This document shows positions 1 to 64,000 of a stretch of 64,000 nucleotides of DNA, in pieces. A program made the translations under genes and the position numbers. This stretch comes from Pseudobacter ginsenosidimutans (GTDB taxonomy: Bacteria > Bacteroidota > Bacteroidia > Chitinophagales > Chitinophagaceae). Positions within the stretch are counted from its first letter, which is position 1. Each line of letters begins with the position of its first letter. The DNA is taken from NCBI RefSeq assembly GCF_007970185.1, contig NZ_CP042431.1:6617342-6681341 (forward strand). Reading direction: 5' to 3'. The notes beneath the pieces are model-generated. The model was not told the origin of the DNA, made no database searches, and saw only the letters and a program-made list of their open reading frames with translations.

Positions 1-1
1 C

Positions 2-1042
2 AAATACTTACTGGTAACGCATTTCAACGCACTGATGGACGAACTCGCCAATTTCTTCACGGAAGTGGAATGGCTCCTTCATGATAAGCCTGTTCGTGAA
101 TACGATTATTATTACGACCAGATCGTTTGTGTGGGAGAACTGCTCTCCACCGCCATCGTAAGCGCTTACCTCAACGAATCAGGCATCCCCACGCAATGGG
201 TGGATGTACGCGACATCTTCCGAACCGACGATAATTTCCGGGACGCGGCCATCGACTGGAATTTTACCAGTCAGCGTGTACAGGAAGACATTATTCTACT
301 TTTCCAGGAAACGAATATTGTACTCACCCAGGGATTCATCGGTTCAACAGATGAGAACGAAAGCACCACCCTGGGCCGCGAAGGCAGCGATTACTCCGCC
401 GCCGTATTCGCCAATCTCCTCAATGCAGAAAGCCAGACCATCTGGAAAGATGTGGAAGGCGTGATGAATGCCGACCCCAAACAGTTCCCCGATGCCCAAT
501 TCATTGCGGAGCTCAACTATGAAGAAGTGATCGAGATGGCCTACTACGGCGCACAGGTGATCCATCCTAAAACCATCAAACCTTTACAGAACAAAGGCAT
601 TCCACTTTTCGTGAAATGTTTTCTCGATAAAAACCTGCCCGGTACCGTTATCCATAATAAAAAAGTACACGGATTGCCACCCATCATCGTGATTAAAAAA
701 GAACAGGCCCTGCTCACCCTGCATTCCCGCGATTTCTCTTTCGTAGGAGAAAAACCCGTAGCCGATCTCTACCAGCTGCTCAGCGATATCAAGATCAAAC
801 CCAATATCATCCAGACCGGCGCCGTGAGCATCCAGGTTTGCCTGGACGATAAGCCGGAAAAAATCCAGAAGCTCGCCCTCGACGCATCTGAATTTTTTGA
901 AGTACAGGTGGAAAAAGGATTGACCCTGCTCACCGTTCGCCATTACCAGGAAGAGCAACTGCAAAAACTCACCAATGGCCATCGTATCAAACTGAAACAA
1001 CAATCACCGGAAACTGTGCAGGTGCTTATGCAACCGGCTTAA
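2..1042 (+). CDS. Aspartate kinase, 3' part (5' end outside window)
   Basis: Aspartate kinase phosphorylates aspartate as the first step toward lysine, threonine and methionine. The reading frame is open to the left edge, so the ATG at 35 is internal and the N-terminal ATP-binding lysine motif lies outside. The visible part contains the signature TTLGREGSDYSAA, followed by WKDVEGVMNADP and the segment AYYGAQVIHPKTI, all typical of the amino-acid kinase fold of this enzyme. The last ~120 residues, from about QALLTLHSRDFSFVG, look like ACT-type regulatory sequence, suggesting allosteric control by an end product. It is a monofunctional form as far as can be seen: the frame stops at 1042 with no homoserine dehydrogenase domain. 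The MutS-like gene follows after 18 bp on the same strand, probably co-transcribed but functionally unrelated. The family call is firm; the isozyme class cannot be decided. Confidence 0.93.
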   Translation, partial: KYLLVTHFNALMDELANFFTEVEWLLHDKPVREYDYYYDQIVCVGELLSTAIVSAYLNESGIPTQWVDVRDIFRTDDNFRDAAIDWNFTSQRVQEDIILLFQETNIVLTQGFIGSTDENESTTLGREGSDYSAAVFANLLNAESQTIWKDVEGVMNADPKQFPDAQFIAELNYEEVIEMAYYGAQVIHPKTIKPLQNKGIPLFVKCFLDKNLPGTVIHNKKVHGLPPIIVIKKEQALLTLHSRDFSFVGEKPVADLYQLLSDIKIKPNIIQTGAVSIQVCLDDKPEKIQKLALDASEFFEVQVEKGLTLLTVRHYQEEQLQKLTNGHRIKLKQQSPETVQVLMQPA

Positions 1043-1060
1043 TCCGTTCAAACCTTATCT

Positions 1061-2845
1061 ATGCAATCTCCCGCAGCATACTACCAGCAAAGGATCCAGG
1101 AATTACAGGAACACCTGAAAAAAGTACAGCAACAACTGATCGGCGTATCTGTGGCAAGGCTGCTCAGTTTTCTCTGCGTACTGATTGCAGGTTATTACTG
1201 GATCAAAAGCGATAGCTCAACATTACTACCGGGCATTACCGTTATATCATTGATAATATTCATCATTTTTGTGAAACGGGCCTTCAGACTGAATGATGAT
1301 AAGGCGCTTACCAACAAATTACTTTTCGTCAACACCAACGAAGACGGCATCCTCCGGCGCCAGCAAAGCAAATTCCCCGATGGCCGGGAAGCCGCAGCAC
1401 AGTCGGGTTACGCGGCAGACCTGGATATATTTGGCCCCAATTCATTATTCCACCTGCTGAACCGTACCACCACCACACATGGCACTACTGCTTTACAGCA
1501 GATATTGCAGCAACCGGAACTGGACCCTGTTGTGATCCGCAACAACCAGGAAGCCATCAAACAATTGTCCACACAAACAGAAACGCGTCAGCTCCTCATC
1601 GCACATGGATTATTGCACGGCGAGAAGGAAGGAAATCTGCACGAGGTGCAACGCTGGCTGCAAATGCCTACCCTGCTCTACCAACTGAAATGGGTACGCG
1701 CAATTCGTTTCATCATGCCCGCTATCAGCCTGGCAGGATTGATCGCTTTCCTGGCAACGGATACCTATCAATGGCTGCTGCCGGGCATCATCGTCAGCTG
1801 GCTGATCACGGGCAGCTTTACCAAAAGAATCCTTCACCAGCATAACCTGCTCAGCAAGAAACAAACCATCCTGGAACAATATGGCAGCATCCTGCAATTG
1901 TTCAGCGAAATAGAGACAGGCGATTCCTCCGTACTGAAAAAAGAAAAAGCGACAGCACAGGATGCGAGTAAAGCCATCAAGCAATTGTCGAATCTGGCCG
2001 GGCTTTTCGATCAGCGGCTCAACCTGCTGGTGAACTTCTTCCTGAACAGTTTTTTATTGTACGATATCCAGTGCATGTATGCGTTAGACAAATGGAAAAC
2101 TGTAAACAGGGAAAAGTTCGATCACTGGATCCACGGCGTGGGCACTATCGAAACCCTGAATTCATTGAGCGGCTTCACTTTCAACAATCCTGATTTCAGC
2201 TGGCCGGAAGTACAAACGGAAAAGATGATCATCTCCGCTACGGCGCTGGCGCATCCGCTGATTGCCGCCAATGAGCGGGTGGCCAATGATTTCACCATCG
2301 GCGAGCAGGAACAGCTGATGCTGGTGACCGGAAGCAATATGAGCGGCAAAACCACCTTCCTCCGTACTATCGGCGTTAACCTGTTGCTGGCGCAATGCGG
2401 AGCGCCGGTCTGTGCCGGAAAGTTTGTGTTCATGCCGATGAATATCCTCAGCTCCATCCGCGTGAGCGATTCACTGCAGGAACATACTTCTTACTTCATG
2501 GCGGAGCTGAAGCAATTGCAACAGATCATACAATTTTTACAATCGGCTTCCAGTCCATCACTGATCCTGATCGATGAGATCTTAAGAGGAACGAATTCAG
2601 AAGATAAGACCCACGGTTCTGATCAGTTCATCCGTAAGCTGTTGCAATACCGTTGTCTCACTCTTTTCGCCACGCACGATCTGGCGCTGAGTGTACTGGA
2701 GAATGAACTTCCCGGCAGGCTCAGTAATTATTGCTTTGAAAGTATTATCAGGGATGGCGAGCTGATCTTCGATTATACATTGCAGCGAGGAGTAGCCAAG
2801 AATAAGAATGCGAGCTTTCTGATGAAGAAGATGGAGATCATTTAA
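1061..2845 (+). CDS. Membrane-associated MutS-family ATPase
   Basis: 594 residues. The C-terminal third is a clear MutS ATPase domain, with Walker A GSNMSGKTT near residues 424-432, a Walker B segment LILIDEILRGTNSED near 505-519, and a conserved histidine in FATHDLAL. The mismatch-recognition and connector domains of true MutS are absent, and the N-terminal half has hydrophobic stretches that look like membrane segments at about residues 30-48, 55-72, 218-233 and 237-252. The protein belongs to the short MutS-like family common in Bacteroidota, which is often labelled a mismatch repair protein, but its role is unknown and its membrane segments argue against canonical mismatch repair. It starts 18 bp after the aspartate kinase stop. 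No MutL or nuclease partner is nearby. Confidence 0.85.
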   Translation: MQSPAAYYQQRIQELQEHLKKVQQQLIGVSVARLLSFLCVLIAGYYWIKSDSSTLLPGITVISLIIFIIFVKRAFRLNDDKALTNKLLFVNTNEDGILRRQQSKFPDGREAAAQSGYAADLDIFGPNSLFHLLNRTTTTHGTTALQQILQQPELDPVVIRNNQEAIKQLSTQTETRQLLIAHGLLHGEKEGNLHEVQRWLQMPTLLYQLKWVRAIRFIMPAISLAGLIAFLATDTYQWLLPGIIVSWLITGSFTKRILHQHNLLSKKQTILEQYGSILQLFSEIETGDSSVLKKEKATAQDASKAIKQLSNLAGLFDQRLNLLVNFFLNSFLLYDIQCMYALDKWKTVNREKFDHWIHGVGTIETLNSLSGFTFNNPDFSWPEVQTEKMIISATALAHPLIAANERVANDFTIGEQEQLMLVTGSNMSGKTTFLRTIGVNLLLAQCGAPVCAGKFVFMPMNILSSIRVSDSLQEHTSYFMAELKQLQQIIQFLQSASSPSLILIDEILRGTNSEDKTHGSDQFIRKLLQYRCLTLFATHDLALSVLENELPGRLSNYCFESIIRDGELIFDYTLQRGVAKNKNASFLMKKMEII

Positions 2846-2867
2846 GAATAATTGAACTTCGGAGACC

Positions 2868-2970
2868 ACTCGCTCGCCTCTGGCGAGTGAGGATTATTTG
2901 TTCGCCTCCGGCGAACACCGCGTCGCCGGAGGCGACAAAATAAAAGTCACTCGCCGGGAGGCGAGCGACT
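2868..2970. repeat. Cluster of four GC-rich mini-hairpins (REP-like element)
   Basis: Four short palindromes sit in about 100 bp of non-coding DNA: 2870-2890 (9-bp stem with one G-T pair), 2900-2916 (7 bp, loop TCC), 2922-2936 (6 bp, loop GGA) and 2946-2969 (6 bp plus 3 bp beyond a mismatch). All share the core CGCC-n3/4-GGCG. The outer two are also near-perfect reverse complements of each other (ACTCGCTCGCC with GGCGAGCGACT), so the whole block can fold as one long stem enclosing two small hairpins. No T-run follows, so it is not a standard terminator. It resembles repetitive extragenic palindromes; whether it recurs in the genome cannot be seen here. Confidence 0.7.
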
Positions 2971-3065
2971 GCCAGCAGCATAAGTATTAGGGTGTTTTCA
3001 CCCATTCTTATCATATTCTAATGCAGAAAAGCAGGGTACCCCCTCCAAAAGCAGTCCTGTTTTGT

Positions 3066-3073
3066 TATTTTTG
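3066..3073 (+). promoter_or_regulatory. Candidate -7 box (TAnnTTTG) for the TPR-kinase gene
   Basis: TATTTTTG matches the Bacteroidota -7 consensus TAnnTTTG and lies 26 bp before the GTG at 3100. No convincing -33 TTG element is present at the expected distance, so this is a candidate only. Confidence 0.4.
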
Positions 3074-3099
3074 GTATCTAAACCCTCGCCTCTATTCTT

Positions 3100-4941
3100 G
3101 TGTGCACGAAACACAAATTGAAACTGCTGCTGATCATAGCCATCCTTGCATGTGTACTTAACGTGCAGGCACAACCTCCTTCCAGGGTACTCGACAGCTT
3201 ACATTCCATCAAACATAAGGCTTCCACCATTGAACAGATCACGGATGCGCTCAATGCGCTAGCACTGGCATGGCGCGGTGTGAACAGCGATTCCGTAAAA
3301 CATTATGCGAAGGAAGGATTGAAAGTCTCCGCCAACCACTATCCGGCAGGACGGGCCGCTGCATTTACCAATCTCTCCGCCGGCGCACGCACGGCAGCCG
3401 ACTACAAAACCGCGATGGACGCAGGTCTTCAAGCCATGCGCCTTTTCGATTCTTTGGATCTGAAAGCCGAAGAAGCTGATGTGGTGCTTGATCTCGCGCA
3501 ATTGTACAAGGATATTTCCGGCAGCAACAATACAGAAGCTTACCTGGACCAGGCCATCGCCTATGCATTGCAGTCGTATGGTCTTGCTGCCTCCATCAAA
3601 GACACAGTCGCCATGGCTGACGCTCTCAACATGAAAGGCATCTGCCTTCGCGATAAAGGAAAACAGTACAAAAAAAGATACTATTACGACAGCGCCCGGA
3701 TCTGCTATGAACGCGCACTCGGGCTCATTGAAAGATCAGGAAAAGGACTGGGTGTTCAGTCCCGGCTCTACAACAATATGAGCCAGATCTACAACGAACA
3801 CAAGATCGATTACCACAAAGCCCTCGATTATCTTTTCAAAGCCGTTGACGCAAACAAAAAACGGAACAGCATCAGTGGCCTCAGCTACAACTACGGCAAT
3901 ATCGCCTATGCTTATACGATGTTGGGCAAGCACAAAGAATCCCTGCACTATGCAAGACTAATGCTCGATGCAGGCCAGCAAATGCAAAGACCCGACAGGC
4001 TGCAGAATGCATATGGACAAATGTACCGTTCCTTCAAAGGCGCGGGCATGATCGACTCCGCACTCGCCTACTATATTTTGCAGGACAAGCTCAATGACTC
4101 TCTCACCAATCTCGGTAAAACCCGCGAGGTACTTGATCTTCAGGCCAGGTATGAAACCAATCAAAAAGAACTGGAGATACAGCAACTGCAGGTGCAGCGC
4201 GAAGCAAGCACCAGGAATATTATCTGGTTACTGGCAGGCATCGGCTTGCTGACCGGTATCATGATCTGGCTCTTCATCCTGTACAGGAATATGGCAAAAC
4301 AGAAAAAAGAGATTTCAGAACAGAGACTCAGACTGGAAGTGATGATGAAGGAATTGCACCACCGTGTAAAGAACAATCTCCAGATCGTGAGCAGCCTGCT
4401 TAGCCTGCAAACCAACAGGCTGGAAGACGAGAACGCCATCGCTGTTCTGAAGGAAAGCCAGCTGCGTGTACAGGCCATGAGCTTCATTCACCAGCGACTG
4501 TACAAAACAGACAGCATCACTTCAGTTAACATGAAAGAATATATCACAGACCTTGCTGAATCACTTGTTGCCAGTTATGGTTACCACCGTGATGATTTCG
4601 ATCTGCAACTGGAAGTGAAACAGGAGTTCCTGGATATCGATAAAGCCCTGCCCGCCGGACTGATCATCAATGAACTGGTGACCAATGCACTCAAATACGC
4701 ATATGGGAATGTGCAGCGGCCCCTGTTGCAGATCAGCCTGCTCAATAATGCCGCCAATGATGTAGTGATCGCTATTCGTGATAATGGCAAGGGCATCGAT
4801 GCGGAAGCCTGGACAAAACAACGGAACAGTTTCGGTAAACAGCTGATCACTGCCCTTTGCAAACAATTACGCGCCAGCCAGGAACTAAAAGTGGAAAACG
4901 GGACACAGTTCACCATCACCATTCCTGCGCAGGCAGCATAA
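3100..4941 (+). CDS. TPR-repeat sensor histidine kinase (HisKA_2 type)
   Basis: 613 residues. A signal peptide (LLLIIAILACVLNVQAQ) exports an N-terminal region of about 330 residues rich in TPR-like helical repeats. A short coiled region and one membrane segment (about residues 371-394) lead to a cytoplasmic kinase. The phospho-acceptor box is LHHRVKNNLQIVSSLLSLQ near residues 418-436, typical of HisKA_2. The ATP-binding domain has NELVTNALKYAY (N box) and IRDNGKGID (G1), but it is short. The start is taken as GTG 3100 because it directly precedes a basic n-region; TTG at 3118 is an alternative. The LytTR response regulator follows after 9 bp and is the obvious partner. The sensed signal is unknown. 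Confidence 0.9.
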   Translation: MCTKHKLKLLLIIAILACVLNVQAQPPSRVLDSLHSIKHKASTIEQITDALNALALAWRGVNSDSVKHYAKEGLKVSANHYPAGRAAAFTNLSAGARTAADYKTAMDAGLQAMRLFDSLDLKAEEADVVLDLAQLYKDISGSNNTEAYLDQAIAYALQSYGLAASIKDTVAMADALNMKGICLRDKGKQYKKRYYYDSARICYERALGLIERSGKGLGVQSRLYNNMSQIYNEHKIDYHKALDYLFKAVDANKKRNSISGLSYNYGNIAYAYTMLGKHKESLHYARLMLDAGQQMQRPDRLQNAYGQMYRSFKGAGMIDSALAYYILQDKLNDSLTNLGKTREVLDLQARYETNQKELEIQQLQVQREASTRNIIWLLAGIGLLTGIMIWLFILYRNMAKQKKEISEQRLRLEVMMKELHHRVKNNLQIVSSLLSLQTNRLEDENAIAVLKESQLRVQAMSFIHQRLYKTDSITSVNMKEYITDLAESLVASYGYHRDDFDLQLEVKQEFLDIDKALPAGLIINELVTNALKYAYGNVQRPLLQISLLNNAANDVVIAIRDNGKGIDAEAWTKQRNSFGKQLITALCKQLRASQELKVENGTQFTITIPAQAA

Positions 4942-4950
4942 ACAATTGGT

Positions 4951-5727
4951 ATGTCTGAGAAAATAAAAGTACTGATAGTGGAAGATGAATCCATCGTTGC
5001 GATGGACCTCGCAGCCGGACTGGAAACCGACGGCTACGAAGTGGCGGGCATTGCAGATAATGCTGCTGAAGCCATAGATCTCTTCCAGAAAAATGAGGTA
5101 GACATCATCCTCATGGATGTTCATATTATCGGAAAGAAAGATGGCATCGACACTGCTGCTGAACTATTGCAGCAGCGCTCTGTGCCGCTGATCTACCTCA
5201 CTGCTTTCACCGATGCCAAAACCATTGAGCGCGCCAAAACCACACACCCGGCTGCTTTCCTTGCCAAACCATACAGCATCACCAACGTACGGATAGCCAT
5301 CGAACTGGCCATCAGCAATTTTGCCGTAACGGCACAACAAAGCAGCAAAGTAATTCCCATGGACAACCAGAACTCCGTAGCCAGCCTCACGGAAAAAGAA
5401 ACCATTCTCCAGATGAACGATTACATTTTTGTAAAGAACAATTATGTATTCGTGAAGATCAAACTGGATGAGATCCTCTATGCGGAAGCAGATAATAATT
5501 ACGTACAACTGGTGACCACAGAAAAGAAACTCTTACTCCGCCTTTCGCTCAGTCAACTGCTGGAAAAGATCAGCTACAAACCACTTGTACGTATTCATCG
5601 TTCCTATGCCGTCAACATTGACATGATCCAGTCTTTCTCCGACCAGGAAGTGAACCTGCCCAAAATGCAATTACCGATAGGCAGAAGCTATAAGGAGGAT
5701 TTTTTGAAGCAGTTCAATTTCAGGTAA
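4951..5727 (+). CDS. LytTR-family response regulator
   Basis: 258 residues. The N-terminal receiver domain has the acidic pair in LIVEDE, the phospho-acceptor D56 in DIILMDVHI, a conserved threonine in LTAF and the lysine of AKPYS. A ~25-residue linker leads to a C-terminal LytTR DNA-binding domain (about residues 150-255, with VKIKLDEILYAEADNNYV and VRIHRSYAVN), so it is a transcription regulator acting downstream of the adjacent kinase. It is translated 9 bp after the kinase stop, implying one operon. LytTR regulators bind paired short repeats, but no matching operator could be assigned here. The targets are unknown. Confidence 0.93.
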   Translation: MSEKIKVLIVEDESIVAMDLAAGLETDGYEVAGIADNAAEAIDLFQKNEVDIILMDVHIIGKKDGIDTAAELLQQRSVPLIYLTAFTDAKTIERAKTTHPAAFLAKPYSITNVRIAIELAISNFAVTAQQSSKVIPMDNQNSVASLTEKETILQMNDYIFVKNNYVFVKIKLDEILYAEADNNYVQLVTTEKKLLLRLSLSQLLEKISYKPLVRIHRSYAVNIDMIQSFSDQEVNLPKMQLPIGRSYKEDFLKQFNFR

Positions 5728-5961
5728 GTAATTCTTCCTCATATCCATTCACATACAAAATTCCGTTGTTCACATACTCCTCCCGCGGAAAGCCTTTCTT
5801 TGCGGCATAATTTTACGCAGTATCCTTATAGGAGGCTAAACATTTCAAATTTTCACATTTCTCAACTGGTACTAAGGGTGGTATCAATGGTAAGTCAGTG
5901 GCCGGCGTCTGTAGTAGTGCGCCGGTTGGCTGCTGCCATGATTCCGTACCTCATTTACCTT
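5728..5961. other. Intergenic region between convergent genes
   Basis: This 234-bp region lies between the LytTR gene and the minus-strand lipoprotein gene. It contains a 6-bp inverted repeat, CCGGCG at 5902-5907 with CGCCGG at 5920-5925, without a T-run. I see no convincing coding sequence; the one open frame crossing it is antisense to the lipoprotein gene. Confidence 0.5.
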
Positions 5962-5983
5962 TCAAACTTTCAAACTTTCAAAC
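5960..5983. repeat. Three tandem copies of an 8-bp unit (TTTCAAAC)
   Basis: Perfect units occupy 5960-5967, 5968-5975 and 5976-5983. They overlap the 3' end of the minus-strand lipoprotein gene and encode its last residues (FESLKV) and stop. Eight is not a multiple of three, so a change in copy number would change the C-terminus. Confidence 0.8.
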
Positions 5984-6597
5984 TTAAACTCCCGTTCCAA
6001 CAAATCAACAATTCTTACCATATTCGTTGCCTGCCAATTAGTATCATTAACGGATTCAGGATCCCAAAAATCGTAGTATGTATATGCGTCATTGGAAAGA
6101 ACCTCAACGGAGTAAACAACTCCATCCACCCCGCTCTGACTGACATTGGATAAATCTCGGATCTTTAATAACTCCAGTTCATTAATCAATTTCTTCCAAC
6201 TGGATGCAGGTTCAACCTTTTTCTTTGTGAAGCTTTCAATGATATTGTAATTGGATGTGTCGATAAATTGGACGTTTATCACGTATAACTTGCCTTCCCA
6301 TTCTTTTTTCCCTTTCTCGAGAACGATCAAATGCTTTTTATAGGCAAGTGAATGATCAAACCATACCCTGATCTGTAACGAATCAAATCCCGTATCACCT
6401 GAATTCAGCCCAAGTTGCTTACTTAATTGTCGCACATTATGAAGACTCCCCCCACTTAATAAAGTATCAACCCGAATATCCTGAACAATTGTCTTTCGAG
6501 TCTCTTTAAAGTTTTTTTGTTGTCTAGCTCCACTTTGATCCATACACGAAACCAAAGTCACAAAATAAACGAGGAGTATGTAATTACTTTTCTTCAT
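5962..6597 (-). CDS. Lipoprotein, possible immunity partner of the DUF4329-like gene
   Basis: 211 residues, not recognised. It begins with a lipoprotein signal, MKKSNYILLVYFVTLVSC, with the predicted lipidated cysteine at residue 18, followed by a polar region with no clear domain. The start ATG lies 14 nt inside the 3' end of the preceding DUF4329-like frame, so translation is probably coupled. A small gene overlapping the end of a polymorphic-toxin-type C-terminal domain is the classic position of an immunity gene; that role is inference from position only. The AT-rich composition matches the Rhs remnant upstream and differs from the flanking chromosome. The last residues are encoded by the tandem 8-bp repeat. 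Confidence 0.65.
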   Translation of the reverse strand: MKKSNYILLVYFVTLVSCMDQSGARQQKNFKETRKTIVQDIRVDTLLSGGSLHNVRQLSKQLGLNSGDTGFDSLQIRVWFDHSLAYKKHLIVLEKGKKEWEGKLYVINVQFIDTSNYNIIESFTKKKVEPASSWKKLINELELLKIRDLSNVSQSGVDGVVYSVEVLSNDAYTYYDFWDPESVNDTNWQATNMVRIVDLLEREFKFESLKV

Positions 6598-7249
6598 AAT
6601 AACTGTTGTAGCTTTTTATAGGCTGGTCTGGTCTCATTTTTCCGTTATCCATTGCACGCTTCATTTCTTGTGCTTTTTGCCTGTTTATTTCTAATGGTGA
6701 CAAGTGGCTTGTTGACTTGCGAGTATCTTTGGGCTGATATAAGAATATTACAGGCCATAAATCCTCTTCTTTCGCTCCTGGTCCAAGATTTTCCCAATAT
6801 ATCTTTTCTTCTTGATATTTATGCCTTGATTCAGGATCATATGGAAGACAATCGCAAATAGGAATAGCATCAGATCTCTTTCCGTTTTTCTTACCCGTAT
6901 ATAAAGATAACTTTCCCCCAGGGCTAGCCAAAAATATTGGTAAAAAGTGATACCTATCTGTAATGTCCATATCAGCAATAGAAAACGATTCTGTGTTAAA
7001 GTCTGAATCATAAGCTCCATGAGAATGAATAACCGCAACAGCAGTTCCTTCTTGCGGAACGCTTTCTATATTTTCATTAACTTGAGAACCAGTTACTCCT
7101 TTTTCTTTACCAATTGTAGGTTGCGTCCAGGTATAATAGTTTTTCCCTCCCATTTTAATTTTGTATATAGTTGAGAAGTATTCTTTATTGTCTCTAATTG
7201 AAAGGCCATTATATGCCTTTGCCCATGCAATAATTTTCCTGTACGACCA
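6584..7249 (-). pseudogene. DUF4329-like C-terminal domain of a collapsed Rhs/YD protein
   Basis: This frame is open from 7249 to the stop at 6584 (221 codons); the first ATG in it is at 7153 (189 residues from there). The residues before that ATG (AWAKAYNGLSIRDNKEYF) continue naturally into the domain, so the ATG is probably not the native start. The domain has an IHSHG motif with downstream FSIADMD and an AspProGly-type segment, matching DUF4329, which is found at the C-termini of Rhs/YD-repeat proteins. The Rhs-type N-terminus lies immediately upstream in another frame; a -1 shift near the AAAA run at 7234-7237 would join them. I read this as one broken gene. An alternative is an orphan toxin translated from 7153. 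Confidence 0.6.
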
Positions 7250-7731
7250 TCAAAATTGAACTGGAAAATATCTTGTTTTACATCTCTTTGCCTGTTTACA
7301 TATTCTATACTAAAATTGTCATTAGGTGTGCCAGCCTCTTCCAGCTGTAGCGCAGTTCTGATTTCATTCCTGCTGCCATAATATCCACCAACTCCATCAT
7401 CTGGCAAATCCCGGATTGTCCTTGTAATTACTCCGCCCGCAAACAAATTCCAACCTAACCCTACCCAACCAGGAATATCGGAAGGCTTATTACCTGTACT
7501 ATTGTAAGAAAGAGAAACTGGCAATGTTAATTTACCACTTACTATTTTAAACAATGGAATGTCGATATTGACCTGTCCCGAAAACAAACTAACTGGATAA
7601 TCGCCATATTTCCCTAAAGAGCCGGCAGTAGGAGAAGGTGCAATTAACCTGTCACTTTCAGCTGTTTGCTGAGCAAACAATGAATTCACCAAAAACAAGA
7701 ATGCTAAAAAGTGAGTAAATTTCTTGTTCAT
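7093..7731 (-). pseudogene. N-terminal fragment of an Rhs/YD-repeat surface protein
   Basis: 212 codons. A signal peptide (FLAFLFLVNSLFAQ) is followed by the conserved start of Bacteroidota Rhs-like proteins: PSPTAGSLGKYGDYPVSLF, then KLTLPVSLSYNSTGNKP, GWVGLGWNL and GGVITRTIRDLPDD. Full-length members normally continue for roughly a thousand residues of YD repeats. Here the family-like sequence ends near FNFDGRTGK (about residue 165) and the remaining residues of this frame look non-native; the DUF4329-like domain continues in the -1 frame. The whole repeat core is therefore missing, by deletion or by out-of-frame joining. It lies between a tail-fibre-like gene upstream and a lipoprotein downstream, all on one strand. 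The family call is firm; the cause of the break is inference. Confidence 0.75.
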
Positions 7732-7784
7732 ACTAATCTAATTAAGGTCTAAAGAAAAATAATATCAACACAGTCTAAACGAGG

Positions 7785-9023
7785 TTAGTTTCTATTCACC
7801 TCTTTATTTTCTAATTCCGATATTTTCCTTTGCTGTTCTTCGATCTTCTTATTTTGTTCAATAATATATAATGTCAGTTCTTCTATCTTCTTTAATAACA
7901 ATGCCTGGATCTCTCCTACATCAGTACCATTTTTTTCAACTTCAGCAGTAGTAGGTACACCAGGCAAATGCTTGTGAGATTTGATATATTTTTCCACTTC
8001 GCTTAATGCAGGCAAACGATAATCATCATTGAACACATAATCAGCCCAACCTGTCTGTGTTATTTTCAGTTTTTTCGCATACACAGCTCCGTTTACTGCG
8101 AACTTTGTTTCAGCATTCGGTTTTGTGGAAGTACCAATACCCACAAACCCATCTGACAAGATTGTCATACGTTCTGCATTATTGGTTTTAAAAACCAATC
8201 GCTTGTTATCTGTCGTACCAAGAAAAACGCTATCCGGATTGGTTCCCTGATTTCCCAGTAATGACCAACGGGTAGAAGGATTCACTATTATAGTAACCGG
8301 AAGAGACAAGCTATCTGCATTTTGGTTATCGTAAGCTTTGGCTCTTAAACTATAAGTCCCGGCCTGTACATTCGCCCAGGTGAATGTATAAGGAGCTTGC
8401 AAAACTTCCCCGAGTTTCTCTAATCCCTGGTAAAATTCCACTTTGGAGATGGAACCGTTGGGATCATTAGCTAGTGCCGTCAGTTTGATATTAGCACCTG
8501 AAAAAAAACTGGCATTGTTTGCTGGCAGGGTCATACTAACAGAGGGCCTGGTATTACCAGCCAATGAATTATAAATCTCAAGTTCAGACATTTCGATACT
8601 CGCCCAATTGTTGACACGGGTAGCAATGAGAATCCTTACATAACGCCCCGTTCCGTTCACAGTAAAGGAATCAGTACTGGCGTTATTATTAGTCCGGGAG
8701 AATATATCCGTCCAGTTGGTGGCGTCAGTAGATACTTGTGCTTTGTAATCCTTACCTCTTCCATCTGTTTGCCAGATAATTTTGATTTTGCAGATATTGT
8801 AGGACTGTCCAAGGTCAACATAAATGTAATTATTGTCTCCTGGTGCGAACCAACCTGAAGAAACGTTTCCATCCACAGCATCTGCTCCAACATGGTACTG
8901 TTGCTCTGCAGAAACTGTCACAGGTTTGCCCAGAGCGATATTGGTAATACCGCAGGTTTGAGCTTTCACAAAAAATGGCAGGAGTACAATAAGGATTAAT
9001 ACGTTGAGGGATTTAACAAGCAT
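7785..9023 (-). CDS. Secreted discoidin / Ig-like / tail-fibre-type protein
   Basis: 412 residues from the chosen ATG at 9023, which gives a clean signal peptide (MLVKSLNVLILIVLLPFFVKAQ); the frame extends upstream to 9119 but without signal-like sequence. Domains in order: an F5/8 type C (discoidin) carbohydrate-binding domain (about residues 30-150, with GKPVTVSAEQQYHVGADAV and a C-terminal SELEIYN), a bacterial Ig-like domain (about 155-250), a linker with FVGIGTSTKPNAETKFAVNG, and a C-terminal coiled coil (EELTLYIIEQNKKIEEQ) preceded by HLPGVPTTAEVEKNG. The last part is typical of Bacteroidota fibre-like proteins that accompany Rhs genes. It probably binds surface glycans. It lies 53 bp upstream of the Rhs remnant. 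Confidence 0.8.
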   Translation of the reverse strand: MLVKSLNVLILIVLLPFFVKAQTCGITNIALGKPVTVSAEQQYHVGADAVDGNVSSGWFAPGDNNYIYVDLGQSYNICKIKIIWQTDGRGKDYKAQVSTDATNWTDIFSRTNNNASTDSFTVNGTGRYVRILIATRVNNWASIEMSELEIYNSLAGNTRPSVSMTLPANNASFFSGANIKLTALANDPNGSISKVEFYQGLEKLGEVLQAPYTFTWANVQAGTYSLRAKAYDNQNADSLSLPVTIIVNPSTRWSLLGNQGTNPDSVFLGTTDNKRLVFKTNNAERMTILSDGFVGIGTSTKPNAETKFAVNGAVYAKKLKITQTGWADYVFNDDYRLPALSEVEKYIKSHKHLPGVPTTAEVEKNGTDVGEIQALLLKKIEELTLYIIEQNKKIEEQQRKISELENKEVNRN

Positions 9024-9363
9024 GTAATGTGAATTTCGGATTAGGAGTAATGTTGATAACACACAATTCAATAGCATAACTGTCCTTCGTAGTTCTGTGA
9101 GACAGTTTATGAACTTCAATACAAGAAATCAAATGTGGGGAGAAATGCAACTATAATGTGAGAAAAAAGAATGCCGTAGTTGCTTATTCAAAACATGAGA
9201 TCTGAAAAATAAGGATCGGGCCACTTGCCTAAAAATAGCAATCATAACATAAGGGGTTATGTATTCCAAGGATGCGGGCTGATCCATTTAAAAGATAATT
9301 ATCCCATAGCAAAAGGAAAATTATTTCAATTTCCTTCCTTTTTTATGAAATATCAAACACCAT
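9024..9363. other. 340-bp non-coding stretch
   Basis: AT-rich DNA between the end of the AsmA-like gene and the start of the discoidin gene. It holds an inverted repeat ACTGTC...GACAGT near 9078-9105, a small hairpin CATAAC/GTTATG at 9243-9261, and the terminator-like hairpin listed below. No TAnnTTTG box was found on the minus strand for the discoidin gene. No coding sequence is supported. Confidence 0.5.
9311..9336 (-). terminator. Weak terminator-like hairpin after the AsmA-like gene
   Basis: AAGGAAATT pairs with AATTTTCCTT (one bulge) around a 5-nt loop. On the minus strand it lies about 30 bp beyond the AsmA-like stop and is followed by a short T-run. It is AU-rich and only moderately convincing. 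Confidence 0.4.
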
Positions 9364-12300
9364 TTATTTCTTCTTCCTCTTATCCTTCCCCAGCCCTATC
9401 TTATAATCATCCGGCGTACCGGTGATCTTAATATTCATAAAACGCACGCGTTTGTCCTTATCCCTGAACTCGATATCATCCACCTGGTCCAGATCAACCT
9501 CTTCCTGTTTCTTTCCACCAAACAAAGCCCGGAAACCAACCTGCGTCACCATTTTCAAGGGAATACGCATATAGTATTCCATTTTCATGTCCAGTGATTG
9601 CTTGCCGGAAATTTCCATGAAACCAAGTGAAGAGTTGATATTCATGCTGGGGATATCCAGTGTCCCATTAGTGAAAGTGAGAACATTTTTCAAAGTGTCA
9701 AAACGCACCATGCGCAGGTTCTTGTCTTTGAAATAACCGCTCATGGCCTGCATGGGCGCAAAATCCACCAGCGTGCCATCGCGGATCTCCACATCCAGTT
9801 CGGCTTTTGAATCGTTGATCAGTGGCACCAGGTCAGGATGAACCTGCACATGGCTCCTGATCTTGCCCGTTAGTCTGCCTTTGATATTCTTGTTGATCAC
9901 CATGTCCTGCCCAAAGTGATCAAGACGGATCATCATTTTTTCGAGATCCACGTCATTCACGGTGATCCTGCTTCTGAAGAAGATCTTATTCGGATCAACA
10001 CCATTGAGATATCCCCTGATGCCCATACTGCCATCGGCTACATTCATACCCAGGGTATCGATATGGATCATATGATCTTCCTGCATGCGCAGTTGAGCTG
10101 TGATCTTTGAAATGCCCAATCGTTTGTAACGAAGTCTTCCCACTTCTGCTTTTACTTCAAAATCAGAAAAAGGGATCATAAAGATATTGAACGCCTTTGC
10201 ATGATTGGATGTATCGGGATTGCCAGCCCGCACCACCTGTGTTTGATTACCGGGCTGAAGTACGGCATTGGTGATCACAGGAGCATCAGGTACAGCCGCA
10301 GGAGCGGCCCTGAAGGCGGCCATAGATTCAAAGTCGAGACTCATCAGCTCGTTGGCATCAAGGAGTCGTGATTTGAAATGGAGATAGTTTGTCTTTTTCT
10401 TGAATTCCGGATTATCGCCGGTATAGTAACGAAGGTTAAGATCGAAATCGGTACGGCCGATCTTTCCTTTGAGTGTATCCAGTTTGAGGATCTTATTGCC
10501 GTAGAGCAGGCCGCCGCTGATGCTGTCCAGTTTAAGCTTATGATTTTTCAGTGATCCCGACACATTCGCGATTTTCACTTTTGCAAATTTGAAAACAGAA
10601 TCATACCTGAGATCGGCTTTGGCGCGGAGCCAGATATTGCTGCCCTGCTCCTCCTGGTAACTCTGGCTCACCCAGGTTTTGCTCACAGGTCCCAAAAGAT
10701 CCTTCAATGCAAGACGGGACGATTTGAAATCGAATGCCACCTGGGTTTTTCCTTTCTTCACAGACTGGAACCAGATGGGATAATTCACTACCCTGCCCTT
10801 CAACTGCAGGTCTGAACTATCGATCATGCCGGTAAAATTACGCAGCAGCAGCGCCGTATCATTGATACTAACGGTTGCGCCCAGGTGATGGAACACATGC
10901 GGATATTTCTTGAACGATGCTTTTAGTTCTTTCAATTCAAATTGTCCTTTGGGCAGCGGCGCAGGATTGCGTAATTCCTTTACAGTTGTTGCAAGCTGGA
11001 TACCCAGACCAAATCCATTGATCTCTTCCTGTACCCTGTTGGCTTTTGCCGTATCGTGAGCAAACAGATCTTTCAATGCGATCTTATTACTATGCAGGTT
11101 GAGCGCCAGCGTAACAGGCTTCTCATTCTCGTGCAGCACAGCCAGCAGATCGCTGAGCATGCCATTAGCGCGGAGATCTGAATTACCTACTTTGAGACGA
11201 AGGGTATCCAGTATTATTTTTCCATTGCGCATTTCTGCATGCAGGTTCATGTCACGAACCGGATGCGGATAATTTGGGATCCGGAAACTGAGATCAGTAA
11301 CGGTGAGCTCACTCTGTACACCTTCTTTCAATTTGTGTAGTGCCTTTTCAGGAAGGTTGAGATCGGTGAGCTCTTTGAAATTCATGTCCAGCTTTACCGT
11401 ACCGGTAATATGTTTAAGATCGGGAATACCGAGGAACTCTCCTACAAATTGCAATTCCAGCATTGATTTCAGTTGCATCATCACATGCGGATCAGTGAAG
11501 TCGCGCACTACAAAGTTCCCATCGAACAAACCTTTTCCCGGCCTGGCGCTCACATTGGTCATGCGCAGCTCGGAGGTTTTCAGGTTGTGTTCTTTTCCAT
11601 TTGTATAGAATCCTGCAAAGCCGAATTTGTCCACTTTCTTATCAGCATTGGTATTGTGGAACCAGGCGTCTTCCAGTCCGAAATTGAGCTCGATGAGCGG
11701 TAATTGTCCTTTTGCGAGAATGCCTTTGATCTTACCATCGAAATAAAGCCGGCCATCATATTTGAATGGCTTCAGTATTTCCTTGATATTGTCCGGGATC
11801 AGCGCAGACACAAATTCCATATTCGGTTTATTGCCTTTTACGGCAAGGTCCAGGTCAAGCGCTTTGTTGAGCGCAGCAGCAGTACCGGTGAGTGAGAGCT
11901 CCGCTTCTTCCAGCTTGATGCCTCCTTCGGACAGTTGCAGGAATTTCTTTTTTTTATCATAGCTGGCCAGAAAATCGAGTGCTATTTTCTTGTGGCGAAA
12001 GAATGTAGTGTCGGTTGGACTGGTAAGATCCAGTTCCAGGTTGGTTTCCAGGCTCACTTCAACTGCGGCGCTATCTGTCTTGAAACTGGAAGTGAGTTTG
12101 CTGACGATGGCATTGTAATAGCGGCCATCGGTCTTATCGAGAAAAGAAATATTCAGGTCTTTCAGCACTGCTTTTTTGAGATCGATCTGCAATGCAGCGG
12201 CAGTGTCTGGTTCTGATGACGTGGTAGTATCTGAACCGAGGTTCTTCGCTTCCATCAAATTGAATTGTCCATTTTTCTCCCTAACCAGGTTCAGCTTCCC

Positions 12301-12675
12301 TCCTTTCAGGAAGATGCGGCGCACATTGTATTGCTGCCGGAAGATATCCGGCAGGCTGAAGCCAACATATAATTTTTCGGCTTCATAGATGGGCGTACCG
12401 GTTTGCGATTTATCGGGAAAGAAACGAAGCTCATGCAATGCGATGGACACATTGGGCCAGTTCCTGAAAAGATCGATACTGCTTTTTTTGATGGCGAACG
12501 CCCCCTTGAATTGTTTGTTGAGCTCTTCAACAGCCATATTGGTGATACGTTGCTGCTGTGTGAACAGCAACACCACAGCAATGATAACGAGCAGTAAGAA
12601 ACTGCCGGCAGTGATCATCAGTGCTCTCAGGATACGTTTCGCTATGCTTCTCTTTTTCTTTTCGGGCCTGGACAT
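9364..12675 (-). CDS. AsmA-like membrane-anchored protein
   Basis: 1103 residues. A basic N-terminus (MSRPEKKKRSIAKRIL) precedes one membrane segment (about residues 16-38); the rest is a very long, mostly beta-rich envelope region with repeating short hydrophobic strands, as in the AsmA/YhdP bridge-like family. The C-terminal ~250 residues carry the AsmA C-terminal pattern, including MKMEYYMRIPLKMVTQVGF, and the tail is highly basic. Family members are implicated in moving phospholipid across the envelope or in outer membrane biogenesis. It is transcribed alone: the neighbouring lipoprotein stops 108 bp upstream and the discoidin gene starts 340 bp downstream. A general role in envelope lipid handling is likely; the exact substrate is unknown. 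Confidence 0.82.
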   Translation of the reverse strand: MSRPEKKKRSIAKRILRALMITAGSFLLLVIIAVVLLFTQQQRITNMAVEELNKQFKGAFAIKKSSIDLFRNWPNVSIALHELRFFPDKSQTGTPIYEAEKLYVGFSLPDIFRQQYNVRRIFLKGGKLNLVREKNGQFNLMEAKNLGSDTTTSSEPDTAAALQIDLKKAVLKDLNISFLDKTDGRYYNAIVSKLTSSFKTDSAAVEVSLETNLELDLTSPTDTTFFRHKKIALDFLASYDKKKKFLQLSEGGIKLEEAELSLTGTAAALNKALDLDLAVKGNKPNMEFVSALIPDNIKEILKPFKYDGRLYFDGKIKGILAKGQLPLIELNFGLEDAWFHNTNADKKVDKFGFAGFYTNGKEHNLKTSELRMTNVSARPGKGLFDGNFVVRDFTDPHVMMQLKSMLELQFVGEFLGIPDLKHITGTVKLDMNFKELTDLNLPEKALHKLKEGVQSELTVTDLSFRIPNYPHPVRDMNLHAEMRNGKIILDTLRLKVGNSDLRANGMLSDLLAVLHENEKPVTLALNLHSNKIALKDLFAHDTAKANRVQEEINGFGLGIQLATTVKELRNPAPLPKGQFELKELKASFKKYPHVFHHLGATVSINDTALLLRNFTGMIDSSDLQLKGRVVNYPIWFQSVKKGKTQVAFDFKSSRLALKDLLGPVSKTWVSQSYQEEQGSNIWLRAKADLRYDSVFKFAKVKIANVSGSLKNHKLKLDSISGGLLYGNKILKLDTLKGKIGRTDFDLNLRYYTGDNPEFKKKTNYLHFKSRLLDANELMSLDFESMAAFRAAPAAVPDAPVITNAVLQPGNQTQVVRAGNPDTSNHAKAFNIFMIPFSDFEVKAEVGRLRYKRLGISKITAQLRMQEDHMIHIDTLGMNVADGSMGIRGYLNGVDPNKIFFRSRITVNDVDLEKMMIRLDHFGQDMVINKNIKGRLTGKIRSHVQVHPDLVPLINDSKAELDVEIRDGTLVDFAPMQAMSGYFKDKNLRMVRFDTLKNVLTFTNGTLDIPSMNINSSLGFMEISGKQSLDMKMEYYMRIPLKMVTQVGFRALFGGKKQEEVDLDQVDDIEFRDKDKRVRFMNIKITGTPDDYKIGLGKDKRKKK

Positions 12676-12783
12676 ACGTTATGGGACTGTTTAACAAGGT
12701 ATAACGTTGCATCACCCGGTTTATGTTTACAAAACCATTAGTATTCCATTAAAAAACGTTTTTTATCTGCAAATGGTCCAAAA

Positions 12784-13578
12784 TCACAACTCAACTCTTG
12801 TCCAGTTATTGCCAGGCGCCCATGTCAGCAGACTGGTCTGTTCGTCTTCAATAATAATGGGCGCCACAATGGAATGCTTGTTCTTATTCACGGCGAGGTT
12901 TCCATCCGGCTGCAACTCTACCAGCAATTCACCGGTAACGGCATCTACGGCCTGAATGTGGATATTCCTCGCAAACCTTGGTGCAGCAGGGCTTGGGCTT
13001 CTTTTGAAATAAAGGATCTGTATATCCAGCGGCTGGCTCATTTCTCCATATCCCACATTTTCAAATTTCTCCTCCAGCTCTTTCAGGTTCACAAATGTGT
13101 TCACGGAATCCCTGAATAATCTAAAGGTTACTTTTCTTTCTGTTCCATTTTTTTTGATCTTATTAACAAGCTGGATCCTGTAGTATTCGTTGGGAACGGG
13201 ATCGGTATTGTCCGTTCCCTGTTTCATGAATTGTCTTACACCGAGTGTATTATCCACCAGGATCTTGAACGCGTTGAGATCCTTTGGTTGGAAAACTGAA
13301 TCCAGGTACAGTTCTCCGCTGGTTGCATCTTTGATGGAAAGGGTCATTTTGTTGCTGTTATTTTCCTTCGGCAACAATTTGCTGATGGATACTCCGGGAT
13401 CGAGCAGGCCAACCGGCAATTCATTTACGAAAACAGACAATTGCGGTACATCGGAAAACAGCATGCTTTCTACAGCTATTTTGGTGAAGGCCGGCGTTTC
13501 GATCACGCTTGCTTTTTTACATCCGGCAAAAACGATAAAAAGAGAAACGATTGAGAAAAGAAGGAGTTTCCTGTTCAT
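12784..13578 (-). CDS. Hypothetical lipoprotein, last gene of the TonB unit
   Basis: 264 residues from ATG 13578, chosen because it gives a lipoprotein signal (MNRKLLLFSIVSLFIVFAGC, lipidated Cys at residue 20, then KKAS); the open frame upstream of it overlaps the beta-helix gene and is not signal-like. No family is recognised with confidence. The sequence contains two similar beta-rich portions (for example LSVFVNELPVGLLDPG), vaguely like small Ig-fold or DUF4397-type lipoproteins. It follows the beta-helix lipoprotein by 74 bp, with a perfect 13-bp hairpin between them, so it may be expressed at a lower level than the genes before it. Its position suggests a cell-surface accessory of the TonB receptor. 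Confidence 0.75.
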   Translation of the reverse strand: MNRKLLLFSIVSLFIVFAGCKKASVIETPAFTKIAVESMLFSDVPQLSVFVNELPVGLLDPGVSISKLLPKENNSNKMTLSIKDATSGELYLDSVFQPKDLNAFKILVDNTLGVRQFMKQGTDNTDPVPNEYYRIQLVNKIKKNGTERKVTFRLFRDSVNTFVNLKELEEKFENVGYGEMSQPLDIQILYFKRSPSPAAPRFARNIHIQAVDAVTGELLVELQPDGNLAVNKNKHSIVAPIIIEDEQTSLLTWAPGNNWTRVEL

Positions 13579-13598
13579 AAAACATTTGAGTTGATATA

Positions 13599-13629
13599 AA
13601 GTGGTTGGATACTGAATATCCAACCACTT
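13599..13629 (-). promoter_or_regulatory. Perfect 13-bp inverted repeat in the intercistronic gap
   Basis: AAGTGGTTGGATA and TATCCAACCACTT flank a 5-nt loop. The hairpin lies between the beta-helix stop (13653) and the lipoprotein start (13578). Only a weak T-rich tract follows on the minus strand, so it may be a partial terminator or an RNA-stability element. Confidence 0.7.
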
Positions 13630-13652
13630 GAATGAGATCTGAGTTACAGAAA

Positions 13653-15188
13653 TTAGTCTTCGAAGATTGCCCAGTTCACAGCCCAGTCGTCTCCCGCAGC
13701 ACTTCCGAATGCACCGCGATAAGAGATGCCGGTTGTAAAGGAGAATGAGCATGCATTAGGTGCTCCGGGGAAGCTGCAGTTTGTGAATCCTGAAATGGCA
13801 GGTGATGCAGGCGAAGTAGTTGAAGGACGGTAGAATCCTGTTGTGCTGCGCACGAATGGATTCACCAGCCTGATATCTGCATTCGCATTGGCATTCACGA
13901 AAGCACCATTATCCTGGATCGCGCAGGAAGAACCTACAGTGGTTGCCTTAGCCAGGAAATTTGCGCTCGTGAATGCAGGAGAACAAGCAGGAGAACCTCC
14001 TGCAATGTAAGCGCTGCTGGTGTTGTAAGCATGTACCAGGTTACGTTTCAGAGAATCCACCAGAGAGCTTCCTGTTCCAAGGTACTTGGTCTGTGAAAGA
14101 CAGCCATCCAACAGGATACCTTCCTTGAATCCTAACACGATCGAGTTTTGCAGAATGAAACCTGCATTCCTGCGCCATTGGTTACCCCTGCCCCTGAGAG
14201 CAGTGTTGGCGAGTGTTGATGTTGAATAACCGATCAGGGTCATGTTAGAGATAACAGGACGTGTTTCCAGTGTGGTAACAGTACCGCCGGAATTGTTGTC
14301 GGCCTCGATACCATTGGAAGTGCTCTGGTCTGCACGTGACTGATCTGCAAGACCAAGCGCCCACTGGATCTTACCGGTGTAGCCATTGTCGAAATCAAAC
14401 ATGTCGTCCAGGGGATCCACCGCAATCAGGTGGGTAGCATTCACAGTACCACCAAACCATTCGAAGGCGTCGTCATTGGCTTTGAATACTTCAACATAGT
14501 CGATAGTGGTTCCGCAACCAACGCCCGCCATGGTGAGACCATTGATCTCCACATTGTCTTCCAGCGGGAAGCCGGCATACTTGATCACAACATACTTCAG
14601 GATACCTGAGTTGTCGTTGCTGATATTGCCACCATAGGTAGCATCAGCAGGCGGGTTGCTGGGAACGCCTTCTACGATGTTGGAAGTGCCGTTGTTGGTA
14701 GGCGCCTGTCCTAACAGAACAACACCTGCCCAGTCACCTGAAACGGGAGCGCCATCGGGGTGGCCTGGTTCATCTCTCCATGAGGTGAAGGTAATGGGAC
14801 AGGTTTCTGAGCCTTCGGCAATCAGCTTTGAACCTTTGGTGATGATCAGACCACCACCGGGCGTGCGGGGATTGGTGGTGAGATCGCCTTCAAGTCCGCG
14901 GATGATTGCACCCGGATGGATGGTGAGGGTTTTGTTGTTGGAAACATACACCAGTCCATCCAAATACCAGATGGTGTTGCAATCAAGTGTTTTGTCAACA
15001 GTGATCACTCCACGCAGTGTGTCGGTTTTGGCATAGGTACAGGTGTCGCACGAAGCCAATACCGCAGCCCTGACAGGCTGTTCGTTTCTGATTTCCTTGC
15101 CCGTTTTTTTACAGGACGCAACAGCTAACACCACCAGGGTGAACATAGCCATAGCCGATACAAATCGAATGTTTGCTCTTTTTTTCAT
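13653..15188 (-). CDS. Beta-helix surface lipoprotein linked to the TonB receptor
   Basis: 511 residues. A lipoprotein signal ends at VVLAVASC (then KKTGKE), followed by a CDTCTYAKTDTLRG segment and long right-handed-beta-helix-like sequence with regularly spaced hydrophobic residues and glycines (for example IIRGLEGDLTTNPRTPGGG, WFGGTVNATHLIAVDP, LRGRGNQWRRNAG). Proteins of this kind are often encoded next to TonB receptors in Bacteroidota and some are misnamed multidrug transporters; there are no transport segments here. It starts 53 bp after the TonB receptor stop, in the position a SusD protein would hold in a Sus-type locus. It is probably a surface-exposed ligand-binding partner of the receptor. 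The substrate is unknown. Confidence 0.8.
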   Translation of the reverse strand: MKKRANIRFVSAMAMFTLVVLAVASCKKTGKEIRNEQPVRAAVLASCDTCTYAKTDTLRGVITVDKTLDCNTIWYLDGLVYVSNNKTLTIHPGAIIRGLEGDLTTNPRTPGGGLIITKGSKLIAEGSETCPITFTSWRDEPGHPDGAPVSGDWAGVVLLGQAPTNNGTSNIVEGVPSNPPADATYGGNISNDNSGILKYVVIKYAGFPLEDNVEINGLTMAGVGCGTTIDYVEVFKANDDAFEWFGGTVNATHLIAVDPLDDMFDFDNGYTGKIQWALGLADQSRADQSTSNGIEADNNSGGTVTTLETRPVISNMTLIGYSTSTLANTALRGRGNQWRRNAGFILQNSIVLGFKEGILLDGCLSQTKYLGTGSSLVDSLKRNLVHAYNTSSAYIAGGSPACSPAFTSANFLAKATTVGSSCAIQDNGAFVNANANADIRLVNPFVRSTTGFYRPSTTSPASPAISGFTNCSFPGAPNACSFSFTTGISYRGAFGSAAGDDWAVNWAIFED

Positions 15189-15241
15189 AAACCCATTTTT
15201 ATTGATTAGAATAAGGAAAAAATGAAGCGGAAATAAGAGGA

Positions 15242-18200
15242 TCAGAAATTGTAATTGAGGGTTATAGAATAAGTTCTACCAGGTTTACTGATGAGATTGA
15301 TGATATCACTTCCATTTTTGTCGAAAAAATAGGCGCTGTTGGGCAGTTCATTTTTTTCTGCTTTTTCTATATCGTTCTGCCCCATATCTTTTTGATAGAT
15401 CACACTGTAACTATCCAGGAGATTACTGATGTTCAGTCTCGCTTCCAGCTTACGTTTCAGGAAATAACCTGTCAACTGGAAATCCAGGGATTCCACGGGT
15501 CTTTCAAAATAGCTTTCAAAGTACCTGAGCGCAGGTCTGAATACGCGGTTGGTAGTTCGGTTATACGTAAGCGATACACCAGCATATTTGTTATCGTAAT
15601 AGATCCCTGCATTGTAGGTATAATTGCTCTGACCGCTCAAGGGTCTTTTCTCCTCCTTCAGCACTTCCCTTTTTATGATGATGGAATCTTGTGCAGAATT
15701 CATGGTTGCCGATTCGTGCATCTGGCGGACTTTCGCATCCATATAAGTGAAATTGCCATAAAGGATAATATCCCTGATAACCGGCACACCTGTGAATGCA
15801 AGGCTCTTCCTGGCTTCCAGCTCAATACCGTAATTCTTTGCATCATAGTTATTCTTCAGGTCAAATACTTTGTTACCGGACTGCTGGTAGATCTCCATTG
15901 GGTATTTGAAATTCTTATAGAATAAAGACAAAGACATGATCTCGCCTGCACCCGGGAACCATTCGTACCTGAAATCGTAATTGTGCAAAAGCGTTGATCT
16001 TACAAAGCCTCCCAGGTACATGCCGCCCAGTTCGTAATCATATTCCTGGAAAAAGGAAAGGTCGCGCAGATCAGGCCTGATTATGCTCTTTGAATAAGCC
16101 AGGCGGAAATTCATTTTTGGCGTCAGCGAATACGTGAGGTTGGCGGAAGGAAAGAACTGCCATTTCTTTTCCCTGTTGTATAGTGCGGCGGGATCAGCAT
16201 CGGGATACAGGTATTCCAGTTGCCGCAACTGATCGTTCACTTTATCCATGTTGAAAAATTCAGCCCTCACACCCCAGACCAATCGAAGTTTTTTGCCGAT
16301 GCGGTTATCAAACATGCCATAACCTGCATACAGCGGAACTTTCTTTTCATCCTCATCTCCGAAAGGAACGATGCCCGCTTTCAGATCATGTTCCGGAGTG
16401 AAGAGGTTTCCGATGAAAGGATACACACCTGCATCATTGGCACCCATAGTGGCTCGTATCACATAGAACGTTCGATGCTTGTACCACCCCGAAGTGCCTG
16501 CTTTGAAAATATTTCGGGTAATGTTCCAGTTGAAGGGAACCTGAACTGAGAGGTCCCAGGCATAGTTCTTTTCCTTTACCTTACTCCAGCTGCGCAATAC
16601 GCCGGTAGTGCCGTCTCCGGCAGTGGAACCAGCGGGTCCTTTTGCCTCGATGATATTGTACATATTGAAGTCAGCGCCTTTGGTGAGTCCATCAGGATCA
16701 TTGAGGAATTCAGCCCAGAGCGCATGATTATCCGGGCGCTGGCGGTCCAGGTGGATATAGCTTCCCATCCAGTTCAGCTTGATTCCTTTGCTGCCGATCA
16801 AATGTTCGCCTTTCAGCTGGCTTTGCAAGAGTGTGGATTGTTGTGTATTGTCGAAAAATCCCAGCGATAATGCGTCATTGCTATTGTCTGCATGCTTACC
16901 GATGCCTGTCAATAATTGCTGGTCCAGCACTCTTGTGTAAAAATTCTGCCATCCTAATTTGAATTTTTTCCCGCTAAAGCCTGCACCTGCCAGCACACCG
17001 ATATTGGTAGTGAAACCGTATTGTTTTCCATAAAGTCCGATGCTGTCCATTATTCCACTTTCCATTTTTGCATCGAAGCCATTCCTGCCCGAGATCACAT
17101 CCTGGGTCTGCAATGTATTCCTGTAATTCACGGAAGCAACAAACCCGATCTTCTTTTCATTTTCCAGCGCATACGTCCTGCCGAGAGAGAATGAATAGTT
17201 TTGAGACGGTTGAGCATTCATCTGTTGAACTGCCCAGTTATTTCCGAATGCAACCGGTTCCATTCCTTTGCTGTCGTAATACGCAAGTACATCGTTCTTA
17301 TTCTTCCAATCTGATTTTCCAAAGAGCTTTCTGTGATCTGAAACGGCGCCCAGGTATTCCTTTCCTTCCAGTTTCAATGTATGGAAAGATTTTCCCGTGG
17401 TTCTGTCGTTATAGCCACCACCTACAGTGATGGAGTTGAAATTCTGCGAAGGGATATCTTTGGTTGTTACCTGCACCAATCCACCGCCGAACTCTGCACT
17501 CTGGTCCGGTGTGATGGATTTATACACCGCCACATTATCGATCATATTGGTAGGGATCATATCGTAGCTGAAATTCTTCCGGTTCAACTCTGTGCTGGGC
17601 ATGATCTGTCCATTCAGCATGGCCTGGTTGTATCTTTCGCTCATACCACGGATCACCACATATTTATTTTCCATAGTTGCCAGTCCGCTGATGCGTTTCA
17701 GTGTTTCACCGAGATTCTTATCTGGTGTGCGTTGTATCTGTTCCGCGCTGATCCCGTCGCTGATAGCGGCAAAGTTTTTCTGTCTCGCATACAAGGCTGC
17801 TACGCTTTCCTTCCTGGCAGATGCTTTCACCACCACGGATTCCAGTGATCCTTTCTCTCTCTTCAGTGTTATATTCAGCTCGAAGTTTTGATTTTCCTTC
17901 ACTTCAATATCAGTGATCTCCTTTTTTCCATAACCTACAGCAGACAGTTCCGCTTCATATTTCCCTTTCAACAAACTGAGAGTGAATCTGCCATCGATGG
18001 CCGTGGTTGTACCTTTTTTCCCGATCCGGATACTTACATCTGCGATGGGTTCTCCACTTTCTTCGTCAACCACTTTTCCCGAAACAAGGCCGCGAGCCTG
18101 GGCAGCAACCACCGCGGCTGCCGGCTTAGGCTGAGGTTTAATGATCACCAGTGTGCCATCGATAATGAACTGGTAGTTGGTATTACGCAATGTTGCTTTC

Positions 18201-18493
18201 AGTGTTTCGCGAATAGAAGCATCTTTGATATTTACATTGATCTTTGTTGACTCATTTACATCCGGCATGGTATAATTGATACGATAGCCGGATTGCCTTT
18301 CGATAGCCACCAGCACATCTTTGAGTGCGGTATTGGAGAAACTGATACTGATCTTTTTTGCGGGCGCCTGGGCCGGGGCCTGAAATATCAGCAACACAAA
18401 CAGCATGCACAGGAAGCCGGTTTGCAATAGTTGGTCCGGGGCAAAGGATCTCCCCTTCCCTCTTTCAAGGGATCTTTTGATAGTGTTGAACAT
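15242..18493 (-). CDS. TonB-dependent receptor with STN and carboxypeptidase-like domains
   Basis: 1083 residues. Signal peptide; then an STN (secretin/TonB N-terminal) domain at about 46-120, through which such receptors talk to FecR; a CarboxypepD_reg domain at about 138-200 (VVDEESGEPIADVSIRIGKK); a plug at about 245-350 (KNLGETLKRISGL, VVIRGMSERYNQ, FGGGLVQVTTKD); and a long beta-barrel ending in aromatic ITLNYNF, as outer membrane proteins do. With FecI and FecR just upstream, it is most likely both the inducer-sensing receptor and the transporter. There is no SusD; a beta-helix lipoprotein follows instead. An imperfect hairpin lies between FecR and this gene. The substrate cannot be inferred. 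Confidence 0.93.
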   Translation of the reverse strand: MFNTIKRSLERGKGRSFAPDQLLQTGFLCMLFVLLIFQAPAQAPAKKISISFSNTALKDVLVAIERQSGYRINYTMPDVNESTKINVNIKDASIRETLKATLRNTNYQFIIDGTLVIIKPQPKPAAAVVAAQARGLVSGKVVDEESGEPIADVSIRIGKKGTTTAIDGRFTLSLLKGKYEAELSAVGYGKKEITDIEVKENQNFELNITLKREKGSLESVVVKASARKESVAALYARQKNFAAISDGISAEQIQRTPDKNLGETLKRISGLATMENKYVVIRGMSERYNQAMLNGQIMPSTELNRKNFSYDMIPTNMIDNVAVYKSITPDQSAEFGGGLVQVTTKDIPSQNFNSITVGGGYNDRTTGKSFHTLKLEGKEYLGAVSDHRKLFGKSDWKNKNDVLAYYDSKGMEPVAFGNNWAVQQMNAQPSQNYSFSLGRTYALENEKKIGFVASVNYRNTLQTQDVISGRNGFDAKMESGIMDSIGLYGKQYGFTTNIGVLAGAGFSGKKFKLGWQNFYTRVLDQQLLTGIGKHADNSNDALSLGFFDNTQQSTLLQSQLKGEHLIGSKGIKLNWMGSYIHLDRQRPDNHALWAEFLNDPDGLTKGADFNMYNIIEAKGPAGSTAGDGTTGVLRSWSKVKEKNYAWDLSVQVPFNWNITRNIFKAGTSGWYKHRTFYVIRATMGANDAGVYPFIGNLFTPEHDLKAGIVPFGDEDEKKVPLYAGYGMFDNRIGKKLRLVWGVRAEFFNMDKVNDQLRQLEYLYPDADPAALYNREKKWQFFPSANLTYSLTPKMNFRLAYSKSIIRPDLRDLSFFQEYDYELGGMYLGGFVRSTLLHNYDFRYEWFPGAGEIMSLSLFYKNFKYPMEIYQQSGNKVFDLKNNYDAKNYGIELEARKSLAFTGVPVIRDIILYGNFTYMDAKVRQMHESATMNSAQDSIIIKREVLKEEKRPLSGQSNYTYNAGIYYDNKYAGVSLTYNRTTNRVFRPALRYFESYFERPVESLDFQLTGYFLKRKLEARLNISNLLDSYSVIYQKDMGQNDIEKAEKNELPNSAYFFDKNGSDIINLISKPGRTYSITLNYNF

Positions 18494-18515
18494 TAGAATT
18501 ACGCTTTACTTTTTG

Positions 18516-18548
18516 AAAAGATCACGATATGCAATCATGTGGTCTTTT
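18516..18548 (-). promoter_or_regulatory. Hairpin between FecR and the TonB receptor gene
   Basis: AAAAGATCAC (18516-18525) and GTGGTCTTTT (18539-18548) form a 10-bp stem with one G-U pair and a 13-nt loop, starting at the FecR stop codon. It could separate expression of the low-abundance regulators from the abundant receptor by termination or RNA processing. Confidence 0.55.
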
Positions 18549-19579
18549 TATTTAACGATGATGGTTGAATCCCTGATCACGTATTTGAAATCGCCCAGCA
18601 GGCTCAGTGCATGCACGATCTGTTGTGGTGTATGTTGATTGAAACTTGCTCTGTACAAGCGATTGGCGGCGGATCTGTTTTCGATCTTGTAATTAAGTCC
18701 ATAACTGTTTTGTATAGCCGTAAGTACTTCTGCCAGGGTTGCATCTTCAAAAATGAATTCATTCCTTGTCCAACCCGCGATCGCATCTTTATTACAATTC
18801 AGTTCTTTCCAGTTTCCGTCTTTCTTATGGAATACGCCTGCTTTACCGGGTGTGAGCAAAAGCGATCGAAGCTTACTATTGGTGCCGAATGATACTTTTC
18901 CTGTTTTTACGGCTACACTTACCTGTTTGCCTTCAGGTCTGTTGCTTACCTGGAAGGAAGTGCCCAGCACCTGCACGGCAAGACTATCAGTTTTCACCAT
19001 GAAAGGCATGGCTTCATTGGGCGTTACTTCCAAAAAGATCTCTCCGCTCACCAGTTCCACTTCCCTGCTCTTACCGGCAAATACCTGCGGATATTTCATG
19101 GTGGTGCCGCCATTCAGATAGATCACAGTCCCGTCTCCCAGTGTGAGGCGGCTTCTTTCACCAGGTTTGGTATTGACCTCGTTCCAGGCTATTGCTGTCA
19201 GTTTTGACGGAGATGATAATTTTCGATAAGACCAGTAGCCTCCAGCAGCTCCACAGGCTACTATCACACCTACCAGGCAGGCTGCGCGAAGCCTGGCGGA
19301 TTGCCACCAGCGGCGGCCTTTCATTGGAACTATTACAGATTCCTGCTCTGTATGTAATTGTTGATATACAGCTTCAAAATTCCTTGCAGCGCGTTCCTTC
19401 TCTTCTGGCGTTGGCGCCGGTCCGTTCAGCATTTCCTCCCAGACCTCAGACGCATGCAAATGCCCCTGTTGTTGCGAAGCCTCCTGCGCCAGGGCTTCCT
19501 GTAACAGGGATGCCTCTTCCTGCGACAGATTTCCTTCAGCCAATTTTTTCAGTAACAGGTCTAATGTTCGCTTTTCCAA
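18548..19579 (-). CDS. FecR-family anti-sigma factor
   Basis: 343 residues. The cytoplasmic N-terminal region (about 1-90) binds the ECF sigma factor; one membrane segment lies at about 93-113 (AACLVGVIVACGAAGGY); then comes the periplasmic FecR domain (about 140-235, with GERSRLTLGDGTVIYLNGG and VLGTSFQVSN) and a C-terminal DUF4974-type STN-like region (about 268-343, EFIFEDATLAEVLTAI). The last domain resembles the receptor's STN module and probably contacts it. The gene follows the sigma gene after 55 bp and precedes the TonB receptor, the standard order for signal-transducing TonB systems in this phylum. Confidence 0.95.
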   Translation of the reverse strand: MEKRTLDLLLKKLAEGNLSQEEASLLQEALAQEASQQQGHLHASEVWEEMLNGPAPTPEEKERAARNFEAVYQQLHTEQESVIVPMKGRRWWQSARLRAACLVGVIVACGAAGGYWSYRKLSSPSKLTAIAWNEVNTKPGERSRLTLGDGTVIYLNGGTTMKYPQVFAGKSREVELVSGEIFLEVTPNEAMPFMVKTDSLAVQVLGTSFQVSNRPEGKQVSVAVKTGKVSFGTNSKLRSLLLTPGKAGVFHKKDGNWKELNCNKDAIAGWTRNEFIFEDATLAEVLTAIQNSYGLNYKIENRSAANRLYRASFNQHTPQQIVHALSLLGDFKYVIRDSTIIVK

Positions 19580-19634
19580 AATATCCTTTATTACTATTAC
19601 AAAGCTGAAGACTCCGTACCCTGAGTAAATCAGG

Positions 19635-20225
19635 TTACGGAATTGTTACCATCAAAAAGATAGAAAAGTAGAAAAAGACACAATGTGTAAGCGAAACAAG
19701 CTTACGCAGATCTTTCAGTGCGGCGCTGATATGCCCTTCCACTGTTTTTACTGCCAGACCTTCCAGGTCGGCGATCTGGTTATACGTAAGTCCTGCTTCC
19801 CGGTGAAGACGGAAGCAGCGGAGCCTTTGTGCAGGTTTGATGGATTGAAGTGCGCGGTGATAGAGCAGGTCGCTTTCTTTTTGCAGCAGTTGAACCGGGC
19901 CTTTGTTATGATCAGTCAGCTGTGCAGATCCCAGGGCCCATGTTAATGCATCGATCCTTTTTTTTTCAGCAACAGCTTTCTGAAGATGATTCAACATAGT
20001 GGTGTATACGATGGAGAAGAGCCATCCTTCCAGTGAGCGGCCCGGATCGATCTGTGACCTGTTTTGCCAGACCTTGATATACACTTCCTGGATGATATCA
20101 TCAATAAAACGATTGTGGTGCAATTGTTTGTTGAGATACCTGAGCACGGCATGGTGCGTTTGATGGAAGAACGCCTGGAATGCCTGCTCATCACCTTTTT
20201 TTATTTTCAAAGCCAGTTGTTGCAT
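19635..20225 (-). CDS. ECF RNA polymerase sigma factor (FecI-like)
   Basis: 196 residues from ATG 20225, which starts the family-typical MQQLALKIKKGDEQAFQAFF; the frame extends to 20282 but the extra residues are not family-like. Sigma region 2 includes DDIIQEVYIKVWQ, and region 4 carries a helix-turn-helix (AGLTYNQIADLEGLAVKTV). Region 1.1 and region 3 are absent, as expected for ECF factors. The C-terminus ends in a hydrophobic run (CVFFYFSIFLMV), which is often seen in Bacteroidota FecI-like proteins. It should direct transcription of the adjoining FecR/TonB receptor/beta-helix unit when released by FecR. It is divergent from a second TonB receptor at 20343. Confidence 0.94.
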   Translation of the reverse strand: MQQLALKIKKGDEQAFQAFFHQTHHAVLRYLNKQLHHNRFIDDIIQEVYIKVWQNRSQIDPGRSLEGWLFSIVYTTMLNHLQKAVAEKKRIDALTWALGSAQLTDHNKGPVQLLQKESDLLYHRALQSIKPAQRLRCFRLHREAGLTYNQIADLEGLAVKTVEGHISAALKDLRKLVSLTHCVFFYFSIFLMVTIP

Positions 20226-20290
20226 ACAATGCTGGATGAATCTTTGGTGCCTATAAAAGTAGCCGCTTTTTCCAAAGAGCAAGATGTGTA

Positions 20291-20320
20291 CGCATTACCA
20301 ATACATTAAGGATTAATGCG
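20291..20320. promoter_or_regulatory. Inverted repeat in the divergent sigma/TonB intergenic region
   Basis: CGCATTA (20291-20297) and TAATGCG (20314-20320) form a perfect 7-bp dyad with a 16-bp spacer, ending 8 bp before the -7 box of the plus-strand TonB receptor gene. This is a plausible operator; no regulator is assigned. Confidence 0.4.
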
Positions 20321-20328
20321 GATTTTAC

Positions 20329-20336
20329 TAATTTTG
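20329..20336 (+). promoter_or_regulatory. -7 box (TAnnTTTG) of the second TonB receptor gene
   Basis: TAATTTTG is a full match to the Bacteroidota -7 consensus and ends only 6 bp before the ATG at 20343. The transcript would therefore be leaderless or nearly so. No -33 match is visible. Confidence 0.55.
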
Positions 20337-20342
20337 CGCGCT

Positions 20343-22274
20343 ATGAAAAAGATTGCCCTGCTTCTAACCATTACAACCAGCGCCTGTGGTCTGCAGCTCA
20401 ACGCACAGGAAATAGAAAAAGAGAATGAGCTGAACCCTGTAACCGTCACTGCTTCCATGATACGGCAGCGTGCATCGGAAACAGGCCGTAATATAACAGT
20501 GATCAAAGGAGAACAATTCAGACAACTGCCAGTGCATTCGCTGGATGAACTGCTTCGCTATCTTCCCGGCGTGGAGATCCAGGCCCGCGGACCGATGGGC
20601 TCGCAGAGCGATATCGTGCTGCGTGGCGGCACATTCCAGCAAGTGCTGGTGATCCTCGATGGCATGCGTTTGAACGACCCCAATACCGGCCATTTCAATA
20701 GTTATATTCCGATTGCACCTGCAGAGATCGAGCGCATAGAAGTGCTTAAAGGCGCTTCATCCGCTATTCACGGCCCGGATGCCGTTGGCGGTGTGATCAA
20801 TATCATCACCAAATCCTTCGCAGCACAGAAAGGTGCAGAAGCCCTGCAATTGTCTGCCAGCACAGGTGCAGGTGAATACGGTCTCTGGAATGCCGATGCA
20901 GGATTCCTGTACAGCAAGAATAGACTTACCCTTGCAGGCGGCGTTCTCCATAACCAGGCGGATGGTGTGCAACAACGCGGCACTACCGGCTTCTTCAATA
21001 ACACCACAGCCAGCGTATCCGCCAATTACCACCTCAGTTCCAAATGGAATGTTGCTTATCGCTTCGCTTACGACAACCGCGATTTTGCGGCCCAGAACTA
21101 TTACACCACCTTCCTCTCCGATACAGCCAGCGAAGAGGTTACATCACGCTGGCACCAGCTGCGGATCGGTTACCAGGATGAGCAGCAAAGTCTTTCCCTC
21201 GATGCCGGTTTCAAATCCGTAAGCGATCATTACAAATACAATAATGTATCCATCGCCAATAACAGTACATCAAGATTGTTCCAGAGCCGCCTCATTTACC
21301 AGCGAAAACTCTCTTCCTCCACAAACCTCGTAGCCGGTGCTAACCTGATGGATAAGAATATAGAGAGCAACGACAGAGGCAATCATTCGCTCCTCATCGT
21401 TTCTCCGTTCGTTTCTTTATCACAATCACTCTGGAAAGGATTTACAGTAAGGCCTTCATTGCAATGGGTGTTCTTCGGCAGCATCTCCAATGAACTGGCG
21501 CCACAGATCGATATCTCGCAGAAAGCAGGACAATTCCAACTCCGCGGCAGCGTTGGCAAAACCATCCGTGATGCAGATTTCACGGAGCGTTACAACAACT
21601 ATAACAAGGCACTGGTGACCAGCGGACGGATCGGCAATCCCAATCTCAATTCAGAAACATCTGTGAGCTACGAAGCAGGTGCAGACTGGTTTTACGGCGA
21701 GCACCTGAAACTCTCCGCCACTTTTTTCCAACGCTATCACAAGAGCCTGATCGATTACAGCAATACTGCTTATGCGGATATGCCGAGAAAAGACAATCTC
21801 TCACCCTCCGGCACATACGCACTGGCAAAGAATATCTCTTCCGTAGAAACAACAGGATGGGAAACCGATGTGCAATACATTCATCCTTTCTCCGCGCAAC
21901 ATAAACTCACAGCCAGCCTTGGCCTGGTTTGGCTGAGCAGCGAAAGCAGTGAAAGCACGCCGAGCTTTTATATTTCCTCGCATGCTAAACTGCTGACCAA
22001 TTTCTCCGTGATCTGGAGTTTGAAGAACCTGAGCCTGAGCGTGAATGGGATGTATAAAAAAAGAGAAAAACAGAACCTGCCTGCTATCAATGCAACCGTG
22101 AGCAGGGATTATTTCCTGATCAACGGTCGCGCGCAATATGCTTTCTGGAAACAAAGGCTGGGCGTGTTTGTTCAGGTTGATAATGCCTTCGATCAAAGTT
22201 ACAGTGATCTGTTAGGAACCCCAATGCCTGGAAGATGGCTGATGGGAGGATTGCAGGTGAGATGGAGTAAATAA
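20343..22274 (+). CDS. TonB-dependent receptor, BtuB/colicin-I-receptor type
   Basis: 643 residues from ATG 20343, chosen because it opens a clean signal peptide (MKKIALLLTITTSACGLQLNAQ) and lies just after a -7 box; the ATG at 20316 is in frame but upstream of the predicted transcript start. The mature protein begins with a TonB-box-like NPVTVTAS, then a plug (SLDELLRYLPGVEIQ, LRGGTFQQVLVILDG, RIEVLKGASSAIHGPDAVGG, VINIITK), then a 22-strand-type barrel ending LGTPMPGRWLMGGLQVRW. It lacks the STN and carboxypeptidase domains. The plug is closest in pattern to vitamin B12 and siderophore receptors, but no cobalamin riboswitch can fit upstream, so the substrate is open. Confidence 0.92.
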   Translation: MKKIALLLTITTSACGLQLNAQEIEKENELNPVTVTASMIRQRASETGRNITVIKGEQFRQLPVHSLDELLRYLPGVEIQARGPMGSQSDIVLRGGTFQQVLVILDGMRLNDPNTGHFNSYIPIAPAEIERIEVLKGASSAIHGPDAVGGVINIITKSFAAQKGAEALQLSASTGAGEYGLWNADAGFLYSKNRLTLAGGVLHNQADGVQQRGTTGFFNNTTASVSANYHLSSKWNVAYRFAYDNRDFAAQNYYTTFLSDTASEEVTSRWHQLRIGYQDEQQSLSLDAGFKSVSDHYKYNNVSIANNSTSRLFQSRLIYQRKLSSSTNLVAGANLMDKNIESNDRGNHSLLIVSPFVSLSQSLWKGFTVRPSLQWVFFGSISNELAPQIDISQKAGQFQLRGSVGKTIRDADFTERYNNYNKALVTSGRIGNPNLNSETSVSYEAGADWFYGEHLKLSATFFQRYHKSLIDYSNTAYADMPRKDNLSPSGTYALAKNISSVETTGWETDVQYIHPFSAQHKLTASLGLVWLSSESSESTPSFYISSHAKLLTNFSVIWSLKNLSLSVNGMYKKREKQNLPAINATVSRDYFLINGRAQYAFWKQRLGVFVQVDNAFDQSYSDLLGTPMPGRWLMGGLQVRWSK

Positions 22275-22287
22275 CTGAATAAATCAA

Positions 22288-22317
22288 GAGAAGGCGCTTT
22301 CACCAAAGCGCCTTCTT
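22288..22317 (+). terminator. Intrinsic-type terminator after the TonB receptor gene
   Basis: A 12-bp perfect stem (AGAAGGCGCTTT with AAAGCGCCTTCT) around the 4-nt loop CACC, 14 bp after the stop codon. The following T-run is short, but the stem is strong. Confidence 0.8.
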
Positions 22318-22338
22318 AACAAAAAGAAAAGGAACAAA

Positions 22339-22426
22339 TACCGGATACTGCATGATCAGTAAATTCCGGTACACCAATCGGGGTTCTGGCATCCTGAACC
22401 GTAAAACGCAGTCTGGAAAAGCGTTT
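22339..22426. other. Structured intergenic element with three successive hairpins
   Basis: Hairpin 1 (22339-22371): a 12-bp stem in which TACCGGA and TACTG pair with CAGTA and TCCGGTA, with a 3-nt bulge and 6-nt loop. Hairpin 2 (22382-22400): GGTTC/GAACC. Hairpin 3 (22404-22426): AAACGC/GCGTTT. They lie between the terminator and the lipoprotein gene at 22500. No known RNA family is recognised. Confidence 0.45.
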
Positions 22427-22499
22427 CAAGCCTTCCACCTCATTTCCCTTTAGCATAATTTTAAGAATCCAATGATTTGTTTTGCGCAAAAAACAAGTC

Positions 22500-23396
22500 A
22501 TGAAAACAAAACTCCTACTCATTCTTTTTGCCGCTTCTTTGGCCGGCAGTTGTAAAAAAAGCGACAAACATTCAGAAGCTCCAAAAGAGGATTTTATCCA
22601 GCTTCAGCAGATGGAACATGAAAACGGCACCATCCGTTTTCAATACAATGAACAGAACCAGCTTACCAAAATTGAACAACTGGAACGTATTGGTGATGGA
22701 TCAGTCTTCCAACCCTACCAATACACCAATTTCACCTGGACCAACGGCATCGTTACCAAAGCCGAACTTTTTGATAAATCCGGCAATCTTTTTTACAAAA
22801 GAACAAACTGCAAATATGAAGTTGATGCGCAAAAGCGGATCGCCTATATTGCAAGAACATTCTATCATGAAAACGGAACTGTAGACAGAAAAGACACGGT
22901 GGATTTCACTTTCAATGCAAAGGACCAACTGGTTGGCGTGGAATTCAGCGGCGAGAATTATCACGCATACTCTTATGATGCGCGGGGCAATTTCATGCCC
23001 GAAGACCTGCAGGAGCTTAATGACAACGAAGTATACACTTATGCCTATGATTTCCGTTACGACAATAATCCAAATCCTTTCGCATCAAAGGGCCTGGGAT
23101 TGCATGTATTCTCCGTATACTTCGACGAACCTTTTCTCGTAAACCAGCTGCTCTCCAGGAACAATCCCGTATATGCGAAAACAACACTCGGTCATACGAT
23201 ACTTGGAGAACACAATATTCCTCTTTACAGCAATGAGAACAGTTATACTTCTGAATTCAGCAATTCATTCGACACCAATGGAGGGTTGAAAGAAGCAGGA
23301 TTGAAATATGCCTACCAGAGAAAAGAGAACGGGAATGTGGTGGACGGTTATACGGAGCATACATTGCTGCGGTTCACTTGTTTGAAGAAGCAATAG
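22500..23396 (+). CDS. Lipoprotein with YD-repeat-like sequence
   Basis: 298 residues from ATG 22500, giving a lipoprotein signal (MKTKLLLILFAASLAGSC, Cys at residue 18, then KKSDKHSE); an in-frame ATG at 22482 adds a non-signal basic stretch. The mature part has short tyrosine/asparagine-rich beta-hairpin motifs resembling single Rhs/YD units (FQYNEQNQLTKIEQ, YSYDARGNFMPEDL, YDFRYDNNPNPF), as in DUF4595-type lipoproteins of Bacteroidota. It is monocistronic, flanked by terminators on both sides. It is probably on the cell surface; the function is unknown. Confidence 0.8.
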   Translation: MKTKLLLILFAASLAGSCKKSDKHSEAPKEDFIQLQQMEHENGTIRFQYNEQNQLTKIEQLERIGDGSVFQPYQYTNFTWTNGIVTKAELFDKSGNLFYKRTNCKYEVDAQKRIAYIARTFYHENGTVDRKDTVDFTFNAKDQLVGVEFSGENYHAYSYDARGNFMPEDLQELNDNEVYTYAYDFRYDNNPNPFASKGLGLHVFSVYFDEPFLVNQLLSRNNPVYAKTTLGHTILGEHNIPLYSNENSYTSEFSNSFDTNGGLKEAGLKYAYQRKENGNVVDGYTEHTLLRFTCLKKQ

Positions 23397-23409
23397 TATA
23401 CAAAAAACA

Positions 23410-23437
23410 AAAGCCGTCTCCAAAAGAAGACGGCTTT
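23410..23437. terminator. Bidirectional terminator between the lipoprotein gene and dnaK
   Basis: AAAGCCGTCT and AGACGGCTTT form a perfect 10-bp stem with an 8-nt loop. A-rich sequence on the left and T-rich sequence on the right allow termination of both convergent genes (stops at 23396 and 23464). Confidence 0.85.
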
Positions 23438-23463
23438 CCTATTTTATGGAATGAAAGTCTATG

Positions 23464-25377
23464 TTACTTTACTTCCTCGAACTCGGCATCGGTTACATTT
23501 TCACCACCACCGTTATTCGATTGACCAGCTCCGTTAGCACCTGCCTGATCAGCGCCAGGTTGTGCGCCACCCTGCTGTTGTGCTTTGTAAATCTCTTCGG
23601 AAGCGGCTGTCCAGGCATTGTTCATCTCAGCTGTAGCAGCATCGATAGCGGCAATATCCTGTGATTTGTGTGCTTCCTTGAGTTTATTGAGTGCGGTTTC
23701 GATCGGTGCTTTTTTATCAGCAGGGATCTTATCGCCAAACTCTTTGAATTGTTTTTCGGTCTGGAAGATCAGACTGTCTGCAGCATTCACTTTGTCAACC
23801 TTTTCACGGGCTTCCTTATCGGTAGCCTCGTTGGCGCGTGCTTCTGCCTTCATCTTTTCCACTTCGTCCTTGCTCAGACCGGAACCGGCTTCGATACGGA
23901 TCTTCTGTTCCTTGCCAGTGCCTTTGTCTTTAGCGGTTACGTGCAGGATACCGTTGGCATCGATATCGAAGATCACTTCGATCTGCGGAACGCCGCGCGG
24001 TGCTGGTGGGATGCCATCCAGGTTGAAGGTACCGAGGCTCTTGTTCTGATTGGCCATCGGACGCTCGCCCTGCAGAACATGGATCTGTACGCCGGGCTGG
24101 TTATCGCTGGCAGTAGAGAATGTTTCTGATTTTCGTGTAGGGATGGTAGTGTTGCTGTCGATCAGACGGGTCATAACGCCACCCATGGTTTCGATACCGA
24201 GAGAGAGCGGGGTTACGTCCAGCAGCAGAACGTCTTTCACTTCACCAGTGAGTACAGCACCCTGGATAGCAGCGCCGATCGCTACTACTTCATCGGGGTT
24301 AACACCTTTGTTGGGTTTCTTTCCGAAGAATTTCTCAACGATCTCCTGAACCTTGGGGATACGTGTGGAACCGCCTACGAGGATCACTTCATCGATCTGG
24401 GAAGTGCTGAGGCCTGCATCTTTCAGGGCCTGCTCGCAGGGCTTGAGGCAACGCTCGAACAGCTTGTCTGCCAGTTGTTCGAATTTTGCCCTTGTGAGTT
24501 TTTTCACCAGGTGTTTGGGAACGCCATCCACTGCGGTGATATAAGGGAGGTTGATCTCTGTTTCGCTGGAAGAAGACAGTTCCACTTTTGCTTTTTCAGC
24601 AGCTTCTTTCAAACGTTGCAAAGCCATCGGGTCTTTGCGGAGATCAACAGCTTCATCAGCTTTGAATTCGTCGGCCAGCCAGTCCATGATCACTTTATCG
24701 AAGTCGTCACCACCGAGGTGCGTATCACCGTTGGTTGATTTCACTTCAAATACGCCATCGCCCAGTTCGAGGATGGAGATATCGAAGGTACCACCACCGA
24801 GGTCGAATACTGCGATCTTCTCGTCGTGCTTGGCTTTATCGAGACCATAGGCCAGTGCGGCGGCTGTGGGCTCATTCACGATACGGCGTACGTTCAGGCC
24901 GGCGATCTCACCGGCTTCTTTGGTAGCCTGACGCTGAGCGTCATTGAAATAGGCAGGAACGGTGATCACCGCTTCTGTTACTTCCTGTCCGAGGTAATCT
25001 TCTGCAGTCTTCTTCATTTTCTGAAGGATCATGGCAGAAATTTCCTGCGGGGTATATAAACGTCCGTCTATGTCAATACGTACGGTATTATTGTCACCTT
25101 TGGCAACTTTATAGCTCCAGTGGCTGATCTCTTCTGACACTTCATCAAAGCGGCGTCCCATAAAACGCTTCACGCTCATGATGGTGTTGTGTGGGTTCGT
25201 AATGGCCTGTCTTTTGGCCGGATCTCCTACCTTTCTTTCACCGTTCTTCAAAAAAGCCACCACAGACGGGGTTGTACGTCGTCCCTCATCATTGGCGATA
25301 ACCACAGGTTCATTGCCCTCCATTACTGCTACGCAGGAGTTGGTTGTACCCAGGTCAATTCCTATTATCTTTCCCAT
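23464..25377 (-). CDS. dnaK: Molecular chaperone DnaK (Hsp70)
   Basis: 637 residues, the usual length. The N-terminal ATPase domain begins [20 protein letters not shown], with phosphate-binding segments [15 protein letters not shown] and [13 protein letters not shown]. The substrate-binding domain follows at about residue 385 ([17 protein letters not shown]), and the C-terminal lid ends in a Gly/Gln-rich linker and [13 protein letters not shown], close to the conserved tail. It refolds proteins with DnaJ and GrpE; neither gene is adjacent, so dnaK stands alone here, converging on a lipoprotein gene and divergent from a DUF456 gene. No CIRCE-type inverted repeat is seen upstream. Confidence 0.98.
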
Positions 25378-25385
25378 AATTGTGC

Positions 25386-25415
25386 TGAATTTAATGTTCG
25401 CTTATTGGTTATCAA
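25386..25415 (-). promoter_or_regulatory. Candidate promoter of dnaK
   Basis: On the minus strand, TTG (25413-25415) and TAAATTCA (25386-25393) are separated by 19 bp, the Bacteroidota -33/-7 spacing. The -7 box matches TAnnTTTG only in part. It lies 8 bp from the start codon. Confidence 0.3.
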
Positions 25416-25481
25416 TCATTATGCCCATTGGTGGAAAGGTGAAAAATTGGCAGTATCTTCCGTTTTCAAACATGTTTTCTG

Positions 25482-25955
25482 ATGGAATGGCTGTGGATCA
25501 TACTGGGTTTTGTGCTAATTGTTCTGGGTATCCTGGGCAGTCTGCTGCCTGTACTGCCAGGACCGCCGATCGCCTGGTTCGGACTCCTGCTCCAGAACCT
25601 CCGCGATCCCAATCCTTTCAGCACCCAGTTCCTGGTGATCTGGGCAGGCATTGTGATAGTGACCATCATCCTCGATTATGTGATCCCCATCTACGGCACC
25701 AAAAAATTCGGAGGCACCAAATACGGGGCCTGGGGCTGCACACTCGGCTTCCTCCTCGCCTTCTGGATGGGACCCTGGGGCGTGATCATCGGTCCATTCA
25801 TCGGCGCGTTCGTGGGCGAAATGATCGGTGGACAGGATTCCAACCGCTCGCTGAAAGCCGCTTTCGGTTCATTCATCGGCTTCCTGGTGGGCTCCTTCCT
25901 GAAAATTGTGGTCTGCTTCATGATGCTCTGGTACCTCATCAAATCTATTTGGTAA
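25482..25955 (+). CDS. DUF456 family membrane protein
   Basis: 157 residues, almost entirely hydrophobic, with about four membrane segments separated by glycine-rich turns (LGSLLPVLPGPPIAWFG, GPFIGAFVGEMIGG), which is the DUF456 pattern. The repeated Gly-Pro motifs suggest re-entrant or tightly packed helices. The function of the family is unknown. The next gene, an AraC-type regulator, starts 9 bp downstream, so the two are probably co-transcribed. It is divergent from dnaK. Confidence 0.85.
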   Translation: MEWLWIILGFVLIVLGILGSLLPVLPGPPIAWFGLLLQNLRDPNPFSTQFLVIWAGIVIVTIILDYVIPIYGTKKFGGTKYGAWGCTLGFLLAFWMGPWGVIIGPFIGAFVGEMIGGQDSNRSLKAAFGSFIGFLVGSFLKIVVCFMMLWYLIKSIW

Positions 25956-25964
25956 CTTTCTGGT

Positions 25965-26378
25965 ATGGAACTGACAAGGGATACCTGCCAGCGCATCGTT
26001 GCCGCCAAAATATACATGGACGATAATTTCCATGCACCCATTAACCTGGAAGGCATTTCCGAACGCGCTTTCTTCTCCCGTTTCCATTTTCATCGTCTCT
26101 TCTGCCGCGTGTACAGGAAAACGCCACACCAGTACCTGACGCGCAAGCGGCTGCTCAAAGCACAGGAACTGCTGCAGCAGGATCTGTCAGTCACAGAAGT
26201 TTGTAACGAAGTAGGCTTCGAAAGCATCGGCTCCTTCAGCGTATTGTTCAAAAAAGAGACCGGCATGGGACCGCAAATGTTCCGCAACATGATGCTCATG
26301 CGGAAACAGAAAGCCAAAGAGCAGCCAAAAGCGTTCATCCCTCACTGTTTCATTCATCAGCTGGTGGAAAAGAAATAA
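25965..26378 (+). CDS. Short AraC-family transcription regulator
   Basis: 137 residues, essentially only the DNA-binding domain: two helix-turn-helix units (about 25-70 with SERAFFSRFHFHRLFCRVY, and 75-120 with VTEVCNEVGFESIGSFSVLF) and a basic tail. There is no effector-binding domain, so it probably acts constitutively or is controlled by its own abundance. It sits between the DUF456 gene (9 bp) and a VOC-family gene (80 bp downstream); short AraC regulators next to VOC proteins are a frequent pairing, so the VOC gene is a plausible target. Confidence 0.9.
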   Translation: MELTRDTCQRIVAAKIYMDDNFHAPINLEGISERAFFSRFHFHRLFCRVYRKTPHQYLTRKRLLKAQELLQQDLSVTEVCNEVGFESIGSFSVLFKKETGMGPQMFRNMMLMRKQKAKEQPKAFIPHCFIHQLVEKK

Positions 26379-26458
26379 CCTCTCCTCTGAAAAGCAAGAT
26401 CCGAGAAATGGAATGCCCGCTACTTCCCTAGCTTTATTCCTTATTTAAATCAACGATC

Positions 26459-26908
26459 ATGATCACAAAAATGACGCACACTTCCCTGTTCGTAACGGAC
26501 CAGGACAAAGCCTATGATTTCTATGTGAACAAGCTCGGCTTCAAAGTGAACACGGATGTAACCATGCCACCGCATGGATGTGAAGAAGGAAAAGAACCGC
26601 CACCAGACGCAAAGATGTTCCGCTGGCTTACACTCAATGCGCCCGATCAGCCGGATTTCGAGATCATCCTCATGAGTACCGACAGCTTCGAGCCCGACGA
26701 TAAAAAAGCGCTGGAACACTTACTCAGCAAAGGTGTGATGGGATGCGGCGTTTTCTATACTTCCAATTGTATTGCCACCTATGAAGAACTGAAAGCAAAG
26801 GGCGTGGAATTCAAATCCGAACCGCGCGAACAATTCTATGGCATCGAATGTGTGATGACGGACGGCTGCGGCAACTGGTTCAGCATGACGGAACCCAAAG
26901 CCCATTAA
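26459..26908 (+). CDS. VOC-family (glyoxalase/dioxygenase fold) protein
   Basis: 149 residues. It begins MITKMTHTSLFVTDQDKAYDFY with the usual metal-ligand histidine position, has the central strand FEIILMST, and ends GIECVMTDGCGNWFSMTEP; two beta-alpha-beta-beta-beta halves cover the length. Members are metal-dependent glyoxalases, dioxygenases or drug-binding resistance proteins; which one cannot be told from sequence alone. The stop codon overlaps that of the convergent GtrA-like gene by 3 bp (26906-26907 shared in the palindrome TTAA at 26905-26908). Confidence 0.85.
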   Translation: MITKMTHTSLFVTDQDKAYDFYVNKLGFKVNTDVTMPPHGCEEGKEPPPDAKMFRWLTLNAPDQPDFEIILMSTDSFEPDDKKALEHLLSKGVMGCGVFYTSNCIATYEELKAKGVEFKSEPREQFYGIECVMTDGCGNWFSMTEPKAH

Positions 26909-27404
26909 GCGCTCTCGTTGCTCTTCACCGCCTCCACTTTGAAGGTGAATTGTTTTTGGGTGAGATAACTGAAGCTCACTACTATTATTGTAGTGAAGAT
27001 CTTAGCCACGGTGGGATAAAAATGGAATTGCTCCACGAACAATTTAATGAAGACATAATTGAGCCCTATGCACACCACCACCAGCAGGAAATAACGGAAA
27101 AGCTGCACCCTGCCCTTCAACGTAGAACCGGGAAAAACAATGAATCTGTTCAGTAAATAGCCGGTCGGGAAACTAACGGTAAACGAAATGAGGAATGCCA
27201 TGATATGCGGACTGATGGCCCCATGAATGTATGCACTACCTGTTTTTCGAGGATGAAATTGTAGCTGATATAATAGATAAAGATGTCCAACAGTGTATTC
27301 CCACCGCCACAGGCGGCATATCTGAAGGTTTGCAGAGGCATCCACTTTTTGAATGGTGGATAGAAAAAATTGATAATACTATTGACCCAGTCTTTCAGCA
27401 TCAT
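26905..27404 (-). pseudogene. GtrA-like membrane protein with a single-base frameshift
   Basis: Two overlapping minus-strand frames together form one GtrA-like protein of about 165 residues with four membrane segments. The 5' frame (from 27404) gives MLKDWVNSIINFFYPPFKKW and FRYAACGGGNTLLDIFIYY up to VVHTFMG; the 3' frame continues AISPHIMAFLISFTVSFPTGY through to the basic tail and stop at 26905. Adding one G to the G4 run (plus-strand C4 at 27219-27222) restores a continuous reading frame exactly. Family members are thought to move lipid-linked sugars in cell-surface glycan synthesis. Everything outside the run is intact, so this is a very recent mutation, a phase-variable run or an assembly error. 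Confidence 0.8.
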
Positions 27405-27484
27405 GTTTGAATTCGCGCTGCGAAGTTAGGGGAAAGAGCTGACAGGATTATAGGCGTCCGGCTGGGTCTTGTTGATTATTACAT

Positions 27485-27492
27485 TAAATTTG
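27485..27492 (+). promoter_or_regulatory. -7 box (TAnnTTTG) of argS
   Basis: TAAATTTG is a full consensus match, 18 bp before the argS start. A -33 TTG at the expected spacing is not seen. Confidence 0.5.
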
Positions 27493-27510
27493 CCCCCTTA
27501 AATCATGTAA

Positions 27511-29400
27511 ATGGGCATTGTTGCAGCAATTCAATCGGCCGTTCATCAGCAGATAAAGTTATTATACCAGACAGATTTTCCTGCCGCTTCAGCATTGGTA
27601 AACGAAACCAAGCCTGAATTCGAGGGAGATTATACCGTAGTGCTCTTTGCACTGGTGAAACCGTTGAAAAAGAGTCCCGAAGGGCTCGGACAGGAGCTCG
27701 GCGCCCAACTGGTGGCCGCCCATCCGGAACTGTTCAGCGCATTCAATGTGATCAAGGGTTTCCTGAACCTCAGCATTGCCGAAACTTACTGGCTTCAGTT
27801 CCTGGACCAGCATGCCGCCAATGCCCAATTCGGTTACCATCCGGCAAATGGACAAAAAGTGATGGTGGAATACTCCTCCCCCAACACCAACAAGCCCCTG
27901 CACCTTGGTCACCTTCGCAACAATTTCCTCGGCTGGAGCATCGCTGAGATAGCCAAAGCCAATGGCTTTGATGTGGTGAAGACCTGCATCGTGAACGACC
28001 GCGGCGTGCATATCTGCAAAAGCATGCTGGCCTGGCAACGTCTCGGCAATGGCGCCACTCCCGAAAGCACCGGCATCAAAGGCGATCATTTCGTGGGTGA
28101 TTACTACGTGAAATTCGAGAACCTGCTGAAAGAACAAACAGCTCCCATTCTTGAAAAATTCTCCAAAAACGATACTTCGGATGTAGATGCCAGTGAGTTG
28201 CCAAAACTCACAGCCATCCTGAATAAATTACCAGAGCTCAGCGGCGATAAAAAGAAAGAAGCGGAAGACGAGATCAAAGAGATCGCCCGCAACAGCACGG
28301 AAGCCATGCGTGCCGTTCGCCAGATGCTGATCAAATGGGAACAGGGCGACCTGGAAACGATGGCCCTCTGGGAAAAAATGAACAGCTGGGTGTACGAAGG
28401 TTTCAACGCCACCTACAAGCGCATCGGCTCCGACTTCGATAAAACATACTACGAAAGCAATACATATTTATTAGGTAAAGAGCTGGTGGAATCCGGCTTG
28501 CAGAAAGGCGTGTTCTATGCAAAGGAAGATGGCAGTGTTTGGATCGATCTTACCGCCGATGGCCTGGACGAAAAAATCGTAAGAAGAAAAGACGGCACAT
28601 CCGTGTATATCACGCAGGATATTGGCCTGGCCGTTCAGAAATACGAAGAATACAAATCTGATCAGAGCATTTATGTAGTGGGCGATGAACAGAATTATCA
28701 TTTCAAAGTACTGAAGCTGATCGCGCAGAAACTGCAACTGCCTTCTGCCGATGGAATTTATCATCTCAGCTATGGCATGGTGGAACTGCCCAGTGGAAAA
28801 ATGAAAAGCCGTGAAGGTACTGTGGTGGATGCCGATGACCTGATTGCTGAAATGGTAAAGATCTCTGCGGCAAAGACCGAAGAATTAGGAAAAGTAAAAG
28901 ACTTCAATGAAGCGGAGCTGGCCGAATTGTATGATACGCTGGGACTTGGAGCTTTGAAATTCTTCCTGCTGCGTGTTGATCCGAAGAAGAAAATGCTGTT
29001 CAACCCGGAGGAGTCCATAGAGTTCCAGGGATTCACCGGGCCGTTCATTCAGTATACGCATGCGCGGATCAAATCCATTCTGCGTAAAGAAGAAAGTGGA
29101 ATTACGGGTAGTGCAGTGAATAGTGGTCAGTTGTTCCCATTAGAGAAGTCCGTGATCACATTGGCAGAGCAATTCCCTGCTATCATAGCACAGGCTAACG
29201 CTGAGCATAATCCTTCCGTGATCGCGAATTACATTTTTAGAGTAGCACAAACATTCAATTCTTTTTATACAGAGCATTCGGTGATGAACGCGGAGTCTGC
29301 TGAGAAAAAACAACTAAGATTGAAGCTGGCAGCAATCACATCGCAGATCATTGCTACAGGGATGAAGTTGTTGGGAATTAAGGTTCCGGAGAGGATGTAA
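27511..29400 (+). CDS. argS: Arginyl-tRNA synthetase
   Basis: 629 residues. It charges tRNA-Arg. The N-terminal additional domain (about 1-110) is followed by the class I HIGH-type motif HLGHLRNNFLG (H131-H134) in the context SSPNTNKPLHLGH, which is diagnostic of ArgRS. The second signature is degenerate, as in many ArgRS: GKMKSREGTVV near residues 429-439. The C-terminal DALR-type anticodon-binding region contains FIQYTHARIKSILRK and ends GMKLLGIKVPERM, the conserved tail. The start at 27511 gives the usual length. It is monocistronic, with a good terminator immediately downstream. Confidence 0.97.
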   Translation: MGIVAAIQSAVHQQIKLLYQTDFPAASALVNETKPEFEGDYTVVLFALVKPLKKSPEGLGQELGAQLVAAHPELFSAFNVIKGFLNLSIAETYWLQFLDQHAANAQFGYHPANGQKVMVEYSSPNTNKPLHLGHLRNNFLGWSIAEIAKANGFDVVKTCIVNDRGVHICKSMLAWQRLGNGATPESTGIKGDHFVGDYYVKFENLLKEQTAPILEKFSKNDTSDVDASELPKLTAILNKLPELSGDKKKEAEDEIKEIARNSTEAMRAVRQMLIKWEQGDLETMALWEKMNSWVYEGFNATYKRIGSDFDKTYYESNTYLLGKELVESGLQKGVFYAKEDGSVWIDLTADGLDEKIVRRKDGTSVYITQDIGLAVQKYEEYKSDQSIYVVGDEQNYHFKVLKLIAQKLQLPSADGIYHLSYGMVELPSGKMKSREGTVVDADDLIAEMVKISAAKTEELGKVKDFNEAELAELYDTLGLGALKFFLLRVDPKKKMLFNPEESIEFQGFTGPFIQYTHARIKSILRKEESGITGSAVNSGQLFPLEKSVITLAEQFPAIIAQANAEHNPSVIANYIFRVAQTFNSFYTEHSVMNAESAEKKQLRLKLAAITSQIIATGMKLLGIKVPERM

Positions 29401-29416
29401 AATTGTTAAGCTTATA

Positions 29417-29454
29417 AACAAACCGCCTAAGTTCTGATTCTTAGACGGTTTGTT
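29417..29454 (+). terminator. Terminator after argS
   Basis: A 15-bp stem with one mismatch (AACAAACCG...CTAAG with CTTAG...CGGTTTGTT) and an 8-nt loop, followed by ATTTT. It lies 16 bp after the stop codon. Confidence 0.85.
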
Positions 29455-29485
29455 ATTTTCCTTCATAAATCAGTAACTTCAACAG

Positions 29486-29773
29486 GTGCGAAACAAGCAT
29501 TTAATATCATCGTTGTTGCCCAAACACCTTTTTTGGGATATGAATTATGATCTCCTGGATATAGATCGAGATCAGGATATAATTATTCCAAGGGCTTTGT
29601 ATATGACAACTCCATCAACATTTCATTTGGATATTGACAAATTAGAGAGCCTGTACACTTCAGATCAAATTATAAGCGTGTTGAAAACTACCAGAGAACT
29701 CATCAGCAATGAAGTGTGTGAGTTAGTTGCCAACAGATATTCCATAGCTGTGTTTCGCAGGTTCTCGCTTTAG
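29486..29773 (+). CDS. Small DUF6922-like protein
   Basis: 95 residues from GTG 29486. The sequence ISSLLPKHLFWDMNYDLLD followed by IIIPRALYMTTPS and a helical C-terminal part matches the pattern I associate with DUF6922, small Bacteroidota proteins often placed near AbiEii-type nucleotidyltransferase genes and suspected to be antitoxins. No such partner gene is present here, so it may be an orphan. The start is uncertain: no ATG precedes the conserved LFWD region, and TTG codons at 29513 and 29516 are alternatives. The composition is AT-richer than argS. It converges on the receiver-domain gene with 16 bp between stops. Confidence 0.6.
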   Translation: MRNKHLISSLLPKHLFWDMNYDLLDIDRDQDIIIPRALYMTTPSTFHLDIDKLESLYTSDQIISVLKTTRELISNEVCELVANRYSIAVFRRFSL

Positions 29774-29789
29774 ATTCTGAATAGCCCAA

Positions 29790-30170
29790 TCAATTCATCA
29801 ACTTCTTCACCGATCTGAAAATATCCGCCTTCGTAAACGGCTTCTCAATAAAATCATCGGCGCCATTATCTAAAGCCACATCTCTCGCTGCCGCATCCAG
29901 TCCGGAGATCATAATTACTTTTGTTGCCGGATGTTGCTTTTTTATATCGCCAATATAATCGATCCCGAAACCATCAGGCAGGCGATTATCTAACAATACC
30001 AGTGCAGGCTGTTCCTGTAGAAGATATTCCCCTGCTTTTGCCAGGCTGGGAACATGATCGATTTCCATATCCTGACCATCCAGCAGCAGGTTCAACAAGA
30101 GGCAGAGATCGCCTTCATCTTCAATGATCAATACTTTGCGCGTATTAGTCTTCGTGGGCTGTGCTTTCAT
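29790..30170 (-). CDS. Single-domain response regulator
   Basis: 126 residues, a lone receiver domain: acidic pair in LIIEDEGD, phospho-acceptor Asp in LVLLDNRLPDGFG, Ser in MISGLD and Lys in IEKPFTK. There is no output domain and no kinase gene beside it, so it likely acts through protein-protein contact or is part of a phosphorelay encoded elsewhere. It is downstream of the YhcG-like nuclease gene on the same strand (36 bp), which is probably fortuitous. Confidence 0.9.
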   Translation of the reverse strand: MKAQPTKTNTRKVLIIEDEGDLCLLLNLLLDGQDMEIDHVPSLAKAGEYLLQEQPALVLLDNRLPDGFGIDYIGDIKKQHPATKVIMISGLDAAARDVALDNGADDFIEKPFTKADIFRSVKKLMN

Positions 30171-30206
30171 ACGTTGCTTGGTTTGTTCAAGCAGGATATA
30201 AAAATG

Positions 30207-31355
30207 TTATGCCAGGTTCTTATCATCAGAGCGATGCCCGGATATGCGATTGATCTCTTCCTCAAATTCCTCTACTGTTGGAATGCTGGATTTCAATTCC
30301 TCCGGTAAAGCTTCTGTTAAAGTGAATTCGCTTACACCTATTGGTTTGTTGATCCCCCTAAGTGCGTATTCTACTTCCAGGGATGTTTTGTTCTTACATA
30401 GCAAGATACCAATGGTAGGCTGGTCACTGGCATCTTTCAACAGATCATCGATCACAGAAAGATAAAAGTTCATTTTACCTGCATATTCCGGCTCAAACTC
30501 CGTGACTTTAAGTTCGATCACAATGAAACAACGTAAGCGGATATGATAAAAAAGAAGGTCGAGAAAATATTCCTTCTCTCCTACCTTGATCGGAAATTGT
30601 CTGCCTAAGAAAGCAAATCCTTTTCCAAGCTCTAATAAAAATCGGGTGATCTGCTCCGTTAATTGTTTTTCCAGATCAAGCTCCTGAACATGCGATTCAA
30701 GTGCTAAGAAACTGAAATTGTAGGGGTCTTTCAATATTTGCTGGGCTAACAATGCCTGTTGTGCGGGTAAGGTCTCTTTGAAATTCGAAAGCGCTTTTCC
30801 CTGGCTGTCGAATAATTTTTGTTCGATATGAAGGGAAAGCACTGATCGGCTCCAGTTATTTTCAATGATCTGGCAGATATAAAACAATGCTGCTTTAGGA
30901 TCACTTACTTTATTAAGGATAAGAAGATGGTGGCCCCAGGGAATTTCGGCGAGAAGTTGCCGCACAATTACAAAATCCTGATTTTCAAATTCTTCCGCTA
31001 CATAATGAGTTACATTATCTGCTATATTTTTTGGAAAGTCCAATTCTGCGACAGCTTGTCGCAGAATTTCGTTGCAGTAAAAAAGATAGAACCTTCTGGT
31101 ATCCCAAAGGTTTCGTGAAGAAAAATCCGAAATGCCTGGAAACTCAGCTTTCAAATCTTTGGAAAGCTGATCAATGATGCGTGATCCCCAGGAGTGTTCA
31201 GCTTGCTTTTCTGAGATCACTTTACCAATGTTCCAATAGAGAAGTATCAATGATCTATTAACAGCAAGCGCAGCTTTTGACTGACTGCTTTTTATCCTTG
31301 CCTTAATTTCATTCAACATTAACCTGTATTCAAATGGCGCAGCATGCTCTTCCAT
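30207..31355 (-). CDS. YhcG/DUF1016-type PDDEXK nuclease
   Basis: 382 residues. The N-terminal DUF1016 region (about 10-160, including LILLYWNIGKVISEKQ and FSSRNLWDTRRFYLFY) is followed by a C-terminal PDDEXK nuclease domain; the catalytic pattern is visible as the Asp of EYFLDLLFYH and the Glu-Leu-Lys of CFIVIELKVTEFEPEY (about residues 267-298). Members often accompany type I restriction systems or other mobile and defence genes; no restriction subunits are seen here, so it is a stand-alone copy. The length is about normal and all catalytic positions are present. It probably cleaves DNA; the biological role is unknown. Confidence 0.88.
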   Translation of the reverse strand: MEEHAAPFEYRLMLNEIKARIKSSQSKAALAVNRSLILLYWNIGKVISEKQAEHSWGSRIIDQLSKDLKAEFPGISDFSSRNLWDTRRFYLFYCNEILRQAVAELDFPKNIADNVTHYVAEEFENQDFVIVRQLLAEIPWGHHLLILNKVSDPKAALFYICQIIENNWSRSVLSLHIEQKLFDSQGKALSNFKETLPAQQALLAQQILKDPYNFSFLALESHVQELDLEKQLTEQITRFLLELGKGFAFLGRQFPIKVGEKEYFLDLLFYHIRLRCFIVIELKVTEFEPEYAGKMNFYLSVIDDLLKDASDQPTIGILLCKNKTSLEVEYALRGINKPIGVSEFTLTEALPEELKSSIPTVEEFEEEINRISGHRSDDKNLA

Positions 31356-31419
31356 AAAGGTGAGTTTACGTGAATAATTTTCCCGTCTTGTCTTAATGCT
31401 GCTGCCAGTTCAATTCAAG

Positions 31420-31914
31420 TTACTCCAGGTACGCTCCTGTCACGTTCTTTCCATCTGTTTCTACGTATATATGTTCCTGTAATGTTGTTGCCAGACTCAT
31501 TCCGATATAATCCGTATTTACCGGAAAGGTCTTATGTGTGCGGTCCACCAGTGCGAGGGTTTGCATTTTGGCGGGATGAGATGCCAGAAAAGGCTTCATG
31601 GCATATAGCATAGTGCGGCCGGAGTTGGCCACATCATCGATCAGAATGATCACCTGTTTATTGAAGTCGGGGGTTTCACTTAGAACAACTTCCCCGGGAT
31701 TTCTTTTATCGAGAGAGATATGGATGAGGTCGATAGTAGCGGTATGGATCTGCTGCAGCAATTGCTGCATGATGGTGGCAATCACACTGCCGTTCTCGCG
31801 GATACCAGCCAGGATGATCCTGTTGGCGTCGAGGTTGTTCTCCACGATCTCATAGGCCATGCGTTGGAGTTTCTTTTTAGCCGTTTCCTGGTCCAGTATA
31901 TAGTTCCTTTCCAT
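31420..31914 (-). CDS. PyrR-like phosphoribosyltransferase
   Basis: 164 residues from ATG 31914, the start of family-like MERNYILDQETAKKKLQRMA; the frame runs upstream to 32058 but overlaps the divergent Fe-S gene. The PRPP-binding signature VIILIDDVANSGRTM is clear. The N-terminal half resembles PyrR (uracil phosphoribosyltransferase/pyrimidine regulator), but no pyrimidine genes are adjacent. It could equally act on other bases. A TAGATTTG -7 box lies 12 bp upstream of the start. Confidence 0.85.
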   Translation of the reverse strand: MERNYILDQETAKKKLQRMAYEIVENNLDANRIILAGIRENGSVIATIMQQLLQQIHTATIDLIHISLDKRNPGEVVLSETPDFNKQVIILIDDVANSGRTMLYAMKPFLASHPAKMQTLALVDRTHKTFPVNTDYIGMSLATTLQEHIYVETDGKNVTGAYLE

Positions 31915-31926
31915 CTGATTTTTTTT

Positions 31927-31934
31927 CAAATCTA
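31927..31934 (-). promoter_or_regulatory. -7 box (TAnnTTTG) of the phosphoribosyltransferase gene
   Basis: The plus-strand CAAATCTA reads TAGATTTG on the minus strand, a full consensus match ending 12 bp before the start codon at 31914, so the leader would be only a few nucleotides long. Confidence 0.5.
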
Positions 31935-31981
31935 ATAAAAAACTGAAAACTTGTATCTTAGCGGGCATAACACTTGTTTTC

Positions 31982-33298
31982 ATGTCTATTATCCAGCAAA
32001 TAGTTTTTGTAATAGCCGCCGGTTTTGCCATCTGGTTATTTGCAAAAAATATCAGCAAGATCCGCCGTAATATCCTATTGGGAAAAGATGAAGATTACTC
32101 CGATAATCCTTCCGCACGCTGGCGCAACACACTATTACTGGCATTTGGACAAAAAAAGATGTTCCGCAATCCCCTGGTGGCCGTCCTGCACTTTGTGGTA
32201 TATGCCGGGTTTGTGATCATCAATGCCGAGATGCTCGAGATCATGCTCGATGGCGTCCTCGGTACCCACCGTCTCTTTGCTCCCATGCTGGGTGGTTTCT
32301 ATAATTTCCTGATCGATGCATTTGAGATCCTGGCCTTTGGCGTACTGCTCGCCTGTGCCGTGTTCCTCATCCGACGCAATATCATCAAACTGAAAAGATT
32401 CATCAGCCACGACCTGGACGGATGGCCGCGCAGCGATGCCAACTACATCCTTATTACAGAGATCGTGCTCATGGCGCTTTTCCTCACCCTCAATGCATCC
32501 GATACGCTGCTGCAACAACGTGGATACAGCCATTTTGCCGAGCACCCCACTGGTAATTTCGTGATCAGTCAGTGGATGCATCCACTGTTGAATGGGATGA
32601 GTAACGAAGGTCTTCTTGCACTCGAAAGATCCACCTGGTGGCTGCATATCCTCGGCGTGCTGGCATTCCTGAACTACCTGCCCTACTCGAAACACCTGCA
32701 TATTATCCTCGCCTTCCCCAATGCCTATTACGCAAGACTGGAGCCCAAAGGCAAAATGGAGAACATGCAGAGCATCCAGAACGAAGTTCTTTATGCCATG
32801 CAACCGGAACTGGCTCCTGCCAATGCCGTTGCTCCTGATAAATTCGGTGCGAAAGATGTGATGGACCTCAGCTGGCGCAACCTCCTGGATGCTTACAGCT
32901 GCACGGAGTGCGGCCGCTGTTCGGCAGCTTGTCCTGCCACACAGACCGGTAAAGCTCTTTCACCACGCAAGATCATGATGGATACCCGCGACCGTGCCGA
33001 AGAAGTAGGAAAGAATATCGATAAGAATGGCAGCTTCACAGACGATGGCAAATCACTCCTTCACGATTATATTTCTACTGAAGAACTCCGAGCCTGCACT
33101 ACCTGCAATGCCTGTGTACAGGAATGTCCGGTAAGCATCAGTCCGCTGGAGATCATATTGCAACTTCGCCGTTACCTGATCATGGACGAAAGCAATGCGC
33201 CACAGGAATGGAACACCATGTTCAGCAATATCGAGAACAATTTCGCTCCCTGGAAGATGAGCCCCGAAGACCGGGATAAATGGACAGAGACGGTGTAG
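31982..33298 (+). CDS. Membrane Fe-S oxidoreductase, Hdr-like (cytochrome b-type plus 2[4Fe-4S])
   Basis: 438 residues. The N-terminal half has about six membrane segments of the NarI/HdrE kind, with histidines in LHFVVYAGFV and WWLHILGVLAF that could bind heme. The C-terminal half is cytoplasmic and has two ferredoxin-type clusters: CTECGRCSAACP near residue 305 and CTTCNACVQECP near residue 371. It should pass electrons between the quinone pool and a soluble partner. In related genomes a CCG-domain (HdrB-like) gene normally follows directly; here that gene is at 36578, after a block of four minus-strand genes. A near-consensus -7 box (TATCTTAG) lies at 31954-31961. Confidence 0.88.
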   Translation: MSIIQQIVFVIAAGFAIWLFAKNISKIRRNILLGKDEDYSDNPSARWRNTLLLAFGQKKMFRNPLVAVLHFVVYAGFVIINAEMLEIMLDGVLGTHRLFAPMLGGFYNFLIDAFEILAFGVLLACAVFLIRRNIIKLKRFISHDLDGWPRSDANYILITEIVLMALFLTLNASDTLLQQRGYSHFAEHPTGNFVISQWMHPLLNGMSNEGLLALERSTWWLHILGVLAFLNYLPYSKHLHIILAFPNAYYARLEPKGKMENMQSIQNEVLYAMQPELAPANAVAPDKFGAKDVMDLSWRNLLDAYSCTECGRCSAACPATQTGKALSPRKIMMDTRDRAEEVGKNIDKNGSFTDDGKSLLHDYISTEELRACTTCNACVQECPVSISPLEIILQLRRYLIMDESNAPQEWNTMFSNIENNFAPWKMSPEDRDKWTETV

Positions 33299-33397
33299 TT
33301 AGATTCCAGCCCGACTGGACCCATTTTTTTGCAGGACTGTATCCGAGGAATATCTAAAGTTTGCTGTCAAAGGTATGCAGGAGGCATGGAAAAGGTA

Positions 33398-34060
33398 TTA
33401 AAAGAGAGTTTCATTCCGGGTTTCACTTGTAGTTTTCTTCCTCATCATCCTATACCCCTGAACAATCGCCGTAACCGCAAACACTCCCCCTATTACATAA
33501 TTCAGCACATTCTGATTTCCATTCAGGGTATTTACTATCATCCTTCCACCAAAAATAAAAACAGCATTACCCAGAAAAGTGCCAAATCCGATTCCCGAAA
33601 TATATGCATTGTAATGCGATGCTTTCGGCAACAAAATATTCTTCGCAAACAACACCGTACTCCAACCAAACCAGAATGGGATCTGTACCGGATTGATCGC
33701 GCTCATCGTGATCCCTAAAAAGAATCTCGGCATTGTATTACTCAATATCACATTCTTGCCTTCGCCGGAAGGGTGCGCTGCTGCAATAAAAGAAGAAACT
33801 GCCAGCGCCACGATGATCACCAGCGTGATCCAGTTCAGCCAGCGAAAAAGTTTTTCCTGTTTCCTTACCCAATCCATCGCCACCAGCGATAATCTCACAT
33901 AACAGATCTCCACCAGCAGGGCGCCCAGCGAAAACCCAAGCGCGGGGCGTATCCCATCTGTTACTGCTATCTGCATGGCTGCCACATTCAGCGTTCCCAG
34001 CGGTAATGTGCCCAGGAAACTGATGCCAAGTCCAACACAAAAAATGCGAAGTAACTGCAT
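33398..34060 (-). CDS. LysE/RhtB-type transporter
   Basis: 220 residues with about six membrane segments. The N-terminus (FLGTLPLGTLNVAAMQIAV) carries the conserved Pro-Gly motif region of the LysE superfamily, and the middle has ITMSAINPVQIPFWFGW, matching the family's NP motif. Such proteins export amino acids or related compounds. It is the last gene of a minus-strand unit (DinB, NRDE, ATP-grasp, then this, 40 bp after the ATP-grasp stop). The start at 34060 fits the family length. The substrate is unknown. Confidence 0.85.
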   Translation of the reverse strand: MQLLRIFCVGLGISFLGTLPLGTLNVAAMQIAVTDGIRPALGFSLGALLVEICYVRLSLVAMDWVRKQEKLFRWLNWITLVIIVALAVSSFIAAAHPSGEGKNVILSNTMPRFFLGITMSAINPVQIPFWFGWSTVLFAKNILLPKASHYNAYISGIGFGTFLGNAVFIFGGRMIVNTLNGNQNVLNYVIGGVFAVTAIVQGYRMMRKKTTSETRNETLF

Positions 34061-34100
34061 GCAGGATTAATAAGATGATTTGAAAAAAGATGTGCCGCTT

Positions 34101-35165
34101 CTAATCCGTCATCGCGTCCAGCTTTTCGGAAAGCGCTTTGTTCTCCCTGAACATTTCGATCCCTTCGCGAAGCGATAAATACGGATGCCCCTTCCTCCTG
34201 TTCTGGCGACTGATACGATTCAATATGATCCAGTGCCGCACGATCTCCTTCCATGCAAAGAAAAGGGAATGTTTCGGATCATAGATATGTGTAGGCTCAG
34301 AGCCGGCGCCATTCACTTCGATAATAGCAAAATGCTTTCCGGCTTTGAGCTCTTCCCAGCTCTGGTACCGAACATCCAGGCGTCCATAATAAAAATCAGG
34401 GATCTGCCTGCAAAGTGCATCGATAGTTTCCGTAAGCATTTCATCCGTGCGATGGCTCACATCCAGGAACAACGCGCCACGCGCATGATTGCCGAATGGC
34501 GAGATCACATGCTTCTCCCCTTTGCTTAGCACAGTATCCAAAAATTCGCCATGAATGGTTTCATAACTCTCCATATACATCAGCGCGCGCTTGTTCTTCA
34601 GTAACAATTCACGCATACTGTGAACACCGTCGCCGGTAACGCTCATGAATTCTTTCTCCACGATACCGGTGATGCTTCCACGATCCTGGTCCGGATAGCG
34701 GCAATAAAAGATCCCCACTTCATTCTTGTAAGGTACATATTCCTGTATATGGAAATCGAGAAAGGCCGTTTGCGCATAGGCGCGTACGTCATCGTCCGAA
34801 CCAAGCACTTTCACACCACGTCCACGGCCGCCTACATTGGGTTTGCCCATAAGCGGATAGGATAATCCTTTACGCTGCAGCTCGGCAAGCACATGATCGG
34901 CATTACAGGGCAGGGCAAAAAATGCTGTGCGCGGATGCCATTCTTCCGGGATCATCGGAACGATCTCTTCCTTCGATTCGTTCAAAAAACCTCCATTGCG
35001 GATGCGTGGATTGGCGGCTGCAAAAAAGAAAAAAGAACGGGCGCGTAAACAAAGCAGGAACCATACGGGATAGATGCAGGCATATACGGCGCCAAAGCTC
35101 CAGTACTCCCAGTTGAACAGCCGGATGAAAAATGGTTGATGGAAGAACCTTTGAAAGGAATTCAT
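34101..35165 (-). CDS. ATP-grasp family protein
   Basis: 354 residues. The N-terminus has a hydrophobic stretch (about 24-48) that may be a membrane anchor. The ATP-grasp core is supported by YPLMGKPNVGGRGRGVKVL (nucleotide-binding Lys and Gly-rich loop), IQEYVPYKNEVGIFY (adenine hinge) and IIEVNGAGSEPTHIYDP (metal-binding Glu-x-Asn). Family members join a carboxylate to an amine, thiol or amino acid. The start ATG shares one base with the stop of the NRDE gene upstream (TAATG), so translation is coupled. The substrate is unknown; the LysE-type exporter next in the unit may move the product. Confidence 0.82.
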   Translation of the reverse strand: MNSFQRFFHQPFFIRLFNWEYWSFGAVYACIYPVWFLLCLRARSFFFFAAANPRIRNGGFLNESKEEIVPMIPEEWHPRTAFFALPCNADHVLAELQRKGLSYPLMGKPNVGGRGRGVKVLGSDDDVRAYAQTAFLDFHIQEYVPYKNEVGIFYCRYPDQDRGSITGIVEKEFMSVTGDGVHSMRELLLKNKRALMYMESYETIHGEFLDTVLSKGEKHVISPFGNHARGALFLDVSHRTDEMLTETIDALCRQIPDFYYGRLDVRYQSWEELKAGKHFAIIEVNGAGSEPTHIYDPKHSLFFAWKEIVRHWIILNRISRQNRRKGHPYLSLREGIEMFRENKALSEKLDAMTD

Positions 35166-35893
35166 TATCTGCCTGCCATTATTTTTTCCAGTGATAAAGA
35201 TACGGATACAGTTTCACTGCTTTGCAGGTCAAGGTACTGCATCAGTGTATCGGATGAACTGAGTTGCAGTTGTGTTACGCTGACGGTGCCAACTTTGCCG
35301 CCGCGGTTCATGAGGAGATCGTTGTGCTGATCGCCATCGCCGGTGAACTGGTGGAAATGCATGATGGCTTCCCCATCGGGTTGCCCGTTTCGTTTCAACC
35401 ATTCATCAAACCAGGATTTGCGCTTATTGATCACTGTTTCATCGTAGAGAGTAACAGAACTCCAGATATAGGGCTTTTCGCCATTCAGATCCCGCTGGTA
35501 TTTGCGCTTGCCGTCCCACCTGCATTCGAAGAGTAGTCTTTCTTCCCAGAGCACGGCTGTAAAGGGCTCGATATTATTCAGGTTGATGGCCATGAAACTA
35601 TTGATGGGAGAACTGCTATCGAGCAGATCGAGCAATATAAGGCCCCTGCTCTTCCTGTAGGGAGGTTGTGGTGAATGCGCCACAAAGCCGCCATTAAGAA
35701 AAACGAGTGCATTGCCATTCTCGTGGGCGGCGATCCAGGTGCCACCGGCATGCGGGTCTTTTGGAAAGAGAATATGTCCTGATGGGAATTCAGTGATGGC
35801 GGGAGCCGCAGCGGACGGCCGCCAGTTCTTTTCGTCTCTGTTAGAGGTAATGTACAGGCGATTGCCTGTAGGTACAAAAGTTACTGTGCACAT
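35165..35893 (-). CDS. NRDE (TANGO2-like) family protein
   Basis: 242 residues. It starts MCTVTFVP, with a Cys right after the initiator Met (an Ntn-hydrolase-like position), and has the family's hallmark Asn-Arg-Asp-Glu in TSNRDEKNWRPS, followed by GGTWIAAHENGNALVFLNGG. The eukaryotic relative TANGO2 has been linked to heme or lipid handling; the bacterial function is unsettled. It overlaps the DinB-like gene by 13 bp upstream and the ATP-grasp gene by 1 bp downstream, so these form one translationally coupled unit. Confidence 0.88.
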   Translation of the reverse strand: MCTVTFVPTGNRLYITSNRDEKNWRPSAAAPAITEFPSGHILFPKDPHAGGTWIAAHENGNALVFLNGGFVAHSPQPPYRKSRGLILLDLLDSSSPINSFMAINLNNIEPFTAVLWEERLLFECRWDGKRKYQRDLNGEKPYIWSSVTLYDETVINKRKSWFDEWLKRNGQPDGEAIMHFHQFTGDGDQHNDLLMNRGGKVGTVSVTQLQLSSSDTLMQYLDLQSSETVSVSLSLEKIMAGR

Positions 35894-36381
35894 TGTTGCT
35901 TATGCTTAACTGTGGATGATGCCACCCCGAAATTCTCCGGCAGTACAATATCCGCTACTTCTTTGATGCCGATCCTGATCAATGCCATATGGTGAATGGT
36001 ATGCTCCAGATTGTAGGCCACTTCGCGATAATAATTGGTGCCGATCTGAACAGGGATATCTGAATGCTCGTCGTAGGCTGCTTCCAGTACCAGCATCCTG
36101 TCGGCCCTTGCCAGGTTTTGGTGGATGGATTGCAGGAGGGAACCGGCCAGCTCTTTATCGGTTTCGATCAGGAGGTCCCTTTTTCGTTTTTCATAGTTCA
36201 CGGTTCCGCTTTCATAACCCTGCTCCAGGCATTGAAACAGTTCGATGATATGCCTTACATGCTGACCAATGGTATGATCAGAGAGTGTTTTGCAGGGCTG
36301 AACATACTCTTGCCCGGACAATTGCTCCAACGTCCCGGCAAGCTGAACAAAAATGTTGTTGACAGCCTGTTGTAATTGCAT
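35881..36381 (-). CDS. DinB-superfamily protein
   Basis: 166 residues. Histidines at GQHVRHIIEL, with a second group at NLEHTIHHMALIRIG, match the three-His metal site of the DinB four-helix bundle. Family members include thiol transferases and proteins of unknown role. It is the first gene of the minus-strand unit DinB-NRDE-ATP-grasp-LysE and overlaps the NRDE gene by 13 bp. It is divergent from the HdrB-like gene, with 196 bp between starts. Confidence 0.8.
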   Translation of the reverse strand: MQLQQAVNNIFVQLAGTLEQLSGQEYVQPCKTLSDHTIGQHVRHIIELFQCLEQGYESGTVNYEKRKRDLLIETDKELAGSLLQSIHQNLARADRMLVLEAAYDEHSDIPVQIGTNYYREVAYNLEHTIHHMALIRIGIKEVADIVLPENFGVASSTVKHKQQCAQ

Positions 36382-36491
36382 CGGTTCGATAGTTTGTATT
36401 AGCGTTTATTTTGCTACAACTCGGGCATGAGGGTTCGGGCGGTTTTCCGGAGGACAGGGGTTGTAGCCTTTAGCTACAATCTATAAATAAC

Positions 36492-36544
36492 GTGCCAGCT
36501 TTTGATTTGTGCCTCAATGTTATGCAATATGTACCGGCTTTTGA
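36492..36544. repeat. Pair of imperfect direct repeats upstream of the HdrB-like gene
   Basis: GTGCCAGCTTTTGA (36492-36505) and GTACCGGCTTTTGA (36531-36544) differ at two positions and are 39 bp apart, in the divergent intergenic region. They may be binding sites; this is only a visual match. Confidence 0.35.
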
Positions 36545-36577
36545 ACTTTTGCTGTAGATTTACAAAAATTTTTTTGA

Positions 36578-37357
36578 ATGCATGTACCAAGCATGGCCGA
36601 AATGATGGCAAATGGCCAGAACCCGGAGATCCTTTTCTGGGTAGGGTGTTCAGGTAGTTTTGACCAGCGCGCACAGAAGATCACCAAAGCATTTGCCACT
36701 ATTCTGCACAAGGCCGGTATCAGTTTCGCGATCCTTGGAAAAGAAGAATTGTGTACGGGCGACCCCGCCCGAAGAGCCGGAAATGAATTCATGTTCCAGA
36801 TGATGGCTTACCAGAACATCCAGATCCTGAATGGTTACGGCATTAAGAAAATTGTCACTACCTGTCCCCACTGCTTCAATATCTTCAAAAATGAGTACCC
36901 CGTCCTCGGCGGTACCTACGAAGTGATCCATCATACCACCCTCCTTCAGCAACTGATAGATGAGGGTAAGATCCGTCTCAAAGAAGGCGGCGCCTTCAAA
37001 GGCAAACGCATTACTTTTCACGACAGCTGCTATCTCGGCCGCGCCAACGATATCTACGAAGCGCCCCGCAAAGTGCTGGAAACCCTGGACGCAGAGCTGG
37101 TGGAAATGAAACGTTGCCGCTCCAAAGGCCTTTGCTGCGGAGCAGGTGGCGCCCAGATGTTCAAGGAAGAGGAAAAAGGCACAGAACGCATCAACTTCGA
37201 ACGTGCCAACGAAGCCCTGGAAACAGGGTCAACCATTATCGCAGCCGCCTGCCCCTTCTGCAATACCATGCTCACCGATGGCGTCAAGAACAAGGAAAAA
37301 GAGAATGATGTTCAGGTGCTGGACGTTGCTGAACTGGTAGCGCAATCCATGGAATAG
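36578..37357 (+). CDS. Fe-S oxidoreductase, HdrB-like (two CCG domains)
   Basis: 259 residues. Two cysteine-rich CCG-type domains are visible: the first with WVGCSGSFDQR and TTCPHCFNIFKNEYP, the second with FHDSCYLGR, GLCCGAGGAQMF and ACPFCNTML. These match HdrB/GlpC-type subunits that bind unusual Fe-S clusters and act with the membrane Hdr-like partner encoded at 31982. The start at 36578 is chosen from length; downstream in-frame ATGs exist. The next gene starts 20 bp downstream and carries its own -7 box. Confidence 0.9.
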   Translation: MHVPSMAEMMANGQNPEILFWVGCSGSFDQRAQKITKAFATILHKAGISFAILGKEELCTGDPARRAGNEFMFQMMAYQNIQILNGYGIKKIVTTCPHCFNIFKNEYPVLGGTYEVIHHTTLLQQLIDEGKIRLKEGGAFKGKRITFHDSCYLGRANDIYEAPRKVLETLDAELVEMKRCRSKGLCCGAGGAQMFKEEEKGTERINFERANEALETGSTIIAAACPFCNTMLTDGVKNKEKENDVQVLDVAELVAQSME

Positions 37358-37364
37358 CATTTCG

Positions 37365-37372
37365 TATCTTTG
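37365..37372 (+). promoter_or_regulatory. -7 box (TAnnTTTG) of the 37378 gene
   Basis: TATCTTTG is a full consensus match ending 5 bp before the ATG at 37378, which would make the transcript leaderless or nearly so. It lies in the 20-bp gap after the HdrB-like gene. Confidence 0.5.
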
Positions 37373-37377
37373 CTCCC

Positions 37378-37896
37378 ATGAACTGGAATTTCAAAGAATT
37401 ACTGCCGGAAGATTTTGCTCCGGATTCAAGAGTGTGGGTATACCAGAGCAGCAGGCTCTTTACCATGGGTGAAGCTTTGCAACTGGAAGACCTCCTCAAT
37501 CATTTTGCCGCCAACTGGAAATCCCATGGCACCCCCGTGAAAGGATTCGGAACCCTGTTCTTCGGTCAGTTTATCATATTGATGGCCGATGAAAGCGCTA
37601 CCGGGGTGAGTGGCTGCAGTACAGACAGCTCAGTCCGGCTCATAAAGGATATCGAAGGGATTTTCAAAGTGCATATGTTCGACAGGCTCAACCTGGCGTT
37701 TGTCATTAAAGATAAAGTGCAGTTGTTACCTCAATCACAGGTAAAATATGCACTGGAGAATAAGTTTATAGATGAGAATACCATCTTCTTCAACAATGTT
37801 GTGCAAACGAAGGAAGAACTGGAGAATAATTGGATGTTGCCGTTGAAAGAGAGCTGGCTCGGTAAGCGCGTGCTGCCTGCTAAAACTGAAGGATAA
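37378..37896 (+). CDS. Conserved protein often labelled 'ABC transporter ATPase' (no Walker motifs)
   Basis: 172 residues, soluble, with no signal peptide. It is conserved in Bacteroidota directly downstream of the HdrB-like gene. Databases often call it an ABC transporter ATPase, but no Walker A, signature or Walker B motif is present, so that name is unsupported. The N-terminal LPEDFAPDSRVWVYQSSRLF and central SGCSTDSSVRLIKDIE (with a conserved Cys) are the most distinctive parts. A role with the Hdr-like complex is possible from context. Its 3' end overlaps the convergent kinase gene by 17 bp. Confidence 0.8.
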   Translation: MNWNFKELLPEDFAPDSRVWVYQSSRLFTMGEALQLEDLLNHFAANWKSHGTPVKGFGTLFFGQFIILMADESATGVSGCSTDSSVRLIKDIEGIFKVHMFDRLNLAFVIKDKVQLLPQSQVKYALENKFIDENTIFFNNVVQTKEELENNWMLPLKESWLGKRVLPAKTEG

Positions 37897-39226
37897 ACGC
37901 AGTCCCCTCTCCTTCCACACTCTGCACCGTAATATGTCCGCGGTGCAGCATCATGATCTGTTTGCACAAACTCAACCCAATACCACTTCCACTTTTTTTG
38001 GTGCTGAAAAATGGAATAAAGATCTTTTCCAGCACTTCTTCGCTCATACCTGTACCATTATCCGAAACACGGATCACGGTCCTGCGATTGGAAGCGAGAT
38101 AAGCCGATAAAATAATATGCGGTTCGGGCTGATCTTTCACGGCCTCCATTGCATTCACCACCAGGTTGATCAGCACCTGTTCCACCAGGTTAGTGTCTGC
38201 ATCCAGCATCAGGTCGGGATCTTTGAGGATCACTTCCACTTCAATCTTCTTCGCCTGTAAGGTAGGCTGCATCAGATGATGCAGGTTCTCGAACATATCA
38301 CGTACATATACTTTGCGCAGGTTCGGTGCGGTAATTTTATTGAGGTTACGATAGGTCTCTGCAAATTTCAACAATCCCTCACTCCTTCTCTTGATGGTAT
38401 CGATGCCGAGCTCCAGGTCTTCCAGCACACCGGATCCATTGCCGATCTCCCTGGCGGATTCATGCAGCCTGTTCTTCAAAGTGGCCGCCAGTGAAGAAAT
38501 GGGGGCGATGGAATTCATGATCTCATGTGTCATCACACTGAGCAGTTTCTGCCAGGCTTTCGATTCGGTTTCATCCAAAGCCTCGTTCACATTCTGAAAT
38601 GCGATGAGCTTGTATTTGGCGCCATCGGTCTGGAATGCAGTGGCAGACAGCAATACCTTGAACGGGGATTTCTCCAGGTGCGCCGTCCCGATCTTGCTCT
38701 CGCCGGGCTTGAGCGCCGTCACCTGTAAATACAGATCAGCATCCCTTCGATTCAGACTATGAATGGTTTTGAGATAAGGCAGCTGCAGCATATTCTTCAG
38801 CGCTTCATTCATCCACACAACAGTGCCATCATCTTCACGATACATGAGAATACCTGTATCGATCAGCTCCAGTATTTTTTGAAGATACTGGTACTGCGTT
38901 TCGCGTTCACGACTAATATCCTTGATGGTAGTGTTGATCTCATTGAAACCTTTTCGCAATGGTTGTAAGTCAACAGGAGCATGCTTCACATCGAAATAAC
39001 GGGAGAAGTCGCGGTAATGAACGGACTCCACGAACTGTCCGAGCTCGTCATGTGCTTTGCGCTGTAGTTTGTAGAAGTCCACCAACTGTGCAATGATCAC
39101 AGGCAAGGCCAGCACCAGGTAAACATACCATCCCTTGAGAATGATCAAACAGGTGATGGTGATGGTCACGAACAATGCCAGCACGCGGTAAAGTACCCTC
39201 CATTCCGTTTTGTTGAAAAAGCTCAT
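37880..39226 (-). CDS. NtrB-like sensor histidine kinase of the export locus
   Basis: 448 residues. Two adjacent N-terminal membrane segments (about 10-50) are followed by a HAMP-like linker, a PAS-like domain (about 105-205, with ELIDTGILMYREDDGTVVW), a HisKA dimerisation box with MTHEIMNSIAPISSLAATL (His near residue 232), and an ATPase domain with QVLINLVVNAMEAV (N box), VSDNGTGMSEE (G1) and GSGIGLSLCKQI (G2). This arrangement is typical of kinases that control sigma-54 regulators. The regulator gene lies 2 bp upstream on the same strand, and the export operon starts divergently beyond it. Confidence 0.94.
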   Translation of the reverse strand: MSFFNKTEWRVLYRVLALFVTITITCLIILKGWYVYLVLALPVIIAQLVDFYKLQRKAHDELGQFVESVHYRDFSRYFDVKHAPVDLQPLRKGFNEINTTIKDISRERETQYQYLQKILELIDTGILMYREDDGTVVWMNEALKNMLQLPYLKTIHSLNRRDADLYLQVTALKPGESKIGTAHLEKSPFKVLLSATAFQTDGAKYKLIAFQNVNEALDETESKAWQKLLSVMTHEIMNSIAPISSLAATLKNRLHESAREIGNGSGVLEDLELGIDTIKRRSEGLLKFAETYRNLNKITAPNLRKVYVRDMFENLHHLMQPTLQAKKIEVEVILKDPDLMLDADTNLVEQVLINLVVNAMEAVKDQPEPHIILSAYLASNRRTVIRVSDNGTGMSEEVLEKIFIPFFSTKKSGSGIGLSLCKQIMMLHRGHITVQSVEGEGTAFILQF

Positions 39227-39228
39227 TG

Positions 39229-40587
39229 TCAGATATCGTATTTGCTCAGGCGGCGATACAATGCAGTGCGCGTCAGTCCCAGTTCTTTTGCGGCCTTGGT
39301 GATATTGCCATTATGTTTTTCTATCACACGCAGGATGGTATTCTTTTCCACTGCGCTCAGCTTGAGCTCATCGGGCTCATCCTGCGATGCAGCGGGAGAA
39401 GATTCGATGGGTGAAAAGATGAGGTCCTGTGCCTGCAGCACATTCCCATCAGCCATGATCACGGCCCTTTCGATGGTGTATTGCAGTTCCCTTATATTAC
39501 CTGGATAATGATAGCTCAGTAATTTGTCCATTGCTTTGGAATCGAATTCCAGAACGGGTTTCAGATACTTGTTACTATAGATCCTGCTGAAATGTTTGGC
39601 CAGGAGAATGATATCATTGCCGCGCTTACGCAATGGCGGTACGATGATCTCTACTGTATTGATACGATAGATCAGGTCCTTCCGGAAACGGCTTTCATTG
39701 GCGAGCTCTGTCAGTGGCATATTGGTGGCGCAGATCAGGCGGATATTGATATCCACCGGCGTATTGGTGCCCAGTTTCACCACCTGCCTGTTCTGTAAAA
39801 CACTCAACAGTTTGGCCTGTTGGTGCAGCCCGATATTACCGATCTCATCCAAAAACAAAGTGCCCCCGGTAGCTGCTTCAAATCTTCCAACCCTGTCCTC
39901 ACGCGCATCCGTAAACGCACCTTTCTTATGACCGAACAGTTCACTTTCGAAGAGGCTTTCCGTGAGCGCACCTACATCCACTTTCACATACACTTTGTCT
40001 GAGCGCAATGACTGCTGATGGATGGCTTTCGCGATAAGGTCCTTCCCTGTTCCGTTCTCTCCCAGGATCAGGATATTCGCATCGGTAGGTGCTATCTTTT
40101 CGATCTTATAAAAAATATCCTGCATCACTTCCGATTCTCCCAATAGTTCAGAACCCACAACGGAGTCTGTTCTGAAACTGGGCGTGGTAGCAGCTTTTCC
40201 CTTTCTCTTGAGGGCTTCGCGGATGGTAATGAGGAGCTTTTCGTTATGCCAGGGCTTCACTACAAAGTCAGCAGCGCCTTCTTTGAGTGACCGCACTGCC
40301 AGATCGATATCGCCATAAGCGGTGATCATGATCACAGCCGCCTCGGATTTGAATTCTTTGATCTTTCCCAGCCAGTATATGCCTTCATTGCCGGTATTGA
40401 TGGAGCTGTTGAAGTTCATATCCAGCAATATCACATCAAAAGACTGTTTCGATAAGATATTGCGGATATTTTCGGGGTTCTTTTCAGTGACCACTTCTTT
40501 GGCTTCCGTTTTCAGCAGCAATCTTACAGCGGTTAAAACATCCTGGTCGTCATCTATTACTAGTATCGAGGCATTCTTCAGCGACAT
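39229..40587 (-). CDS. NtrC-family response regulator (sigma-54 activator type)
   Basis: 452 residues from ATG 40587, where the receiver sequence begins (SLKNASILVIDDDQDV); the frame extends to 40758 without family-like sequence. Receiver with phospho-Asp in FDVILLDMNF (about residue 54); AAA+ domain with Walker A GENGTGKD near 176 and Walker B TLFLDEIGNI; C-terminal Fis-type helix-turn-helix (NGNITKAAKELGLTRTALYR). The sigma-54 contact loop reads GAFTDA instead of GAFTGA. The likely target is the divergent export operon. The kinase gene follows after 2 bp. Confidence 0.93.
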   Translation of the reverse strand: MSLKNASILVIDDDQDVLTAVRLLLKTEAKEVVTEKNPENIRNILSKQSFDVILLDMNFNSSINTGNEGIYWLGKIKEFKSEAAVIMITAYGDIDLAVRSLKEGAADFVVKPWHNEKLLITIREALKRKGKAATTPSFRTDSVVGSELLGESEVMQDIFYKIEKIAPTDANILILGENGTGKDLIAKAIHQQSLRSDKVYVKVDVGALTESLFESELFGHKKGAFTDAREDRVGRFEAATGGTLFLDEIGNIGLHQQAKLLSVLQNRQVVKLGTNTPVDINIRLICATNMPLTELANESRFRKDLIYRINTVEIIVPPLRKRGNDIILLAKHFSRIYSNKYLKPVLEFDSKAMDKLLSYHYPGNIRELQYTIERAVIMADGNVLQAQDLIFSPIESSPAASQDEPDELKLSAVEKNTILRVIEKHNGNITKAAKELGLTRTALYRRLSKYDI

Positions 40588-40685
40588 GGTAAAAAAATAA
40601 ATATTCTGTTTTATGCAACAAAACCCAACTACAATTATACCATAAATACAAAGCCATGGCAAACAATTTTTTATAACAGAAAGGC

Positions 40686-40734
40686 ACTGTTCACCCACTG
40701 TATCAAAAGCGGACACAAAGTGTAACACTACTGT
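40686..40734 (+). promoter_or_regulatory. Phased ACTGT repeats and palindrome (candidate enhancer sites)
   Basis: ACTGT occurs at 40686-40690, 40697-40701 and 40730-40734, at intervals of 11 and 33 bp, so all face the same side of the helix. The palindrome AGTGT-A-ACACT lies at 40719-40729. The position, 55-105 bp upstream of the sigma-54-like element, fits enhancer sites for an NtrC-type activator. The motif is short, so chance cannot be excluded. Confidence 0.35.
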
Positions 40735-40789
40735 ACATGGTTCCCTGAACTCAGGCACTAACTAACTGGTTTTCACCACCCTTTTAAAC

Positions 40790-40804
40790 TGGCACAGCGT
40801 TGTG
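40790..40804 (+). promoter_or_regulatory. Sigma-54-like promoter element (imperfect)
   Basis: TGGCAC is followed by AGCG and TTGTG. The -24 half is perfect; the -12 half has TTGT rather than TTGC and the spacer is one base short of canonical. It is supported mainly by the adjacent NtrC-type regulator. Confidence 0.3.
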
Positions 40805-40859
40805 ATTAAGGAGATGCAGTTGTTTTTTTCTCTAAGTTGTTTTTTTAAGTACTCAGGGT

Positions 40860-40890
40860 CGCCCGGCCGGAACCTCCGGGCGGCTTTTTT
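40860..40890 (+). terminator. Intrinsic terminator in the leader of the export operon
   Basis: CGCCCGG (40860-40866) and CCGGGCG (40876-40882) form a 7-bp GC stem with a 9-nt loop, followed by GC and T6 (40885-40890). It lies between the putative promoter and the first gene, so it could act as an attenuator or end a short leader RNA. Confidence 0.75.
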
Positions 40891-40920
40891 CAAACAGTAA
40901 CAATCTAAAACTTTCATACC

Positions 40921-42177
40921 GTGGATCGAGTTATTGCCAAAAAGAAATGGACCACCAAAAAGCTGCTGACCATCCTGGGCATCGCAGCTATCCTTATCCT
41001 CATCACTGCCAGTTATTATTTCACTTCCGGCAAGAGCCGTCTGAACGTGAACATGGAAAGGATCACCATCAGTGAGGTCCGTAAAGGCACATTCCAGGAA
41101 TTCATTCCTGTGAACGGCGTGGTGCTGCCCATCACCACCATTTACCTGGATGCCCTCGAAGGCGGCCGTGTGGAAGAGAAATTCGTGGAAGATGGCGCCG
41201 TGATGGTAAAAGGCCAACCGATCCTCCGTCTCTCCAATACAGATCTGGCCCTCAGCCTCGTGAACCAGGAAACCTCCGTGTACAACCTGCTCACACAAAT
41301 GCAGATCGCCAACAACGCCGCTCAACAGAATACCGTTACCAAGCTCAACCAGCTCACCGATGTGGAGAACACACTGAAAGAAGCTGAGCGCGAGTACAGC
41401 CTCAACAAAAAACTCTTTGCAGAGAAAGTGATCGGTTCACAGGAATTCAAGAAATCTGAAAACAATTATATCTACCAGGTGCAGAAGAAGAAACTAACGG
41501 ATGAGATCATGCGCCAGGACAGTGTTACCACGCGACAAAGCGTTGAACAGGCCCGCGAGCTCTACCAGCGCTCCAAAGCCACACTCGATCTTACCCGTAA
41601 GAAAGTGGGTGACCTGATCGTACGTGCACCGGTAGACGGCCAGCTCACTTCGCTTGAAGCAGAGATCGGCCAGAACAAGAACAAGGGAGAAAGACTCGGC
41701 CAGATAGATGTGCTCAGCGGTTTCAAGGTACGCGCAGATATCGATGAACATTATATCTCCCGCATCTACAACGGTCTCAGCGGTGAATTCACTTTCGCCA
41801 ACAAGACCTACAAGCTGAAGATCATTAAAGTATTCACACAGGTCACCAATGGCCGCTTCCAGGTGGATATGGAATTCGAAGGCGAAAAGCCACAAGGCAT
41901 CCGCCGCGGACAAACACTCCAGATCCGTCTCGCACTCAGCGATGAAACAGAAGCGCTGCTGTTGGCAAAAGGTGGTTTCTATCAGCAGACCGGCGGCAAT
42001 TCCATTTTCAAACTGAGCGATGATGGCAAAACTGCCTACAAGGTAGACATCCAGCTCGGCCGCCAGAATCCCGATTACTATGAAGTGCTGAAAGGACTGA
42101 AGCCCGGCGACAAAGTGATCACGAGCAGCTATGAGAACTACGACAAAATGCAGGAACTGATATTGAAAAAAGAATAA
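40921..42177 (+). CDS. Periplasmic adaptor (HlyD/MacA family) of the export operon
   Basis: 418 residues from GTG 40921. It starts with a basic cytoplasmic tip (DRVIAKKKWTTKK) and one membrane anchor (about 17-35). Periplasmic domains follow: a lipoyl/barrel-sandwich half (PILRLSNTDLALSL), a long coiled-coil hairpin (about 100-225), the second half-motif (VRAPVDGQLTSLEAEIGQ), and beta-barrel and membrane-proximal domains. It should bridge inner-membrane permeases to an outer membrane channel; no TolC-type gene is present in the window. It is the first gene and the only adaptor of an operon with at least nine permeases. Confidence 0.92.
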   Translation: MDRVIAKKKWTTKKLLTILGIAAILILITASYYFTSGKSRLNVNMERITISEVRKGTFQEFIPVNGVVLPITTIYLDALEGGRVEEKFVEDGAVMVKGQPILRLSNTDLALSLVNQETSVYNLLTQMQIANNAAQQNTVTKLNQLTDVENTLKEAEREYSLNKKLFAEKVIGSQEFKKSENNYIYQVQKKKLTDEIMRQDSVTTRQSVEQARELYQRSKATLDLTRKKVGDLIVRAPVDGQLTSLEAEIGQNKNKGERLGQIDVLSGFKVRADIDEHYISRIYNGLSGEFTFANKTYKLKIIKVFTQVTNGRFQVDMEFEGEKPQGIRRGQTLQIRLALSDETEALLLAKGGFYQQTGGNSIFKLSDDGKTAYKVDIQLGRQNPDYYEVLKGLKPGDKVITSSYENYDKMQELILKKE

Positions 42178-42189
42178 AAGCCACTTGTT

Positions 42190-42411
42190 ATGAAAATTCA
42201 AAACAGGATCATCTATACCTCCCTGCTCGTTATTGGCTGCGTGCTGTTTGCATGGCCCAACACCACAGGAGTTGTATGCGACGGGCAGCAGACTGCCAGG
42301 GCAACCTTCATCATCCGGCCTGAAATGGAAGAAGAAACAGAAAAAGAAGACATGAACCTGATAGAGCCATTGATGAACCTAATGCCATCCTGTAACCTTG
42401 GTATTCACTAA
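42190..42411 (+). CDS. Small exported peptide of unknown function in the export operon
   Basis: 73 residues, not recognised. It has a signal-like N-terminus (MKIQNRIIYTSLLVIGCVLFAW; a weak lipobox-like VIGC) followed by an acidic segment (EMEEETEKED) and two cysteines (CDGQQ, SCNLG). It starts 12 bp after the adaptor stop and ends 23 bp before the ATPase start, on the same strand, so it is very likely transcribed with them. It could be an accessory or a substrate of the exporter, but this is only position-based. Its shortness leaves doubt that it is expressed. Confidence 0.55.
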   Translation: MKIQNRIIYTSLLVIGCVLFAWPNTTGVVCDGQQTARATFIIRPEMEEETEKEDMNLIEPLMNLMPSCNLGIH

Positions 42412-42434
42412 ACCGTTTATACAAACAAAATCAT

Positions 42435-43112
42435 ATGATCAAGATCACCAATCTCGAAAAGGTTTACCGCACTGAAGAAGTGGAAACCGTTGCCCTCAAC
42501 AAACTCACCCTCGAAGTAAAAGAAGGCGAATTTGTAGCAGTGATGGGCCCTTCCGGTTGTGGTAAATCAACCTTGCTGAATATCCTGGGACTGCTTGACG
42601 ATCCCGATGCAGGCAGCTTCCTCTTCAACGGCATCGAGGTGGCGCATTTCAATGAAAGGAAAAGGGCTGATCTCCGCAAACACAATATCGGATTCGTATT
42701 CCAGAGCTTCAACCTCATCGATGAACTCACCGTATACGAAAATGTGGAACTGCCCCTCATCTATACCGGCGTAAAATCTGCAGACCGCAAGAAACGTGTG
42801 GACGAAGTGCTTGACAAAATGCAGATCATGCACCGCCGCAAACACTACCCGCAACAATTGTCCGGTGGTCAGCAACAACGTGTGGCCGTTGCCCGCGCCG
42901 TTGTCAACAATCCAAAACTGATCCTCGCGGATGAGCCTACCGGTAACCTGGATTCATCCAACGGTAATGAAGTAATGACACTGCTCACAGACCTGAACGA
43001 ACAAGGCACAACCATCGTGATGGTAACACACTCGGAGCACGACAGCCGCTTCAGTCACCGCATCATCCGCATGCTGGACGGACAGGCCGTTACCGAGAAC
43101 ATCATGGTATGA
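42435..43112 (+). CDS. ABC transporter ATPase (LolD/MacB type), sole ATPase of the array
   Basis: 225 residues with all motifs: Walker A GPSGCGKST, Q-loop FVFQSFNLI, signature LSGGQQQRVAVARA, Walker B LILADEPTGNLDS and switch His in VMVTHSEHD. It is the short, free-standing form of the MacB/LolD type-VII ATPase; in MacB itself this domain is fused to the permease. It precedes nine permease genes and no other ATPase occurs among them, so all permeases probably share it. An 11-bp hairpin spans its stop codon and a 70-bp gap follows, the largest in the operon from here on, consistent with extra ATPase production relative to the permeases. Confidence 0.96.
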   Translation: MIKITNLEKVYRTEEVETVALNKLTLEVKEGEFVAVMGPSGCGKSTLLNILGLLDDPDAGSFLFNGIEVAHFNERKRADLRKHNIGFVFQSFNLIDELTVYENVELPLIYTGVKSADRKKRVDEVLDKMQIMHRRKHYPQQLSGGQQQRVAVARAVVNNPKLILADEPTGNLDSSNGNEVMTLLTDLNEQGTTIVMVTHSEHDSRFSHRIIRMLDGQAVTENIMV

Positions 43113-43136
43113 TCAGTAACGGGATCTGATCATACC
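43106..43136 (+). promoter_or_regulatory. 11-bp hairpin across the ATPase stop codon
   Basis: GGTATGATCAG and CTGATCATACC form a perfect 11-bp stem with a 9-nt loop. The TGA stop (43110-43112) lies in the left arm. There is no immediate T-run (TTTTTT occurs 14 nt later at 43150-43155), so it may be a partial terminator or an RNA-stability or processing element. Confidence 0.65.
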
Positions 43137-43182
43137 CGTATAGCCATGATTTTTTAGCCCTGAACAAATCAAACGGACCACC

Positions 43183-45543
43183 ATGCTGAGAAACTACTTT
43201 AAAACCGCCTGGCGCAATCTCTGGAAGAACAGGTTCTACACCAGCATCAATATCGCCGGGCTGGCCATTGGACTGGCCGTAGGACTCATCATCCTTCTCT
43301 GGGTGAACGATGAAAGAAGCTATGACCGCTTTCATTCCAATCAGGAACAGATCTTCCGCGTGATCCCCGATGTTGGTTCCGGAGAAGCGAAACAAACCTG
43401 GGCCCATGTTCCCGCTCCCATTGCCACTTATAGCCAGCAGGTAGTTCCCGGTGTAAAGAACGCCGTGAGGATCGCAGATAATTACAGGCATAGTTTCTAC
43501 GCATACAACAACAATAAATTCAGAAGCCTCAAAAGCGTTTATACGGACCCGGGATTCTTTACCCTCTTCAGCTTCCGTCTCAAAGAAGGAAATCTCCAAC
43601 AACCATTCCCCGATAACAGCTCAGTGCTGATTACCGAATCAACCGCCAAAGCCATTTTCGGAACAGACAATCCCATCGGCAAAACCATCAGCGCCGATAA
43701 CAAAACGCCTTTCACCGTTCGCGGCATCCTGGAAGATTTCCCTTCCAATTCCACCATCCGGGCAGATATGCTCTTTCCACTAAGCATCCTGGAACAATCA
43801 TTCACCGCCAACGATTACTGGAAATCCTTCAACGAGAACTGGGGCGATTACAACTACGAAACCTTCCTGCAGGTTGAGCCCGGTACTTCCATTGCCGGTA
43901 TCGAAAAAAAGCTCAACAGTCTGCACAAGGAACATAATAAATTCGGCACTTCCGTTTATCATCTCCGTCCCATCAGCAGCATTCACCTGCACGGACTGGA
44001 TGGCAGATCAGGCAATGCGCAGATGGTGAACATCTTCATGGGTGTAGCCATTTTGCTGTTACTGATCGCCTGCATCAATTATGTGAACCTGAGTACCGCC
44101 CGGGCCATGCTGCGCGCCCGTGAAGTGAGTGTGAGAAAGATAGTAGGAGCAGGTAAGATCCAGCTCTTCTTCCAGTTCATTGCAGAAACCCTGATACTTT
44201 TTCTGATAGCCACTGTGCTGGCTATCGCGCTCATCAAAATATTGATGCCGCTCTACAATACTATCTCAGGGAAGAGCAATGAATTTGAATTGATGAATAC
44301 AAGCGTGCTCTCCACCATCGGCATCACCATCGCCGGAACACTGGTGGCAGCCAGCATCTACCCGGCCCTCCTGCTTTCCTCCTTCAAACCCATCCTGGCA
44401 CTGAAAGGAAAGATCAGCAATGGCATCGGAAATTCAGCCTTCAGAAAAACACTGGTGGTTACGCAATTCTCTTTTGCCGTGATGCTCATCATCAGCACCC
44501 TCATTATCGGTAAACAACTGAATTTCCTCCGCAGCAAAGAATTGGGATACGATAAATCACATGTCTTCTTTTTCCGAATGAATGAAGTGGAAAAACATTA
44601 CGAAGCCGTGAGGTCTGCGCTGCTGCAACAGCCAGGTATAGTTGAAGTTGCAGCCGCCAATGCCAGTCTCGCCAATTTCGGCAGCACTACCAGCGATACC
44701 GACTGGGACGGCAAGCCCGCCGACAAGGATTTCCTGGTGCATCCTGTTGAAGTGGACAAGAACTTTTTCCCCGTAATGAAGATGCAACTGGTGCAGGGCA
44801 AGGGCTTTACCGGCCTGCCTTCTGATACACTGGGACTGGTGCTGAATGAAACCGCTGTGCGCAATGCAGGCATCCAGGACCCCATCGGAAAATCTTTCAC
44901 CCTCTGGCAAACAAAAGCCACTATCATTGGTGTGGTAAAGGATTTTCATTACACCTCATTGAAGCGGGAGATCGAGCCCGCTGTTTTCTATATTACTGCT
45001 ACCCCTCCCAGTCTCATGTATGTGCGCACCAATGCAAAAGATGCTTCCAAAGCCATTGCCGCCACAGAAGCAGCATTCAAAAGATACAATGGCGACTGGC
45101 CATTCGAATATAAATTCCTGGATGAATCATTCGACAAGCTGTACCGTGCCGATCAGCGCACCGGTCTGCTCTTCAACATTTTTGCCGTGATCGCGATCCT
45201 CATTTCCTGCCTGGGCCTGTTTGGCCTGGCCACTTACACCACGCAGGTAAAGACCAGGGAGATCGGCATCCGTAAAGTGTTGGGCGCCTCCGTGGCCGGC
45301 GTAACCGGTATGCTGGCGAAGGATTTCGTGAAACTGGTAGCCATTGCCGTGATCATCGCCTCACCGCTTGCCTGGTATGCGATGAACTACTGGTTACAGA
45401 ATTTTGCCTACCGCACCGGAATTGGCGTATGGGTATTCCTGTTAGCAGGGGCCATCGCCATCCTGATCGCATTGATCACCGTGAGCTCGCAGGCCATCAG
45501 GGCCGCGCTCACCAACCCTGTGAAAAGCCTGAAAACCGAATAG
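43183..45543 (+). CDS. FtsX/MacB-type ABC permease 1 of the array
   Basis: 786 residues. All nine permeases share the same plan, described here: an N-terminal membrane segment preceded by a short Asn-Leu-Trp-Lys-Asn-type tip, a periplasmic MacB_PCD domain, an FtsX domain with three membrane segments, a second periplasmic domain, and a second FtsX domain, so each is an internal duplication of the FtsX half with about eight membrane segments. In this one the first FtsX loop reads LSTARAMLRAREVSVRKIVG (about residues 298-317) and the second TREIGIRKVLGASVAGV (about 685). It is of the group with IHLHGLDGRSGNA before the second segment. It follows the ATPase by 70 bp. The mechanotransmission-type function is inferred from MacB. 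Confidence 0.94.
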   Translation: MLRNYFKTAWRNLWKNRFYTSINIAGLAIGLAVGLIILLWVNDERSYDRFHSNQEQIFRVIPDVGSGEAKQTWAHVPAPIATYSQQVVPGVKNAVRIADNYRHSFYAYNNNKFRSLKSVYTDPGFFTLFSFRLKEGNLQQPFPDNSSVLITESTAKAIFGTDNPIGKTISADNKTPFTVRGILEDFPSNSTIRADMLFPLSILEQSFTANDYWKSFNENWGDYNYETFLQVEPGTSIAGIEKKLNSLHKEHNKFGTSVYHLRPISSIHLHGLDGRSGNAQMVNIFMGVAILLLLIACINYVNLSTARAMLRAREVSVRKIVGAGKIQLFFQFIAETLILFLIATVLAIALIKILMPLYNTISGKSNEFELMNTSVLSTIGITIAGTLVAASIYPALLLSSFKPILALKGKISNGIGNSAFRKTLVVTQFSFAVMLIISTLIIGKQLNFLRSKELGYDKSHVFFFRMNEVEKHYEAVRSALLQQPGIVEVAAANASLANFGSTTSDTDWDGKPADKDFLVHPVEVDKNFFPVMKMQLVQGKGFTGLPSDTLGLVLNETAVRNAGIQDPIGKSFTLWQTKATIIGVVKDFHYTSLKREIEPAVFYITATPPSLMYVRTNAKDASKAIAATEAAFKRYNGDWPFEYKFLDESFDKLYRADQRTGLLFNIFAVIAILISCLGLFGLATYTTQVKTREIGIRKVLGASVAGVTGMLAKDFVKLVAIAVIIASPLAWYAMNYWLQNFAYRTGIGVWVFLLAGAIAILIALITVSSQAIRAALTNPVKSLKTE

Positions 45544-45564
45544 GATCATTTCAAATCATCACCC

Positions 45565-47931
45565 ATGTTGCTCAACTATTTTAAAATTGGATTCAGGAAC
45601 TTGTGGAAGAATAAAAGGTTCTCTGCCATCAACCTCCTTGGGCTCTCCATCGGGATGGCGGCAGCTATTCTCATCCTGTTATGGATACAGCATGAGCTGA
45701 GCTTCGACCGTTTCTATACAGACCAGGAAAGAATATACAAAGTGATGAACAGGGCTGATTTCGATGGTAAACTACAGGTTTGGTCCGCTACTCCCAAAAT
45801 CCTGGGAAAGACCCTTAAAGCAGAGTATCCTGATATAGAATACATGAGCCGTGCAGACGACAACAATCTGCTATTGATAGCGGGCAACAAAAAGATCAAT
45901 GGAGCAGGCATGTTTGCTGATCCGGATTTCCTGCACATCTTCGATTTCAAACTCAAACAGGGAAGTGTAAGCAAAGCCCTGGACGGCACTTACTCCGTGG
46001 TACTCACCGCCACCCTTGCGAAAAAGCTCTTCGGCAATGAAGATCCTATGGGCAAAGTGATTTCCATGAACCCCTATAATGAAGCCAGCAACTTTACTGT
46101 AACAGGCGTTCTGGAAGACCTTCCCGACAATTCCCAGTTCAAATTCGAATTCATCCTGCCCTGGCTCTACATGACAAAACTGGGTTGGGACGATGACTGG
46201 TGGGGCAACAACTCCGTTTCCACTTTCGTAAAACTTAAACCTAACGTAAACGAAGCAACGCTGAATGAAAAAATAAAGAAAGTCACTATCACCCATTCCA
46301 ATAACGATGAAGACACGGAAGTGTTCCTTCATCCCGTTTCCAAACTGAGGCTTTGGGAACAATTCGATAATGGAGTGAATGTTGGCGGCAGGATCTCTCT
46401 CGTACGATTATTTGGTGTGATAGCCGGCCTGATATTGTTGATCGCCTGTATCAATTTCATGAATCTGAGTACCGCCCGCAGCGAGAAGAGAGCGCGTGAA
46501 GTAGGTATTCGAAAAGTAGTAGGCGCTCAGCGCGGTTCACTGATCGGGCAGTTCCTCGGAGAATCAGTGCTGCTCACCTTCATTGCCGGATTGGTGGCCC
46601 TGATCCTTGTGCACCTGAGCCTTCCGGCTTTCAACAACCTTGTTACCAAAGTACTCTTCGTCCCCTACACAAATATCTATTTCTGGCTGATGGCAGCTGG
46701 TTTTGTTCTGTTCACCGGTTTACTGGCCGGAAGCTATCCTGCATTCTATCTTTCTTCATTCCGTCCCATACGTGTGCTGAAAGGAGCTGCGCATAAAGTA
46801 CAGGCACTGATCACTCCCAGAAAATTATTGGTGGTAACACAGTTCACCATTGCCATCGTGCTGATCGTATCCACCATCATCATTCGCCAGCAGATCAAAC
46901 ATGCGCAGGACCGCGATGCTGGCTACAACAGAAGCGATCTTGGTTATATCCACCTCACAAAGGAGATCAAAAAGAATTATGATGTGATCGCACAGGCTCT
47001 GATCAGTTCAGGCGCAGTTTTGTCTATGAGCAAGACCAGCGCGCCCCTCACCGAGAACTGGAGCAATAGCTGGGGCATCTCCTGGGATGGGAAAGACGAG
47101 AGCTCCAAAATTGTTCTCGACCGGTTCTGTACCGATGGCAACCTCGTAAAGACCGCGGGCTTCACACTCATCAAAGGACGTGATATCAACCTGAAAGAAT
47201 TTCCGGGAGACTCCCTCTCTGCCCTCATCAACGAATCCGCAGCCAGTTTAATGGGATTCAAGGACCCACTGGGCAAGACCTTCGGCGATATGAATAAAAC
47301 ATGGACCATCGTTGGCGTGGTGAAAGACGTGATCCTTGCATCCCCTTATCTCCCCAAATTGCCCATGGTGATTGCAGGACCAAAAGGCTGGTTCAATGTA
47401 TTACACATACGTCTGAATCCTGAACGATCCACAGCAGACAATCTAAAAGCCGTGGAAGCTGTTTACAAAAAGTTCAATCCCGATTTTCCTTTCAATTTCA
47501 AATTCATCGATACTGAATACGAGAAGAAATTCAATGACGAAAAAAGGATCGCCACACTGGCCAGCCTTTTTGCCGGCCTCACCATCTTCATCAGTTGCCT
47601 GGGACTATTTGCCCTGGCCACTTATATGGCAGAGAACAGGATCAAGGAAATTGGCGTAAGGAAAGTGCTGGGCGCATCAGTGCTCAGCATCACTACCCTG
47701 TTGAGCAAAGATTTCCTGGCGCTGGTGCTGGTATCACTGGTGATCGCCACACCCATTGCCTGGTGGGCCATGCATACCTGGTTGCAGGATTACACTTACC
47801 GGATCAGCATTCAGTGGTGGGTATTCATCCTCGCAGGTGCGGGAGCCATTTTGATTGCGCTCGCTACAGTGAGCTACAATTCCATCAAAGCGGCCATGAG
47901 CAATCCAACCAAATCACTGAGAAGCGAATGA
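45565..47931 (+). CDS. FtsX/MacB-type ABC permease 2 of the array
   Basis: 788 residues, 21 bp after permease 1. The first FtsX loop is LSTARSEKRAREVGIRKVVG (about 297) and the second NRIKEIGVRKVLGASV (about 686). It differs from its predecessor in the periplasmic domains: it has GNKKINGAGMFADPDF in the first and a Trp-rich stretch (ENWSNSWGISWDGKDE) in the second, features shared with permeases 7 and 8, so it belongs to a distinct subgroup of the array. It keeps YPAFYLSSFRPIRVLKG between the halves. No frame disruption is seen. Confidence 0.94.
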   Translation: MLLNYFKIGFRNLWKNKRFSAINLLGLSIGMAAAILILLWIQHELSFDRFYTDQERIYKVMNRADFDGKLQVWSATPKILGKTLKAEYPDIEYMSRADDNNLLLIAGNKKINGAGMFADPDFLHIFDFKLKQGSVSKALDGTYSVVLTATLAKKLFGNEDPMGKVISMNPYNEASNFTVTGVLEDLPDNSQFKFEFILPWLYMTKLGWDDDWWGNNSVSTFVKLKPNVNEATLNEKIKKVTITHSNNDEDTEVFLHPVSKLRLWEQFDNGVNVGGRISLVRLFGVIAGLILLIACINFMNLSTARSEKRAREVGIRKVVGAQRGSLIGQFLGESVLLTFIAGLVALILVHLSLPAFNNLVTKVLFVPYTNIYFWLMAAGFVLFTGLLAGSYPAFYLSSFRPIRVLKGAAHKVQALITPRKLLVVTQFTIAIVLIVSTIIIRQQIKHAQDRDAGYNRSDLGYIHLTKEIKKNYDVIAQALISSGAVLSMSKTSAPLTENWSNSWGISWDGKDESSKIVLDRFCTDGNLVKTAGFTLIKGRDINLKEFPGDSLSALINESAASLMGFKDPLGKTFGDMNKTWTIVGVVKDVILASPYLPKLPMVIAGPKGWFNVLHIRLNPERSTADNLKAVEAVYKKFNPDFPFNFKFIDTEYEKKFNDEKRIATLASLFAGLTIFISCLGLFALATYMAENRIKEIGVRKVLGASVLSITTLLSKDFLALVLVSLVIATPIAWWAMHTWLQDYTYRISIQWWVFILAGAGAILIALATVSYNSIKAAMSNPTKSLRSE

Positions 47932-47951
47932 TCATTTAAAAACTTATCCCA

Positions 47952-50402
47952 ATGTTCAAAACATATCTTAGTACCGCATTTAGAAGCCTCTGGAAGAACA
48001 AAGTATTTACCATCCTGAATATGCTGGGACTGGCCATCGGTATCAGCGCAGCGCTGGTGATCTACCTGATGGTGAACTGGGATTTCAGCTTTGAGCGCGC
48101 CGTACCGGACCATCAGCGCATCTATCGCGTTGTATCCAATTTCACATCGGCAGAGGATAAGTTTTACAACAGTGGCGTGAACGTGCCGCTGGTGAATGCC
48201 ATCCCCGGTAATATAAGTGGAATAGAAGAAGCAGCGCCTTACCGCCAGCTCTCCGATATGCTGAAGGTTACTGTATTGCGCGATAACGGACAACGCGATA
48301 TATACAAGAACCAGGAAGGTTTCATCTACACCTATCCATCATACTTCAAAATACTTCCGCAGCAGTGGGTGAACGGAACACCCGATGCATCCCTCAATAC
48401 GCCCAACCAGGTAGTACTCAACACTGCCAGTGCAGATAAATATTTTCCCGGCATTCCCTATGATCAGCTTACAGGTAAACAGCTTTATCTGGAAGATACA
48501 GTAACTGTTACCGTTAGTGGAGTGGTTAAAGTCCGGGAAGACAGAACAGACTTCAATTTCATTGGATTTGTAAGTTACAGCACACTGGCGAAGCCCAATA
48601 TGCAACCCCACGACTGGCTTGAATGGGACAATACCAGCGATAATACACAAATACTACTGAAACTACCTGAGGGAACATCCTCTGCTTCCATCGCGCAGCA
48701 GGTGACCGATCTCTTCCGCCGGAATTATACCCGCGATGTGAAAAGTTCTAATGATCAGTTCTATTCCCTGCAACCACTTACTGATGTGCATTTCGATGCA
48801 CGCTATCCCAATTTCAACCAGCGCATGGGCAACAGGCCCACCTTGTATGGCCTGCTGGCCATTGCAGGTTTCCTGTTATTGCTCGGCTGTATCAACTTCA
48901 TCAACCTTACCACTGCGCAAAGCAGTACCAGGGCCAAAGAGATCGGTATCAGGAAAACGATGGGCAGCAGCAAACGCCAACTGATCACACAGTTCATGGG
49001 CGAAACGCTTTTGCTCACACTGATTGCCACTATCCTCAGCTGCATTTTGGCGCCCCTGGTATTGAAACTGTTCTCGGATTTCATTCCTGCCGGTATCCGC
49101 TTCCCCAATACAGGCGATCCAAATATCTGGATCTTCCTTGCGGCGCTGGTACTGGTGGTCAGTTTCCTTTCAGGCATCTATCCTGCCCTGGTATTGTCGG
49201 GTTTCAGGCCCATCCAGGTGCTGAAAAATAATACGGCTACCGATAACGGACATACGAGAAGGACCATCCTGAGAAAAACACTCACCGTTTCCCAGTTTGT
49301 GGTGGCGCAGGTATTCATTATTGCCACCCTGATGGTGGCCAAACAGGTGAAGTTCGCGCTCAATAAAGATATTGGCATGCGCAAGGATGCTATCGTATTC
49401 ATCAGAACGCCCTGGGGCGAGTCCAATCCCATGAAAAGGGAACAACTGGCTGACAGGCTACGCGCCATTCCGGAAATTGCCAATGTGGCCATCGGCGGCC
49501 ACCCACCCTCCAGCAGGAGTATCTGGACCAGCACTATCAACTATAAAGACGGACAGAAAGATCTGGAAGCCAGCATCGATATCAAAGTGGGCGACTCAAA
49601 TTACATCCATGTGTATGGCCTTCAGCTCATAGCGGGAAGGAATATACGAAAAAGCGATACGCTCAGTGAAATGCTCATCAACCAGACCTATGCCAATATA
49701 CTTGGCTTCAAGAACCCTGAAGAAGCCATTGGCAGGAACCTGAGCTGGGATAACCGACTGGTCCCCATTGCAGGCGTACTGAAAGATTTCAACCAGAAAA
49801 CATTGCACGAAGCTATCCGTCCGCTCGTCATCAGCAATGAGGGCAACAGGCTCAATACCATGCACCTGTTGCTGCATCCGCAGAATGCAACAGGCACTGC
49901 CTGGAAAAATGCCCTCGCCAAAGCCGGGCAGGAATTCAGATCAGTCTATCCTGAACTCGAATACAAGGCAGATTTCTTTGATGAATCCCTGGCCAATGCT
50001 TACGATAATGAACAAAAAACATCCCGGCTCCTCTTCTGGGCAGCAGGACTGGCCGTACTGATCAGTTGCCTGGGATTGCTCGGGCTTGTCACTTTCACCA
50101 CCCTGCAGCGCACCAAGGAGATCGGTGTGCGCAAAGTGCTGGGCGCTTCCGTAACGCAGATCGTTAGCCTGCTGAGCAAAGACATCATTGCACTGGTGGC
50201 TATCGCATTGCTGATTGCCGTGCCCATCGCCTGGATCGGCCTGCATCAATGGCTGCAGCAGTTTGCCTATCGTGCTGCAATAAGCTGGTGGCTCTTCATC
50301 CTTACCGGCGGTATAACCATCATCATTGCACTGATCACACTCAGTTTTCAAACCATCCGCGCAGCGCTTTCCGATCCTGTGAAAAGCCTGCGCAACGAAT
50401 AA
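47952..50402 (+). CDS. FtsX/MacB-type ABC permease 3 of the array
   Basis: 816 residues, the longest of the nine, because the first periplasmic domain is extended by about 20-25 residues (QEGFIYTYPSYFKILPQQW region and an extra loop before the second membrane segment). The first FtsX loop reads LTTAQSSTRAKEIGIRKTMG (about 318), the second QRTKEIGVRKVLGASVTQI (about 711). TTAQ replaces the usual STAR. The start codon is 20 bp after permease 2. Confidence 0.94.
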   Translation: MFKTYLSTAFRSLWKNKVFTILNMLGLAIGISAALVIYLMVNWDFSFERAVPDHQRIYRVVSNFTSAEDKFYNSGVNVPLVNAIPGNISGIEEAAPYRQLSDMLKVTVLRDNGQRDIYKNQEGFIYTYPSYFKILPQQWVNGTPDASLNTPNQVVLNTASADKYFPGIPYDQLTGKQLYLEDTVTVTVSGVVKVREDRTDFNFIGFVSYSTLAKPNMQPHDWLEWDNTSDNTQILLKLPEGTSSASIAQQVTDLFRRNYTRDVKSSNDQFYSLQPLTDVHFDARYPNFNQRMGNRPTLYGLLAIAGFLLLLGCINFINLTTAQSSTRAKEIGIRKTMGSSKRQLITQFMGETLLLTLIATILSCILAPLVLKLFSDFIPAGIRFPNTGDPNIWIFLAALVLVVSFLSGIYPALVLSGFRPIQVLKNNTATDNGHTRRTILRKTLTVSQFVVAQVFIIATLMVAKQVKFALNKDIGMRKDAIVFIRTPWGESNPMKREQLADRLRAIPEIANVAIGGHPPSSRSIWTSTINYKDGQKDLEASIDIKVGDSNYIHVYGLQLIAGRNIRKSDTLSEMLINQTYANILGFKNPEEAIGRNLSWDNRLVPIAGVLKDFNQKTLHEAIRPLVISNEGNRLNTMHLLLHPQNATGTAWKNALAKAGQEFRSVYPELEYKADFFDESLANAYDNEQKTSRLLFWAAGLAVLISCLGLLGLVTFTTLQRTKEIGVRKVLGASVTQIVSLLSKDIIALVAIALLIAVPIAWIGLHQWLQQFAYRAAISWWLFILTGGITIIIALITLSFQTIRAALSDPVKSLRNE

Positions 50403-50418
50403 CCGAAAAGTACAAGTC

Positions 50419-52842
50419 ATGATAAAGAATTACTGGAAGATCGCTGTAAGGAATGTACTCCGCTACAAGGGGTACTCCGCCATCAATGTGGCCGGACTGG
50501 CCATCGGGATTGCGGCTTGCCTGTTGCTGTTCCTCGTGATCAGGTACGAGAATTCCTACGAGAAGTTCAATACCAATTATTCCCGCATATACAGGGCCGT
50601 TACGGAAGACAGGGACGCATCCGGTCTGGATTACAATCCGGGTACTCCCTTCCCTGCCATTGCCACCCTGCGCACACAAATGCCCGATGTAACCATCGCC
50701 GCCCTCAATGCGCATTTCGGCAGCCAGTTCACGGTGATCGGCCAACTGGAAGCAGGCACCAATATCGAAAAGAAATTCCTGGAAGACAGAGGCGCTTTCT
50801 TCATGGAGCCTGAATACTTCAAAATATTCGACGTGAAATGGCTCAGCGGTAATGCCGATGTGCTCAAGGCGCCCAATATGGCCGTGCTCAGCAAAGCCAC
50901 TGCCACAAAGTATTTCGGCAGCTGGGAAAAAGCCAACGGACAAACCATCCGGCTTGACAATTCCTATGTACTCACCGTAGGCGGCGTGTTTGATGATCAA
51001 CCCCTGAATTCCGATATGCCCATGAGTGTGATCACCAGCTACGCTACGCTCAGGACCATCAAAGATTATGGTTGGGACGAAGGCTGGGGATTGCTCAGCA
51101 GCAATCACCAGGTGATGATCCTCCGCCCGGAGAATATGAGTGAGGCTACCTTACAGGCACGTATAGACGAGTTCAACAAAAAGAACTTCCCCCAGAAAAA
51201 GAAAGACGATTACAGAAGAGCCGTGCTGCAGCCACTCAGCATGCTGCACTTCGATGACCGCATGGGCGGCAATTTCGGGGACCATGTGACCAGCAAGGCC
51301 TCACTGCTCACACTTTCGCTGATCGGCATACTGATCATCGTGATGGCCTGTATCAATTTCGTGAACCTGAGCACAGCGCAGGCCATTGGCCGCTCCCGCG
51401 AGGTAGGCGTGAGAAAAGTTCTCGGCGGTAACCGCTGGCAGCTGTTCTGGCAGATGATGGGCGAAACAGCCGTGATAGTGGTGTTCTCCGTGGGCATCGC
51501 ACTGCTGCTGGCGCAACTGGCATTGCCTTACCTGAAAACATTCATCAATATAGAAGAAACACCGGCCCTGTTCACAATGAACAATATGCTCTTCCTGCTG
51601 GGCATAGCCATTGCCGTTACATTGCTGGCAGGCTCCTACCCCGCACTGGTATTGAGCGGCTTCAGACCGGCGCTGGCACTGAAGAACAAGATCACATCCG
51701 CCAATGTAGGCGGCATCTCTATCCGCCGCGGACTGGTGATCACTCAGTTTGCCATCTCGCAGGTGCTGATCATCGGTACCATCATCGCCGTTTCGCAAAT
51801 GAACTTCGTGCGTAATGCAGACCTCGGATTCAAAAAGGATGCAGTGCTGGTATTGAACAGTCGCGCTGACAGCGCCGTGCTTTCCCGCCAGACGGCTTTC
51901 AAGGCAGCACTGAAAGACCTGAATGGTGTGGTGGATGTATCCCGCAACAGCGATGCCCCCTCTTCCGATAACAACTCATCATCCAATTTCTCATTCGATC
52001 ACCGCGGAGATGATGAGCCTTTCGATATCTTCCACAAATTCGCGGATGAAGATTATTTCAAAACCTATCAGCTGGAACTGCTGGCAGGACGTCCTTTCAG
52101 GAAAAGCGATACTATTTCCGAGATCGTGGTGAATGAAACATTTGTAGAAAAAGTGGGCGCAAAAAGTCCTGAGGAAGTGATCGGTAAAGAGATCAGGCTG
52201 GGCCGTGGCGGATGGAAGCCCATCGTTGGCGTGGTGAAGGATTTCAAGACCAATTCACTTCGTGAAAGTATCAAGCCACTGGAAATATCCTCTATGAGCA
52301 GCAGATACGGTCAGGTGGCCGTAAAATTCAGCGGCAGAAATTTCTCTCAAACCAATAAAGCCATCAAGGATGTCTGGGAAAAATTCTATCCCGAATATGC
52401 TTATAGCAGCTTCTTCGTGGATGAGAATATCGCTGAGTTCTACCTGCAGGAAGAACAATTAAGCAGGCTCTATAAATTCTTTGCAGCGCTGGCCATCTTC
52501 ATTTCCTGTTTGGGCTTATACGGACTGGTAAGTTTCATGGCTGTGCAGAAAACAAAGGAAGTGGGCATCCGCAAAGTACTTGGCGCCAGCACGGGCAATA
52601 TCGTTTACCTGTTCTCGAAAGAGTTCACCATCCTCATCAGCATTGCATTCGTGATTGCCACACCACTGGCCTGGCTGCTCATGAATAACTGGTTGCAGGA
52701 TTTTGTATTCCGCGTGCATATCAGCATCGGCGTATTCATTGTAGCGATCCTCATTTCACTGGGTATCGCCTGGATCACCGTTGGTTACAAAGCCGTGCGG
52801 GCCGCATTGGCCAGCCCGGTCAAGAGTTTGAGAAGTGAATAA
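50419..52842 (+). CDS. FtsX/MacB-type ABC permease 4 of the array
   Basis: 807 residues, 16 bp after permease 3. The N-terminus lacks the Leu-Trp-Lys-Asn tip seen in most others (it has RNVLRYKGYSAINVAG). The first FtsX loop is LSTAQAIGRSREVGVRKVLG (about 315) and the second QKTKEVGIRKVLGASTGNI (about 704). It shares the STAQ/TTAQ variant with permease 3, suggesting these two are sister copies. The second periplasmic domain has a Ser/Asp-rich loop (SDAPSSDNNSSSNFSFDH) not present in the others, a likely surface-exposed, ligand-facing insertion. Confidence 0.94.
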   Translation: MIKNYWKIAVRNVLRYKGYSAINVAGLAIGIAACLLLFLVIRYENSYEKFNTNYSRIYRAVTEDRDASGLDYNPGTPFPAIATLRTQMPDVTIAALNAHFGSQFTVIGQLEAGTNIEKKFLEDRGAFFMEPEYFKIFDVKWLSGNADVLKAPNMAVLSKATATKYFGSWEKANGQTIRLDNSYVLTVGGVFDDQPLNSDMPMSVITSYATLRTIKDYGWDEGWGLLSSNHQVMILRPENMSEATLQARIDEFNKKNFPQKKKDDYRRAVLQPLSMLHFDDRMGGNFGDHVTSKASLLTLSLIGILIIVMACINFVNLSTAQAIGRSREVGVRKVLGGNRWQLFWQMMGETAVIVVFSVGIALLLAQLALPYLKTFINIEETPALFTMNNMLFLLGIAIAVTLLAGSYPALVLSGFRPALALKNKITSANVGGISIRRGLVITQFAISQVLIIGTIIAVSQMNFVRNADLGFKKDAVLVLNSRADSAVLSRQTAFKAALKDLNGVVDVSRNSDAPSSDNNSSSNFSFDHRGDDEPFDIFHKFADEDYFKTYQLELLAGRPFRKSDTISEIVVNETFVEKVGAKSPEEVIGKEIRLGRGGWKPIVGVVKDFKTNSLRESIKPLEISSMSSRYGQVAVKFSGRNFSQTNKAIKDVWEKFYPEYAYSSFFVDENIAEFYLQEEQLSRLYKFFAALAIFISCLGLYGLVSFMAVQKTKEVGIRKVLGASTGNIVYLFSKEFTILISIAFVIATPLAWLLMNNWLQDFVFRVHISIGVFIVAILISLGIAWITVGYKAVRAALASPVKSLRSE

Positions 52843-52873
52843 ACCATCATAGCCATTCCTTAAAACAACCTTT

Positions 52874-55264
52874 ATGTTCAGAAACCTTCTTAAAACGGCC
52901 TTTCGCAATCTCTGGCGGCACAAGGCTTTTTCGTTCATCAATATCATGGGCCTCACCATTGGCATGACGGCCTGCTTCCTGATATTCCTGTTCGTGAAGT
53001 TTGAGCTGAGCTATGAGAATTTCCATCCGAAGGCAGACAGGATCTACAAGATTGCGGCAGATATCAAAACGCCCACTGAAGTGATCCACGCCGGAGGGCC
53101 CTCCTTTGCCGTACCACCGAACCTGAAAACGGAATTTCCGGAAGTGGAGGAGTTTGCAAGGGTGCTCAATACACCGATGATCGTACGCTATGGCGAAATC
53201 AAGTTCAAAGAAGATAATATTCTGGTGGTTGACTCCGCTGCCTTCCGCATTTTTGGCTGGCAATTGCTGAAGGGCGATCCCAATACCGCTTTGGCAGCCC
53301 CATTCTCCGCTGTACTCACGGAAACTGCCGCTAAAAAATATTTCGGAAATGAAGACCCCATGGGCAAGACCTTATTGTTGGGAGATCAGGCCCGTCCCAA
53401 TATCGTAACGGGTGTAATGAAAGATCTCCCTGAAAACACACAGATCAATTCGCCCATGATCTTCAGCATGAGCTCACTCACAGCCGAGCTCAATCCGAAC
53501 CTCGATAAACAATGGGGCAATTACGGCGCCGATGCCTACATTCTGTTGAAAACCGGCACCACCGGCGCAGACCTGGAAAAGAAGCTCCCCGATTTCCTGA
53601 AAAGAATGAATGGTGAGGAAATGGACAAATGGAAAATGTGGGTGACCCTTTTCCTGAAGCCCGTCCGTGATGTATATCTCTATTCAGACCGTAACGACGG
53701 CAAGAGCGGTAAGATCAACAATGTGTACATTTTTTCTATTGTTGCCATCTTCATACTCGTTATCGCCTGTATCAATTTCGTGAACCTTACAACAGCCCGC
53801 TCCACCGAACGCGCCAAGGAAGTAGGGATCCGAAAAGTGGCCGGGGCCGGCAAGTACCAGCTTATCAGGCAATTCATTGGAGAATCCCTGATCATCAGCC
53901 TCATCGCTTTCGGTTTGGCATTACTGTTAACCATGCTGCTATTACCCATGTTCAATAACCTGGCAGGAAAGACAATCAGCACCGGCGTATTCTCCAACTG
54001 GCAATATCCCGCCTGGTTGTTTGTGGCATCCGTTGGCATCGGATTGCTGGCTGGCTTCTATCCTGCCCTGGTACTGGCAAGGTTCAGGCCCATCGTGGTA
54101 TTGAAAGGCAGGTTCGCCACAGGAACAAAAGGCATCCTGCTGAGAAAAGGATTGGTGGTAGCGCAGTTCACCATCTCCATTGCATTGATCATCGCCACAC
54201 TGGTGGTGTATTTTCAAACCAGCTATATGCGCAACCAGGACCTGGGCTTCAAGAAAGACCAGATGCTGGTGATCAGAACGGAAGCCACTAAAACGCAGAA
54301 GACCTTCAAGGAAGAGATCAGGAAAATTCCCGGTGTGAAATCAGTTTCACTCGGATCCAGTGTGCCCGGTAACGGCTGGAATGGCGCCTACTCGGAAATA
54401 GAAAATACGAGTGGCGAATACCAGGTGGCCAACCTAAACCTGATCTTCGTGGATTTCGATTATATGCCACAGTTAGAGATCCAGATGGTGGCCGGCAGGC
54501 AATTCTCCAGGGATTTCCTCACAGATACCACAAAAGCCATGGTGATCAACGAATCCGCTGTTAAGATGTTCGGCTACTCCGATCCCAAACAGGCCATCGG
54601 CAAAAAATACAAACAATGGGGCAGTGAAGGACAGATCATTGGGGTGATGAAGGACTTCAACTACAATGGTCTGCAGGAAGAGATCAAGCCCCTCACCTTA
54701 CGTATGGCTGAATCCGGCAATGGCGGTTATGACCACCTCACTGTGAATGTGGCAGGTGGACAGATCCCGGTCACCATTGCTGCTATCAAAAAGAAATGGA
54801 AAGAGATGGTTCCCAATCTTCCTTTCTCCTACACTTTCATCGATGAAATTTTCGATCATAAATACCGCGATGAGCAGCGCTTCGGCGAGCTCTTCCTGAA
54901 TTTTGCCGCACTGGCGATACTCATCTCCTGTCTTGGTTTGCTGGGCCTCACCGCCTACAGCACCATGCAACGCACCAAAGAGATCGGTATCCGTAAAGTA
55001 ATGGGAGCCAGCGTGAGCAATATCCTGCACCTGCTGTCGAAGGAATTCATCTGGCTGGCTGGCATCTCCTTCGTGGTGTCTGCTCCGTTAGCCTGGTTCT
55101 TCATGCATAAATGGTTGCAGAATTTCGCATACAGGATCAATATCACCTGGTCTGTTTTCGCCATTGCCGGCACGGCAGCCCTGCTGATTGGCCTGTTCAC
55201 CATCAGTTTCCAGGCAGTGAAAGCGGCCATCGCCAATCCTGTAAAAGCATTGAGAACCGAATAA
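52874..55264 (+). CDS. FtsX/MacB-type ABC permease 5 of the array
   Basis: 796 residues, 31 bp after permease 4. The first FtsX loop reads LTTARSTERAKEVGIRKVAG (about 302) and the second QRTKEIGIRKVMGASVSNI (about 693). The first periplasmic domain carries GGPSFAVPPNLKTEFPEVEE, resembling the equivalent part of permease 6, and the second contains a distinctive Gly-rich turn (SSVPGNGWNGAYSEIEN). The inter-half motif is FYPALVLARFRPIVVLKG, with LAR replacing LSS. Confidence 0.94.
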   Translation: MFRNLLKTAFRNLWRHKAFSFINIMGLTIGMTACFLIFLFVKFELSYENFHPKADRIYKIAADIKTPTEVIHAGGPSFAVPPNLKTEFPEVEEFARVLNTPMIVRYGEIKFKEDNILVVDSAAFRIFGWQLLKGDPNTALAAPFSAVLTETAAKKYFGNEDPMGKTLLLGDQARPNIVTGVMKDLPENTQINSPMIFSMSSLTAELNPNLDKQWGNYGADAYILLKTGTTGADLEKKLPDFLKRMNGEEMDKWKMWVTLFLKPVRDVYLYSDRNDGKSGKINNVYIFSIVAIFILVIACINFVNLTTARSTERAKEVGIRKVAGAGKYQLIRQFIGESLIISLIAFGLALLLTMLLLPMFNNLAGKTISTGVFSNWQYPAWLFVASVGIGLLAGFYPALVLARFRPIVVLKGRFATGTKGILLRKGLVVAQFTISIALIIATLVVYFQTSYMRNQDLGFKKDQMLVIRTEATKTQKTFKEEIRKIPGVKSVSLGSSVPGNGWNGAYSEIENTSGEYQVANLNLIFVDFDYMPQLEIQMVAGRQFSRDFLTDTTKAMVINESAVKMFGYSDPKQAIGKKYKQWGSEGQIIGVMKDFNYNGLQEEIKPLTLRMAESGNGGYDHLTVNVAGGQIPVTIAAIKKKWKEMVPNLPFSYTFIDEIFDHKYRDEQRFGELFLNFAALAILISCLGLLGLTAYSTMQRTKEIGIRKVMGASVSNILHLLSKEFIWLAGISFVVSAPLAWFFMHKWLQNFAYRINITWSVFAIAGTAALLIGLFTISFQAVKAAIANPVKALRTE

Positions 55265-55276
55265 AATCTGTAAGCC

Positions 55277-57697
55277 ATGTTCCGGAACTATTGGAAGATC
55301 GCCTTAAGGAGTTTGTGGAAGAACAAGAGCTTCTCAGCCCTCAACATTACCGGGCTGGCAATGGGCCTCGCGGCCTGTCTCCTCATCCTCCTGTATGTGA
55401 AAGATGAACTGAGCTTCGACAAGTACAATACAAATGCGGACCGCATTTACCGGATCGATACCGATATCCGTTTCGGCGGTTCCGATTTCCTGATCGCTAC
55501 CGGTCCGGATCCGCTGGCCAAAGTACTGAAAGATGAGTTCCCGCAGATCGAAGCCGTGGCGCGCTTTCGCGGGCAGGGCAACCAGCTCTTCCGCAAGGGC
55601 ACGGAGAATATCATGGAAGACCGCGTGATCTATGCAGATGCTTCCATCTTTGATGTATTCACATTGCCTGTACTTGATGGCAATCCGCGGCGGGCGCTGC
55701 AACAGCCCAATACCGTTGTGATCACGGAATCCACAGCCAGAAAATATTTCGGCAAAACAACAGTGGCCGGGCAATACCTGGAAACAGGCAATCGTAATTT
55801 GCAGATTGCCGGCGTGATCAGGGATCTTCCTGCAACCTCCCATTTCAAATACGATTTCTTCATATCACTGGAAACACTGGAGGAAAGCCGCCGCAACCAC
55901 TGGCTCGGCAATAATTTCAACACCTATTTTTTATTGAAGGAAGGCGCTGGCCCCGAAACTGTGCAGGCAGGTTTACGTGGCATCGTTGTAAAACATGTTG
56001 CCCCTCAATTGAAGGGCCTCCTCAACAGTACACTGGATGAACTGGAAAAAAAGGGTGATCATATCCGTTATGATATCCGTCCGCTTACCTCCATCCATCT
56101 TCATTCAGACCTTATAGCTGAACTGGGAGCGAACAGCAATGTGCAATATGTGTATATTTTTTCTGCTGTTGCCTTGTTCATCCTCCTGATCGCATGTGTC
56201 AATTTCATGAACCTTTCCACAGCCAGGTCTTCCAACCGAGCACGTGAAGTGGGTGTAAGGAAAGTGATGGGCTCATTACGCAGGAGCCTGGTGATGCAGT
56301 TCCTGATGGAATCCATTGTTATCAGCATCGTATCCCTGCTGCTGGCGTTGATCCTGGCCTGGTCCTTCCTTCCCTGGTTCAACCAGCTAAGCGGCAAGTC
56401 CATAGATTTTGCAAAAGAGATAACTCCGGGTGTTGGCCTCATCCTCATTGGCTTTGCCATTGTGGTGGGCATCATTGCAGGCAGTTATCCGGCCTTCTTC
56501 CTCTCCTCCTTCCAGCCCATCAAAGTACTGAAAGGAAAGCTGGCAGCAGGTTTCAGAACAGGCTGGATGCGGAATTCACTGGTGGTTTTCCAGTTCGGCA
56601 TTTCTATTTTTCTCATTATTGGCACGGTGGTCATTTACAATCAGCTCAATTATATCCGCAATAAGAAAACAGGGTTCAACCGCGAACAGGTGCTGATTGT
56701 GAATGATGCACAGATCCTCGGCAATAAATCGACACTGTTCAAGGACGAAGTGAAAAGATCAGGGATCGCCAGAGATGTTACCATGACCGGCTACCTGCCT
56801 ACCAGCTCCGACCGCAATACAGATGTTGTGTTCAAAGATGCTACCGCCACATCTTCCAACAGTGTTTCATTGCAGATATGGGCAGTAGATGAAGACTATG
56901 TGCCTACGCTCGGCATGGAAATGGCAGCGGGCAGGAATTTCAGTCGTGATTTCCCAACGGATTCTTCCGCCGTGCTGATCAATGAAGCAGCAGCCAAAAT
57001 ATTCGGCTATACCAATCCGGTAGGTCAGACCATCTACATGCCAGATGGTTATATCGGCAGCAGCAATTCTCCCTACACTATCGTAGGTGTGGTAAAGGAT
57101 TTCAATTTCAACAGCATGCGCGAGACTGTTGGTCCCCTGCTGTTGCAGAACCGCTTCGACAGAGGCTCGGTAGCCATCCGGATTCCCGCAGGCAACCAGC
57201 AAACTGCTGTTGACAAAGTTCGCGATATCTGGAAAGGGATTGCGCCGGACCAACCATTCCGCTTCACTTTCATGGATGAGGATTTCAACAGGATCTACGA
57301 GGCCGAACAACGCACCGGCAAGATCTCACTCGCCTTTTCGATACTGGCCGTGATGATCGCCTGTCTTGGATTATTCGGGCTGGCTGCCTATGCAGCCGAG
57401 CAACGCACGAAAGAGATCGGCATCCGCAAAGTATTGGGTGCATCCGTTGGCGGCATTGTTCAGTTGTTATCAAAGGACTTTCTGAAACTGGTATTCATTG
57501 CAGAGCTCATCGCTTTCCCCTTTGCCTGGTGGGCAATGAACAACTGGTTGCAACATTTTGCATACAGAAGCGCCATTAGCTGGTGGGTATTTGCCGGAAC
57601 AGCTATTGTTACGTTATTGATCGCCATACTGACCGTGAGTTTTCAGGCTATCCGTGCTGCATTGAGTAATCCTGTAGAGAGCCTGAGAAATGAATAA
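55277..57697 (+). CDS. FtsX/MacB-type ABC permease 6 of the array
   Basis: 806 residues, only 12 bp after permease 5, the tightest spacing in the array. The first FtsX loop is LSTARSSNRAREVGVRKVMG (about 309) and the second QRTKEIGIRKVLGASVGGI (about 702). IHLHSDLIAELGANSNVQ before the second membrane segment groups it loosely with permease 1. The second periplasmic domain has a Thr/Ser-rich loop (TGYLPTSSDRNTDVVF). The C-terminus ends NPVESLRNE, where the others have NPVKSL or NPTKSL. Confidence 0.94.
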   Translation: MFRNYWKIALRSLWKNKSFSALNITGLAMGLAACLLILLYVKDELSFDKYNTNADRIYRIDTDIRFGGSDFLIATGPDPLAKVLKDEFPQIEAVARFRGQGNQLFRKGTENIMEDRVIYADASIFDVFTLPVLDGNPRRALQQPNTVVITESTARKYFGKTTVAGQYLETGNRNLQIAGVIRDLPATSHFKYDFFISLETLEESRRNHWLGNNFNTYFLLKEGAGPETVQAGLRGIVVKHVAPQLKGLLNSTLDELEKKGDHIRYDIRPLTSIHLHSDLIAELGANSNVQYVYIFSAVALFILLIACVNFMNLSTARSSNRAREVGVRKVMGSLRRSLVMQFLMESIVISIVSLLLALILAWSFLPWFNQLSGKSIDFAKEITPGVGLILIGFAIVVGIIAGSYPAFFLSSFQPIKVLKGKLAAGFRTGWMRNSLVVFQFGISIFLIIGTVVIYNQLNYIRNKKTGFNREQVLIVNDAQILGNKSTLFKDEVKRSGIARDVTMTGYLPTSSDRNTDVVFKDATATSSNSVSLQIWAVDEDYVPTLGMEMAAGRNFSRDFPTDSSAVLINEAAAKIFGYTNPVGQTIYMPDGYIGSSNSPYTIVGVVKDFNFNSMRETVGPLLLQNRFDRGSVAIRIPAGNQQTAVDKVRDIWKGIAPDQPFRFTFMDEDFNRIYEAEQRTGKISLAFSILAVMIACLGLFGLAAYAAEQRTKEIGIRKVLGASVGGIVQLLSKDFLKLVFIAELIAFPFAWWAMNNWLQHFAYRSAISWWVFAGTAIVTLLIAILTVSFQAIRAALSNPVESLRNE

Positions 57698-57724
57698 AAA
57701 CAGAAAAGAATAAAACGCCATAGC

Positions 57725-60106
57725 ATGCTCATCAATTCCCTGAAGATTGCCTGGCGCAATCTGATGAAAAGTAAATCTTTTTCACTGATCAATATCCTGG
57801 GACTATCTACCGGCATGGCCGTAGTGATCCTAATCGGGCTCTGGATACATGATGAGCTCAGCTATGATCAGTATCACAAGAATTACAGCGCTATTGGTCA
57901 GATGATGACCATTCAGAAAAGGGATGGGAAATACAATGCGCACACATATATCGCTGCGCCGCTGGCGCAGGCATTGAGAACGGAATATCCCGATGATTTC
58001 AAGGCCGTGGCCCTCACCTCACCCAAAAGCAACTGGTTGCTGGGATATGGAGACAAGAAATTCAACAGGGACGGGATGTGGGTGGAACCTGAATTCCCGG
58101 AAATGATGGGACTGAAAATGATAAAGGGGAATTATGCAGGTCTCAAAGATCCCAGTTCTATTTTTTTATCACAGTCGATGTCTTCCGCACTTTTCGGGAA
58201 TGATGATCCGATCAACAAAACCATTCGCGTCAACAACACGCAGGATGTGAAAGTAGCTGGCATCTACGAGGATCTTCCTCACAATACATCACTGAACGGT
58301 GCTGCCTATTTCGGCACCTGGTCAACCTTCGAAGCGCTGAACGGCATTGCCAGGGATGCAGACGATGCCTGGGGCATGCACAGTTTCCTCTGCTTTGTGC
58401 AACTTAATGCCGCTGATAATTTTGAGCAGGTCACCAAAAAAGTGGAACATATTCCCATGAAACATTTGGTGGCTGCGGAATCAGGCGAAGAAAGCGTAGT
58501 AGTGCATCCGATGAAGGACTGGTACCTGCGCAGTGAATTCAAAACAGGTAAGGCAAGTGGCGGCCGCATTCAGTTTGTCTGGCTCTTCGGTATCATCGGG
58601 GCTTTTGTATTATTGCTGGCCTGTATCAATTTCATGAATCTCAGCACCGCCCGCTCTGAAAAAAGAGCCAGGGAAGTGGGCATCAGGAAAGCCATCGGCT
58701 CCATGCGGCAACAACTTATCAGGCAGTTCCTGACTGAATCTGTGCTGGTGGCGATCGTATCCGCCATCATCTCTATAATACTCGTTTACATCAGTATCGG
58801 CTGGTTCAATCAGCTGGCCGCAAAAGAAATAAACATCCTCTGGGACCAGCCACTGTTCTGGATCTCAATTGCAGGGTTCACCATCATTACCGGTCTGCTC
58901 GCTGGTAGTTATCCCGCATTCTATCTTTCTTCTTTCCAGCCCGTAAAAGTTTTGAAAGGCACATTCAGGTCAGGAAGGTTCGCGGCTATTCCCCGCAAAG
59001 TGCTGGTGGTGCTGCAATTCACTGTGAGTATTGTGCTGATCATCGGAACTATTGTGGTGCTTCGGCAGATCCAGCATGCACGCAACCGGCCTGTGGGCTT
59101 CGCACGTGAAGGACTGATCCAGATCTTCATCAATACACCTGAGCTTCGCGGCCATTATGATGTGCTGCGCGATGACCTGTTGAAAACCGGCGTGGTGGCC
59201 AATATGGGGCAATCATCTTCCCCTGTCACCAATCTCTGGGCATCACAGGTAGGTTTCCAGTGGCAGGGAATGGATCCCAATTCCGTTCCTGTTTTTGGCA
59301 CTACTGCCGTTACACATGATTTCGGAAATACTGTTCAGTGGAATATCACCAAAGGAAGGGATTTCAGCAGGGAATTCGCATCCGACTCAAGCGGACTGGT
59401 ACTGAATGAAGCTGCTGTGGAGCTCACCGGCTTCAAGGATCCGGTTGGTCAGATCATCAATTGGAATGGCGACAGGTACCATGTGATCGGCGTGGTGAAG
59501 AATATCATCATGACATCGCCTTATCAGCCTGTGCAGCCCGGCATCTTTTTGCTCAGCTATAACTGGAGCGAAGTGATCAATATCCGCATCAAACCCGAAA
59601 CCAGCTTACCCACAGCGCTGGCATCCATAGAAAAAGTTTTCAGGAAACATGATCCTGCTTCTCCCTTCGAATACAAGTTTGCAGATGAGCTGTATGGTTC
59701 CAAATTCGCTGCCGAGGAAAGGATCGGTAAGCTCGGTGGATTCTTTGCAGCGCTGGCCATTTTCATCAGCTGCCTGGGAATATTCGGACTGGCTTCCTAT
59801 GTAGCCGAGCAACGCGTGAAAGAGATCGGAGTACGCAAGGTTTTAGGAGCCTCCGTGTTAAGCATCTGGCAATTGTTATCGAAGGATTTTCTGCTGCTGG
59901 TATTCATCGCATTCCTGATTTCCACGCCGCTTGCTTATTTGTTCATGAAGAACTGGCTGCAAAGCTACCAGTACCGTACAGAGCTGAGCTGGTGGTTATT
60001 TGGCGTAGCCCTGGGCGGCGCATTGATCATCACTATTTCCACAGTAAGCTACCAGGCAATACGAGCGGCCCTGAGCAATCCCGTCAAAAGTCTGAGAAGC
60101 GAATAA
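57725..60106 (+). CDS. FtsX/MacB-type ABC permease 7 of the array
   Basis: 793 residues, 27 bp after permease 6. It is clearly closest to permease 8 along the whole length: RKVLVVLQFTVSI with LIIGTIVV, HARNRPVGF, a matching SSPVTNLW/VGFQWQGMDP segment, THDFGNTVQWNITKGRDFS, and SPYQPVQPGIFLLSYNW. The first FtsX loop reads LSTARSEKRAREVGIRKAIG (about 304), the second QRVKEIGVRKVLGASVLSI (about 690). Together with permeases 2 and 8 it forms the Trp-rich subgroup. Confidence 0.94.
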   Translation: MLINSLKIAWRNLMKSKSFSLINILGLSTGMAVVILIGLWIHDELSYDQYHKNYSAIGQMMTIQKRDGKYNAHTYIAAPLAQALRTEYPDDFKAVALTSPKSNWLLGYGDKKFNRDGMWVEPEFPEMMGLKMIKGNYAGLKDPSSIFLSQSMSSALFGNDDPINKTIRVNNTQDVKVAGIYEDLPHNTSLNGAAYFGTWSTFEALNGIARDADDAWGMHSFLCFVQLNAADNFEQVTKKVEHIPMKHLVAAESGEESVVVHPMKDWYLRSEFKTGKASGGRIQFVWLFGIIGAFVLLLACINFMNLSTARSEKRAREVGIRKAIGSMRQQLIRQFLTESVLVAIVSAIISIILVYISIGWFNQLAAKEINILWDQPLFWISIAGFTIITGLLAGSYPAFYLSSFQPVKVLKGTFRSGRFAAIPRKVLVVLQFTVSIVLIIGTIVVLRQIQHARNRPVGFAREGLIQIFINTPELRGHYDVLRDDLLKTGVVANMGQSSSPVTNLWASQVGFQWQGMDPNSVPVFGTTAVTHDFGNTVQWNITKGRDFSREFASDSSGLVLNEAAVELTGFKDPVGQIINWNGDRYHVIGVVKNIIMTSPYQPVQPGIFLLSYNWSEVINIRIKPETSLPTALASIEKVFRKHDPASPFEYKFADELYGSKFAAEERIGKLGGFFAALAIFISCLGIFGLASYVAEQRVKEIGVRKVLGASVLSIWQLLSKDFLLLVFIAFLISTPLAYLFMKNWLQSYQYRTELSWWLFGVALGGALIITISTVSYQAIRAALSNPVKSLRSE

Positions 60107-60130
60107 TACTAATTTTTAAAACACCCGCAT

Positions 60131-62506
60131 ATGTTCCGCAATTACCTGATCACAACCTTGAGGTCACTGCGCAGAAGCAGGGTCACCAGTATCATCAATA
60201 TCACTGGCCTTTCACTCGGAATGGCAGTTGTGATGCTCATTGCACTCTGGGTTCTGGATGAACTTAATCACGATAAGGAACATTCGAACTTTGATACATT
60301 AGGACAGGTTTATGTAAATCAGCAGATCAGTGGCAACAAGAACGTGATGATGGCCAATGCCTATCCTTTCGCCAATGAGCTGCGTACAAAATTACCGCAG
60401 GACTTTAAGGCAGTTGCACTTGCTTCCTGGCATATGCAAAGCCTCTTTGCTGTTGGTGATAAAAAGCTCAACAGCGACGGCATGTGGGTTCAGGAAGATT
60501 TCCCTTCTATGATCACAGTGAATATGATCAGGGGTGATATCAATGCTTTGAAAGACCCTCATGCAGTGCTGATCAATGAAAGTCTCGCCAAAGCCCTGTT
60601 TGCTGATGAAGATGCATTGGGGAAACCTTTTCGGGTGGGGAAAGATTTTGAAGTGGCAGTTGCAGGTGTGTATAAGGATCTTCCCCGTAGCTCCAGTTTT
60701 TACAATGTAAATTTTTTAGGGAGCTGGAAAGGTTATGAGATCATGCAGCCATGGATCAAAAACAATTCGGATCGATGGGACAATCATTCTTTCCAACTTT
60801 TTGTGCAGCTCAACCAGCCCAATGCATACAATGCGATCAACAATAAGATCAGCACTTTACTGAATCCTTATTTCAAAAACCCAAACTGGAAAGAATCATT
60901 AATGATCCTGCCCATGAAGGATTGGTATCTGCGAGGTGAATTCAAAAATGGTGAAAGAGCTGGCGGCAGGATCAGATTTGTTTGGCTCTTCGGCGCCATT
61001 GGGGTTTTTGTTTTGTTACTCGCCTGCATCAATTTCATGAACCTTGCAACAGCCAGATCAGAAAAGCGATCCAAAGAGGTAGGCATCCGCAAAACACTCG
61101 GCTCACAGAAAAAAGAACTGATATTTCAATTCCTGGGTGAAAGCCTTGCAGTGGCGCTGATCAGTTTGGTGATGGCTTTGATACTGGTATCCCTGGTTAT
61201 GCCCTGGTTCAATGAAATTGCGGCCAAAGACATGCACATCCCCTGGAACAAGCCACTGTTCTGGAGCTGCGTATTGGGTTTTACTGCCTTCACCGGTTTG
61301 CTCGCAGGCAGCTACCCTGCATTTTATCTTTCTGCATTCAATCCCATAAGAGTTTTTCGTGGTTCATTCAAAGCAGGAAGATTTGCTGCTTTACCAAGAA
61401 AAGTATTGGTTGTGCTGCAATTCACCGTCAGTATTACACTCATCATCGGAACCATTGTAGTAAAAAGACAAATTGATCATGCCAGGAACAGACCTACTGG
61501 TTTCGATAATCAGCGAATGGTGCAGATCAATATGAATACGGATGAGTTGAGAAAACATTATGATGTGATTCGCCAGGAATTGCGCCAGACGGGATTTGCA
61601 GCCGATATGGCAACCGCTTCCTCTCCCATCACCAGTTTATACAGCACACAGAGTGGTTATAACTGGCAAGGTAAGGACCCGGATTTTATTGCTGATTTCG
61701 GCACTATCGGCATCACACACGATTATGGGAAAACAGTAAAATGGGAAATTTTACAGGGCAGGGATTTTTCAAGAAGCTTCCAAGACAGTGCATCCATGAT
61801 CGTGAATGAATCCGCGTTGAAAATCCTGCAATTTAAAACCCCTCTCGGAGCAACCATAAAATGGGGGGAACGCAATTATGAGGTGGTGGGTGTTGTAAAA
61901 GATATTGTGATGACCTCTCCCTATAATCCTGTTGAGCCAACCATCTATATACTCAGTTATGATTGGGCCAACAGCATGCTCGTTCGCCTGGGAGACAATA
62001 AGAGTATTCCCGATGCTATTGCCGGAATGGAACCCATTTTCAAAAAACACAACCCTTCTGCGCCTTTTCAGTACAGGTTTGTGGATGAAGTACATGGGAA
62101 GAAATTTGCTTCGGAAGAAAGAGTTGGCAAGCTCTCCGGCATCTTTGCCATGCTGGCTATCCTTATCAGTTGTCTCGGCATTTTCGGCCTTGCAACATTT
62201 GTTGCGGAACAGCGTCTTAGAGAAGTGAGCATTCGTAAGATCCTGGGCGCTTCTGTTTATAGCATCTGGCAATTATTGTCGAAAGATTTCTGTTTGCTGA
62301 TACTGCTCTCATTTGCGCTGGCAGCGCCACTGGCCTGGCATTTCATGAATATCTGGTTACAGGATTATGAATACCGTACAACACAGCCCTGGTGGATCTT
62401 TGCGATAGCTTTTGGCGTAGCATTATTCCTCACGATCGTTACAGTGAGCACACAAGCTGTCAAAGCTGCGCTCGGTAATACAGTGAAGGCGCTCAAACGC
62501 GACTAG
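60131..62506 (+). CDS. FtsX/MacB-type ABC permease 8 of the array
   Basis: 791 residues, 24 bp after permease 7 and its probable duplicate. The first FtsX loop is LATARSEKRSKEVGIRKTLG (about 303), the second QRLREVSIRKILGASVYSI (about 690); several otherwise invariant positions have drifted (LAT for LST, EVS for EIG, and the tail NTVKALKRD instead of NPVKSLRSE). The codon choice looks more AT-rich than in the earlier copies. These differences suggest relaxed or altered constraint after duplication. The reading frame is intact. Confidence 0.93.
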   Translation: MFRNYLITTLRSLRRSRVTSIINITGLSLGMAVVMLIALWVLDELNHDKEHSNFDTLGQVYVNQQISGNKNVMMANAYPFANELRTKLPQDFKAVALASWHMQSLFAVGDKKLNSDGMWVQEDFPSMITVNMIRGDINALKDPHAVLINESLAKALFADEDALGKPFRVGKDFEVAVAGVYKDLPRSSSFYNVNFLGSWKGYEIMQPWIKNNSDRWDNHSFQLFVQLNQPNAYNAINNKISTLLNPYFKNPNWKESLMILPMKDWYLRGEFKNGERAGGRIRFVWLFGAIGVFVLLLACINFMNLATARSEKRSKEVGIRKTLGSQKKELIFQFLGESLAVALISLVMALILVSLVMPWFNEIAAKDMHIPWNKPLFWSCVLGFTAFTGLLAGSYPAFYLSAFNPIRVFRGSFKAGRFAALPRKVLVVLQFTVSITLIIGTIVVKRQIDHARNRPTGFDNQRMVQINMNTDELRKHYDVIRQELRQTGFAADMATASSPITSLYSTQSGYNWQGKDPDFIADFGTIGITHDYGKTVKWEILQGRDFSRSFQDSASMIVNESALKILQFKTPLGATIKWGERNYEVVGVVKDIVMTSPYNPVEPTIYILSYDWANSMLVRLGDNKSIPDAIAGMEPIFKKHNPSAPFQYRFVDEVHGKKFASEERVGKLSGIFAMLAILISCLGIFGLATFVAEQRLREVSIRKILGASVYSIWQLLSKDFCLLILLSFALAAPLAWHFMNIWLQDYEYRTTQPWWIFAIAFGVALFLTIVTVSTQAVKAALGNTVKALKRD

Positions 62507-62548
62507 AATACTAACGATCATAAATACCTGACATCCTAAACAAAGTAT

Positions 62549-64000
62549 ATGCTGAAGAACTATTTTATTGTAGCCATCCGTAACCTGAAACGGAACAAGG
62601 TGTTCAGCGTCATCAATATCGTAGGGCTTGCCCTGGGACTCACCTGCAGCCTGCTGATCATGTTGTGGGTATTGGATGAGCGGAGCATGGACCAGTTCCA
62701 TGTGAACAAGGACCGCTTGTTCTCTGTATACGAAAGACAGTTCTTCGACAATAAAGTGCAGGGAGGTTTTGGCACGCCCGGACCACTGGCCCGTGAGCTG
62801 AAACAGATCCTTCCGGAAGTGGAACACAGCGCCTCCATCGGTTGGGAAGACCAGACAACTTTTCAACTGGGCGATAAGATCCTGCAAATGACCGGCAGTT
62901 ATTCAGACAGTGATTTCTTCAAGATGTACAGTTTTCCATTACTGGAAGGCACTGCACAATCTGCGTTGGCAGATCCCCTGAGCCTCGCTATTTCCCGGAA
63001 GATGGCCACAGCCTTCTTCGGCAGTACGCAGGCCGCGATCGGCAAAACACTGCGCGCAGACGACAGGCGCGATTTCAAGATCACTGCCGTGTATGAAGAC
63101 ATGCCAAAGAACAGCACCGCACACTGGGACTATATCATCAACTGGAACTACCTGATGGAAACAGCGGACTGGATCAAACAATGGGATAACAATGGTCCCA
63201 GAACAACCCTGCTGTTGCACAAAAATGCCGATCCCGCCAAAGTGGAAGCGAAGATCAAAAATTATATGGATCAGCACCTGGACAAAAACGGGGGCTGGCG
63301 CATCGAGCTATACATGATGAAATTCTCCGACCGGTACCTGTATGGCAATATGAAGGATGGTGTACTCAGTGGAGGCCGGATCGAATACGTGCGTTTATTC
63401 AGCCTGATAGCTGTATTCATTCTGCTGATCGCCTGTATCAATTTCATGAACCTCACCACCGCCAGATCGATCAAGCGTTCCCGTGAGATCGGCGTGAGAA
63501 AAGTGGTGGGCGCTGTCAGGTTCGGATTGGTTAGGCAGTTCCTCGGAGAAGCCATCGTAGTGGCTGGCATTGCCATGATAGTGGCTCTGGCACTACTTTT
63601 CCTGGCTTTGCCCTTATTCAATCAGCTGACAGAAAAACAAATTGCCTTTCCATTTGCAGACTGGACTTTCTGGGCCTGCATCCTGGGACTGCTGCTGATA
63701 ACCGGACTGCTGAGTGGTAGTTATCCTGCTCTCTTCCTTTCATCATTCAAACCCATCGTGGTATTGAAAGGTGTGTTGAAAGTAAGCTCTTCCGCCAACT
63801 GGTTCAGGAAAGGACTGGTGGTGTTCCAGTTCACCCTGTCTTCTTTACTGATCATCGGCACCATCATTATTTCACAGCAGGTGCGCTATATCCAAAACAA
63901 GAACCTGGGTTATAACCGCGAGAATATAGTTAAAGTAATGCTGCTGGGCGAGCCTGAAAAATATTACAGTCTGTTCAAACAACAGGTGGGTCAGCTTCCT
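62549..64000 (+). CDS. FtsX/MacB-type ABC permease 9 of the array (3' end outside window)
   Basis: 484 residues are visible from ATG 62549, 42 bp after permease 8, and the frame is open to the right edge. It has the shared plan: N-terminal NYFIVAIRNLKRNKVFSVIN, a first periplasmic domain, the first FtsX loop LTTARSIKRSREIGVRKVVG (about 301), YPALFLSSFKPIVVLKG, and the start of the second periplasmic domain. GGRIEYVRLF before the second membrane segment groups it with permeases 2, 7 and 8. Whether the array continues cannot be seen. Confidence 0.92.
   Translation, partial: MLKNYFIVAIRNLKRNKVFSVINIVGLALGLTCSLLIMLWVLDERSMDQFHVNKDRLFSVYERQFFDNKVQGGFGTPGPLARELKQILPEVEHSASIGWEDQTTFQLGDKILQMTGSYSDSDFFKMYSFPLLEGTAQSALADPLSLAISRKMATAFFGSTQAAIGKTLRADDRRDFKITAVYEDMPKNSTAHWDYIINWNYLMETADWIKQWDNNGPRTTLLLHKNADPAKVEAKIKNYMDQHLDKNGGWRIELYMMKFSDRYLYGNMKDGVLSGGRIEYVRLFSLIAVFILLIACINFMNLTTARSIKRSREIGVRKVVGAVRFGLVRQFLGEAIVVAGIAMIVALALLFLALPLFNQLTEKQIAFPFADWTFWACILGLLLITGLLSGSYPALFLSSFKPIVVLKGVLKVSSSANWFRKGLVVFQFTLSSLLIIGTIIISQQVRYIQNKNLGYNRENIVKVMLLGEPEKYYSLFKQQVGQLP

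Follow-up and report, generated by a model that had tools for sequence, protein, structure and literature searches.

The operon at the right of the window (the whole 64,000-nucleotide stretch of Pseudobacter ginsenosidimutans DNA that was analyzed) probably encodes the shared chassis of a tripartite exporter, placed under one sigma54 regulon of the envelope-stress type and equipped with exchangeable, pre-dimerized permeases. An ATPase and adaptor shared through permease homo- or heterodimers had been proposed from the sequence alone. The sharing is supported, but the dimers are not, since each permease is already a fused pair. The ATPase and adaptor are very probably common to many permeases, apparently including some that are encoded away from the operon, given their common regulation, co-occurrence with the chassis, and lack of local transporter ATPases.

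Organization and conservation of the operon

The sequence-only reading had described one HlyD/MacA-type adaptor and nine consecutive permeases 12 to 42 bp apart, and both descriptions are borne out; ATPase 1 and P1 are separated by 70 bp (Table 1). Extension to the right, as that reading had suggested, completed P9 beyond the window, so that the array comprises exactly nine permeases. On the genome contig, a second ATPase gene starts after a further 125 bp, directly followed by a TolC-type gene. The single ATPase of that reading thus holds for the window, where the motifs of ATPase 1 are intact, but not for the operon: ATPase 2 is distinct, with 49% identity to ATPase 1. Tandem enhancer sites (UAS) and a TGGCAC promoter-like site lie between P9 and ATPase 2, outside the window. 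Between window positions 45000 and 64000, neither sigma70 promoter-like signals (15 versus 24.4 in shuffles) nor terminator-like signals (20 versus 18.2) were in excess. The 73-aa reading frame, the divergent histidine kinase, and the sigma54-type response regulator had gone unmentioned in the sequence-only reading.

Table 1. Features of the locus. C1 coordinates refer to the genome contig; window-equivalent positions continue the numbering of the window.
Feature	Position	Strand	Evidence
Histidine kinase, divergent; PAS + HATPase_c	37880..39226	-	Pfam, hydropathy
Sigma54-type response regulator: receiver, AAA+ with GAFTDA loop, Fis HTH	39229..40587	-	Pfam, translation
UAS 1, TGTATCAAAAGCGGACA	40699..40715	+	Best UAS match at least 11/12 in 70/72 related regulator-adaptor intervals
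Second, weaker UAS-like palindrome, TGTAACACTACTGTACA	40721..40737	+	22 bp on from UAS 1
Sigma54-like promoter, TGGCACAGCGTTGTG	40790..40804	+	91 bp after UAS 1
GC-rich hairpin + T-run, terminator-like, between promoter and adaptor	40858..40890	+	
HlyD/MacA-type periplasmic adaptor (MFP)	40921..42177	+	Pfam, NCBIfam, related loci
73-aa small protein, signal-peptide-like N terminus, fast-evolving middle	42190..42411	+	
ABC ATPase 1 (NBD1)	42435..43112	+	Profile matches; motifs intact
Permease P1, fused two-half MacB-like, 8 TM	43183..45543	+	
Permease P2	45565..47931	+	
Permease P3	47952..50402	+	
Permease P4	50419..52842	+	
Permease P5	52874..55264	+	
Permease P6	55277..57697	+	
Permease P7	57725..60106	+	
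Permease P8	60131..62506	+	
Permease P9	62549..64000 in window, ends at window-equivalent 64915 (C1:6679890-6682256)	+	
ATPase 2 (NBD2), outside window	C1:6682382-6683050, window-equivalent 65041-65709		
TolC-type gene, outside window	C1:6683089-6684432, window-equivalent 65748-67091		

Conservation was counted in 80 of the 166 related loci found. NBD1 comes next after the adaptor in 79 of these 80, the remaining one being cut by a contig end, and a permease follows NBD1 in 77; an adaptor-ATPase 1-permease order kept in 77/80 loci argues against a chance arrangement. Array content turns over among relatives, while the chassis ATPases change little (median identity to the ATPases of this operon, 89% for NBD1 and 80% for NBD2). 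A small array is seen in L068, a Mucilaginibacter, with a single permease. The idea that NBD2 always closes the array was rejected: it follows in 9 of the 13 visible right ends and not in L058, L084, L087, or L094, and it is unlinked to the array in genome G010. Considered as a clue to the cargo, the genes inserted in arrays form a mixed set (LiaG-like/DUF4097, PQQ propeller, and others) with no single theme. LiaG-like proteins occur within arrays and also follow one UAS, and secreted PQQ beta-propeller proteins are encoded in some arrays.

Regulator pair, enhancer, and promoter

By hydropathy, the histidine kinase has two N-terminal hydrophobic segments with only a few residues (KGWY) between them, hence almost no periplasmic loop. 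Kinase and regulator genes are neighbors in most relatives; in 72/80 related loci, the adaptor has a divergent regulator no more than 6 kb away. The listed regulator reading frame (39229-40758) is over-extended, with a likely start at 40587; its product carries the sigma54 interaction domain (PF00158), and the genome has two RpoN genes. The UAS consensus is TGTATC-N5-CGRACA, with a sigma54-like promoter approximately 70 or 91 bp downstream, and tandem UAS pairs 21 to 22 bp apart precede ATPase 2 in several loci. The hairpin between promoter and adaptor, a possible attenuator, recurs in 18/81 loci in a strict scan, in a register that is not the same in all.

The canonical sigma54 -24/-12 element is TGGCAC-N5-TTGC, and the promoter consensus across 70 loci is TGGCAY-N4-TT. 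Conservation of the -24 element is a product of site selection; T12 is present in 69/69 sites, while the other -12 positions are degenerate and the spacing is mostly 4 bp, so that the use of sigma54 is not certain. Within the window, the strict consensus with one mismatch gave no signal (3 matches versus 6.16 expected), and it was the UAS and footprinting alone that revealed the promoter/enhancer signal. One of the three exact canonical sites in the genome is located approximately 34 bp upstream of the start of dispersed permease C1:4159386-4161794. Independently, a published report describes enrichment of sigma54 promoters at COG0577 permeases in Bacteroidia (PMC12316311).

The adaptor, ATPase 2, and many dispersed permeases are preceded by the composite of UAS and promoter. 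When whole genomes were scanned for it, those carrying the system gave 65 matches, 61 of them at the gene of a permease, the adaptor, or ATPase 2; where a close permease was lacking, 0/6 matches lay at such a gene. Specificity belongs to the composite: with at most one mismatch, the UAS by itself was rejected as a genome-wide marker (102 matches versus 103 for the reversed control). Of the 68 permeases whose immediate upstream neighbor is neither a permease nor NBD1 (three of the 68 in fact sit inside arrays behind an inserted gene), 28 have a UAS in front; among those that directly follow a permease or NBD1, 0/56 do, and the background rate is 1.6% of random 300-bp stretches. The recognizable promoters of dispersed permeases are of the operon kind and not the unrelated ones that would speak against sharing. 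However, 40/68 dispersed or first permeases have no recognized UAS (including all ten G010 rows and three of the eight in this genome), so that some dispersed permeases may be under unrelated control. The composite is also nearly absent from families f10 and f14 (1 match in 8 genomes), though adaptor and permeases are present.

The kinase bears on an alternative in which the ATPases drive periplasmic enzymes or a damage signal, as in FtsEX, YbbAP-TesA, or BceAB, and nothing is exported. Such a mechanotransmitter or sensor array would suit the type VII fold of the permeases, the LiaG-like and PQQ beta-propeller secreted proteins of some arrays, and a kinase nearly devoid of periplasmic loop. 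We nevertheless consider it unlikely, because the adaptor belongs to the conserved unit and TolC to most units with a visible right end, as in efflux pumps.

Dispersed permeases

This genome has 17 permeases, eight of them beyond the array and with no transporter ATPase less than 3 kb away. The pairing of single dispersed permeases with their own ATPases, named by the sequence-only reading as evidence against sharing, was sought and not found: an ABC ATPase lies within 3 kb in 1/68 cases, and this one involves two proteins, each with two domains and as large as ABC-F proteins (528 and 506 aa). Among 148 genomes, the adaptor is present in 28/28 permease-positive ones, and 118 have neither at E 1e-60, a co-occurrence inflated by shared ancestry.

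A chassis serving the array permeases only, with the dispersed ones being relics or using other ATPases, also appears unlikely. It would account for the 40/68 permeases without a recognized UAS, and other ABC ATPases of the genome, 44 to 48% identical to NBD1, could be called upon. Yet the dispersed genes listed are full-length frames without internal stops, with both coupling motifs kept; in the tree they are mixed with array members, well-supported branches requiring at least 19 switches between array and dispersed positions, and the family was confined to genomes with the adaptor.

ATPases, adaptor, and small proteins

Walker A and LSGGQ are intact in 96/96 NBD1 rows, and 25 diagnostic positions distinguish NBD1 from NBD2, including residues 91 to 93 just after the Q-loop. 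Since both NBDs have intact motifs, NBD homodimers are possible. Among named NCBIfam families, DarC and DarD come closest to the adaptor and both ATPases, with all scores far under the cut-offs.

Of 84 adaptor-ATPase gaps, 51 are at least 140 bp long; 46 of these 51 contain a reading frame of at least 48 aa, against 4.35 in shuffled sequence. In L105, L107, and L197, WNIQR peptides are encoded ahead of the adaptor, those of L197 with a UAS of their own. Two small proteins from the adaptor-ATPase gap and three WNIQR peptides had no match in Pfam or NCBIfam at E up to 0.01. Taking the three roles jointly, we lean cautiously towards the small secreted-type protein being a built-in accessory, substrate, or signal of the shared exporter. 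An exporter dedicated to a self-made peptide (a RiPP, as for darobactin) or to the 73-aa secreted protein is improbable: the Dar relationships, the small proteins of the operon, and the WNIQR peptides point in its direction, but the Dar scores are too low, no peptide-maturation enzyme was detected among the few neighbors scanned, and up to 17 permeases would be superfluous for one cargo.

Permease architecture

Judged from sequence and a predicted structure, each permease unites two MacB-like halves in one chain of approximately 790 aa with 8 TM. The N- and C-halves align with E=1.3e-26. In the AlphaFold model of P1 (pLDDT 90, pTM 0.84), the sole helix between the halves is one of five residues, lying between residues 399 and 415, and the fold is of type VII, the best whole-length match being YbbP (TM-score 0.48). 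Both coupling motifs are near-invariant in 124 permeases. Mean identity among the 17 permeases of this genome is 0.24 to 0.25 in the periplasmic regions versus 0.43 to 0.47 in the membrane/cytoplasmic ones. Sliding identity ruled out that the first permease of genome G003 is a recombination chimera of P1 and P2. A shared ATPase assembling with homo- or heterodimers of different permeases is very improbable, despite the many permeases in one operon and the LolCE-type heterodimers described in the superfamily (PMC5985334), because each permease already holds both halves and two coupling motifs, making dimers unnecessary, and YbbP, the best fold match, is reported to work as one permease with two ATPases (PMC12646458).

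Proposed mechanism

In the shared exporter that we favor, the membrane kinase would sense envelope trouble and activate the NtrC-type regulator, which may bind the enhancer sites seen before the system genes. The sigma54-like promoters of the adaptor-ATPase 1-permease array, of ATPase 2-TolC, and of many dispersed permeases would then be switched on. The resulting MacAB-TolC-like pump would combine one permease, two ATPase subunits, the adaptor, and TolC; to judge from the sequences, the ATPase pair is probably ATPase 1 with ATPase 2, one per coupling helix. The cargo expelled would probably be membrane-active peptides or amphiphiles. Since the permeases differ mainly in their periplasmic heads, exchanging them may swap the substrate range while the chassis is reused.

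Comparison with known systems

The system shares with MacAB-TolC an adaptor, a TolC-type outer membrane factor, and MacB-type periplasmic and FtsX membrane domains. However, the MacAB-TolC ATPase is fused to a homodimerizing 4-TM permease, whereas here the ATPases are separate and of two kinds, the permease is an 8-TM fused double one, and many permeases are found per chassis. LolCDE has two separate permeases, one ATPase, and no TolC, unlike the present system with its fused permeases, two ATPases, and TolC. The darobactin exporter DarBCD provides the closest named NCBIfam equivalogs of the adaptor and ATPases and the second closest of the permeases, but it has one permease, and scores here lie below the DarB, DarC, and DarD cut-offs alike. 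YbbAP of E. coli and BceAB likewise have separate ATPases and a pseudosymmetric type VII permease of fused halves (PMC12646458). YbbP differs in having 10 TM, two linking helices, and a hydrolase partner, against 8 TM, no linkers, and an adaptor with TolC here.

The permeases match the ADOP family (TIGR03434) over their full length of approximately 800 aa and, like it, show an internal FtsX-module duplication and many dispersed ATPase-less copies; the eight scanned scored 254 to 342 bits, under the cut-off of 622.3. By definition, ADOP have no ATPase gene adjacent. This agrees with 67/68 dispersed permeases (no ABC ATPase within 3 kb), but the array permeases do adjoin ATPases, nine standing in one operon with ATPases, adaptor, and TolC. 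Two Dyadobacter species have 28 and 33 ADOP-like copies (PMC11573002). In the open-licence literature, we found neither an assigned function or ATPase for ADOP-like permeases nor a description of permease arrays or a shared chassis. Here these orphans acquire named partners, together with a regulator and a DNA site, which makes their role testable.

In mode of working, the system resembles group II ECF transporters, in which one energizing module is common to specificity subunits encoded elsewhere in the genome (PMC7145868); these are importers with unrelated subunits, and the present system is not a member. The findings point to a tripartite pump of modular build that uses two different ATPases. 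If so, one additional gene could be enough to widen the export range, the remaining parts (ATPases, adaptor, channel, and control) being in place already. We are mildly inclined to see here the export counterpart of group II ECF transporters: a sigma54-switched, two-ATPase adaptor-TolC engine, time-shared by permeases from across the genome, that would give the ATPase-less ADOP-type orphans of Bacteroidota their missing ATPases.

Operon organization and conservation

The adaptor, the ABC ATPase (NBD1) and the nine MacB_PCD/FtsX-type permeases (P1 to P9, in operon order) of the sequence-only reading were all confirmed, eight of the permeases being complete in the window. The rightward extension that it called for identified P9 as the last permease of the array and led to a TolC-type gene. 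Its single ATPase did not hold: a second one (NBD2) begins 125 bp past P9 and is followed by the TolC-type gene and an acyltransferase. Upstream of the adaptor and transcribed divergently are genes for a histidine kinase and a sigma54-type response regulator. Judged by the adaptor, the nearest named relative is Pseudoflavitalea rhizosphaerae (99% identity). A GC-rich hairpin with a T-run, a possible attenuator, follows the sigma54-like promoter and precedes the adaptor start; some other species have comparable hairpins whose stems differ.

An adaptor search yielded 166 relatives, and 80 loci were kept. NBD1 follows the adaptor in 79 (a contig end cuts the remaining one), a permease follows NBD1 in 77 (one of the others is cut; on the short contig of L077, NBD1 is followed by NBD2 with no permease between), and a divergent regulator lies within 6 kb upstream in 72 (four cut, four without). 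Of 13 loci that show the array's right end, nine have NBD2 next and four (L058, L084, L087 and L094) do not. Among the arrays of nine fetched genomes, NBD2 closes eight; in G010, it is unlinked, lying with TolC on a separate contig behind the same type of composite control site. In another family, L183 has a permease array after the adaptor, with NBD1 absent from the fetched stretch. The source genome also encodes an ordinary TolC-adaptor-ATPase-MacB-type permease operon (L028), with a permease of about 400 aa.

Of 148 genomes of the order, 28 have the permease (E ≤1e-60) and 30 the adaptor, the 28 forming a subset of the 30 (Fisher P 3e-28, inflated by shared ancestry); no sampled genome has the permease without the adaptor. 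Two genomes, G109 and G121, are adaptor-only by this cut-off; their adaptors match least well (31-32% identity), and each is encoded next to a distant NBD1 and a permease of 29-30% identity. This compact form (L185, L186) consists of the adaptor, an NBD1-like ATPase and one 889-aa permease.

Permease turnover and dispersed copies

Arrays hold from one to eleven permeases, or none (L077). G003, whose adaptor is 99% identical, retains equivalents of P2, P3, P4, P5, P8 and P9 only, and four of the eleven permeases of G001 are P9-like. A tree of 124 permeases drawn from nine genomes spreads P1 to P9 over eight clades, with P7 and P8 in the same one. Array and dispersed labels are intermixed in it: they change 24 times (about 41 in shuffles), and well-supported branches require at least 19 of these changes. 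Three permeases straddling fetched ends and one of half length were left out of this set; one shortened by a fetched end was included. Secreted PQQ beta-propeller proteins lie between permeases at two loci.

The source genome has eight further full-length permeases outside the operon. ATPases paired with individual permeases, which would have spoken against a shared ATPase, are rare: only one of 68 permeases outside the main arrays of the nine genomes has an ABC ATPase within 3 kb. The neighbors of this permease are a pair of proteins of ABC-F size, each with two ATPase stretches. In the source genome, two more ATPases lie 3.3 and 3.7 kb from permeases, the former resembling a MetNIQ importer ATPase.

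Putative control sites

The upstream regions carry a palindrome, TGTAYC-N5-CGRACA (an enhancer-like site, UAS), and a TGGCAY box. For 70 of 72 loci, the best palindrome match between regulator and adaptor agrees at 11 or 12 of the 12 fixed positions, and the A-rich core columns, which were not selected, are likewise conserved. The -12 box of the sigma54-like promoters is weak. Two separate RpoN (sigma54) genes are present in the source genome.

With a matrix built from 62 regulator-adaptor sites, tested genomes left out, a UAS scoring at least 14 precedes 28 of 68 permeases not directly behind another permease or NBD1 and 0 of the 56 that are (Fisher P 2e-9); 1.6% of random 300-bp stretches, true sites among them, reach this score. 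These groups are not quite those of the tree and ATPase-neighbor analyses: three members differ in each direction, since inserted genes precede a few array members and some dispersed permeases are paired. Many dispersed permeases, including all those of G010, have no UAS at this score. ATPase 2 has one in 12 of 23 rows, two of which are one locus.

Whole genomes were scanned for the composite (UAS, 50-78 bp, TGGYAY), with the reversed pattern as the control. Nineteen relatives gave 28 matches versus 4 reversed; 45 more genomes gave 42 rows (39 distinct sites) in the 22 with adaptor and permease and 4 in the 23 others, with 5 reversed across all. The composite is nearly absent from families f10 and f14. 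Where the system is present, the gene behind the composite is that of a permease, adaptor or ATPase 2 in 26/26 (first scan) and 35/39 (second) cases, compared with 0/6 in genomes without a close permease, among which G121 contains the distant set and G008 was classed by permease, not by adaptor. Composites without a system gene precede a LiaG-like lipoprotein with TSGGNI repeats (L195), a 126-aa ORF that itself lies ahead of an htpG-like gene (L194) and two small peptides placed directly before the adaptor, with a UAS and promoter of their own (L197); no gene was recognized behind that of L205.

Small proteins

A fast-evolving, secreted-type 73-aa ORF separates the adaptor from NBD1 and could encode an accessory subunit, substrate or signal. 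Of 84 adaptor-NBD1 gaps, 51 are at least 140 bp long, and 46 of these contain an ORF of at least 48 aa (4.35 in shuffles, at most 7). The N terminus is hydrophobic in 44 of the gap ORFs, the middle varies, and many C-terminal tails read like SPLxxFxLxI; for two examples, library scans at E up to 0.01 gave no match. Paired peptides of about 62 aa, which have basic tails and carry a motif resembling FTAADLWNIQRQ, occur directly upstream of the adaptor; three that were scanned had no family match.

Coordinates of features in the window and in related loci and genomes
Feature	Locus or genome	Position
Window (7.8-Mb single-contig genome)	G000	C1:6617342-6681341
Hairpin	window	40858-40890
73-aa ORF	window	42190-42411
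Peptide pair (~62 aa)	L105	9325 and 9544
Peptide pair (~62 aa)	L107	9341 and 9566
Peptide pair (~62 aa)	L197	137 and 379
LiaG-like protein	L060	14979-16055
LiaG-like protein	L120	16127-17167
LiaG-like protein	L137	14958-15980
LiaG-like protein	L181	14192-15130
LiaG-like protein	L195	1389-2465
PQQ protein	L105	15548-16855
PQQ protein	L173	8216-9466
RpoN gene	G000	C1:1545169-1545642
RpoN gene	G000	C1:3849346-3849819
Ordinary MacB-type operon	L028 (G000)	C1:3056652-3061310
Array, NBD1 absent	L183 (G140)	C1:3834000-3853999
Permease, ATPase at 3.3 kb	G000	4159386
Permease, ATPase at 3.7 kb	G000	6346978
Straddling permease, left out	G001	1263181
Straddling permease, left out	G002	5398442
Straddling permease, left out	G004	67269
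Half-length permease, left out	G011	64511
Shortened permease, included	G003	645029

Discussion

The adaptor, the two ATPases and TolC probably form a chassis common to many permeases, and an adaptor together with TolC points to export across both membranes. A role in envelope defense, to which the pointers are indirect, would be roughly an even call. Hydropathy shows two membrane segments in the kinase, joined by almost no loop, a layout typical of intramembrane-sensing kinases. Secreted proteins matching LiaG, a member of a cell-wall-stress operon, below cut-off are encoded in the arrays of four loci and behind the UAS of L195. An independent promoter survey reports an enrichment of sigma54 sites at COG0577 permeases of Bacteroidia and proposes an antimicrobial-stress role (PMC12316311), which makes the sigma54 link itself less novel; in Flavobacterium psychrophilum, envelope stress functions are part of the sigma54 regulon (PMC9723704).

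NBD1 and NBD2 are 49% identical, and Walker A, signature, Walker B and H-loop are recognized in no fewer than 95 of the 96 NBD1 rows and in 23/23 NBD2 rows, a few loci being entered twice through second copies. Twenty-five positions, more than 90% fixed in each of the two groups, separate them; they include residues 91-93, which follow the Q-loop, residue 106, two residues of the signature helix and D173N in the D-loop. Since such places commonly contact the coupling helix or the partner ATPase, an NBD1-NBD2 pair would likely sit on the two unequal permease halves.

By sequence and model, each permease is a pre-fused dimer, in place of the homo- or heterodimers proposed earlier. The N and C halves match in profile comparison (E=1.3e-26), the hydropathy of 124 aligned permeases shows 4+4 membrane segments, and both halves carry a coupling motif in which E and G are invariant (E314, G322; E693, G701) and R/K stands at 0.94-1.0. 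The AlphaFold model of P1 alone, run as a single chain with an 85-sequence alignment (pLDDT 90.0, pTM 0.84), has eight long helices placed as expected, and the linking helix pair is absent. For this model, Foldseek ranks E. coli YbbP first, with a whole-length match (E 1.1e-19, TM-score 0.48), ahead of MacB and a Porphyromonas permease domain. With fused halves and no linker helices, a single permease chain should therefore be enough for two ATPases. A MacB review describes fused permeases that have two interceding helices and states that the ATPase of a fused permease is always separate (PMC5985334); the permeases described here have no such helices.
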